Shown piece by piece: positions 1 to 38,180 of a stretch of DNA of 38,180 bases; within the stretch, counting starts at the first letter, position 1; each line of letters opens with the position of its first letter. The translations under genes were made by a program, and so were the position numbers. Location: positions 1 through 38,180 of the forward strand of contig CAMOGQ010000017.1 of NCBI GenBank assembly GCA_946614165.1, given 5' to 3'. Below the pieces are notes generated by a model, which worked only from the letters and a program-made list of their open reading frames with translations, had not been told where the DNA came from and did no database searches. The DNA is from an uncultured Lachnospiraceae bacterium (GTDB lineage Bacteria > Bacillota > Clostridia > Lachnospirales > Lachnospiraceae).

Positions 1-6
1 ATTTGA
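1..6 (+). other. possible 3' end of an upstream gene
   Basis: The first frame reads only one codon and then TGA at 4-6. A clear intrinsic terminator follows at 40-77, so a plus-strand gene probably ends at or just before the left edge. Too little is present to say what it encodes, and the TGA could be fortuitous. Confidence 0.2.
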
Positions 7-39
7 TGTTGATGTTGATGAAATCACAGTTGGGGCAGA

Positions 40-77
40 GGCATGGAAAGGTGCTAGCTTTCCGTGCCTTATTTTTT
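40..77 (+). terminator. intrinsic terminator of the gene to the left of the window
   Basis: An 11-bp stem (arms 40-50 and 58-68, one G-T wobble) has a 7-nt loop and is followed by TTATTTTTTT. This is a canonical rho-independent terminator on the plus strand and isolates the first cassette from upstream transcription. Confidence 0.8.
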
Positions 78-94
78 TCCATATCCATCAAAAA

Positions 95-149
95 AGCAAC
101 TGTTTCAAACAGTTTACTGAAAAACAGTATCCTATTTGAAACAGTTGCT
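95..149 (-). repeat. perfect 15-bp inverted repeat; minus-strand terminator-like hairpin
   Basis: The arms at 95-109 and 135-149 are perfectly complementary (AGCAACTGTTTCAAA and its reverse complement) around a 25-nt loop. Read on the minus strand, the stem runs straight into a T6 run, so it would act as a leftward intrinsic terminator. I see no convincing minus-strand gene that needs it. It could protect against antisense transcription or be a relic of a lost element. Confidence 0.6.
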
Positions 150-518
150 CCTGTCTGGTTCAATTAATCTGCGGGGAAACCCGTCTTTTCGCTCCATTTA
201 TCGTTCGGGACAACATCAATTCATATCCATTCGAGCAGGATGATATTTCCTGTGCTGGCTTTCCGGGATTTTTTTGTGGTACTTAGAGGCAGTGAGCTGG
301 AAGTAAAATCATCCGGAATGTTCAGTTTTTCTCCGGTATTCATGGCATCATTACTTACGGTACAGTCCCTTAGTATGAAGTCTTATCGCCACGCTGAATC
401 AATTTGGGGCAATACGGAATAATCTGGGATTCTCCGAGAACGGGAGACTCAGTCAATCCCCCCCCGGGGCAGTGTGAAGAATTCTCCTGATGTATAATAG
501 ATTTTGGAAAGGAGGTCA

Positions 519-617
519 ATGATAAAGTGGAGAAAAGAACATAAAGGCGGTAACGACACTTTCGATATGACATTAAAACAAGTGTCACCGGCTATTGTGG
601 CCGGTGACAGTGTCTGA
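519..617 (+). CDS. possible 32-aa leader peptide
   Basis: An ATG at 519 follows AAAGGAGG (508-515), with a rather short 3-nt gap, and a TATAAT box at 493-498 lies just upstream. The frame starts MIKWRKEHKG and stops at 615-617. Its 3' part contains a perfect 10-bp inverted repeat (583-592 with 600-609). I do not recognise the peptide. It could be a leader peptide with an attenuator-like hairpin, a remnant of a longer gene, or chance. No well-placed -35 box is visible. Confidence 0.28.
   Translation: MIKWRKEHKGGNDTFDMTLKQVSPAIVAGDSV
583..609 (+). promoter_or_regulatory. 10-bp perfect hairpin upstream of the first cassette
   Basis: TGTCACCGGC (583-592), a 7-nt loop, then GCCGGTGACA (600-609). 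No U-tract follows directly; a T-rich patch begins about 25 nt further on. It is therefore not a standard terminator, but it may be a leader structure or a protein-binding palindrome. Confidence 0.4.
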
Positions 618-860
618 GCATGGATAGGAACTATAATTTTTTCTGGTTTTTTGGCAAGAAGATATTGGAATACGTGCTGAAGTAGCCATTCGAATAATGA
701 ATAGTACTGATTCAATTGAATCTGTTACAACGGAAAACTCAGATAATAATATGTTTTTGAAAACAACGCTGTGATGTTTAAAGAAAGTGCGGAATCTTTT
801 ATATATCTGGAAGCAACAGTTTCATATTTTATCAAACACATTCCGGGGGAGGAACTGGTA

Positions 861-2477
861 ATGAGAAAAGGAACTATTACAAGAAGGATGGACAGAGTAC
901 TGAGAGATCTGAAAAAGGAGTTTATGCCTCTGTATACAAAAAAGGATTTTGAAAGTGCATATTCAGAACTGGAGAAAGCGGGAAATTATTCAGACAGACC
1001 TACTAAGTTGAAAAAACTCTACACTATGTTTGATCACTGTGGGATTTCTTATCGGAAAGGGCAGAATAATAATTATTACAGGAAACTGATCAGCGAAGCG
1101 AAGCTGCCTGCTGATTATGCTGAACTGGAAGAAAAGATGATGAATGCTCTGTATAAAATGTACAGTAAATATCCTTCTCCCGAAGACTATATGAAAAGGC
1201 TTGTGGATAGACTTTCGAAGAATTTTCCCGGTGATAACTGGCAGAATGATTCGCTGAGACTTAGAATCCTGAAACAGTTCATTAAATACGGCGATTATCT
1301 GAATAAGGCTGGATTCGGTGGTAGACAGGCTATTCGCGATTATGTAAAAAGCAAGAGAGCAGCCGGCAGCTGCAAAATCAATGATATTGACATCATGGTC
1401 CTTCAGGATATTGATGATGGAGTGTTTGATCTGCTGAAAACTGCAACCAAGGATCAAAGAAAGCCGGGAGGCAGATACGGACTGTTGAAAGCGGCAGATG
1501 ATTTGGCTTTTGGTAAATTCAGAGCAGAAGGAGCATCCAAGAAAGATCTATATATGTTTGCCATCGTATATAACATGACGTATTACACTGGCAGTGGAAT
1601 CGGAGTTGTTAATTACGATACAGATATTGAAAAGAATCTTTTCTATGATTTTTATACCAATAATCTGATTCGGTTTATTACAGATGCATATAAAGGAAAG
1701 CTGGATGAGTATGAAAAGGATCCTTCCGGCCAGGGTATTAATTATAAAAACTTTGCTGAGATGATCTATCTTTACTATATTTGCAGGGACTATCGGCCGC
1801 AGGATAAGGTACGTCTTTCTTCAGAAATGATTGAACGGGTCAAAAGCAGCAGTTCCAACAATAACAGGACAATCGGTACAATCGAATACAGGAACCTTTT
1901 CACTGATGATATTCTCAGAATGGATGAGAAAGAGTTCGAATTGTTTATTTGCAGGAATTATAACTGTAATGTAAACAGTGGGAATTATTCATTAGGTCCG
2001 ATGCAGATGGAAACAGAGCAGAACACTGCTTTTCAGGTCTACGAAGATATCCTGAAAGAGTGGGACCAGTTACGAAATGGTGAGATCAGCAATTACGGAC
2101 TCTGGTTTACAGATGTTCCGGCTTTTACAAAAAACAAATCCAATTGCGTTCTTGATACAAGTACAGATATTGATAAAGGCAGACTGGAAGATTTCAAAGC
2201 CTTGCTGAGTTATATCCAGACACTTATCGAAGGCAAAGAAAAATTGCATATTACAAATCCAAAAGCAGTAAGCCGAACAGCTGTGATCATTGCTTATTAT
2301 TATTATTATAATGAAAAGCATATAGAAGACAGGGGAAGAAACTTTAGGGATGTTTATAGGAACTTCGAAAATGAAATTAACCCACTGCTTGAAAAGGCTT
2401 TTTATCAGAAACTGAACGGAAAGAATATATTTGACGTTGTGATAGCTTTTTCATGCTATGCCTGGCAGACACTGTAA
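861..2477 (+). CDS. all-helical partner protein of the kinase/phosphatase cassette, copy 1
   Basis: A 538-aa protein of no family I can name. It appears almost wholly alpha-helical and rich in charged and Tyr residues, with no signal peptide or TM. The ATG at 861 is chosen because GGGGGAGG lies 8 nt upstream and because it aligns with the start of the paralogue at 26758; the frame stays open upstream to a GTG at 771, which lacks a ribosome site. A core at about residues 250-315 is shared with the paralogue: D-x-D-I-E-K-N-L-F, then N-L-x-R-F, then G-x-G-I-N-Y-K. The C-terminal block (F-x-x-E-I-N...YQ-x-L-x-x-K-N-I-x-D) is also shared. It is followed after 18 nt by the PP2C gene. Position and co-conservation suggest a substrate, scaffold or adaptor of the kinase/PP2C pair; this is inference. 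Confidence 0.85.
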   Translation: MRKGTITRRMDRVLRDLKKEFMPLYTKKDFESAYSELEKAGNYSDRPTKLKKLYTMFDHCGISYRKGQNNNYYRKLISEAKLPADYAELEEKMMNALYKMYSKYPSPEDYMKRLVDRLSKNFPGDNWQNDSLRLRILKQFIKYGDYLNKAGFGGRQAIRDYVKSKRAAGSCKINDIDIMVLQDIDDGVFDLLKTATKDQRKPGGRYGLLKAADDLAFGKFRAEGASKKDLYMFAIVYNMTYYTGSGIGVVNYDTDIEKNLFYDFYTNNLIRFITDAYKGKLDEYEKDPSGQGINYKNFAEMIYLYYICRDYRPQDKVRLSSEMIERVKSSSSNNNRTIGTIEYRNLFTDDILRMDEKEFELFICRNYNCNVNSGNYSLGPMQMETEQNTAFQVYEDILKEWDQLRNGEISNYGLWFTDVPAFTKNKSNCVLDTSTDIDKGRLEDFKALLSYIQTLIEGKEKLHITNPKAVSRTAVIIAYYYYYNEKHIEDRGRNFRDVYRNFENEINPLLEKAFYQKLNGKNIFDVVIAFSCYAWQTL

Positions 2478-2495
2478 ATATTGAAAGGACAATAC

Positions 2496-3215
2496 TTGAT
2501 TACGGTAATGAATGAGATAGGAAGCTATCACAAAGAGAATGGGACAGAGAATCAGGATGTAATCTGCCACGGACGGAATGGGAAGTTCAGCGTTATAACC
2601 CTGGCTGACGGGGTTTCTGCCTGCCGGGAAGCCCGAAAGGGGGCAGAGACAGCAGCCAGGGAAATAACCCGTCTTTTTTTAGAGAAGGGGGACTATTTTT
2701 TGGATTTCACTGCAGAAGAGACCGCAGAATTGTCTCTTTCGCATGTCTGTTGGGAGCTGAAAAAACAGGCCGACATCAAAAACGAAGATGTTGAAGAGTT
2801 TTCCAGTACGCTGGCCAGTGTCCTGGTGGACCGGAGAAAAAAACGGATGCTGTGTCTGAATCTCGGAGATGCTATAATCCTTTTATCCGAAAAAGGAAAA
2901 TGCAGAATTGTGGCGATGCCCTCGGACAGCAGGGACGGATGCTGTGTAACAACTACCGAGGGGGCGGCTTCCATGACCGATGTGAAACATTTGGACCTGG
3001 GCTCTGCAGAAGCTGTTCTGATTTGTTCCGACGGTGCATGGCATCTGATGTTCCGACAGAACAGACTGATACCTGCTGTATATGATATGATAGCAGATCA
3101 TGAGTATGGTGAACTCAGGGAATTTCTTACATCAAAGGAGCATTTTGATGACTGCAGCTTCATTTCTTTGGATTTGAGAAAGAGGAAAGGGAGGTATCTG
3201 TATGAGCGGTCGTGA
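2496..3215 (+). CDS. PP2C-family protein phosphatase, copy 1
   Basis: A 239-aa single-domain phosphatase of the PP2C_2 type, predicted cytosolic and metal-dependent, removing phosphate from Ser/Thr. The metal-binding landmarks are present in order: N-Q-D (D21), L-A-D-G (D38), S-S-T-L-A, L-N-L-G-D, C-S-D-G and F-D-D-C-S-F near the C-terminus. The usual ADG-x-GG is ADGVSAC, so the double glycine is missing. The start is taken as TTG 2496, with AAAGGA at 2484-2489 about 6 nt upstream, which gives the same N-terminal length as the paralogue at 29371; TTG 2481 would place the ribosome site inside the gene. The 3' end overlaps the kinase gene by 14 nt, indicating translational coupling. It probably reverses phosphorylation by that kinase. 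Confidence 0.9.
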   Translation: MITVMNEIGSYHKENGTENQDVICHGRNGKFSVITLADGVSACREARKGAETAAREITRLFLEKGDYFLDFTAEETAELSLSHVCWELKKQADIKNEDVEEFSSTLASVLVDRRKKRMLCLNLGDAIILLSEKGKCRIVAMPSDSRDGCCVTTTEGAASMTDVKHLDLGSAEAVLICSDGAWHLMFRQNRLIPAVYDMIADHEYGELREFLTSKEHFDDCSFISLDLRKRKGRYLYERS

Positions 3216-6200
3216 GTATATCAAAAATAGTATTCTGCTTTGTCAAGAGAAGAAGGGAAAAGGCATACCCAAGAAGTTTGTGATTGAAAGGGGCATTTCC
3301 GATTCAGGCAGTTCTTCACTCTGCTATCAGGCCATTGATGAAACAAAAAAAGAGCGCGGAGTTTTGAAAGAGTTTTATCCCAGGCTAGCCTATGGAATGG
3401 AGCGTGACAGCCATGGACAGCTTGTAAGTACTCCGGGATATGAAACCGCCAGGGAACAATTTTTAAAAGCCAAAGACGAGTATACCAGATCTTATAAGAC
3501 ACTTGTGGAAGCAAGAATGAAAAAAAAGAATCACGACCTGGATACCTTTATCCCTCGATTCGAAATATATTCTGGCTGTGATGAAAGCGGTAATGTCGTC
3601 GGAACTACTTACATCTGGACGCCAAACCCGTTATCTGTGACTTTTGAAACGATCTGTGAAGAAATACATGCGAAGCCAACGCGAAAGCCGGAATACAATC
3701 TGGTTAAGGTTTTAAAATCTATACAGACACTGACAGAGTGCGTCTGCGCTCTGCACAAGGCTGGTTTCATACACAGAGATATTAATCCCTCCAATTTTGG
3801 ATTTATGAAGCGGGAAGGAGCAGGTCGGGAAGGAGAAGTCCTGACAGAAGCAATCTCTCTTTTTGATATTAATTCCATATACAACATCAATGGACCGGAA
3901 GAGAAGATTATAGGTACAGAGTATTACATGGAACCCGAAGTTCAGGAAGAGGAAGCCAGCATCCAGACTGACATTTATTCCATTGGGGCAACTCTTTTCC
4001 ATGCAATTATCGTAACTGAGGAAGTGAAAAAAGAAGGATTTCATTTCCGGCGTGAATTTTATGACAGAATCGGGCAGATGGTTGATGAATCTACTTTGAT
4101 TCGGGCTTCGGAAGTTAATTCATATCCAAGATTGAAGAAAATCCTTACTGTCATACTCGAAAAATGTCTGGCAGACAGGAAGAACCGGTATATGCGATGC
4201 GAAGAATTGGTAGATGATTTGAAAAAGGCTCTGTTTTATCTGATTCCTGCTGAGATTGCAAAAAAGAATACGTCGGGACAGACATGGATGCTGAAGGATG
4301 TGGAAGAGTCTCTGGATATCAATAGAGAGAAAAACTCTTTCCTGGCAATTCAGTATCATCTCTATGAACATCCTTTGTATCAATGCAGCCCGGAGGATGG
4401 GGCTCCCCTGAATGTACTAATCATTGGACTGGGCAATTATGGGCAGAAATTTCTGGATGCATGCCTCCAAAATGGCCAGATGCGAAATCGCAGGCTGGAT
4501 ATTACGGTGATCTCCCGGGAAGAAACCGACTGGGTATTATACCTTGAGAAAAGACCGGAACTTGGAAAATTTTTCACTATTCATTCTGGAGGAAACGGGG
4601 CCTCAGCTAATATCGCTTCAAGTCCAGATAGAATATCTGATTCAGAAATATATCAGGACAGCTACGGGGATATTACCTTTGAAACGAGATTCCTGGAGTT
4701 GAAAGACAGAAAATCTTCTTCAAATGTACTGAGGGATATCCTTCATGATTATTACACACAGAAGAAACATCCATATATATTCATAGCTCTGGGTGAAGAT
4801 TCCAAAAACCGTGAAGCAGCAAAAGCAGTGCAGAAAGCAGTCAAAGACCTGACAAAAGACGGGAGGGAAATAGACTGCTTTATTAGTTATGCAATGGAAG
4901 ATGAAAACAAATCCGCCATCTCCGGCCATAAAATCTGTCCAGTCTATATTAACAGAAATATCCGAAACCAGGACATAGAAAGAATGGCATTTAATGCCCA
5001 TCTGGTCTGGGAAAAAAATCTGAATATAAATTTTGCAGAAGTGAGGCGAGAATACAATAAGCCGTATAATCATGATTCCTGCGTTTCCATTGTCCTTTCT
5101 TTGAAATATAAGCTTTTCAGCATGGGTATCGATCTGACAGAAATGACGGCCACACAGGCGGCAGAAGCGTTTATGAAAAAAACGGGAACTGCAGAAGGTG
5201 CCAAACTGAAGGATGAGCTGATCTGGATCGAGCATCGCAGATGGGTGGCAGAAAAACTCTGCCTTGGCTGGAAAACAAGGGAACTGTCTGAATGTGAAGA
5301 CGGTGAGACAAAAGATGAAAGAGTTAAAAGCCATATCTGTATTCAGAAGAGCCGGCCGGATCAAAAGCTGGCAAGGGAATATGGGGGCAATCATTATGAG
5401 AAGTGGGATAATGCGTCCAGGCAAGAGCTGGAGAGGCTGGATGCCCTTGACCGCATGTCAGTAGAACTGCACCGTGTATATGTCCGTAAAGCCATGGAGG
5501 CGAGAAAAAATAACCTTTTGTCCGGTGGCAGCATCACAGAAATACGCCATCTGATCAATGGAAAAAGAAAATCTATGATCGCATTTCAGGAGTGGTACAG
5601 CTGTCTGAAGGATATATGGGCAGGAGATATTCGCCAGGTAAGGCTTTATAAAGGCCTGAAAGACACTTTTCTGAACGCGGCGAAGGAGGAACTGTCTAAG
5701 AAACAGAAAAAGGTGGTGGATCAGCTGACTGCGGCATTTGAACAACTCTTTAACCCGATTCGTTTCAGTATGGAGTACCGAGACTGGAAACAGGAAGATA
5801 CTAATTTTATCAATAATATTCCTTTTATTCTGACCTATACAGAGAATTCTTATCTGGTAGTTCCTTTCCGGCCGGGAAAATACGACAACACGGAGAAATT
5901 TGAAAATGTTTCTGCGGCCACTATTATAAATCCTGAACGAATGCTGTATCTGTACTCTGCCAGAACGGAAGATGATATAAAGCAGCTTCTGGAAACAATC
6001 CCATATGTTTCTGAATATATGCGAAAGAAAAAGATCAGGACCGTGGCAGAGTTCCTCCTGCTTTCAGACGGAAAGGGAGTCACTTTTAGCGAGAAAACAA
6101 TAGAAAAAATCAAAAAGTCAGGCAACGGAAAGATCAGACAGGTAAAAACTTTTATGGGCGAAAGGAAGACCAGACTACAAAAGCTGGAAAGTTATCTTCT

Positions 6201-7506
6201 TCAAAGAAGTAAAGATAAAGGATTTTTTGCCTTGGAGGCCAACGATTCGGGATTATCCAATATGCTGGAAGGAGCCTGTTTTTATGATGTCTTCCCATCC
6301 TACAGGCTTGATTCGAAAAGCATGAAATTCGAAGAAATCAAGGACTGTGCCATGCTGGAATATATCCAAAAAAGACCTTATATTTCAGTCATGGACATGG
6401 CTTCGATAAGGCTTTCTTCCAGTCAGAGCAGAAAGCAGCCAGAATTTTACTCTGATTATAAGAACCTCTGGGAAACCTATAACAAAAAAAGTTGGGCCTG
6501 GAAGAAAATGTGCAGTATTTTGTTCGACTATGCAGATACATATGATCAGCTGGAATCTTTTCCCAAAAAGGAAATGTCTGAAAAAAAACAGCAGCCGGAA
6601 GTATATACATACATCGTACCTTTTGCCTGCCGCAGAAATGTTGAAAAGATTCTTGATGCCCTGCAAAAGAATGGAATTCTGAATTATCGGAGCAGGCTGG
6701 AAAGCAGGGACAGCAGCGATTCGTGTCAGGTGATTATTGCTGACTGCTGGAATTATAAACAGAAATACGATCATATTTTTGCATTGCCTTATAAACTGAT
6801 GCAGGAGGAATTTCTGACAGTTCATTTTGATGTGAAAGCTCAGGTAGTTAGAGTCCTTTTCAACGATTTGGAAGTAAGAGAAGCCGATATTTCCGGAAAC
6901 AGGAAATCAGAGATTACAAATCTTTTGAAATACTTCCAGACAAGAGGCTACATTCATAATCTGACAGTAAGTGCGGATAATAAAGTAAGCTTTACGTACG
7001 CAACAAGTCAGATTAAGGAACTGCTTACAACGGAAGGAAAGATTCTGGAAGTGTATACCTATCATAAAATAAAAGAGACAGGGGCTTTTGATGATGTTGT
7101 ATCCAGTATTGAACTGGATTGGGAGAATCCAGATATTAAGAATGAGTTTGATTGTATTCTGACCAGAGGATTTCAATCTCTCTTTGTTGAATGCAAGGCT
7201 CGTGCTGATCTTGACCAGAACTTTTATTATAAGCTGGACAGCCTGACCCGTCATTTTGGTATCAATGCCAAGGCTGTTTTGGTTGCAGATACCCGGGAAA
7301 ACAGCTTGAGAAACGGCGTTCTTAATTCGCTGCAGAGAGAACGCGGCAGTTTGATGGGGACTAGAATCATCACGATCTGGAAGAAAGACGAAATTGCAGA
7401 TATCGGAAATATTCTTGTTCAGGTTTTTGATGGAACATATCAGGAAAAAATGAGGTTCAAGAGCAGCATAATGAGATTGTACATTAATAATCAAGATAAC
7501 ATCTGA
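3202..7506 (+). CDS. Ser/Thr kinase - Rossmann - RyR - CARF-like - PD-(D/E)XK nuclease fusion, copy 1 (nuclease motif intact)
   Basis: A 1434-aa cytosolic fusion. Residues 27-345 are a protein kinase: Ser/Gly-rich loop 31-41, K56 in V-L-K-E-F-Y-P, H191-R-D193-I-N-P-S-N198, D222-I-N for DFG, M-E-P-E 243-246 and D257. The K of HRDxKPxN is Asn. Residues 403-600 are a Rossmann domain with G-L-G-N-Y-G (409-414), TrkA-N-like. Residues 670-770 match RyR domains (E677-H-R-R-W681, G-W, then a W-D...L-D-x-L-D-R-M block). Roughly 870-1100 reads like a divergent CARF fold followed by an HTH-like linker. Residues 1283-1400 match the Card1/Can2 (DUF1887) nuclease: I-L-E1283-V-Y-T-Y, N-E-F-D1317, V-E1330-C-K1332. 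The start has GGGAGG 7 nt upstream. It would couple ligand sensing and phosphorylation to nucleic-acid cleavage. The kinase, Rossmann and nuclease calls are firm; the CARF call is by pattern only. Confidence 0.88.
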   Translation: MSGREYIKNSILLCQEKKGKGIPKKFVIERGISDSGSSSLCYQAIDETKKERGVLKEFYPRLAYGMERDSHGQLVSTPGYETAREQFLKAKDEYTRSYKTLVEARMKKKNHDLDTFIPRFEIYSGCDESGNVVGTTYIWTPNPLSVTFETICEEIHAKPTRKPEYNLVKVLKSIQTLTECVCALHKAGFIHRDINPSNFGFMKREGAGREGEVLTEAISLFDINSIYNINGPEEKIIGTEYYMEPEVQEEEASIQTDIYSIGATLFHAIIVTEEVKKEGFHFRREFYDRIGQMVDESTLIRASEVNSYPRLKKILTVILEKCLADRKNRYMRCEELVDDLKKALFYLIPAEIAKKNTSGQTWMLKDVEESLDINREKNSFLAIQYHLYEHPLYQCSPEDGAPLNVLIIGLGNYGQKFLDACLQNGQMRNRRLDITVISREETDWVLYLEKRPELGKFFTIHSGGNGASANIASSPDRISDSEIYQDSYGDITFETRFLELKDRKSSSNVLRDILHDYYTQKKHPYIFIALGEDSKNREAAKAVQKAVKDLTKDGREIDCFISYAMEDENKSAISGHKICPVYINRNIRNQDIERMAFNAHLVWEKNLNINFAEVRREYNKPYNHDSCVSIVLSLKYKLFSMGIDLTEMTATQAAEAFMKKTGTAEGAKLKDELIWIEHRRWVAEKLCLGWKTRELSECEDGETKDERVKSHICIQKSRPDQKLAREYGGNHYEKWDNASRQELERLDALDRMSVELHRVYVRKAMEARKNNLLSGGSITEIRHLINGKRKSMIAFQEWYSCLKDIWAGDIRQVRLYKGLKDTFLNAAKEELSKKQKKVVDQLTAAFEQLFNPIRFSMEYRDWKQEDTNFINNIPFILTYTENSYLVVPFRPGKYDNTEKFENVSAATIINPERMLYLYSARTEDDIKQLLETIPYVSEYMRKKKIRTVAEFLLLSDGKGVTFSEKTIEKIKKSGNGKIRQVKTFMGERKTRLQKLESYLLQRSKDKGFFALEANDSGLSNMLEGACFYDVFPSYRLDSKSMKFEEIKDCAMLEYIQKRPYISVMDMASIRLSSSQSRKQPEFYSDYKNLWETYNKKSWAWKKMCSILFDYADTYDQLESFPKKEMSEKKQQPEVYTYIVPFACRRNVEKILDALQKNGILNYRSRLESRDSSDSCQVIIADCWNYKQKYDHIFALPYKLMQEEFLTVHFDVKAQVVRVLFNDLEVREADISGNRKSEITNLLKYFQTRGYIHNLTVSADNKVSFTYATSQIKELLTTEGKILEVYTYHKIKETGAFDDVVSSIELDWENPDIKNEFDCILTRGFQSLFVECKARADLDQNFYYKLDSLTRHFGINAKAVLVADTRENSLRNGVLNSLQRERGSLMGTRIITIWKKDEIADIGNILVQVFDGTYQEKMRFKSSIMRLYINNQDNI

Positions 7507-7562
7507 CATAATCAGCCGGCACCATAAATAAAGAGAAAAGCCAGTGCTCCGGCTGAACATGA

Positions 7563-7611
7563 AACAGCCCATCACCAAAGCTCAATAAGCTGCCGGTGAC
7601 GGGCTGTTTTA
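7563..7611 (+). terminator. terminator between the convergent first cassette and minus-strand gene series
   Basis: A 14-position stem (7563-7576 with 7595-7608, one A-C mismatch) is followed on the plus strand by TTTTATT, ending the first cassette. Its minus-strand tail is only TTTC, so it may act weakly for the leftward TIR gene. A second imperfect hairpin (AGCCGG...CCGGCT) lies at about 7515-7555. Confidence 0.7.
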
Positions 7612-7649
7612 TTGCGGCTGGCATAATCCGGAAGGGAGCCGGATCCCGG

Positions 7650-10600
7650 TCAGTCAATTCCGTAATAGATTTCTTCTTCTCTGGTCATCTCCCGGCTTTC
7701 TGTCAGCGCCCTTGCTTCTTCCAGTATCTCTTCTGCAGACAGCAGGGGCATATAGCCCAGAGTCAGAGTTTGACCTGTATCCTGTACAGTAAAGACCCTG
7801 TCTCCTGCAAGATCCAGGGCGGCCGTGTCCCGGATACGGATCCTGGGAACCAGGCTGTCAGAGTCCACACAATAGAGCGTATCGTGTTTATCCATGATCC
7901 AGTAAGCGTCCCGGTCTTCGGATATGCCTTTGAAGTTGCAGGCTGTATCGGAGATGGTCTGCGATGCCAGCAGCTTCATGTTATGCAGGCTGAGCCGAAG
8001 GACTCTTCCGTCGGAAGTCAGGACCATAAGATTATCTTCATCAAAGAACATTTCCGAGATATTTGTGTTGAAATAAGTCCAGCTTTCGGATTGCTCTCCT
8101 TTTGTATCATAAAGGAAAATCTGATTCAGAGGTTTGAAATTGACGGCAAAATACCGCCCCTCAGGATCAAAGCTGCAGACATTGCGGACTCCGCTGTAAA
8201 AGAAGGTGTTCTCCCATTTGTCCGGTATATCAAGAAGGATGTCGTAGGATTTAACAGTATTTCCTTTCTTTTTTGTATCAATAAAGTAAGGCCCTGTACA
8301 ATCGCTGACTAAATAAGCATACCGGCCGGATATATCGGTATATAGTTTGTAAGACGGATTCCCCTGCGTTATTGTTTTCCCCTCACAAATATCAAACCGT
8401 CCGGTGATGCCCTTTCTACGGTCCATTTTGAACAGAGAAAAGGAACAGGTCTGACCTTCCAGCACTTCTGAAATATAAAATAAGTCTGTTCCGGTAATAA
8501 CCGGTGCCAGAATGCGGGACTTTTTCTGCTCACCGGATCCTTCTTTATCCAGCTGCGGAGGAAGCAGATAAGAAATATCTCCCGAATCAGGCGCTATTTC
8601 AGGAAAGTAGTCCAGAAGAGGTGAGTACAGGACCAGGCTTCCGTCTGCGGGATCCCTGCCAAGGTATGTCAGATTTTTCGGATCCGGCCGGTCGGCGGCA
8701 TCTTCATATTCCGTTTCCGAAGGAAGGGGGATTTCCTCCGGCCGGATGCTCCAGAGAAGTCCGGGACCTTCCTGAGAAAGGTCATACATCTCCCAGATTC
8801 CCTCCTGGTCCCTGACAAGGATCCGGCTGCTGTCCACAGGTGATACTTCAGGAAGATCACTGAAACGTAAATAGGATGAATCTATTTCTCTGGTCAAAAG
8901 GGGGGTAAAACGATTATTTACCGATCCCACTTCATACTGAAAAATCCCATTCGTATCCTTATCGTACAGGAAGGCCTTCCCGGCGCAGGAGCTGCCTGCG
9001 GGAATATAGAGGCAGTCAGTCCATTTGTTATCCGTATCATCCGTAAGGGTCAGGCTTTTTTCACTGATACTCACGGTGCTCCCGTTTACGGTACAGATGC
9101 GCCCCTGGGTCGTCATGAAGAGGAGATCCTGCATTTGAGAAGGGCCGAATTCTCTGCTGCCGTCCAGAAGCATAAGAAGATCTTCGTCATACCGCAGATC
9201 CGCTTCGTAACGCTTCTTTTCCTGGCCGTTCTCAGGGTCCAGCACAAGGATACTGTTGTCTTCCAGAATCAGGATGCCCTCTTCAGTAAAACCGGTTCTG
9301 CGGCTGATCTCACGCAGCAGGGGAGATTCGACTGTTTTATAATTCCACAGCAGTTCCCCGCTCTCTTCGTCATAGCAGTAAAGACCTGCGGCGTCTTTTT
9401 CTTCCGAAAGTTTCAGGATCCGCCCGGGGCCGTAAGCAATGGACTCCAGGAACGCATCCGGAGACACTTCCAGATTATTGTAAAAGACTTCGCCTCCCCC
9501 GGGACTCCATTCCAGGAGGCCACAGTAGACTGTGTTTATAAGATCTCTGTTATCCGGATTATAATGGATCTTCTTATAGCAGGGGATCAGAAACAGATCC
9601 TTTTCCGGATCATAGCCGATTTCGGAAGAATCCTGCATTGTGATGAGACTTCTGAATACGAAGCCGGTAAAGTCTCTGTAGAAAAGAACATCATCCGGCA
9701 GCAGAGTATCTATCTTTTCTCTGGGAAGAGAGGCCAGAGTCTGTCCGGTTTCGGCCTCCCGCAGAACCAGACCCTTTTTCAGCTCTGCCGTCAGAAGAAC
9801 CGTCTGGCCCATCCACTCTGACAGTGTCAGATTGGTCAGACCGTCAGTGTCTCCTGCATCCCTGACGATAGTCATTTTATAATCATCATCCCCGAGGGTA
9901 TAAGTGATTGCATCAATAGAAAGGAGATATGGATTCTCCCATACAGTGTTAAAAGTATCCAGACTGAAACATTGGGAGCCGGCAAAGCTGTAAACCAGAA
10001 GCATCGAATCATTCAGGAACTTTACTTTCGAATCGCTGGCGTTAAATGAAGCGTGTATACTGTGGAGTTCCCGGCCGCTTTGTGTATCCCATACGATGAT
10101 ATCTCCTTCTTCGTTGGTCGCTGCCAGGTATTTTCCGTCCGGTGATATATCCATGGAAAGGTGGGTCGAATAGTTAAATCTGTAGAAAAAGGCCTTTTCC
10201 AGGCGTGATTCGGATGGCATGTCATAGGCATGTACCGCGTCGGAAAGGACGGATAGTGCTTCCGGGACGAGGGGGCGGTAGAGGAGTTTTTGCCGGGTAG
10301 AAGCAAGGGCAAGCTGGGTTGCCAGGATGCGGTCACCGTCTTCCAGCCTGGATTCTGCCAGCAGAGAGAGTCTCCTGGCATCCCTGTCCCGAAGAGCCCT
10401 GTAGGATACATTTAAGGCAAAAAGCAGCATCAGGATGACAAGGACAGACAAAAAAGCGCCTCCCATCAATGCCCTGCGGCGCCTTTCTGCTCTGCGGATC
10501 AGATCGTCCGCATATTTCAGACCATGCATGGGAGCTGCCAGCTTATAGGTCTGAAGCCGCAGCTGTTTTCTCTTTTTAAGTAAACTTCTTTTTCTTCCAT

Positions 10601-11147
10601 AGTCGGCATAGAGCAGGTCGCTTCCTACATTATCTGTAATTTTCAGAAGCTCAGAAGGGCTAACCTTGCTTTCCAGTGCCCTTTTTAGGAGATTACGGAT
10701 GATTCTTTTATTGACGGCATCACTATGTTCACAGCCGGCGATCAGAAGATGATCTTTAAAGTAATCGGGACTGCTTGGTTCCCGCTGCTGGCAGATCTGG
10801 TAGAAAAGCTCTATTTCCCGCCAGACATAGTCGGACTTTTCGGCGTTTTCCGAGCAGAAGACAAGGAGAAAACGGCTCTGTTCCAGACCCTGTCTGAGAT
10901 TCTCATCCAGATATCCTCCTGCCAGATCGGACTCGTCCCGAAAAATCTTCAGCTTTTTTGTTTTTTTCCCTTCCTTTTTGTAGGAAGCCCAGTGTTCCAG
11001 AATATTTTGTACCGAAGAAGCGATCCTTTTATCTGCGTGGCTGTAGGAAATAAAGGCGTCGTAAATGATTTCCTTTCTTTCGGAAACTGATCCTTCGGGG
11101 GAGATCCGTGAACTGTTTTTTTCTGATTTGTTCCAGGGATTATTCAT
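7650..11147 (-). CDS. TIR domain - transmembrane - beta-propeller protein
   Basis: 1165 aa. Residues 28-155 are a bacterial TIR domain: Y-D-A-F-I-S-Y-S-H-A-D, then I-F-R-D-E-S-D-L, F-C-S-E-N and Y-V-W109-R-E111-I-E, with E111 at the place of the catalytic glutamate of TIR NADases. Residues 228-247 form one strong TM helix after an Arg-rich stretch. A helical segment with the phrase R-L-x-L-L-A-E-S-x-L-x-x-G-D follows, typical of TIR-WD40 proteins, then about 850 residues of WD40/PQQ-like propeller repeats (for example S-P-D-G-K-Y-L-A-A-T...I-I-V-W-D near 335-355). The ATG at 11147 has AGGAG 8 nt upstream. The predicted topology puts the TIR domain in the cytosol and the propeller outside. It may be an NAD-consuming or signalling effector triggered by propeller binding. 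It lies last in the minus series after a 165-nt gap, so it may have its own promoter. Confidence 0.88.
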   Translation of the reverse strand: MNNPWNKSEKNSSRISPEGSVSERKEIIYDAFISYSHADKRIASSVQNILEHWASYKKEGKKTKKLKIFRDESDLAGGYLDENLRQGLEQSRFLLVFCSENAEKSDYVWREIELFYQICQQREPSSPDYFKDHLLIAGCEHSDAVNKRIIRNLLKRALESKVSPSELLKITDNVGSDLLYADYGRKRSLLKKRKQLRLQTYKLAAPMHGLKYADDLIRRAERRRRALMGGAFLSVLVILMLLFALNVSYRALRDRDARRLSLLAESRLEDGDRILATQLALASTRQKLLYRPLVPEALSVLSDAVHAYDMPSESRLEKAFFYRFNYSTHLSMDISPDGKYLAATNEEGDIIVWDTQSGRELHSIHASFNASDSKVKFLNDSMLLVYSFAGSQCFSLDTFNTVWENPYLLSIDAITYTLGDDDYKMTIVRDAGDTDGLTNLTLSEWMGQTVLLTAELKKGLVLREAETGQTLASLPREKIDTLLPDDVLFYRDFTGFVFRSLITMQDSSEIGYDPEKDLFLIPCYKKIHYNPDNRDLINTVYCGLLEWSPGGGEVFYNNLEVSPDAFLESIAYGPGRILKLSEEKDAAGLYCYDEESGELLWNYKTVESPLLREISRRTGFTEEGILILEDNSILVLDPENGQEKKRYEADLRYDEDLLMLLDGSREFGPSQMQDLLFMTTQGRICTVNGSTVSISEKSLTLTDDTDNKWTDCLYIPAGSSCAGKAFLYDKDTNGIFQYEVGSVNNRFTPLLTREIDSSYLRFSDLPEVSPVDSSRILVRDQEGIWEMYDLSQEGPGLLWSIRPEEIPLPSETEYEDAADRPDPKNLTYLGRDPADGSLVLYSPLLDYFPEIAPDSGDISYLLPPQLDKEGSGEQKKSRILAPVITGTDLFYISEVLEGQTCSFSLFKMDRRKGITGRFDICEGKTITQGNPSYKLYTDISGRYAYLVSDCTGPYFIDTKKKGNTVKSYDILLDIPDKWENTFFYSGVRNVCSFDPEGRYFAVNFKPLNQIFLYDTKGEQSESWTYFNTNISEMFFDEDNLMVLTSDGRVLRLSLHNMKLLASQTISDTACNFKGISEDRDAYWIMDKHDTLYCVDSDSLVPRIRIRDTAALDLAGDRVFTVQDTGQTLTLGYMPLLSAEEILEEARALTESREMTREEEIYYGID

Positions 11148-11312
11148 TTTGACTGCTCCTGCCTCTGACGGCTCTCTGAAAACGATGGCTGGCCCGGGGC
11201 TTATTATTACCCGGATTTATGAATAGAATATCATAGTTCAGAGAATGTGCCTGAATTTTGTTCTGTTCAGCCCGCAGGTTTCTGCCGGGAGGCAGGAGAG
11301 CAGCATGCAGGA

Positions 11313-11888
11313 TCAGTCGGGCATGCAGATGCCGATCCGGTCTGCGATTCCGTAATCTACCGCTTCCTGCGCGTTCATATAATTGTCACGGTCTGTATCG
11401 ACCCGGATCTTTTCCGGATCCTGTCCGGTCATTTCCGCCAGAATAGCGATATACCGCCTTTTGACAGCCCGGATGTGGTCGGCGGTCCTCTCGATGTCGG
11501 AGGCCTGGCCGGAAGCTCTGCCCATGATCTGATGGATCATGACTTCAGCATTGGGAGCACAGTAGCGTTTTCCCGGCGTGCCTGCGGCCAGGATAAAGGC
11601 TGCCATGCTGGCCGCGGCTCCTGTGCAGACAGTAATGATCTCACAGCCACAGCCCTTCATGGTGTCATAAAGGGAAAGCCCTGCCGTTACGCTGCCTCCG
11701 GGACTGTTGATGCGCAGGGTGATGGGATCATTCGAAAGTCCTGCCAGATACAGGATCTGACGGTTCGCTTCCTCACATAAGGCATCTGTAATGTCTCCGG
11801 TTATGAAAACAGTTCTTTTCTTCTGGAAAAAATAAGAATCAAGTTCGCAGGAGGTCCTGCCTTCTTTTCCGCTTGTATGAATGACCAT
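11313..11888 (-). CDS. clpP: ClpP-type (S14) serine protease
   Basis: A 191-aa ClpP homologue of normal family length. The catalytic triad is visible: S94 in G-A-A-A-S-M-A, H119 in V-M-I-H-Q, and D168 in D-T-D-R-D-N-Y-M-N-A-Q-E-A-V-D-Y-G. The oxyanion-loop phrase I-N-S-P-G-G-S-V (60-67) is also intact. The ATG at 11888 has AAAGGAAG 7 nt upstream; the frame is open further upstream but overlaps the ATPase gene without a ribosome site. There is no Clp ATPase next to it. Its partner could be a housekeeping ClpX/ClpC or, speculatively, the VirD4-like ATPase encoded 25 nt upstream. This is likely an accessory paralogue, because a housekeeping clpP would usually sit near clpX or tig. Confidence 0.9.
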   Translation of the reverse strand: MVIHTSGKEGRTSCELDSYFFQKKRTVFITGDITDALCEEANRQILYLAGLSNDPITLRINSPGGSVTAGLSLYDTMKGCGCEIITVCTGAAASMAAFILAAGTPGKRYCAPNAEVMIHQIMGRASGQASDIERTADHIRAVKRRYIAILAEMTGQDPEKIRVDTDRDNYMNAQEAVDYGIADRIGICMPD

Positions 11889-11913
11889 ATAGAGTCTTCC
11901 TTTCTGCTGATAA

Positions 11914-13491
11914 TTATGAACCGCTGAAGAGCTTTTTGTATTTTGCAGCGGCTTTTCTGTCGGCAGCAGTGATCCTGCGTCCGCCCTGTCTTTCCAGGTC
12001 AAATGCATTTCTGTATCTGGTGCAGTCCGCCAGAAGTTCTTCGGCACTGTAGGCCTTCGGCCTTGAAAAGGTATGACGTTCCAGACTTCCGGGAACCGTA
12101 AAGCCTCTGACCAGTTCATACCGGCTGATGTCGGGCAGTCTGGTCACACAGACAAAAGGTCCGGAGGAAAAATAAACATCCGTATACTCCCATTCCTTTT
12201 TCATTTTACGGAGCGCGGCTACGCTGATCAGTCTCCTGGGATTACCGTCCGGAGTCTTATTGGTGAAGCCGGCACGGAGAGAAAGTTCTTCCAGGAGCTC
12301 TGTTTCCGGACTGGAGAGGAAAAAGGTATTGGTACAATTGGCCAGGATCGTAGCTGCATCATCTCTGTAGGTCATTTCCAGCTGTCTGCGGGACTGGCAG
12401 ACCATAGTCCAGCGTATGTTCCTTGATCTGTGGGCTGCTATATTGACGGCCATGCCGGGTATATAGTACTGACAGAATTCATCGCATATATAGTTTACAC
12501 GCCGGGGAAGCGTTCCTCCCAGCTGATAGGCTGCTCTGACCAGAAAAGAACTGATCTGGGAAAGCAGAAGACCCGTAATATCCTTAAAGGCATCTGTTTC
12601 ATCCGGCATGATGATAAAGAGGGCCGTTTTTTCCAGATAGAGTTCTTCCAGTGAGAAGGTGCTCTCACTGAGCATCTTCAGCAGTTTTTCGTTTACGATG
12701 TAGTCTGTAAGATAACTGTTTGCCGTAGCCAGGGTGGACATGCGGGTCTTCTCGGGCTCCGAAAGCACGCTGCGCAGCATGGTCATGATGTTGTTGGCAG
12801 CCTGGATCTGGTTTACGGCCCGGCAGATATATTCACAGCTTTCCTCGCTGGTATAGGACGCCAGTGAAAGCATGTTGATTTTGGAGGGATCGTCACAGAA
12901 TTCAAAGAGAAGAACGATGACGGCCATCAGGTACTGGGAGGCGGTTTTTTCCCAGAAAGGATCTGCCGTGAAAGAGGGCCTGATGCCGACCAGGGAGGAG
13001 ACGATCTTGTTGATTTCCGTCATGGCATCATCTTTATGGCCCGATCTGTAAAGCCGATAGGGTTCCAGAAGGATATTGTAGCCGTCGCAGTCGAAATCCC
13101 GGAAATTGATGACCCTTACCTTATAGCCGTTCTTCCTCAGCACACCTCTGATATATGGAGAGAGAGCCCCCTGGCTCAGTTCACCCTTGATATCCGGAAT
13201 GATCATGCTCTCTCCGGCCGAGGCACAGGCACATATAAAAGGGGCCGCAAGTACACGGGTCTTCTTTGATCCTGTGGTGCCGAAGATGATATTCATGGTG
13301 TTTTCCGGATCCACGGTAATATTCAGCCCGTCGGAGAGGATGGGAATGCCCGCAGCAGGCAGATGACTTTCCGGTGCCAGGGGATAAGTGCTGTAATGCT
13401 CCTTCAGTTCTTCTTCCGAAGTCAGGTGGGATTCATCCTCCGGAAAGGCGTAGGGACGCCAGTCTGCTTCGAAACTATAGCGTCTTCTCAT
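11914..13491 (-). CDS. VirD4/TraG-type (type IV coupling protein family) ATPase
   Basis: 525 aa. An N-terminal P-loop region has G71-T-T-G-S-K-K-T78, followed by I-I-P-D-I-K-G-E-L, a hallmark of TraG/VirD4 proteins. Walker B is N-Y-I-C-D337-E338-F, followed by I-P-G-M...A-A-H-R-S-R-N-I-R and Q-S-R-R-Q-L, as in coupling proteins. The canonical G before K in Walker A is replaced by K (S-K-K-T instead of S-G-K-T). No N-terminal TM segment is present, unlike most conjugative coupling proteins. The start at 13491 is preferred over 13524 because AAGGAGG lies 6 nt upstream; it overlaps the preceding gene by 17 nt. No relaxase or mating-pair genes are nearby, so it is probably a DNA- or protein-handling motor of this locus rather than conjugation machinery. 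Confidence 0.85.
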   Translation of the reverse strand: MRRRYSFEADWRPYAFPEDESHLTSEEELKEHYSTYPLAPESHLPAAGIPILSDGLNITVDPENTMNIIFGTTGSKKTRVLAAPFICACASAGESMIIPDIKGELSQGALSPYIRGVLRKNGYKVRVINFRDFDCDGYNILLEPYRLYRSGHKDDAMTEINKIVSSLVGIRPSFTADPFWEKTASQYLMAVIVLLFEFCDDPSKINMLSLASYTSEESCEYICRAVNQIQAANNIMTMLRSVLSEPEKTRMSTLATANSYLTDYIVNEKLLKMLSESTFSLEELYLEKTALFIIMPDETDAFKDITGLLLSQISSFLVRAAYQLGGTLPRRVNYICDEFCQYYIPGMAVNIAAHRSRNIRWTMVCQSRRQLEMTYRDDAATILANCTNTFFLSSPETELLEELSLRAGFTNKTPDGNPRRLISVAALRKMKKEWEYTDVYFSSGPFVCVTRLPDISRYELVRGFTVPGSLERHTFSRPKAYSAEELLADCTRYRNAFDLERQGGRRITAADRKAAAKYKKLFSGS

Positions 13492-14260
13492 CTGCGTCCT
13501 CCTTCTGTGTCTGAAGGAGGACATGGCCTGCCATCATACATAAACTGCATTCGGGGTCCTGCAGGAAAGAGCGGATCTCCGCGGCGTGCAGGGGCTGATT
13601 TCTTTTCTGATTCTGCCTGTTGTCTGCCCTGATCTCCCGGGGAAGCCTTTCAAGCAGCTGCAGACTTCTCCAGGGGACAAATTCTTCCCGGCAAAGGATG
13701 TCTGCCAGCAGCTCTGACGCATCGTCCCCGGCTTTGATTTCCGCCTCCCGAAAGGTATTTCCAATGATTCTTTTCAGTGTCGGTTTTTCGAAGAAACGGA
13801 ATCTTTCCTGCCTTACCGGGAAGTATTTCATACAGGCGCTGCGGAGCCTTTGCATGTCCCTTTCTGAATATTGACAGCATACAAAAATGAGATTCTGGAA
13901 GTCGGAACAATCGTAAAGGTATTTTAAGAAGATGGTGAAATATTCATCCTCCTCATGTCCTCTGTATTCCGAAACATCTATGGCCACAATGCCCCGGTAG
14001 CTGCTGCAAAGGCCTGCCGCCATGCGGGTCCGGAGGATCAGGCTTCTGATTTCGTGGAAATTTTCATAAGGAGGTGTATACCGGAGGCGGTAAAAAACCT
14101 GCGGTGATTCTCCTGTAAATAAAGCGGGGTGACTCTGTTCTGTAACAGTTCCTATTTCCCTGACCATAATTTCCGGTTCCGCCACGTCTGTCTCAAGGAG
14201 ACAGACGGCCGGATGGCTTTCCGGAACGAAGCCGTCAGGGTCAATCATAAATTCAATCAT
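13475..14260 (-). CDS. AAA-lid-like protein without a visible P-loop
   Basis: 261 aa, not confidently assigned. The middle has a hydrophobic strand ending in acid (G-I-V-A-I-D-V-S-E-Y), then L-I-F-V-C-C-Q-Y, then F-R-F-F-E-K-P-T-L-K-R-I-I-G-N, followed by a helical stretch with a G-D-D-A-S-E-L-L motif. That order resembles Walker B, sensor 1 and the lid of AAA+ ATPases, but no GxxxxGK[ST] is present. It could be a degenerate AAA partner of the VirD4-like ATPase encoded next. The ATG at 14260 has AAAGGA 7 nt upstream. The gene overlaps the ATPase gene by 17 nt, arguing for coupled synthesis and a shared complex. Function is unknown. Confidence 0.75.
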   Translation of the reverse strand: MIEFMIDPDGFVPESHPAVCLLETDVAEPEIMVREIGTVTEQSHPALFTGESPQVFYRLRYTPPYENFHEIRSLILRTRMAAGLCSSYRGIVAIDVSEYRGHEEDEYFTIFLKYLYDCSDFQNLIFVCCQYSERDMQRLRSACMKYFPVRQERFRFFEKPTLKRIIGNTFREAEIKAGDDASELLADILCREEFVPWRSLQLLERLPREIRADNRQNQKRNQPLHAAEIRSFLQDPECSLCMMAGHVLLQTQKEDADEKTL

Positions 14261-14280
14261 CGGTATATCCTTTCCCGGAC

Positions 14281-14335
14281 AAATACCGGAGCGGCGGCAT
14301 GCAGGCCCGAGGCCCCATGCCGCTGCCCGGTATTT
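14281..14335 (-). promoter_or_regulatory. strong hairpin inside the minus-strand gene series
   Basis: The outer stem AAATACCGG (14281-14289) pairs with CCGGTATTT (14327-14335). The inner stem GCGGCATG (14294-14301) pairs with CATGCCGC (14316-14323). On the transcribed minus strand the tail is only TATTTGTCC, so it is at best a leaky terminator or a processing/stability element. It separates the 110-aa gene from the AAA-like/ATPase/ClpP block. The plus-strand tail, TATTTTTATT, is better as a terminator but no plus gene is present. Confidence 0.55.
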
Positions 14336-14668
14336 TTATTCATTCAATAAATCATGTGCATAATCCACAAGGTCTTCAAACGCTCTTCCGGCCTCCTCAA
14401 CGGAGGATCTGCCGAAGAAATGACCGAGAATTCCCACGTAGTTGTCCTTCTCGTCGATCTGGAATACCGAGAAGAAGAGGCAGTCCCTTTCTTCCGTTCT
14501 TTCCATTACGATCTTTTCCAGCGCTCCGTCAAATAATTCCCCGAAACCGGTCTGGTTCTGACTCACATAATATTCGGCAAAATCTGCCTTGGTGGGACGA
14601 AGAGTAATCATAGAGATTCCAATTGCTCCGATAATAAGCATGGTAAAAAGGGTTCTGAATAACTTCAT
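14336..14668 (-). CDS. small exported or membrane-anchored protein, DUF4359-like
   Basis: 110 aa. One hydrophobic N-terminal segment (residues 5-24) works as a signal peptide or anchor, followed by a soluble domain with F-F-S-V-F...Y-V-G-I-L-G-H-F-F. That layout recalls the DUF4359 family of small exported proteins; the match is by memory of the pattern and is tentative. The ATG at 14668 overlaps the stop of the upstream gene by 4 nt (ATGA), with GGAGGA upstream, so the two are translationally coupled. The role is unknown. Its position next to another single-TM protein suggests an envelope-facing part of the same complex. Confidence 0.75.
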   Translation of the reverse strand: MKLFRTLFTMLIIGAIGISMITLRPTKADFAEYYVSQNQTGFGELFDGALEKIVMERTEERDCLFFSVFQIDEKDNYVGILGHFFGRSSVEEAGRAFEDLVDYAHDLLNE

Positions 14669-15453
14669 AAGGGGCGTTCCTCCGCAATCAGCTTTCCTTT
14701 TCTGGAAAGGGTATATTCATTACTGTTTCTGTGAACAAGGGCATTTTCGGCTGTCCTGAGGCATTTCATGGACCTGGAAAGATCCAGTATGCGGCCCTCC
14801 TGATCCAGGAAATCAAAGATCATAAAAAAATCATTGGTACGGTAGTAGGAAACATTGTTGAAAATGTGGAAGATGCGCGGGTCGGGCCGTACAGTCATGT
14901 CCGAATAGAGAAGAAACATGGCTTCCTCCCGGGGGATCTCTCTGAGAATGACCGTGCCCTCCGGGTTATAGTGGCTGGCCTGAGTGACCTTCAGGCCGCA
15001 GAGAAAGCAGGGCTGCTCACGGACCGGAGAGAGAGGGCTGGGGGGCGAGGGTAAAAAAGGAACGGTCTTTTCACTTTCCGATTTACCTGGTACAGTTTCC
15101 GGCCGGGCCCTTTCTGGGGGATGGCCGGAAAATGTAGCTGCTTCGGAGCGCGAAACGTCTCTGCCGGATTCTATTCCCCTGGTCCCGGATTCTGCGTGGT
15201 AAAGTGTTTTTTCAAGCCGGCCTACCTTTTTTGACAGGACATTCAATGTATTCTGCATGGTATCCAGTTTCAGTTTCTGCCTCAGAAGGATAATAGTCTG
15301 GAGCACCAGGAGGATCATTACAATAAACAGGATAAATCCGATCATTCTGCTTCCCGCCGCAGAGGCCTCCTGCACCTTTTCAGGTGCAGGCTCCGCAGAT
15401 GTTAAAGGAATATTCCCGTAAGGTTCCTTATGCAGGGATAAATTAATGTGCAC
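14665..15453 (-). CDS. single-pass membrane protein with coiled coil and Pro-rich linker
   Basis: 262 aa, family not recognised. A short N-terminal tail is followed by a TM helix (about 37-57), a likely coiled coil (about 58-90), a Ser/Pro/Glu-rich linker (about 95-145) and a C-terminal globular domain of about 110 residues containing C-F-L-C. GTG start at 15453 with AAAGGAAG about 6 nt upstream. The stop of the preceding gene lies only 3 nt before it, and its own stop overlaps the next start. The design suggests a membrane tether that presents the C-terminal domain at a distance. It may link the actin-like and tubulin-like proteins encoded upstream to the membrane (inference). Confidence 0.8.
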   Translation of the reverse strand: MHINLSLHKEPYGNIPLTSAEPAPEKVQEASAAGSRMIGFILFIVMILLVLQTIILLRQKLKLDTMQNTLNVLSKKVGRLEKTLYHAESGTRGIESGRDVSRSEAATFSGHPPERARPETVPGKSESEKTVPFLPSPPSPLSPVREQPCFLCGLKVTQASHYNPEGTVILREIPREEAMFLLYSDMTVRPDPRIFHIFNNVSYYRTNDFFMIFDFLDQEGRILDLSRSMKCLRTAENALVHRNSNEYTLSRKGKLIAEERPL

Positions 15454-15456
15454 GGT

Positions 15457-18400
15457 TCACTTCCTTTCTGTATTGACTCCATTGACCTGGTCAAAGTCCA
15501 TACGGTCGATCGCCAGGTCGATCAGAGCGCTGCAGATCATTTCTTTCTCAATGAAGGGACATGCCATGATCAGATCCTTTCCTTCTTTTTTGACCTGTGC
15601 ACAGATATTTTTGAAGCCGGCAAGGACGGTATCCTTAATCTGTTTGTCAAGATTACCCTCACCAATGTCCGTATGGCCGAAACGCTCGAAGCTTTCAGTG
15701 AAGTCCTCCGGGGTATAGGAGCCGATCAGAGCAGCAAAGGCATTGTCATAAAGCTCCGTCTTCATTCTGCCCAGATCCGGCTTTTTGCCGGGACAGTCAA
15801 GTGCGGCCAGATTGCTGCGGAACTGTTCTTTCTTTTCCAGGGCAGCAGGATCTTCCTTGCCGTAGACCAGATCCAGATAGTGCTCTGTGAGATCAGGCAC
15901 AGGAACAGGTACTGCTCTCTGACTGCCGTCAGAGCAGTCCTCGATATTGATCATTCCCTGGGCGACACTCAGCTTGTCTTTGTCATTGTTGTCAAGGAGC
16001 CAGATCTGGCCGGTATAGAGGGTTCCTTCGGGGAAAACGGACTCTCTGGCCAGCAGATAGTTGATTTCACTGACCAGTCTTTTTACAAAACGAATCTCGA
16101 AACTATGGGAAGTATTGTAAAGAGCCAGGGATCCTTTTCCGACCGGTGCCAGATAAATCTCATCGTCCGGTTTCAGAGAACCGTCCCTTAAAGCCTGCAC
16201 AATGGCATAGGCAATGGCAGGGATTGCGGCGTTGAGTTTTGCTTCTGTAAGCTCCTGGACCCTGTGCTGATATTCATCTGCGTTAATATCCGTCACTAAG
16301 AATTTGCAGCTCTTAAAGAGACGGGAAAGCGTCATGGTAAAGCCAAGACGATCCTTAAGGCTGACACTGCTGCTTTCCATGGCCTTTTTAAAGGTAACAA
16401 GAGCCTCTTCTTTCAGATCTTTGCTCCCGTTTTCAAAGCAGCCAAGCAGGGCTGCGGGCTGACCGTCATAGACCTTGGCAAGAATACTGACCGTGATCCT
16501 GTGTGCGCCGTAAGGGAGGGAGAACATATACAGACGTCCGCCGGCTCTCAGAGAGAAGTCCAGCGTGGCATGACCGATATCAGGTGTTCCTACGGCTACA
16601 TTTTCACCCATGTAAAGCTGTCCGGGAGGGTGATTCTGATGCCAGAAGGCGGTTGCCTCACTTTCGGAATACAGTTTTACGCTGGAGCCGATCCGGAAGT
16701 GGTTTTCAGGTGTCAGGTTCGCGTTCACATAGGAGATAACGCCATCCAAAATATCTTTCATCTGGCGGGTAATGCCCTCTCCCGATCCGTTTTCGGGATA
16801 AGAGATCAGAAGAGTGAGATTATTAAATCCGGGGGCATATCCTTTTCCGGAGAGAGCCAGGACCGTTTCCAGTACCAGGTTTCCGATGTAGAACTTAAAG
16901 GCAGTAATGATTTTCTGCTTTCCGGTCTGGCTCGGAACGGATCTGGTAAGAAGCTCTTTCATGTTGTTGTATACGCCCAGACTGTTCATGGCTTCATTGA
17001 TGGAACCCGGATAGTTTCTGAGAGCTTCAAACAGTACTTTTTCATCGGGCAGCCATACTCTGCTGTCCACCATCAGGGGAGACCAGGTGCCGGTCCCGTT
17101 TGCAAGAAAGCTCTGCAGCAGCGAATCGATATGTTCTTTGCTTTCAGAGGACTGCATTGCGGACATTTCGATGGCAGCTTCAAATTCCTTCTCCGATACG
17201 GGAGTCATGGGGTGCAGAAGTTCTCTGTAGTTCAGATCCATTGTCTCTTCGATACCTGAACGTGAAACGAGACGTACGGTTTCAGAGGAGGCGGCATCGA
17301 GAGAAACGATCACTGTCTGGTCCGAAGGGGAGAAGGCTGGTGCCTTTTCGGGAATGACCGTAGCCAGCACTTCTCCTGACGCAGAGTCGCACAGTTCCAT
17401 ACGTTCAATGGGACTGCTTCTCTGGATGATTTCCCATCTGTTTGAATACTGTCTGGAGGAGAGGCTGATCACATTCTCGCAGTTATCATCGGGATAGGCC
17501 TTCCAGCAGGTCTGGATCTCTCTGAGACCGGGAGAACTTCCGGCAGAAGATTCTGCCACGTGGTAGTTAAAGATCCTGCGGATCCCGTCTGGGACCTGGA
17601 AAGCAGGGTCAAGGTAATAGCTGGGACGGCATGTGCTGAAGCTTCCGGCATAGACCCGGTGACAGAGGATGCCGTCCAGTCTGGCCGCAAAATCGATCCA
17701 GGACGGAAGGCCGTTATTGTCAAGGGGGCCGAAATTACAGGAGATATCGCAGATTTCGGAAGTGTTCTTTACTGGCGGCATCAGTACAAGATTTTTGCCT
17801 GCTGGCATAAAGGAAGGATTGAGCCCTTCCATCATTGCTTCGCCCGTATTGACAAAAACAGGGGAAGAGACCATCTTTCCGGTGGTGTTGGTCCCCATAA
17901 GGAAGCAGACGGCCCTGGGATCCGCATCGGGCGATACTCCGAGGATATAGTCGCTGACATTTCCGGGAAGGGAGAGTTTCTCTTCGGCCTGAAAAACCGC
18001 GTATTCCTCAGGGGAAAGAGGGCCGCCGAGACGATCGAGAACTTTTCCCAGAACGGAAGGCTCGCCTCCGTGATTCTTCAGATTAGTGACCATCGCGCGG
18101 CAGCGGAGGACTGTATGAGGATTTTTCTTCATAAAGGCATCGTTTTCACCGGGATCGATGGAAACGGATGCGAGAGCGGCACCGGGAACCATCATCCTCC
18201 AGTCTGCAAGATACAGACCGACCGGCTTATCCCCTACGGAAAACTGAAGAAGCCTTTCTGGTACCCTGCTGAGACCTGACTGTCCGCCTGTTACTTCCAG
18301 TCTGCTCAGGTCTTCCATACACCTGCGGTCTATGGGATGATCCTTGCTGAAGGTATAGAGAGTGCAGGAGACGGACTGGTTCCTGTAGGGGGCATCTGCT

Positions 18401-18660
18401 GCCTGCAGATACATATGCAGGATCTGCTCGATGCATTCGCCGGAAATGTCGGGATTTTTATTGGATGCGTTGCGGACAAAGGCAAGAAACTGGCCAAAGG
18501 TACTGGCATAATTCCTGTGATCCTGCCTTGCATCCTTTTTGTCTGCCGCAGTCTGGATCAGATCTCCGCATTCATGGATACTGAGGGATTCAGCATCAAC
18601 AAAACAGGCTGTATTGCTGTACTGCTCAAATAATTTTTCTTTATCTTTAGAAAATGCCAA
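15457..18660 (-). CDS. large protein with HSP70/actin-like phosphate-binding motifs
   Basis: 1067 aa, no TM, no family I can name with certainty. Two segments resemble the phosphate loops of the actin/HSP70 ATPase fold: F-L-M-G-T-N-T-T-G-K at about 253-262 (loop 1, lacking the usual acidic residue) and D694-I-G-H-A-T-L-D-F-S-L (loop 2; HSP70 has D-L-G-G-G-T-F-D). Size and layout recall the SrfB-type large actin-like proteins, but I cannot confirm homology. Start is TTG 18660 with AAAGGAG 7 nt upstream; an in-frame ATG at 18693 has no ribosome site. It overlaps the upstream gene by 14 nt. Together with the tubulin-like neighbour it could form a nucleotide-dependent scaffold. Function is inference. 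Confidence 0.8.
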   Translation of the reverse strand: MAFSKDKEKLFEQYSNTACFVDAESLSIHECGDLIQTAADKKDARQDHRNYASTFGQFLAFVRNASNKNPDISGECIEQILHMYLQAADAPYRNQSVSCTLYTFSKDHPIDRRCMEDLSRLEVTGGQSGLSRVPERLLQFSVGDKPVGLYLADWRMMVPGAALASVSIDPGENDAFMKKNPHTVLRCRAMVTNLKNHGGEPSVLGKVLDRLGGPLSPEEYAVFQAEEKLSLPGNVSDYILGVSPDADPRAVCFLMGTNTTGKMVSSPVFVNTGEAMMEGLNPSFMPAGKNLVLMPPVKNTSEICDISCNFGPLDNNGLPSWIDFAARLDGILCHRVYAGSFSTCRPSYYLDPAFQVPDGIRRIFNYHVAESSAGSSPGLREIQTCWKAYPDDNCENVISLSSRQYSNRWEIIQRSSPIERMELCDSASGEVLATVIPEKAPAFSPSDQTVIVSLDAASSETVRLVSRSGIEETMDLNYRELLHPMTPVSEKEFEAAIEMSAMQSSESKEHIDSLLQSFLANGTGTWSPLMVDSRVWLPDEKVLFEALRNYPGSINEAMNSLGVYNNMKELLTRSVPSQTGKQKIITAFKFYIGNLVLETVLALSGKGYAPGFNNLTLLISYPENGSGEGITRQMKDILDGVISYVNANLTPENHFRIGSSVKLYSESEATAFWHQNHPPGQLYMGENVAVGTPDIGHATLDFSLRAGGRLYMFSLPYGAHRITVSILAKVYDGQPAALLGCFENGSKDLKEEALVTFKKAMESSSVSLKDRLGFTMTLSRLFKSCKFLVTDINADEYQHRVQELTEAKLNAAIPAIAYAIVQALRDGSLKPDDEIYLAPVGKGSLALYNTSHSFEIRFVKRLVSEINYLLARESVFPEGTLYTGQIWLLDNNDKDKLSVAQGMINIEDCSDGSQRAVPVPVPDLTEHYLDLVYGKEDPAALEKKEQFRSNLAALDCPGKKPDLGRMKTELYDNAFAALIGSYTPEDFTESFERFGHTDIGEGNLDKQIKDTVLAGFKNICAQVKKEGKDLIMACPFIEKEMICSALIDLAIDRMDFDQVNGVNTERK

Positions 18661-20290
18661 AATGTGTCTCCTTTCTGCTGCTGCAGATCTCATAGATGCC
18701 TGTCATGACTTCGGCAAAGGTCCCGGGTCTGCCGCCATGGTTGTAAACATTCTTCCTGCGCAGCTTATCCATGGTGAGCCGGGTATGATAGAGGTTATCT
18801 TCTGTCTTCCCCGTAAGAGGATCCGGAGGACATTCCGAAAGGGCGTCAAAAGAAAAACCTGTCATTCCGCCGACGTCTTTGATATCGGGGGTATTCAGCA
18901 TGTGTTCGATACGGTCTGTCGGAAAGAGTGCTGTTCCGTAAGCGGGGGAGGGCATGGCGCCTGTTTCCCAGTTCTTTCCGGTCAGGCTGATCTCACGGAG
19001 ATATTTCAGGAACTGCTTCTCTTTATAGAGAAGGGCTCTGAAAGGAATCAGAATTTCTCTGTCCAGGTCCACCTCATTGCGGAGAATGTGATTTTCCAGG
19101 GCTCTGGGAGTCTTGGCATGGTACATTCTCATCAGAAACTCGGATTCATACAGCTTTCCATTGTTCCGTTCTTCTGAGGAAACGATCAGCTGGGGACGGA
19201 GCCAGTAGAAAAGAGCTGCATCAAAGCGGAGTCTTGCAGTCAGGCTGTTCCGGTATTCCTGGGGCAGCCTCAGAGTGGACCAGGTGGTGCGGGAATTGCC
19301 GGGGAAAGAATAATGGGGAAATACCGGACACTGCTTCTTTGATACCGCCTCGGTGCTGCGGCAGAAGAAGTCATCGATGGCAGCTGCGGCTACAAGTTCG
19401 ATGGCATGTGCTCTCTTATGCTGCTGTGCGCATTCGGATGCCATATCTGCCTGAACAGGGCAGGCGTCATGTTCCAGCAGATAAAAAAGATTGACAGCCT
19501 GTGCAGATTTTTCGGGGTAGCTGCGAAGCGTGCCGGCCACCAGACCGGATACGTCCTGGGAAAGGGTCTTTACGGCGGGGAAACGGAATGCGCCTCCTGT
19601 CATGACCACGGCGATCTTCAGGATCCTGCCCACATATTCCTCTGCCTGTTCCCTCTGCATTCTCAGGTCCTCCATGACCTGACGGATACAGCGGTCTTTT
19701 AAGACAAAGGGATGGGTGCAGAGATTGGTCACCCCTTCACCTCCGATCCCCGAACCGGCCAGGGCAACACGTACCTCGTAGGTGTTGTTGGAAGCAATGA
19801 CATCGTCAACGACGGCACTGAATCCGGCTTTCTTGTCCTCCTCTGTTTTCAGGGCACAATCAACGGCAACGGAAGCAATAAAGCTGGCCAGCTGCTGGTC
19901 TCTGTAGTAGCCGCCTTCATAGTCCAGAACCAGCTGCCTGGCGGTTACCAGAAGCTCATTCCTGAGCCATTCCGGGGCAATATCGGCCAGAGTCATGCTT
20001 TTGTTTCTGGCCAGGCGGTCCCTGACTTTTTCCGCCAGCTTGAGATATACGAAGAAGAACCCGGATCTGTAGAAATCCGCTTTTTCATCCGATTCCAGGA
20101 GGCGCATCAGGACCTTGACCTCTTCAGCACCTGCATCCATGGTCTCAAAGATGAATCTCCAGTTTTCGGCAGCGCCTCGCCGGGCATAGGCCCTGGAGCT
20201 GAGTACATGGTAGAGAGCCAGACCGATCCTAATGCCTGTACCTCCTTCAAAAAAAACATAATTATGGCTGACTGATGCAGAATTATTCAT
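18647..20290 (-). CDS. protein with tubulin-like glycine motifs
   Basis: 547 aa, cytosolic, not securely assigned. The N-terminus reads V-F-F-E-G-G-T-G-I-R-I-G-L-A-L (12-26), and a second glycine cluster follows a strand: V-A-L-A-G-S-G-I-G-G-E-G (175-186). This pair matches the layout of bacterial tubulin-like proteins (Tubulin_2 type), where an N-terminal G-G-T-G loop precedes a G-G-T-G-S-G-type phosphate loop, although the loop sequence here is altered. The rest is helical with no known motif. The ATG at 20290 has AAAGGAGG 8 nt upstream. It lies between a 4-TM gene and the actin-like gene, with which it overlaps by 14 nt. An alternative is another Rossmann-like nucleotide-binding protein. 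Confidence 0.78.
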   Translation of the reverse strand: MNNSASVSHNYVFFEGGTGIRIGLALYHVLSSRAYARRGAAENWRFIFETMDAGAEEVKVLMRLLESDEKADFYRSGFFFVYLKLAEKVRDRLARNKSMTLADIAPEWLRNELLVTARQLVLDYEGGYYRDQQLASFIASVAVDCALKTEEDKKAGFSAVVDDVIASNNTYEVRVALAGSGIGGEGVTNLCTHPFVLKDRCIRQVMEDLRMQREQAEEYVGRILKIAVVMTGGAFRFPAVKTLSQDVSGLVAGTLRSYPEKSAQAVNLFYLLEHDACPVQADMASECAQQHKRAHAIELVAAAAIDDFFCRSTEAVSKKQCPVFPHYSFPGNSRTTWSTLRLPQEYRNSLTARLRFDAALFYWLRPQLIVSSEERNNGKLYESEFLMRMYHAKTPRALENHILRNEVDLDREILIPFRALLYKEKQFLKYLREISLTGKNWETGAMPSPAYGTALFPTDRIEHMLNTPDIKDVGGMTGFSFDALSECPPDPLTGKTEDNLYHTRLTMDKLRRKNVYNHGGRPGTFAEVMTGIYEICSSRKETHFGIF

Positions 20291-20305
20291 TGATCAGGCC
20301 TCCTT

Positions 20306-20767
20306 TCAATAATATCCGGTCACTCTGTCCGGAAGAGCCAGAAAGAGCATCAGAAACAGCAGTGTGAAGTTACCGGCCAGCGCCATGACGATCACGGAGC
20401 TGAGGCAGTAGAGCTCGGGGATGCCGACGAAGAGGATCCCCAGAAGCATGCTGACGGCAGCAGCAGCCGCAATCAGGGAGGAAATCAGGAAGGAAACGCC
20501 GGCATAGGGGAGCACGAGACGGCGCGCGGTCTTCCTCATATCGCCGATCCTCATCATGTCGGCGGCCCTGGCATTGACTTTGCGGTACCAGGCAATATAG
20601 CAGATCAGATTGACGGCTGCCTGGGCAGCAAGGAAGGGGAGGCTGATACGAAAACCTGCCGATCCCGCGTTCATTTCACCTGCCGTAAAGCGGAGGGCGA
20701 TGAATACGGCGGATGTCACGACCAGAAAGACGATGGTTCCCTTGAAACAGTTTTTAAAATCACCCAT
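20306..20767 (-). CDS. four-TM integral membrane protein
   Basis: 153 aa with four predicted TM helices (about 10-27, 42-60, 86-112 and 118-146) separated by a short basic cytosolic loop (R-K-V-N-A-R-A...R-K-T-A-R-R). No family recognised. The ATG at 20767 has AAGGAG about 10 nt upstream. It is 15 nt before the tubulin-like gene and 21 nt after the vWA lipoprotein gene, so it is in the same transcript. It probably serves as the membrane anchor of the encoded complex. Confidence 0.78.
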   Translation of the reverse strand: MGDFKNCFKGTIVFLVVTSAVFIALRFTAGEMNAGSAGFRISLPFLAAQAAVNLICYIAWYRKVNARAADMMRIGDMRKTARRLVLPYAGVSFLISSLIAAAAAVSMLLGILFVGIPELYCLSSVIVMALAGNFTLLFLMLFLALPDRVTGYY

Positions 20768-20788
20768 ATAAATTAATCTCCTTATTAT

Positions 20789-22408
20789 TTATCTGTTGTC
20801 GATGATCAGGCGGAAGGGGGCGGTTTTTGCGGGAGCTTCCGTTACGGCTCCGGCGGCAGAGAGTTCATCGGTCACTTTCTCAAATTCCAGAAGTCTGTTG
20901 AATACGGAAGAGGTACCTGTTCCCGTATAAAGAAAGTGGGATTTGCTGGCTTTGCCTTCTGCCTTTTCGGCGTCGCATTCGGCTTCAAGAGCTTTTTTGT
21001 AGTCCTCCAGTCCGGCGCTGTGGGAAGAGCCGAAGCTTTGCAGATCCCGGATCTTGCTGGAAGATTTGAAGACAATGGAGCCTTCCACGGCGTAGAGGCC
21101 GGGCGGAAGCTGCTCGTTCCGGATACTGACGGAAAGCACGGGGCCGCTTTCCACGATCGGTCCGCCAAGGGCCCTGTTCAGATACTCATATGTTTTGGAT
21201 TTTTCAGCTGAATCCGGAGCTTCGGATTCAGGTTCTTCATTGACTGACGGCATGCCGTCGATCCAGGCGCTGATTTCCACCGGGAAGGAAACCATACTTT
21301 CTTTGTAGGAACCGGACTTGCTGTCATACTCCTGAACACTGGTGATCTTGACATGATCGATTGCCGGAAGAGGAGTCTCCGGAACGGCATAGAGGACGAC
21401 TTTTACGGCTTCCTTTGCTGAATGGGACGAGTATCTGCTCTTCTTGTAGACGAAGGTGTTTCTGAGGGTGAAGATGACATCTTCCGGTTCGATCTGCTTA
21501 AGACCGTATACCCAGTTCGTATTGTCAAAGGTGACATTTGCAACATCATCCGTAAAGCAGTGGGAGGAGTTCATTTTCAGAAAAAGGGTGGTATCTTCAG
21601 TACCCTCATTTAGAGATGCGTGGCACATATCAAAGTTGATCCTGGAGTCCAGCTTTTCCTTAAAGATGCCGTCGTATTCTTCTACAAGGCGGTTGTCACC
21701 AAAGACGATCATGAGAAATTCTTTCTGAGGAAGATGACAGTTTTTGACGGTTACAGCTTCGAGATCGTTCCTTGAGGTATACATTCTGAATTCGAGATTC
21801 CCGTTATAGGCTACTTTAAAGACGTAGAAGGAAAAGCCGGTGCATCCGGTGTCCGCCAGCCATCTTCCCAGCTGAATGGCGCTGGTGTTCGATGCAAGAT
21901 CTGTTGTAAGGATATTTACGCCGTCTTTTGCAATGGGCAGCGTTCCTTTTTCGATCAGGTCCAGGGGAGCACCGGCAGCATAGGCGCTGCTGAGGGCCAG
22001 CTCTTCCGTTGTTTCAACCAGTTCTCCGCTGTCGTCAAGCGCATAATATTTTTTGTCCTGATAACCGGCAGCGCCTTTTGTGGCTGCGCTGTGAATTTTG
22101 GTAATCTCCTCGGTGTAGCGTTCCATGGAACCGGAAGTATCATATAAGAAAACAATCATTTCCTTTGACGGAGCCTTGGCAGCAGGAGCATTTTCAGAAG
22201 CTGAGGTTCCAGTTTCCCCATGTACAGCCGTCATTTCTTCGGAAGCGGCTTCCTGTTCACCTCCTTCCTCTGCCGCTTCCGGGATGGGTACATAATATGT
22301 TTCAGGGTAGGGAATGGTCTTTTGGCCGCTGCCGCAGCCTGCTGTGAGAGCAGCGATGGTCAAGAGTGCGGCGAGTGAAAGAAGTAAGAGATTCTTTTTG
22401 CGTTTCAC
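20789..22408 (-). CDS. vWA-domain lipoprotein
   Basis: 539 aa. A type II signal peptide is clear: basic start, hydrophobic core, then lipobox L-T-A-G-C25, so the mature protein is lipid-anchored on the outer face of the membrane. An acidic, Ala-rich linker (about 30-82) follows. The vWA fold then begins with M-I-V-F-L-Y-D90-T-S-G-S-M95, an intact MIDAS motif for metal-dependent ligand binding, with T-T-D-L in the next part as the probable additional MIDAS residues. The C-terminal half looks like beta-sandwich. GTG 22408 is chosen because AAAGGA lies about 10 nt upstream and the signal peptide then starts correctly; 16 extra codons are open upstream. It may be an extracellular sensor or adhesion subunit for the envelope-tethered locus. 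Confidence 0.88.
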   Translation of the reverse strand: MKRKKNLLLLSLAALLTIAALTAGCGSGQKTIPYPETYYVPIPEAAEEGGEQEAASEEMTAVHGETGTSASENAPAAKAPSKEMIVFLYDTSGSMERYTEEITKIHSAATKGAAGYQDKKYYALDDSGELVETTEELALSSAYAAGAPLDLIEKGTLPIAKDGVNILTTDLASNTSAIQLGRWLADTGCTGFSFYVFKVAYNGNLEFRMYTSRNDLEAVTVKNCHLPQKEFLMIVFGDNRLVEEYDGIFKEKLDSRINFDMCHASLNEGTEDTTLFLKMNSSHCFTDDVANVTFDNTNWVYGLKQIEPEDVIFTLRNTFVYKKSRYSSHSAKEAVKVVLYAVPETPLPAIDHVKITSVQEYDSKSGSYKESMVSFPVEISAWIDGMPSVNEEPESEAPDSAEKSKTYEYLNRALGGPIVESGPVLSVSIRNEQLPPGLYAVEGSIVFKSSSKIRDLQSFGSSHSAGLEDYKKALEAECDAEKAEGKASKSHFLYTGTGTSSVFNRLLEFEKVTDELSAAGAVTEAPAKTAPFRLIIDNR

Positions 22409-22469
22409 TGGCAGTGTTTCCTTTCTGAAGAATATGAATGAACAAAGGGAGTGCATATGGCCAGGCTCC

Positions 22470-22485
22470 GCCCCCGTGAGGGGGC
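22470..22485 (-). promoter_or_regulatory. short GC-rich hairpin before the vWA gene
   Basis: GCCCCC and GGGGGC (22470-22475 and 22480-22485) close a 4-nt loop in the gap between the 110-aa gene and the vWA gene. No U-run follows. It could affect transcript processing or differential expression of the two genes. Confidence 0.35.
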
Positions 22486-22510
22486 AGGCCAGGCAGGGGA
22501 CGTTCGTGTC

Positions 22511-22843
22511 TCAGCTGCAGAGTTCATAATCAAGAGTTTCCTTTCGTCTGCTCCGGATAACTTTGGGGGTAAATCCGATTTCCGCAGCGTATTCGCGGTC
22601 CCTCTGCGCCAGGACCATCAGGATGTGCTGTATGGTCTTCCTGACCCTGTAGTTGCGGTGGTGGTAGTTATGGAGTTCGTCGAGGGACCTTCCGTTACGG
22701 AAGTAGTTCCATTCGGAGTAGGTGAAGCCTTTGGCCGGGAAAAGAAACTGTATCCCATTTTCGGAATGACTGATGTAGCCTATGAACTTTTCCCCAGTGA
22801 TTTTGTTGGTAAATTTCTTGATATAGACTCTGGTTTTTAACAT
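22511..22843 (-). CDS. small basic hypothetical protein
   Basis: 110 aa, rich in Lys, Arg, His and Tyr, soluble, and unknown to me. It begins with two short beta-like stretches (V-Y-I-K-K-F; K-F-I-G-Y-I) and ends with a helical basic segment containing Q-R-D-R-E-Y-A-A-E-I-G-F-T-P-K-V-I-R-S-R-R. The ATG at 22843 has GGAGGA 8 nt upstream. It is the first gene of the minus series, 102 nt before the vWA gene start. Its basic character would suit nucleic-acid binding or regulation of the operon; that is a guess. Confidence 0.7.
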   Translation of the reverse strand: MLKTRVYIKKFTNKITGEKFIGYISHSENGIQFLFPAKGFTYSEWNYFRNGRSLDELHNYHHRNYRVRKTIQHILMVLAQRDREYAAEIGFTPKVIRSRRKETLDYELCS

Positions 22844-23353
22844 AAGATATTTCCTCCATTTTGATTTTTGAGATTTCAGCCTGAAACTGCTTTACAGCAG
22901 CGGCAGGGGTTCAGAAAGTCTGGACTTCTGTCCGGGGAGATATGAAATTTTCAAGGTTCTCTGACCGGCCTGAAAGCATCGTGCAGGCTGCCAGCCGAGC
23001 GCTCTGCCTTCTTTTTCCACCCGACAGAAGTGGAAGAGAATCTCAGGTGATCTGATAAAAATATAGCAGTACGATTTGCGGGCTTAAGAGGGGGGGAGTG
23101 CCATGCACTTTTAAGCTGTGTCTGATAAGATCGTCCCGGGGAAGCAGGTTCTTTTCCCGGCACGCCCTTCCTTTTATGGGATCATTTGCAGGAATACGCT
23201 GGCAGGGCAGGGAAATATCGTTTCGGGAGATTGAGGAAGTCACACAGCTGACGCTGCTTCCGTTCAGAAATCGGAACACCTTCCCATTCGCTGCCGGGTA
23301 CAGAAGAGCCGAACTGCCGGGGAGCCGGAATCAGATCCGCTCATAAGGAAATA
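22844..23353. other. intergenic region upstream of the minus-strand gene series
   Basis: About 500 bases between the DUF554 terminator and the first minus-strand gene. Short open frames here have poor composition and no ribosome sites. It must hold the promoter of the minus-strand series, but I could not identify a well-spaced -35/-10 pair by eye. Confidence 0.4.
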
Positions 23354-23389
23354 CCCCGGCAGAAACTGCAGAAGCGGCCGGTGCCGGGG
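23354..23389 (-). terminator. terminator after the DUF554 gene
   Basis: A perfect 8-bp GC-rich stem (CCCCGGCA at 23354-23361 with its complement at 23382-23389) lies 7 nt downstream of the DUF554 stop. On the minus strand the tail is TATTTCCTTAT, so the U-tract is weak. Confidence 0.5.
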
Positions 23390-23395
23390 CTGTAC

Positions 23396-24088
23396 TCAGA
23401 AGAAAAGTCCCAGGAGAATAGGGAGGAAGAGGGCGGGAAGCATGTTCATGGTCTTAAATCTGCATACCCCCAGGAGGTTCAGACCGGTGCAGAAGATCAG
23501 TACAGAACCGATTGCGGACATATCCCCCAGAACAGCTTCGGTGATTACAGGAGAGAGAATGAGTGCCAGACTGGCAAAGAAGCCCTGGTACAGAAGGACG
23601 ACGATTGCGGAAAGCATGACAGAAAGACCGAAGGAAGCTCCGAACATGACCGCGCAGATCAGATCCAGAAGAGACTTGGTCATGAGCTTGGTAATATCGC
23701 CGGTAAGGCCGTTTTCCAGCGCACCTACCACACTGAGGCTTCCTACGATGGAAAGCAGGGTGTAGCTGATGAGTCCTTCAATACTCTTTTCGGACAGGGA
23801 GGTGGAACTCAGAAGGGCGGCGCTCTTGTTAAGGAGCCAAACCAACCTCCGTTCAAGATCCAGAATGTCACCGATCAGACCTCCGATTACGAAGGACACA
23901 ATGGCGGTCAGCGGATTGCTTACATCCAGGCTTCCGGTGATCCCCACAAGGAAGGCGCAGAGGGCGAGGGACTGTGTCATCCTGTCTGCAAGAGGGCTGT
24001 TCACGATCCTGGATCTGGCTGCGGCACCGAGTACAGTGCCGATTACGATAGCAGTGCAGTCAATAAAAGTACCGTTTAAAGACATCAT
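23396..24088 (-). CDS. DUF554 family membrane protein
   Basis: A 230-aa polytopic membrane protein of the DUF554 (YqgA/YdfK) family, of normal length. The N-terminal signature is G-T-x-x-x-x-x-x-A-I-V-I-G-T-V-L-G, followed by L-A-L-C-A-F-L-V-G-I-T-G-S-L and F-V-I-G-G-L-I-G-D-I-L-D-L-E-R-R. Several hydrophobic helices extend to the C-terminus. The biochemical role of the family is not settled; a transport-like function is usually suggested. The ATG at 24088 has AAGGAGG 9 nt upstream (an adjacent ATG at 24085 is possible). It is transcribed alone between two terminator-like hairpins and is probably a core-genome gene not functionally tied to the neighbouring systems. Confidence 0.9.
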   Translation of the reverse strand: MMSLNGTFIDCTAIVIGTVLGAAARSRIVNSPLADRMTQSLALCAFLVGITGSLDVSNPLTAIVSFVIGGLIGDILDLERRLVWLLNKSAALLSSTSLSEKSIEGLISYTLLSIVGSLSVVGALENGLTGDITKLMTKSLLDLICAVMFGASFGLSVMLSAIVVLLYQGFFASLALILSPVITEAVLGDMSAIGSVLIFCTGLNLLGVCRFKTMNMLPALFLPILLGLFF

Positions 24089-24268
24089 ATGGCGTATCCT
24101 CCTTTTCTATCAGTTTCGGGAAGTGCCCCGGCCGGAAAGCGAAAATATCCCTTGCACTTACAGGATACAGGCATGCAGGATGTTCAAAGAGAAGGGGGAA
24201 CAATGGCTGGAGTCATCATGGTTTCACTGTCCGGGAGTCAGAATCTCAGATATATATGGTTTAAAAAC
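24089..24268. other. leader region of the DUF554 gene
   Basis: About 180 bases between the DUF554 ribosome site and a strong hairpin. I see no gene. A TTGCAC at about 24153 is not followed by a matching -10 element. Confidence 0.3.
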
Positions 24269-24317
24269 AACACCAGGACCGTCCCGGAATCTGTTCCCGG
24301 GGAGGTCCTGGTGTTTT
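24269..24317. terminator. bidirectional-looking intrinsic terminator upstream of DUF554
   Basis: A perfect 12-bp stem (AACACCAGGACC at 24269-24280 with its complement at 24304-24315). On the plus strand TTTT closes and follows the stem; on the minus strand it continues into GTTTTTAAA. It sits 180 nt upstream of the leftward DUF554 gene. It would end a short minus-strand RNA from the 24.3-24.6 kb area, act as an attenuator of DUF554, or simply insulate. Confidence 0.6.
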
Positions 24318-24554
24318 AGGAAGAAAAGGCAGAAAAAAGCCGGCTGAAGCAGGCAGGACGGATCAGGAGGAGAGAGAAGGCATAAATAACGGGTGCTCGG
24401 ACACTGCCATAATTGTTCCCCCCATCAGAATCCCGAAATCCCATGTGCGACAATATAGATAGTTCAGCAAGCGGACCGCTTCCGCAGGGGAGACACAGGA
24501 TGCTGCAGCGCCGGGAAATGCCTTCCCCGCTTTACAACTTAATGATGGAAAAAG
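24318..24554. other. intergenic region, no recognised content
   Basis: About 240 bases, with no open frame of coding quality on either strand and no clear promoter pair. It presumably holds the promoter of the YbjN-like operon. Confidence 0.35.
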
Positions 24555-24579
24555 CTCAGTCTTAGAGCCGGAGACTGAG
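24555..24579 (+). promoter_or_regulatory. 8-bp hairpin in the leader of the YbjN-like operon
   Basis: CTCAGTCT (24555-24562) and AGACTGAG (24572-24579) are perfectly complementary around a 9-nt loop. It ends 44 nt before the start codon. No U-tract follows, so it is more likely an operator-type palindrome or a leader structure than a terminator. Confidence 0.35.
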
Positions 24580-24623
24580 AAACGAAATCAGATGTGCTCA
24601 ATAATAGGAAAGGAAAAGAGCTT

Positions 24624-25328
24624 ATGGAAAGAATGGATTATTCTGCTGAAATCGCAAATGCTGTAAAAAAGTGCCTTGACGAAAATGAAATGACTTACAG
24701 ATTTGATGAGTGCAGGGGCGTTATCGAATTTAAAAATCGTATCAGGGGCAGCTTCCGCACTGTCGATTGCGTGGTCGACATCGGGACAGACGATCTTTCT
24801 GTTCTGGCCTTCTGCCCTGTCTGTGCAGACGAAGAAGACAATGAAGTAATGGACAGGATGGCAGAGTTCATCTGCCGGGCAAATTACGGAATGAAGAACG
24901 GATGCTTCGAAATGAATTTTGATGACGGCGAGATCCGATTCAGAAGTTTTATCGACTGCGAGGATCAGCTTCCCGGAACGGAGTGTATCAATAACAGCAT
25001 TAGATGCTCCCTGTTCATGTTTGACCGCTACGGAGACGGCATTGTGAACGTACTATACAGGGATATGCCTGCTAAGGAAGCTGTCGAAAAATGCGAGAAG
25101 AGTCAGGAGGACGAAATCCGCAGCATTTTCCGGGAGATGGGAGTTGACGCTCCTTCGGGCAGTCTGGGAGATCTTTTGTCCGGTCTGGCTGAAAGGCTGG
25201 GAATTACCGAAGATACAGAAGAAGCTGATCCGGACCCTGAGGAAATTGTCTTCGGAACAGATGAGATGGATGAGACGGATGACGATGCCCTTTCTCTTCC
25301 GGATCCCCAAAATAATAAGGCTGTATGA
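24624..25328 (+). CDS. YbjN-like domain protein
   Basis: 234 aa. The first 150 residues follow the pattern of YbjN/type III secretion chaperone-like domains: short helix, then alternating strands with D-V-G/C-V-V-D-I-G-T-D, L-S-V-L-A-F-C-P-V, a helix ending in N-Y-G-M-K-N-G-C-F-E-M-N-F-D-D-G-E-I-R-F, and a final M-F-D-R-Y-G-D-G. The C-terminal 80 residues are acidic and low in complexity (E/D-rich), an extension beyond the usual family length. The ATG at 24624 has AGGAAAGGA 9 nt upstream. It is the first gene of a small operon with the S1-like and SprT-like genes. The family acts as chaperone-like or regulatory proteins; no specific partner is evident. Confidence 0.75.
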   Translation: MERMDYSAEIANAVKKCLDENEMTYRFDECRGVIEFKNRIRGSFRTVDCVVDIGTDDLSVLAFCPVCADEEDNEVMDRMAEFICRANYGMKNGCFEMNFDDGEIRFRSFIDCEDQLPGTECINNSIRCSLFMFDRYGDGIVNVLYRDMPAKEAVEKCEKSQEDEIRSIFREMGVDAPSGSLGDLLSGLAERLGITEDTEEADPDPEEIVFGTDEMDETDDDALSLPDPQNNKAV

Positions 25329-25371
25329 AGAACAGGAAAAGGAAAATTCCAGGATCGGGCAAAAAAAATGA

Positions 25372-25569
25372 ATGGGAAGCCGGGAAAAGAAGGGACGGCT
25401 TCCGCGGGACTTTTTCGTCATTACTGTATCTGAAGAATATCTGTCCGGACAGATGCGGGAATGGAGAAAGGTATCTGCACTGCCCCTGGCTAAAAAAGAG
25501 CAGCTTATTCCCCTGGAAGGCATGGGGAAGGAAAGGCCCGGAAAGCTGCAAAGACAGGACTGTATGTGA
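25372..25569 (+). CDS. possible 65-aa small protein
   Basis: A 65-codon frame with protein-like content (D-F-F-V-I-T-V-S-E-E-Y-L, then W-R-K-V-S-A-L-P-L-A-K-K-E-Q-L-I-P-L-E-G-M-G) starting at ATG 25372. The ribosome site is weak: AGGA lies about 17 nt upstream. An overlapping frame from ATG 25325 has a better operon position but poor composition. I do not recognise it. It fills the gap between the YbjN-like and S1-like genes and may be real. Confidence 0.4.
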   Translation: MGSREKKGRLPRDFFVITVSEEYLSGQMREWRKVSALPLAKKEQLIPLEGMGKERPGKLQRQDCM

Positions 25570-25637
25570 GCCCCCCCATCCGGAAGCCGAATCAGGCCTC
25601 TTTATAATGGAACTATAAAAGAAAGGAGCATAATGCC

Positions 25638-25892
25638 ATGTGGGAAAACGAATATGAATATGAAACCAGCGCCAATACTTACCGTGTACGGGACATGGTC
25701 ATGGGCCGGGTGATCAAGTGCACCGGGCAGGGCGTGAATCTTGTGCTGGAAAACGGCCAGGAAGCCTTTGCTTTATTTGGAAATCTTCCTGTGGGATGTA
25801 CCGTGCCCTGCACGGTGCTGAAGAAGACACCGGGAAAGAAAAGAATCCTGGTATCTATTGATTCGGTCCCTGACAGATTTATGGCGGCCTGA
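25638..25892 (+). CDS. S1/OB-fold RNA-binding-like small protein
   Basis: 84 aa. After an acidic, Tyr-rich N-terminus it reads V-M-G-R-V-I-K-C...G-V-N-L-V-L-E-N-G-Q-E-A-F-A-L, then V-G-C-T-V-P-C-T-V-L-K-K, then K-R-I-L-V-S-I-D-S. This is the five-strand pattern of an S1-type OB fold, single and compact. The ATG at 25638 has GAAAGGAG 9 nt upstream. Likely an RNA- or nucleic-acid-binding protein. It lies between YbjN-like and SprT-like genes, and the SprT-like start follows 79 nt later. The family match is by pattern only. Confidence 0.72.
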   Translation: MWENEYEYETSANTYRVRDMVMGRVIKCTGQGVNLVLENGQEAFALFGNLPVGCTVPCTVLKKTPGKKRILVSIDSVPDRFMAA

Positions 25893-25971
25893 AGACAGGA
25901 GACGGAGCCCCCGCAGGGAATCAAGAGCGGACAAAATTGGACGTATTCGGGGAAAAAGGAGGCAAAGTACT

Positions 25972-26394
25972 TTGGAAGACAGAGCAGGAAAGATCTGGAC
26001 AGAAGAGATGATCCGCAGTGAGATAATGGGAATGGATAACAAAACAGGACTGAAAGGGGCAGATCTCCCTATCAAATTTAATCCTGACAAAAGTGCACTG
26101 GGATCCTACTGCTGGCAGGGAGAAGGATATTTCACGTTTTCAGAGCTCTTTTTCAAGGACCCCGAATGGCCTCTGGAAGCAGCCATAAACACTATCCGTC
26201 ACGAATATGCCCATTATATGGACCGTAAGCTTTACGGTCACTGCGGCCATGGAAAAACATGGAGGGACTGCTGTATGCAGGTCGGAGCTTTTCCCATAGC
26301 CTGTTACAGCAGGGAGATAGAGGAGTTCTTCGGACTGCTTTCGGAGAAAAAGAGAAAGACCAGGGAAAGGAAGGAGCAGGAAATGGAAAGATGA
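25972..26394 (+). CDS. SprT-like zinc metalloprotease
   Basis: 140 aa. It carries H77-E-Y-A-H81, the HExxH zinc site, preceded by a helix (A-I-N-T-I-R) and followed by G-H-C-G-H-G-K-T-W-R-D-C-C, which supplies the third ligand as in SprT/Spartan-like proteases (H...G-H-x-x-x-W/F). The upstream S-Y-C-W...Y-F-T-F-S-E-L-F part matches the strand leading into that helix. Start is TTG 25972 with AAGGAGG 8 nt upstream; an open frame further upstream overlaps the S1-like gene and is Arg-rich. The C-terminus is a basic/acidic tail. Such enzymes cleave DNA-protein crosslinks or handle damaged complexes; here the substrate is unknown. Confidence 0.8.
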   Translation: MEDRAGKIWTEEMIRSEIMGMDNKTGLKGADLPIKFNPDKSALGSYCWQGEGYFTFSELFFKDPEWPLEAAINTIRHEYAHYMDRKLYGHCGHGKTWRDCCMQVGAFPIACYSREIEEFFGLLSEKKRKTRERKEQEMER

Positions 26395-26597
26395 TCCGGC
26401 TTCGGGACCAGACCGGGTAGAGATCTATAGAAACTACATAAACAGGCATACGGAAAACGGATTTCTGATGGGACCATCAGAGAGAAAGCACAGAAGGCTC
26501 TGTGTTTAAGCAGGCAGGATTAGGAAAATGCGAAGTATCCGCAGGATGCTTTGTATTTTCCCTGCCAGCGCCAAAACAGGGATCGGATCATAAGGAT

Positions 26598-26640
26598 CGG
26601 ACAGCGAGAGGGCTGTTCCGGTCTGTTTGTGTTTAATCTG
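26598..26640 (+). terminator. weak terminator candidate after the SprT-like gene
   Basis: CGG-ACAGC (26598-26605) pairs with GCTGT-T-CCG (26612-26620), an 8-bp stem with a bulged T, followed by a T-rich but interrupted tract. It lies between the SprT-like gene and the next promoter-like site. Confidence 0.4.
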
Positions 26641-26667
26641 TTTTATCTTTGAAAATTCTTAAGTAAT

Positions 26668-26698
26668 GGAAACAATTCCTTTATATTCATGGTAAAAT
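26668..26698 (+). promoter_or_regulatory. candidate promoter of the second cassette
   Basis: An extended -10 (TGG-TAAAAT, 26690-26698) is placed about 60 nt before the start codon. Upstream is the element GGAAACAATTCC (26668-26679) instead of a good TTGACA. A closely similar element (GAAAACAATTC) precedes the extended -10 of the orphan third copy, with spacing differing by one base. No experimental support. Confidence 0.4.
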
Positions 26699-26757
26699 TT
26701 ACCCTATGAAATATACAGTCTGTCAAATGCAGAACTGCCGCATAAGGAGGACGTCAG

Positions 26758-29283
26758 ATGCCGTTAAGTAGAAGATATGAATATACCCGGAACATGAAGA
26801 AGCTGTTCGATAACTATGTAACACAGCTGAAAAGCTATTACTGCAGGGAAGATATCGAAGATCTTCTGAATGAATTTGATGAGGCTGATGAAGACCGCAG
26901 AATGTTCGTTCTGGCCAGACTTAAAAAACAATGCAAAATCAGAGGGATCAGTGTAAAAGATCTGCTGTCCGACAGAACATTGCTTAAACAGATACCTGAC
27001 AGGAAGGAAATGCAGGATGCACTTCTTGCGTTTTTTTACAGTCTTTATAAGAACAGTCTTCCTCCCCGTGACTACATGGAAAGAATCGTGCGCCGCCTGG
27101 CACCCGAGTATGCCGGCGATACCGTAAGAACTGCAATTCTGAAAAAATTTGTGAAAGGTGCGGATGTAACGGGAAAAGTTGGGGTTTATAACGTCAAGCC
27201 ACTTCTGGATAAGGCAGAGACTCTTCTGTCAGCAGATGAAAGGAAGAATCTTTCGTCATTACAAGAAAAAGACAAGAAAGATCTTCTTATATCCAAAATC
27301 GATGATTCTTTTTTTGATCAGAAGGACGTCACTCTGACAGACAAGGATTTGTTCCTCGTAATCGTACAGTGTACGGATAAATACCGTCAGGATACTTCCC
27401 TGCATTTCACGGGAATTTCTGTTGCTTCCGAGACAGAAGCACAGCTGAAGGAATTCTGCCGTATTTATGGTCTTGATTCAGAAGGGTCTGTTTTCGGACA
27501 GCTCCTTATCCTTTGTGATGCTCTTGACAATGATGGTGCGTTGGAAAAGGACGAACGGTTTGCTGCTCTTACAAAATCTCTGGATAAGGATTTCCGGTCA
27601 CAGCTGTCGCGCATTCAGTATGTAAACAGCAAGGGAAAGACCTGCAGGCTTTCGGAAAAATACGAACAGGCCAGAAAAGACCGGATGAAAGCGCTAAAAA
27701 AACAGGCACAGCGTTACATGCCCGATCCTCTGCTTCTGAAGCTTTGCAATGATCTTGCGGAGGGAAATTTCAGAGGGAACGGGATGACAAGAGTACAGCT
27801 GTATTATTTTGCCATCATGTTCGGAATGGATCTTTCGGTAAACGAAAGTACAGTCAATGAGGACAGGGATATTGAAAAGAACCTGTTCCAGGATTATTAC
27901 AATGACAATCTCCTAAGGTTCCTTTCGGTTGATTACAGGGATAGAACTGACCTTGAACAAGAACCCACAGGCGAGGGAATAAACTATAAGAGTTATGTGG
28001 AAACAAGCTATCTTTATTTCCTTTGCAGGAAAGATCTGAGTCTGACTCCGGGTGAACGGATCAACAGGGCAGAAAAGACAATCGAAGCTGTATACAAAGC
28101 AAGAAACAGAAGCAGAGCTTCCGAGGGCGGGAACAAGGCTCCCAAGGCTGCAGAGGAACAGTTCACGGCTTTTTATAAAGACACTCTTTTCTCACGGCTG
28201 CTTAAAAAAGAACCTGACCAGATAGTGGACTTTATTCTGGACAATGGCTACAGGATTGTTTCTCCTGAAAACCCCAACAGCAGCAGAATCATGTCGGATT
28301 CCGATGAAAGAACAGCCTATATCCAGCGTAATATAATTCTGGAAGAAGAAGAGAAACTGCCTGAAAACAAATACCTTTTACGTAATCTTTTATCGGGAAA
28401 CAGGAAGAAAAAAGATAATTCTCCTCAGGAGGAAATAGAAATTCTTTTTCAGACAGATAAAGAGCCTTCTCAGATGGATAAAGAAGTCCTTACTCAGATG
28501 GACAAAGAGGCGCTTTTCCTTATGGACAGAAGCTTTGACTGGACAATAAAAAAGCTGTTGGAAGACAGATTTGCTTCGGATGAAGATTTTTTGAAGCTTG
28601 TGGAAAAATTGGATGACAGAGCTCATGTAGACAGGGGACGTTTCAAAAAAAGTATGAGGATACAGATCCTGGTCCTTCTGCGTGAACTGGCAATGGCATC
28701 GAATGGTGAAAGAAAAACAAGAGACAAGATAAAGGAAGATGTGAGTAGGGAAGTACCTTTTGTTGACCGCCAGTTTTCCAATGCTCTTGAGATTCTGAAA
28801 AACATGGGATTTGATATACGGAAAGAGGAAACAAAAAAGAGAGTAAAAGAGGAAGCAAAAGAAGAAGAAAAAAAGAAAAACAGAGATTCCAATTATGTAT
28901 GCTGGCTTGGAACAAGGCATTATGAAGATGAAATGCTGAATCAGCTGCTTGCCGAAGCCTCCAGATTCAGATACAGCTTTTCGGAAAATGCGGAAGTAAT
29001 TCTGATGCAGACGATGGAGGCACGGCTGAAGCAGGATAAGAGAATTACCAGAAGTGAGATGATCTCCTTCTTCCTGAATTACTATATTTCGGATATTGAG
29101 AACAATGAAAGAAGCATAGAAATGCAGGAGGACTTTCCCGGTCTCTTTACGGACTTTGCTTCTGAAATCAATTATTATCTCGAGGAAGCAAGATACCAGC
29201 CACTGAGTGTGAAAAACATTTATGACATGTATATTGTCACAGCGCTGTATTATCACATGCTGGAATCAATTAAGGACAGCTGA
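26758..29283 (+). CDS. all-helical partner protein of the kinase/phosphatase cassette, copy 2
   Basis: An 841-aa paralogue of the protein encoded at 861-2477. It shares the core at about 370-435 (R-D-I-E-K-N-L-F...N-L-L-R-F-L...G-E-G-I-N-Y-K-S-Y) and the C-terminal block (E-I-N-Y-Y-L-E-E-A...K-N-I-Y-D-M-Y). It is about 300 residues longer. The extra material includes a short imperfect repeat of Q-M-D-K-E type (about 565-590) and a Lys/Glu-rich charged segment (about 690-710), likely a flexible or coiled region. No signal peptide, TM or catalytic motif is seen. The ATG at 26758 has AAGGAGG 7 nt upstream. The PP2C gene follows after 87 nt. Role as for copy 1: a probable adaptor or substrate, unproven. 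Confidence 0.85.
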   Translation: MPLSRRYEYTRNMKKLFDNYVTQLKSYYCREDIEDLLNEFDEADEDRRMFVLARLKKQCKIRGISVKDLLSDRTLLKQIPDRKEMQDALLAFFYSLYKNSLPPRDYMERIVRRLAPEYAGDTVRTAILKKFVKGADVTGKVGVYNVKPLLDKAETLLSADERKNLSSLQEKDKKDLLISKIDDSFFDQKDVTLTDKDLFLVIVQCTDKYRQDTSLHFTGISVASETEAQLKEFCRIYGLDSEGSVFGQLLILCDALDNDGALEKDERFAALTKSLDKDFRSQLSRIQYVNSKGKTCRLSEKYEQARKDRMKALKKQAQRYMPDPLLLKLCNDLAEGNFRGNGMTRVQLYYFAIMFGMDLSVNESTVNEDRDIEKNLFQDYYNDNLLRFLSVDYRDRTDLEQEPTGEGINYKSYVETSYLYFLCRKDLSLTPGERINRAEKTIEAVYKARNRSRASEGGNKAPKAAEEQFTAFYKDTLFSRLLKKEPDQIVDFILDNGYRIVSPENPNSSRIMSDSDERTAYIQRNIILEEEEKLPENKYLLRNLLSGNRKKKDNSPQEEIEILFQTDKEPSQMDKEVLTQMDKEALFLMDRSFDWTIKKLLEDRFASDEDFLKLVEKLDDRAHVDRGRFKKSMRIQILVLLRELAMASNGERKTRDKIKEDVSREVPFVDRQFSNALEILKNMGFDIRKEETKKRVKEEAKEEEKKKNRDSNYVCWLGTRHYEDEMLNQLLAEASRFRYSFSENAEVILMQTMEARLKQDKRITRSEMISFFLNYYISDIENNERSIEMQEDFPGLFTDFASEINYYLEEARYQPLSVKNIYDMYIVTALYYHMLESIKDS

Positions 29284-29370
29284 CGTATTTTCCTGTGTTC
29301 CCCCCTCCGTTTTGCTGAATCTGCATGATTTATACTGGTGTCATTATAAAGAAAGGAGAACCGGTATGTA

Positions 29371-30048
29371 ATGATCATACAAAAATTCAGCAAAGCGGGG
29401 GCCTGCCATGACAGAGACGAAGAAAAAAATCAGGATTATGTCTGCAGCGGAGAGGACGATCAATTTCTTACGGTCATGCTTGCAGACGGAGCGGGGGCAT
29501 GCAGCAGGGGCCGGGAGGGAGCAAGGCTAGCCTGCAGAGCCGCGGCAGACATGATCGGACAGGAGAGAGAAAACATCTTTGCCTTTTCGCCAAAGAAACT
29601 GGCTTATCTGCTTACGGAACACATACTGTATTATCTGGAAACATTTAAATGCGGGGGAGAGGATATCCATGAATACGGCAGTACCTTTGCCATGGCCTGC
29701 ATGGAAAAGAAAACAGGGAAAACAGTAATGGTCAATCTGGGGGACGGCGCGGTTTTTAAAAGCGGCGGAGGATCACTGCTCTGCCAGATGAAACCGAAAA
29801 GGTTTTACGGTGATCCCTGCCTGACGACGACAGAAGGAGCCTACAGAGCTATGGAAGCAGGGTGCTGCCGCCTTTCACTGGGAGAGGGGATTTTTATCTG
29901 CTCCGACGGGGCCCTGGATCAGATAAAAACAGAAAGTGTGCTTTGTACTTTGAAAACAGGTGATACGGATACTTTAAAGCGCGTTCTGGAAGCGGCGGAC
30001 CATTTTGATGACTGCAGTTTTATTGCTTTTACAAGAGAAAGAAGGTAA
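29371..30048 (+). CDS. PP2C-family protein phosphatase, copy 2
   Basis: 225 aa, paralogous to the PP2C at 2496. Metal-site residues are kept: N-Q-D22, L-A-D39-G, Y-G-S-T-F-A, V-N-L-G-D-G, C-S-D-G-A and H-F-D-D-C-S-F. As in copy 1, the G-G after ADG is replaced (A-D-G-A-G-A-C), and the conserved L-T-T-T-E-G-A phrase is shared by both copies. The ATG at 29371 has AAAGGAG about 12 nt upstream, a long but workable spacing; an ATG five bases earlier runs into a stop at once. The kinase gene begins 11 nt after the stop. Predicted to dephosphorylate the kinase fusion or its target. Confidence 0.9.
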   Translation: MIIQKFSKAGACHDRDEEKNQDYVCSGEDDQFLTVMLADGAGACSRGREGARLACRAAADMIGQERENIFAFSPKKLAYLLTEHILYYLETFKCGGEDIHEYGSTFAMACMEKKTGKTVMVNLGDGAVFKSGGGSLLCQMKPKRFYGDPCLTTTEGAYRAMEAGCCRLSLGEGIFICSDGALDQIKTESVLCTLKTGDTDTLKRVLEAADHFDDCSFIAFTRERR

Positions 30049-30059
30049 ATAAGGCGGGT

Positions 30060-33000
30060 ATGAATCTGAAACAGACGAAAAGAAAATTTCTTGAAGGAAC
30101 AATACTGCTGTCAACAAAAGAAAAAGGGGGAACGCCAGAGAAATATACCATAACAGATATTATTGGCGAAGGTGGATCGGCGGTCTGCTATGAAGCAGTC
30201 AGAATCCGTGAAGGCAGTGTTCCGGAAACCGGTAAACTGAAAGAGTTTTACCCGGCGGATGCAGCCATTGGCAGAACACGTTTTTATTCCATGAAACGCC
30301 TGGAGGACGGCTGCCTGATTCCCGGTGCTGGAACGATCCGCGTATTTGAGGAAATGCGCCGCAACTATATCGACACATACCAGCTTCTGAAGAAGGTCAT
30401 AGCAGAAAATCCCAAAAATGAAATTCTGAAAAGATATATTCAGCAGGGAGAGATTCTCTACGGATATCATCAGGAAAAGGAAGGTGAGGATGATTTCCCC
30501 GGTGAAAAAATGCCTACGGCCTATATATGGTCTCCAGGCGTTCCCGGCAAGGGATTTGATAAATATCTGGCGGAAATCAGAAAAGATCCCAGGAAACTGC
30601 CCGAGACCAGTCTGCGCAATATTCTGGACGTAGTCTGCAGGCTGACAGACTGTATCAAGGCTCTGCACACAGCCGGCCTGATGCATATGGATATCAAGCC
30701 ATCCAACTTCCTCGTGCAGTATGACAGTGATAACCGGATCGATTCTGGAAATATCTCACTTTTTGACATCAACACCCTCTGCTCCATATTCAGCGACCAT
30801 ATTCCGGAATGGGGAACGGAAGGCTTTGCTGCACCGGAAGTGCTAACAGGAGATGTGGATAACCGGTCTGATATTTATTCCATCGGGGCCATGCTCTTTA
30901 ATGCCCTTATCATCACTGATGAGATCCCGGACGGCCTTTATCGTGACAGCTGCTATCCGGACCTGGCCAGACTTGTCAGAAATTCAGCGCTGATCGAGGC
31001 TTCCGATAAAAACTCCGATTCCGCATTGATGTCAAAGATCTGCACCATTCTGGAAAAATGTCTTGCAAGGAATCCGAAAAATCGATATCAGAGCTGCACG
31101 GCACTTAAAAAAGATCTCGAAGGAGCCATCCGGCGATTTGATGCTGTAAAAAACAGACCGGCTTATCTGTTTGACAAAAGAGTATCCGATCCAGGCATCG
31201 TTATTCAGAAGCTTTTGTATGAGCATCCCCTTTACGAAGCTTTTCCGGAGAAGACCGGTGATCTCAATGTCCTGGTAATCGGGGCGGGGTCCTACGGTCA
31301 GAAATTCATTGATACAGCCCTGGTTTCCGGCCAGATGTCCGGAGTAAACCTGAATATTACCGCAGTGTCGGACGAACCGGACGATGACAGGAAGGCATAT
31401 CTCAAATTCCGTCCCGCCCTGACTGGACTGGTGAATATGGAGGGGTCCCTGAAGGGTAAGGAAAGCCTTTCCTGCGGAAATCTGGAATTCCGGGAATTGT
31501 CAAATAATTCAGGAAAAGAGCCGGAGCTTCGGCGGTTTGGCAGGAACACAAACGTCAATAAAAAACTTATCGAAAATCTGCTTGCAGGAGGTCGGAAAGG
31601 GAAGGGAAAGGCATCCTTTCATTATGTATTCATTTCTCTGGGGGATGACGAAATCAACCGGGATGCGGCAATACTCTGCGCCGGCATGATCCAGGCGCCG
31701 GTCTGCTATGCCATTGAAGACAGGGAAAGAGAAGAAAGAGAAGCAGGCAGTCATCGGAGCAACCTGTGTCCTGTCTATATCGATGAACCGGTGGATGTGG
31801 AAGTGATCGACAGCAGTCTGGGAGAAATGGCATTCAATACTCACATTGCCTGGAATGATTCCCTGAATATAGACGTAACAAAAGAAAGAAAAGAATTCTT
31901 CGAAGGGACCACACCAAAACAGAAATATAACAGGATGTCTTCTCTGGCCTATGTTCTTTCCGTAAAATACAAGCTGCACAGCGTAGGCATCGACTGTGAC
32001 AACATGGAAGAAGCCGCCGTACTCTTTTCAGAGCAGATCCTGGAAAAACGGGAGACCGATCCTTCAGCGAAGAAAAAATTCAACACACTGGTGGCCCTGG
32101 AGCACAGAAGATGGATGCTTGAGCTTGCCTCTGACGGATGGACTGCGCCGAGAGATGAAAACGGAAGACTTCGCCTTGAGGACTGTATTGCGAGAGGAAG
32201 CGTTAAGGACATGGTGAAGAAGACGCATCCCTGCATGGTCCCCAGCACGGAAGCTTCACCTCTGAGTGAGGAAGAATATACAAAAGACCAGCACAGGAAG
32301 TGGGACGAAGGAGAGATCGATCCTTCGCTGGATGAACTGGACAGAATGTCTGTTGAACTTCACAGATGCTTCAGAAAGTATGCCCGACAGATCAAAAAGG
32401 AAAGTCTTTTCCATAATCCGGATCTTTTGTTTATTGAAAGCCAGATTTCTCCGGAGTGTCATGAAGCACACACTGCTTTCCTCCAGTTTATGTTTGCTCT
32501 GAAGAATATTGTAAACGGAGTCGAAAGCTACAGCCGCCAGTATGAATATTATCATGACGCTCTTGAAAATTCTCTGAAGGAACTGCCAGAGGACAGCAGA
32601 ACCCGGATCAAACAGCGCCTGAAGGCAGTGCGTCAGACTTTCTTCCCAATTAAAGAAAGCAATCTGTACCGTAATTATAAAGCTAATGATGATGTTCTGA
32701 TTGAGAAGATTCCCTTTATCCTGACCTATCGGTACAGAAGAAGTCTGGCCATGGCTTTCGAAGACGGCATGGCTCAGAACGGAAGGAATGAAGCAGTTTT
32801 TGCCAATGTGGCTTCCGCGACGGTCCTGAGTCCCGAAAAGATTCATTATCTTTACTTCTGCAGCAGAGCTTCGGATATCGGGCTTCTGATCCGGAAACTG
32901 GATGCAGCCCTGAATTATTACGGAAAGCGGAATGTTCACTGCGGTATCAGTCTGGCACTGGCCTGCTTAAAGGAGATTCCGGACCGGCAGAGAGAGGAGC

Positions 33001-34412
33001 TGCAGGAGAGGCTGACTGCTCTGAAGGAGAAGTATCAGTCCCTGCAGGGAAATGCATGGCTGGAGAACGACATTATTTTTGACGTGGACAGCCCGGAAGA
33101 AGCCGCAGACAAGCTTATCGGATATCTTGAAAAAAATACCATCGATCTTTATGACGGCGGTAATCCGCTTTTTCCTTATTCTTATGACAATGCCCTTTTC
33201 CTTGGCCGGGTCATGGATATGAAGATCCCTTACTTTGAGTTTGACTGGAGAAACAAGAACTTCGCCAGAAGGATCGGCTGTGAATATCTGTGTTATGTAA
33301 AGGAGAAGTCATTTATCAGGATCAATGATATGTTCGCACTGATGAATGCCGCTGACAACCGCTTCAATATGCCGGAGCTTTCCGATGACTATGAAAGTCT
33401 GTGGAAGATCTATACGGGAGAATACCTGGAAGAAAAAGATTTTGAAAAGAGCGTCGGCAGCTGGAACTGTCTCTGCGGCGCCCTGGAAAAGTATGAGGCA
33501 GACCAGAAGCCTCTGGCCAGGATCAGGATTCCGGAAAAGGGAGCCTGCAGGAACAGCAGGCTGAAAAGATTTCTGCCGGAATACACATTCATAACAGTTC
33601 AGAATATTCTGCAGAAGCTGAAGGAATATGGCATCGCCGGGGAAGATTCGAGTCTTGAAAAATATACCAGTCAGGACTGCATGCTGGAAATGACAGCGGA
33701 CGAATCCGGCATACAGGCCATGGAAAAGGTCCTGGAACAGCCGCAGTACCTCCTGAGCTATTACGGGGTCAATGTAGTCAGGGTAAGGGATTATACAGGT
33801 GAATATGCCGAGATACGCTTCAACAATGACAGCGTTACAGATGTCAGTCTGGATCCTGACGGAAAAGGCATGGACGACTTAATGCTGCTTCTGCGGGAAC
33901 TTGAAAAGGAGAACTTTATCCAGCGGGTAAGGCAGAATGCGGCAGATCCCGGTCTGGTAAGCTTCACATATTCATCGCAGCGTATTAAGAAGATGCTGAC
34001 AGATCCCGGAGCCATTCTGGAAGTTTACGCTTTTTATGATGTCCTGAAGACAGGCTATTTTGATGACGCAGCCTGCGGGTACGAATTCAGATGGGAAGCA
34101 GGCGGCGTTAAGAATAAGCTTGGTCTGGTACTGACAAAGGGATTCAGAAGCATGATCGTCGAATGCGGCCCCGATACAGAGCTGAAGCTTGATTCCTATC
34201 ATAAGCTTCACAGCATCGCGGATCATTTCGGAATCGGAACGGTCAAGGTCCTTTTGGGAAATACCTGGGCAGATGCAGACGGTACAGAAAGGGAAGAGAA
34301 CAGGATTCAGAAGAGCAGAGGTATTCAGCTCGGCATCAAGACCATTGCTGACGAAGACCGGATCCTTCATATAGGTAAGACACTGGCGGATCTCATGGAG
34401 ACAGGAATCTGA
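30060..34412 (+). CDS. Ser/Thr kinase - Rossmann - RyR - CARF-like - degenerate nuclease fusion, copy 2
   Basis: 1450 aa, same architecture as copy 1. The kinase is more canonical: G-E-G-G-S-A-V (36-42), K61 in K-L-K-E-F-Y-P, H209-M-D211-I-K213-P-S-N216, D236-I-N for DFG, and A-P-E-V. The Rossmann domain begins near 400 with G-A-G-S-Y-G. RyR shows E681-H-R-R-W685. The CARF-like part has I-D-L-Y-D-G-G-N-P-L-F and P-Y-F-E-F-D-W, then F-I-R-I-N-D-M-F-A-L as in DUF1887 linkers. The nuclease domain keeps E1321 (I-L-E-V-Y-A-F) and E1368, but the D is G1355 (N-K-L-G) and the K is G1370 (V-E-C-G), so metal-dependent cleavage is unlikely. Start ATG 30060, after AAGGCGGG with unusually short spacing. 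Likely an active kinase and sensor with a dead nuclease, perhaps a regulator of copy 1. Confidence 0.88.
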   Translation: MNLKQTKRKFLEGTILLSTKEKGGTPEKYTITDIIGEGGSAVCYEAVRIREGSVPETGKLKEFYPADAAIGRTRFYSMKRLEDGCLIPGAGTIRVFEEMRRNYIDTYQLLKKVIAENPKNEILKRYIQQGEILYGYHQEKEGEDDFPGEKMPTAYIWSPGVPGKGFDKYLAEIRKDPRKLPETSLRNILDVVCRLTDCIKALHTAGLMHMDIKPSNFLVQYDSDNRIDSGNISLFDINTLCSIFSDHIPEWGTEGFAAPEVLTGDVDNRSDIYSIGAMLFNALIITDEIPDGLYRDSCYPDLARLVRNSALIEASDKNSDSALMSKICTILEKCLARNPKNRYQSCTALKKDLEGAIRRFDAVKNRPAYLFDKRVSDPGIVIQKLLYEHPLYEAFPEKTGDLNVLVIGAGSYGQKFIDTALVSGQMSGVNLNITAVSDEPDDDRKAYLKFRPALTGLVNMEGSLKGKESLSCGNLEFRELSNNSGKEPELRRFGRNTNVNKKLIENLLAGGRKGKGKASFHYVFISLGDDEINRDAAILCAGMIQAPVCYAIEDREREEREAGSHRSNLCPVYIDEPVDVEVIDSSLGEMAFNTHIAWNDSLNIDVTKERKEFFEGTTPKQKYNRMSSLAYVLSVKYKLHSVGIDCDNMEEAAVLFSEQILEKRETDPSAKKKFNTLVALEHRRWMLELASDGWTAPRDENGRLRLEDCIARGSVKDMVKKTHPCMVPSTEASPLSEEEYTKDQHRKWDEGEIDPSLDELDRMSVELHRCFRKYARQIKKESLFHNPDLLFIESQISPECHEAHTAFLQFMFALKNIVNGVESYSRQYEYYHDALENSLKELPEDSRTRIKQRLKAVRQTFFPIKESNLYRNYKANDDVLIEKIPFILTYRYRRSLAMAFEDGMAQNGRNEAVFANVASATVLSPEKIHYLYFCSRASDIGLLIRKLDAALNYYGKRNVHCGISLALACLKEIPDRQREELQERLTALKEKYQSLQGNAWLENDIIFDVDSPEEAADKLIGYLEKNTIDLYDGGNPLFPYSYDNALFLGRVMDMKIPYFEFDWRNKNFARRIGCEYLCYVKEKSFIRINDMFALMNAADNRFNMPELSDDYESLWKIYTGEYLEEKDFEKSVGSWNCLCGALEKYEADQKPLARIRIPEKGACRNSRLKRFLPEYTFITVQNILQKLKEYGIAGEDSSLEKYTSQDCMLEMTADESGIQAMEKVLEQPQYLLSYYGVNVVRVRDYTGEYAEIRFNNDSVTDVSLDPDGKGMDDLMLLLRELEKENFIQRVRQNAADPGLVSFTYSSQRIKKMLTDPGAILEVYAFYDVLKTGYFDDAACGYEFRWEAGGVKNKLGLVLTKGFRSMIVECGPDTELKLDSYHKLHSIADHFGIGTVKVLLGNTWADADGTEREENRIQKSRGIQLGIKTIADEDRILHIGKTLADLMETGI

Positions 34413-34446
34413 CCATTTGTTTTACAGAAAGCAGGCGTTTAGTCAG

Positions 34447-34486
34447 GAAAACCGGCAGAGATTATTAAAAGTCTCTGCCGGTTTTC
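34447..34486 (+). terminator. terminator after the second cassette
   Basis: A perfect 15-bp stem (GAAAACCGGCAGAGA at 34447-34461 with its complement at 34472-34486) around a 10-nt loop, with the stem ending in TTTTC. It lies 34 nt after the kinase-fusion stop, so the orphan third copy downstream is not in the same operon. Confidence 0.85.
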
Positions 34487-34842
34487 AGCTATTCAGCTTT
34501 ACCGGATGCAGACGGACAGCTCTTTGAAAAGGACATTTTACAGCAGACGATAAAAGTCACGGCTGAAGAAGCATCAATTCTTTTGAGCGGGCGGTGATTT
34601 CCGATGGTTTTCAATGAAGCCATGCAAGGCCAGAATAACTCTTTGAAAACGAATGAGACAGCCATAACACAGGGACTTCACAGGCTATTTGCCAAGGTGA
34701 ATCAGGCTGCAGTAATGTATGTTTCTTCTCATTGATATATGAAAACAATTCATCGGAACCTTATGATATACTGATAGGGACTGCTTACAGTACGTCGTGG
34801 GACGTCTTAAAAATGGGAGCTGTGACAGGGGAGGACATTATT
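34487..34842. other. leader region of the orphan third copy
   Basis: About 355 bases with no gene. It holds two CTCTTTGAAAA direct repeats (34520-34530 and 34639-34649) of unknown meaning, and a promoter-like site at 34741-34772. An in-frame TTG at 34732 lies upstream of that promoter and is not the likely start. Confidence 0.45.
34741..34772 (+). promoter_or_regulatory. candidate promoter of the orphan third copy
   Basis: An extended -10 (TGA-TATACT, 34764-34772) lies 70 nt before the ATG. GAAAACAATTC (34741-34751) sits upstream at nearly the same distance as in the second cassette. The conserved upstream element in place of a TTGACA box may be an activator or alternative sigma site. Confidence 0.42.
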
Positions 34843-37800
34843 ATGAGTAGAATCGGTGAGATAAGGCTTAGGGTATATGACCTGCTTTATGCTAATCCTG
34901 TCTGCTGCTATGCAGAAGAGACCGGAAATGAAAAGCGCAGTAATGTTCTGATTCTCGGTAACGGCTGGGTCGGCAACGAAGTGTTTAAAGGTGTTTTCTG
35001 GGCGGGCCAGGCTCTGGATACCAGGCTGGCCATTACTGTGGCATCCCAAAATGCCGAAGACTACGGAGAATGTATCTGCAGAACAGGAGAAGGCGCTTTA
35101 TTCCCTGCGCTCAGGTTATTTGCAGAACAAAAAGGCTATGCAGATCTCAGATTTGTTAACATCAATATCAGCAAAGAAGATAACAGCTTTGCTGAGGCGC
35201 TGGATTTTAAGAGAAACCGCTATAACTATATCGTGATCGCTCTTGGCAGCGATGAAAAGAACCTGATGGCGGTTGATCAGGTACTTGACTGCTGTCTTTC
35301 TGACTTAGCAGAAGACAGAAGATCTGTAAGCATATGCATCTATACAGATAGCAACGGAGTTTCCGTTGAAGATCGATGTAAAGCCCTGGGGAAAAAGGCT
35401 GAAACCAAGGATATAAAGATTCTAAAATTCGGAACTTTGCAGGAAGAACTGGATAAGAAGATCCATGGCGATATGGAAGATATTGCCCGTAACATCAATT
35501 TCGGCTATGAAATGAAATATGATCAGAGAATCGGACTGGAAGAGGCTGACAGAAGGTTTAAAGAAAGTTATAAAACGGAATTTATTGATTCTCCTCTGGA
35601 CTATGAGAAGGGAGACCTGGCAGTGATGTCCAGCTTCCGGGGAGCCGGATACGCTGCGGATTCTTCCCTGGCTGCAGCTGTACATGTCCCTGTCAAACTG
35701 GCCGTATTCGGAAAGAAAGATACTGGGCCGGAAAATCCGGAAAATCCGGAAGAACGTCTTTCCAAATACCTGCTTCAGAAAGATAGTCTTAACGAGGCTG
35801 TCTGTAAGAAAAATGGTCTCTACTGGGAGCTGGTCGCACTGGAACACAGAAGGTGGAACGCATACATGGTGATGCGCGGGTTCAGGGCACCTACAGTGGA
35901 GGAAGAGGAAGCCTATCTTTATAAAGATGGAAATACTCACCAGGTAAAGGATATGGACAGGCTTCTGCATATCTGTCTCTGTGAAAGCGGTAACCGAAGG
36001 CCACTGAAAAATGATTTTGACCGCCAGTACGACCTCTGGCTGAAGGGTAAAAATCAGGAGGGAAGCCTTTCGGAACTGGACCGTGCCGGCCTCAGGGCCC
36101 ACCAGCTGGCAGGGGCAATGGCTGACAAGACGGACAGGAATAAGGTCTTCAGACTGCTGAAGGGAGATGAAAAAGAGTTACACAATTTAAGACAGTCAGT
36201 ACAAAAACTTTTGAACGATGAGGACCATTCGCTGGTTCTGTATCAGCGGTCACTGGAAACGGCACTTGGGCGATTTCCCGAATCAGCTGACAGAAGCGAA
36301 AGGAGAGTTCATATTCAGGAAGCGGACAGACTTCTCTCGGCCGTAAAGTATCGAAATGCCAGAACGGATTTCTTCGGCCTGGACGAGCAGCAGATAGAGA
36401 TGCTTCCCTTCGCCCTGTGGTACCGGGAAAAGTATAAGACAGTGATCACCATTTTAGGCGATTATCCCAATGCTGCATATGACGTGATTATCCCTACCCT
36501 GTTCTGTGCCGGAGAAGCAATCTTTCTCATGAAAAATCAAAATGACAGTTATGTGAATGCTGTTAGAAGATATTTTCAGGGACGGGGCGCTGTTACCCAG
36601 CCAATATTAATAAAGCTGAAATCTCTGGATATGAACAGTGTATATGAAGCCATTGAGCTGCAGTTTAACTATCGCCGGAACCAGGAATTGATCATCAACT
36701 GCGTACCAGTCCCGGATTACGGGCCGATGCTGGCCATTGGCAAAATGATGGGGAAGTATCCGGGAGGCATTCATGCTGTCCAGTATGTGCGCCATCAGGG
36801 GATCATTTCATTTTCTCAGAAGCGCTATATAGAAGCCGGACTGGATAACAAGAGTTTTTCGCTTTCAGAATTCATTGACCTTATGGGATGCAAAGTCAGC
36901 AATGAATATACGGCTCTTTACGAAAACAGTTCGATTCGTTCTCTCAAAAATATCTTTGAAGAATACAATGAAACGGTTTCCCTGGAGGAATCGGACAAAA
37001 AGATAGACATAAACAAATGGGCATGTATTTCGGAGTTCTTTGCCGGGCTGCCCCAGCATAAGGATTATCCTGTCGATGTGGAAAATGAGAGCAGGAAGAC
37101 TCTCTACAAGGGGACATTTGCTTCGGATGTGTTTGAAAATGCCGGAATCGGGACTTTCCTGGATCAGCTGGCTAAATTCGATATAATTGAAGGCTGGAAT
37201 GGTCCCCAGGTAACGGAGGTAGAGGGACAGGTTAAGGTCTGCTTTTTTTATGTAAACGCTGAGATTGTTTCCATGCTCCGTCAGTTTGAGAGCACGGGGA
37301 GCGCGGGGACAGGAAGAAGCTGCCAGATTGTCAGCTTCCTTCCTCTTGAAGGAATACTGAGAATCTCGGATCTGTGTGTGAAACGTGTTCCCATCATCAG
37401 TAAGAAACATCATACAGAAAAACATAAGCAGATACGAATCGATTTCCTGAAAAAATTCTGCGAAAAGGGTTTCATAAAAAATCTGAAGATTAACAAAAAA
37501 GATACCGCTTCCTTCATGTTTTCCAATGAATCTGTCATGAAGCTGATGAAGACCCGGGATGCAGTGTTCGAACTCGTCGTATATGAAATGATGAGAGAAT
37601 CCGGGCGGTTTGACGATGTGGAAGCAGGAGTAAAGATCTGCTGGGATGCCAATCAGATATCTGCCGAAGAGCACCTGGTACAGGCCTGCAGGGACAACAT
37701 CACCGGTTATGGATATGGTAAGTATCAGCATGAATTAAAACAGATAAAGAATGCCGGATTCGGTCAGGGAGGAAATTATGTTAAAAACGAGTCTTATATC

Positions 37801-38061
37801 ATAGGGCTCAGGGGAATGAACGCTGTGATGGTATCCTGTAAGACTTCGTCCTGGAAAGATCCCAACTGGATCTATGAATTCAAAGCTCTGGCGGATCATT
37901 TTCAGGCAGAAGCAGTTCTTGCGGTACCCACTAATCAGGAGAAGAGCCGGACGGATTTTGTAAGGAAGGCGCGTCAGATGAAGGTCTCTCTTTGGGGAAA
38001 GGAGATCCTTACGAATCTGGACAAGTTCAGGAACGAAATAGACACAATGATCGACAAGTGA
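34843..38061 (+). CDS. kinase-less Rossmann - RyR - CARF-like - degenerate nuclease protein, copy 3
   Basis: 1072 aa, homologous to copies 1 and 2 from the Rossmann domain onward, with no kinase. ATG 34843 follows GGGGAGG by 8 nt and lies after the promoter-like site. Near residue 30 comes N-V-L-I-L-G-N-G-W-V-G-N, the altered Rossmann glycine loop, then RyR with E334-H-R-R-W338 and a late L-D-R-A-G-L-R-A-H block. A CARF-like section has L-I-I-N-C-V-P-V-P-D-Y-G-P-M-L-A, then F-S-L-S-E-F-I-D-L-M-G as in DUF1887 proteins. In the nuclease domain E910 (V-F-E-L-V-V-Y) and K1000 remain, but D is Y985 (N-E-S-Y) and E is S998 (V-S-C-K). An insertion of about 40 residues precedes that motif. It probably works as a ligand sensor or a decoy/partner of the kinase fusions; it has no PP2C or helical partner of its own. 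Confidence 0.85.
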   Translation: MSRIGEIRLRVYDLLYANPVCCYAEETGNEKRSNVLILGNGWVGNEVFKGVFWAGQALDTRLAITVASQNAEDYGECICRTGEGALFPALRLFAEQKGYADLRFVNINISKEDNSFAEALDFKRNRYNYIVIALGSDEKNLMAVDQVLDCCLSDLAEDRRSVSICIYTDSNGVSVEDRCKALGKKAETKDIKILKFGTLQEELDKKIHGDMEDIARNINFGYEMKYDQRIGLEEADRRFKESYKTEFIDSPLDYEKGDLAVMSSFRGAGYAADSSLAAAVHVPVKLAVFGKKDTGPENPENPEERLSKYLLQKDSLNEAVCKKNGLYWELVALEHRRWNAYMVMRGFRAPTVEEEEAYLYKDGNTHQVKDMDRLLHICLCESGNRRPLKNDFDRQYDLWLKGKNQEGSLSELDRAGLRAHQLAGAMADKTDRNKVFRLLKGDEKELHNLRQSVQKLLNDEDHSLVLYQRSLETALGRFPESADRSERRVHIQEADRLLSAVKYRNARTDFFGLDEQQIEMLPFALWYREKYKTVITILGDYPNAAYDVIIPTLFCAGEAIFLMKNQNDSYVNAVRRYFQGRGAVTQPILIKLKSLDMNSVYEAIELQFNYRRNQELIINCVPVPDYGPMLAIGKMMGKYPGGIHAVQYVRHQGIISFSQKRYIEAGLDNKSFSLSEFIDLMGCKVSNEYTALYENSSIRSLKNIFEEYNETVSLEESDKKIDINKWACISEFFAGLPQHKDYPVDVENESRKTLYKGTFASDVFENAGIGTFLDQLAKFDIIEGWNGPQVTEVEGQVKVCFFYVNAEIVSMLRQFESTGSAGTGRSCQIVSFLPLEGILRISDLCVKRVPIISKKHHTEKHKQIRIDFLKKFCEKGFIKNLKINKKDTASFMFSNESVMKLMKTRDAVFELVVYEMMRESGRFDDVEAGVKICWDANQISAEEHLVQACRDNITGYGYGKYQHELKQIKNAGFGQGGNYVKNESYIIGLRGMNAVMVSCKTSSWKDPNWIYEFKALADHFQAEAVLAVPTNQEKSRTDFVRKARQMKVSLWGKEILTNLDKFRNEIDTMIDK

Positions 38062-38076
38062 TAAAAGAACGAATTG

Positions 38077-38109
38077 GCGGCACCGTAAGAGAGACGGTGC
38101 CGCTTTTTT
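38077..38109 (+). terminator. terminator after the orphan third copy
   Basis: A perfect 10-bp stem (GCGGCACCGT at 38077-38086 with its complement at 38094-38103), 7-nt loop and T6: a canonical intrinsic terminator 16 nt after the stop codon. Confidence 0.9.
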
Positions 38110-38180
38110 GAGTGGGAAGAAGCGTTGGAACTGAGGGTTGGGGTTCCGTCGTTCTCCCCCTGTGACCATGGAGACTGAAG
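38110..38180. other. right edge, no recognised content
   Basis: Seventy bases after the last terminator with no coding signal I can support. Confidence 0.3.

Follow-up and report, generated by a model that had tools for sequence, protein, structure and literature searches.

The stretch of uncultured Lachnospiraceae DNA analyzed here (38,180 nucleotides, "the window") carries members of a recurring gene set that occurs in gut bacteria and is probably an antiviral suicide switch. It consists of a helical partner protein (HEL), a PP2C phosphatase, and a fusion protein in which a Ser/Thr kinase is followed by RCK/Rossmann, RyR, CARF, and PD-(D/E)xK nuclease parts. We propose a signal other than that of type III CRISPR because a separate RyR gene occurs downstream of the fusion in related loci and because the set is linked to TIR genes; this hints at a TIR/NAD-derived nucleotide rather than a cyclic oligoadenylate. 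An earlier note on this DNA had described two collinear cassettes of helical protein, PP2C, and ~1440-aa fusion, plus a third, kinase-less copy. It had named the genes exactly, as the ORFs and translations confirm, but overlooked the downstream RyR gene and the TIR link; its interpretation is partly supported overall. The features of the window are as follows.

861..2477, + strand: helical partner protein of cassette 1 (HEL, P0001), 538 aa; all-helical model, pLDDT 87
2481..3215, + strand: PP2C phosphatase of cassette 1; PF13672, E 1e-17; possible start at the ATG at 2508
3202..7506, + strand: fusion protein P0003 of cassette 1, 1434 aa, kinase-RCK-RyR-CARF-PD-(D/E)xK nuclease
3478..4209, + strand: Ser/Thr kinase match of P0003; PF00069, E 8e-12; K56, D193, N198, and D222 retained; DIN instead of DFG
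4405..5001 (approximate limits), + strand: RCK/TrkA-N type Rossmann domain of P0003, with GLGNYG
5179..5496 (approximate limits), + strand: RyR (R12-type) region of P0003, with H678, W681, H711, and D750
5839..7434, + strand: CARF and PD-(D/E)xK nuclease of P0003; E1283, D1317, E1330, and K1332 intact
7650..11147, - strand: TIR and beta-propeller gene, convergent with cassette 1; ThsB_TIR PF08937, E 2e-8; TIR_2, E 9e-8
11313..13524, - strand: ClpP and VirD4/TraG-like pair of the middle locus; PF00574, E 2e-59; PF02534, E 4e-27
26758..29283, + strand: helical partner protein of cassette 2, 841 aa; 32% identity to P0001 (best segment), E 1e-26
29371..30048, + strand: PP2C phosphatase of cassette 2; PF13672, E 3e-21
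30060..34412, + strand: fusion protein P0006 of cassette 2, 1450 aa; kinase and RyR residues intact, nuclease motif degenerate
34843..38061, + strand: P0007, kinase-less RCK-RyR-CARF-nuclease core; RyR H/W/H/D retained, nuclease motif degenerate

Homology among the copies in the window is far above chance. P0003 and P0006 are 30% identical across nearly their full length (E 2e-170), and P0007, the third copy, matches P0003 at E 1e-15. The ORF of P0007 opens with a TTG at 34732; the ATG at 34843 agrees with the start of its relative in locus L038. A fourth copy, also kinase-less, is found on contig C79 of the source genome (E 7e-32). Recent duplication of the window copies was rejected, as the tree places them on three separate deep branches, with P0007 standing alone, and the nearest relatives of P0003 (52%) and P0006 (55%) are copies in other genomes, closer than the two are to each other.

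All of the domains attributed to the fusion by the earlier note are present, RyR as judged by sequence profile. In the model of P0003 (pLDDT 88) the C-terminal half forms a full CARF-nuclease, with CARF followed by PD-(D/E)xK in the Card1/Can2 order, and structure comparison identifies the Card1/Can2/VC1899 fold. The domain that precedes it matches the RCK/TrkA-N proteins KtrA (score 11.5), TrkA (11.3), and MthK (10.3), although other Rossmann proteins score 9.7 to 11.3 against the same domain. The RCK assignment is therefore based in addition on a bridging protein in locus L109 (labeled deltaproteobacterial), in which Pfam matches both TrkA_N and RyR. In the fusions the GxGxxG motif of the RCK/Rossmann domain is partly retained, with G409 in 63, G411 in 53, and G414 in 37 of 64 aligned fusions. 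Within the window the E-D-ExK nuclease motif is intact only in P0003; in P0006 D is changed to G and K to G.

Linkage of the genes was surveyed in the window and in 66 related loci, most of which carry a Clostridia label. (Loci L079, L096, and L098 are near-identical cassettes under three organism names; labels of MAG records may be wrong.) The earlier note held that the fusion always travels with PP2C and the helical protein, and linkage was indeed found in other genomes. For the helical protein this is nearly so: of the 45 kinase fusions whose upstream sequence is long enough, 39, spread across deep branches, are preceded within 3.5 kb by HEL on the same strand. PP2C is less constant, being upstream in 31 of the 45 and together with HEL in 29, counts that take in L069, whose PP2C is overlapped by a long ORF start. 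The kinase-less versions depart from the rule altogether, since neither HEL nor PP2C accompanies any of the 14 cores; among these, L106 has 2.2 kb and L107 1.9 kb of upstream DNA and four have <300 bases downstream, the kinase-less copies L012, L038, and L043 stand outside the set, and the duplicates L014 (of L107), L039 (of L080), and L040 (of L101) are not counted. Where 2.5 kb of upstream DNA was available, kinase residues are damaged in four of six fusions without HEL compared to 3 of 37 with it (p 0.004). PP2C is itself fused to the kinase in L061. In L143 the partner of HEL is a free-standing kinase, and L144 shows a more distant case of such a pair. Neither of the two results that the earlier note said would refute it, a missing nuclease or CARF fold and a lack of linkage in other genomes, was obtained. 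The HEL of cassette 1 matched no family over the curated cutoffs in Pfam or NCBIfam and none listed in PADLOC, and its model gave no clear fold match in the PDB. Searches of viral contigs, plasmids, and phages gave no copy of the cassette.

The RyR region of the fusion, recognized by sequence profile alone, had no match in a Pfam search. That of P0003 matches the RyR structures 6uhi (E 0.008), 6uag, and 3nrt (both ~0.4), and the fusion region scores 91.5% against standalone RyR in hhalign. Phage RyR proteins bind 2'/3'cADPR and cleave or sequester it, through ligand residues H75, W78, H100, and D117 (PMC13232231). Their counterparts, judged only by alignment, are H678, W681, and H711 in all 64 aligned fusions and D750 in 59, with E in the other five; this conservation arises partly by construction, because EHRRW itself served as the scan pattern, and that pattern is absent from only 6 of the 64. 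At the position of H100, 28 of 31 standalone RyR domains have T. A separate RyR-domain gene sits directly downstream of the fusion in 19 of 46 loci, and our own profile detects an RyR-domain ORF in 30 of the 66 related loci, some of them not adjoining the fusion. The downstream protein of L097 is a clear family member (PF02026, E 9e-38). Neither the window nor the source genome (PF02026, 1e-5) yielded a standalone RyR gene.

The TIR gene beside cassette 1 is a possible, though unproven, source of the signal; its adjacency is weak evidence because TIR_2 matches in frames of ~1000 to 1260 aa are frequent in the genus. More broadly, the 1.06 Mb surrounding 64 loci contains 32 TIR genes, compared to none in the 251 kb that flank 17 HsdS regions; the TIR profile was built from the case loci, the HsdS control is small, and L108 and L109, whose matches are weak or short, do not enter the rate. 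TIR_2 is matched in 37 of 42 searched cassette genomes versus 30 of 61 genomes related to that of the window (Fisher p 5e-5), sets that differ in taxonomy and completeness. Two of the five cassette genomes in which the search gave no TIR_2 match (L052 and L094) have TIR-like N termini, recognized by eye, adjoining the cassette. In L067 a single gene upstream of the cassette encodes TIR-STAND-TPR-RyR, and among other RyR proteins in same-family genomes a TIR gene directly adjoins in 5 of 15 loci. The middle locus had been described as unrelated, but its ClpP and VirD4/TraG-like pair is a recurrent neighbor of the cassette: such pairs occur also in L143 and in the vicinity of 5 of the 66 related loci.

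We tentatively favor, at somewhat below an even chance, a cassette that acts as a phosphorylation-controlled, nucleotide-sensing abortive-infection effector, with RyR reading a TIR/NAD-derived nucleotide and HEL, PP2C, and the kinase in control. The fusion would combine sensor and effector in one protein, its RCK and RyR domains forming the ligand-reading unit. The RyR pocket would bind an NAD-derived nucleotide, e.g., a TIR-made cyclic ADP-ribose from elsewhere in the cell; the Card1-like CARF-nuclease, released by binding, would then cleave DNA, RNA, or both. The fused kinase, PP2C, and the helical protein would make up the control module, in which kinase and phosphatase would determine how far the helical protein, the fusion, or both are phosphorylated and would thereby fix a threshold. 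Where present, the downstream RyR protein may be an off-switch that hydrolyzes or sequesters the signal, as ring nucleases do with cyclic oligoadenylates. Within the window, nucleic-acid-cutting residues are confined to cassette 1; for cassette 2 and the third copy a different output or a modulating role would have to be assumed. Gene content and linkage, domain folds, conserved residues, and TIR enrichment are observed here, whereas what is proposed for the ligand, for the way phosphorylation acts, for toxicity, and for defense against phage is inferred.

The complete Card1/Can2 fold would also suit an ancillary type III CRISPR effector whose CARF domain binds a Cas10-made cyclic oligoadenylate, with the kinase and PP2C tuning the response. 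Csm1 over cutoff occurs in 8 of 42 cassette genomes and Cmr2 in one other, but the remaining 33, many of them incomplete MAGs and the source genome (88% complete) among them, have neither over the family cutoffs; weaker matches in G492 and G509 could be divergent Cas10. The aligned fusions do not show the TGG-type motif usual in CARF domains, and VC1899, the top match by structure, is without the residues through which Can2 binds cA4, and cA4 does not activate it (PMC7969007). The likeness to type III CARF effectors drawn in the earlier note thus extends to the fold but not to the system context, and a type III role appears quite improbable. Alternatively, the core may respond to the NAD or ADP-ribose status of the cell, such as NAD depletion by a phage or another defense system, and not to a cyclic ADP-ribose made for signaling. 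This would fit the partly retained GxGxxG of the Rossmann domain adjoining RyR, as well as the scarcity of nearby TIR genes, which also tells against the favored reading: the examined flanks contain one in a minority of cases (19 of 64 loci, and only 16 of 51 kinase loci). The TIR-RyR adjacency and the TIR-STAND-RyR gene favor a TIR product, and we consider status sensing on the whole unlikely.

Phosphorylation could instead be the real output: the kinase, PP2C, and helical protein would then form a signaling switch, and the nuclease fold at the C terminus would bind a ligand or serve as a scaffold. Residue counts, which exclude fusion ORFs of <850 aa (L066, L068, L075, and fragments), bear on this from both sides. 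All four kinase residues are retained in 42 of 50 aligned kinase fusions, and the nuclease is degenerate in 10 of 64, including P0006 with its intact kinase; the pairing of HEL with a separate kinase points the same way. Against this, all four nuclease residues are retained in 49 of the 64, with 5 more missing that stretch, and in 11 of 14 kinase-less cores, and damage to the kinase, seen in 8 of 50, is about as frequent as damage to the nuclease. We consider a purely signaling role unlikely. Cassettes do sit among other conflict-type genes, and unrelated neighbors might have come together at random or through a common genomic island; yet the same-strand position of HEL across deep branches, the PP2C-kinase fusion, the partition of HEL and PP2C with kinase presence, and that of HEL with kinase integrity make this highly improbable. 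Chance association is refuted for HEL and the kinase, and not for ClpP/VirD4 or single TIR neighbors.

Literature searches turned up no named system with this architecture, as the earlier note had supposed, and the best PADLOC matches of the cassette proteins span single domains only. P0003 shares with the Card1/Can2 (DUF1887) nucleases of type III CRISPR the fold and intact catalytic residues but carries kinase, RCK, and RyR parts N-terminal to them (~880 residues), in addition to the differences in CARF motif and Cas10 given above; VC1899 (1xmx), at 380 residues, is a chain too short for a kinase, RCK, or RyR. TerY-P triads consist of vWA, PP2C, and kinase. GAP1-N2 GTPase systems have the same set (PMC7159879), and both have a kinase, PP2C, and third partner in common with the cassette, where, however, the third partner is helical and of no known family and the kinase is fused to the sensor-nuclease. 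No vWA match was obtained in the helical protein; the middle locus has a weak one (20789-22456). Thoeris resembles the proposed system in that a TIR-made NAD signal drives a separate effector (PMC13232231), the ligand here being putative, but TIR is not a fixed member of our loci, as the convergent gene of the window illustrates, and the effector differs.

RyDEP and the R12/RyR-domain proteins (PF02026) share the HxxW, H, and D ligand residues with the fusion, but RyDEP is a phage protein that cancels a signal, whereas here RyR lies within or beside a host effector. Destruction or sequestration of TIR signals by phage RyR proteins was reported recently (PMC13232231), and our proposal, if true, predicts the host side of that arms race. 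If the proposal is true, RyR would be an added sensor class among bacterial immune effectors, and whether RyR is a cyclic ADP-ribose receptor becomes testable in soluble bacterial proteins. Kinase-phosphatase control of a CARF nuclease was not met in the literature searched. RCK is also shared with RCK-gated potassium channels and KtrA/TrkA, but the predicted output of the fusion is a nuclease, not a pore. A bolder idea, doubtful though not far-fetched, is that RCK-RyR is a portable bacterial receptor for TIR-made cyclic ADP-ribose, which would cleave nucleic acid when placed on the kinase and Card1-like nuclease and gate a channel when placed on a two-helix pore. It would be the counterpart of the proposed animal cADPR-ryanodine receptor link, with a kinase/PP2C/helical rheostat and, in many loci, an RyR off-switch enzyme. 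Some RyR proteins of same-family genomes are channel-like and can adjoin TIR genes; they include two-segment membrane proteins with RyR, and a TVGYGD filter is present in 6 of 15 loci.

One scan of the genomes of 84,980 species yielded 66 loci. Most carry a Clostridia label (Lachnospiraceae, Ruminococcus, Oscillospiraceae, and others); Synergistales and Selenomonadales account for some, and Planctomycetia and the deltaproteobacteria for one each. Among the isolates are Fusibacter paucivorans and [Clostridium] spiroforme. Adding the window gives 53 kinase fusions, 45 of which have at least 2.5 kb of upstream sequence. Within 3.5 kb upstream of these 45, the helical partner (HEL) is present in 39, the PP2C phosphatase gene in 31, and both in 29. 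The HEL-less fusions are those of L049, L055, L085, and L087, which have neither partner, and of L061 and L090, which have PP2C only. Of the 50 kinase fusions in the alignment, 42 retain all four kinase residues. Damage to these residues affects four of the six HEL-less fusions (L049, L055, L087, and L090) versus 3 of the 37 aligned ones that have HEL (Fisher p = 0.004). Neither partner was found within 3.5 kb upstream of any of the 14 kinase-less cores, two of which have <2.5 kb of sequence there, and for HEL the difference from the kinase fusions is marked (p = 3e-9). Since the partners track the presence and integrity of the kinase, HEL, and less strictly PP2C, go with a working kinase. One locus has the phosphatase within the fusion itself:

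L061:3602-8515, PP2C joined in frame to the kinase fusion; upstream helical gene not detectable

Among 397 genomes sampled from the family, G348 has HEL without the fused core, adjoining a free-standing kinase, and G208 has a remote HEL close to a kinase. The 407-aa HEL-like protein at L144:1-2179, (-) strand, adjoins another kinase, a hint that HEL represents a wider family of kinase partners. Upstream of the more distant kinase fusions of G298 and G425 lie other partners, and by eye the divergent fusions at L041:5565-11659 and L042:87-6232 have a different partner whose C terminus resembles HEL; L041 also adjoins an apparent EssC-type (type VII secretion) gene. The cassettes of L079, L096, and L098 are near-identical under three different organism names, reflecting either recent transfer or misbinned contigs.

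The gene positions that the earlier note gave for the window were borne out, with all frames open, and several starts are preceded by ribosome-binding-like sequences, as judged by eye. The window fusions P0003 (cassette 1) and P0006 (cassette 2) align at 30% identity, and their helical proteins reach 32% in the best segment; sequence comparison makes P0007, the kinase-less third copy, a remote relative. The genome (3.78 Mb, 88% complete, the window being contig C17) holds a fourth copy, found by sequence match:

contig C79, L012:7526-10573, (-) strand, kinase-less core

By eye, this copy adjoins PTS and beta-glucosidase-like genes. The three window copies fall in separate deep branches of the tree, and three other genomes, grouped by record names, carry a pair of copies on separate contigs (L073/L106, L086/L105, and L053/L055), which fits conflict systems that are acquired repeatedly. 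Searches of viral contigs, of plasmids (with P0003 and with P0001, the cassette 1 helical partner), and of phages (with P0001 only) yielded no copy.

Among 64 aligned fusions, 49 keep all four nuclease residues, 5 lack the stretch, and 10 are degenerate, including P0006 and P0007; nucleic-acid cutting within the window would therefore be expected from cassette 1 only. A 2026 preprint (PMC13232231) shows that 2' and 3'cADPR are bound by phage RyR proteins, which cleave or sequester these molecules; the pocket contains H75, W78, H100, and D117. Their counterparts in P0003, by sequence alignment, are H678, W681, H711, and D750; H, W, and H are each kept in 64/64 fusions, and the last position holds D in 59, the other 5 having E. 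This conservation is partly built in by the scan pattern EHRRW, matched by 58/64, although H711 and D750 lie outside any pattern. In the standalone RyR domains, H, W, and D are invariant (31/31) and the H100 place is T in 28/31, so that they contain a catalytic dyad resembling the one in the phage enzyme.

That the CARF part reads cyclic oligoadenylate, as in type III CRISPR, appears quite improbable. The usual CARF motif, of TGG type, was not seen in the aligned fusions; a same-genus genome offers a contrast:

L015:7281-8450, (-) strand, free-standing Card1-like protein, 389 aa, DITGG motif

Of 42 cassette genomes, 8 have Csm1 above the cut-off and one other has Cmr2; weaker matches occur besides, and in the window genome neither passes. 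The best fold match is VC1899, and the Can2 work (PMC7969007) reports that this protein lacks the contacts for cA4 and that cA4 does not activate it. The analysis shows the anatomy, the linkage, the folds, and the conserved residues; from these we infer a ligand, activation of the nuclease by it, control by phosphorylation, and probably a role in defence.

Ligand-gated nuclease effectors are already known, but none is known to us in which a kinase and PP2C control an RCK-RyR sensor. In PADLOC and NCBIfam, the best matches extend over single domains, and the architecture was not found described in the literature, in which subscription papers were incompletely covered. In the parts available, PMC7159879 describes kinase, PP2C, and vWA beside GAP1-N2 GTPases, PMC10910872 reports kinases and phosphatases in CARF and vWA systems located near CRISPR, and PMC9503650 makes no mention of RyR.

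The earlier note overlooked a separate gene of related loci, encoding an RyR-domain protein of roughly 91 to 116 aa as called. Of the kinase fusions, 46 have at least 300 bases of downstream sequence, and 19 of these are immediately followed by it, as are 3 of the 14 kinase-less cores, 10 of which have 300 bases (19/46 versus 3/10, p = 0.72); it goes with the core, kinase present or not. One such protein matches PF02026 at 9e-38. The window copies lack the gene, and PF02026 at 1e-5 found no match in the window genome; in the family sample, 13 of 150 genomes gave one.

A link between cassettes and TIR is suggestive, since for most cassettes the examined flanks contain no TIR gene. In L067, however, TIR and RyR are joined in one gene near a cassette:

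L067:3944-7384, TIR-STAND-TPR-RyR single gene, RyR C-terminal, just upstream of the HEL of a cassette
 With a profile built from the case loci themselves, 32 TIR genes were counted in 1.06 Mb around 64 loci, in 19 loci (16/51 kinase loci), versus none in 251 kb of 17 control regions around HsdS genes (7.6 expected at the case rate). The independent Pfam model TIR_2 matched 37/42 cassette genomes searched versus 30/61 relatives of the window genome, sets that share the window genome and differ in taxonomy and completeness. Among 15 RyR-protein loci from the family (14 by PF02026 search, one through HEL), RyR and TIR genes are immediate neighbors in five, separated by about 3 to 58 bases:

L148:4449-8629, RyR gene and adjoining TIR gene
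L143:932-4195, the same pair
L150:6119-9780, the same pair
L154:1519-5443, the same pair
L147:1000-5868, the same pair

Several RyR proteins of the 15 loci have two membrane segments in a simple hydropathy scan, most of those beside TIR have membrane segments, and a TVGYGD potassium filter occurs in 6/15, one of them (L148) beside TIR. TIR and an RyR channel may thus form a defence pair in the same bacterial family.

A ClpP protease and VirD4/TraG-like ATPase pair recurs near cassettes, also in L049, L052, and L059:

window 11313-13524, (-) strand
L055:14297-17330
L067:14460-16316
L143:9890-11819

In the window, the pair is followed by proteins without a Pfam family and a weak vWA match (13475-22456).
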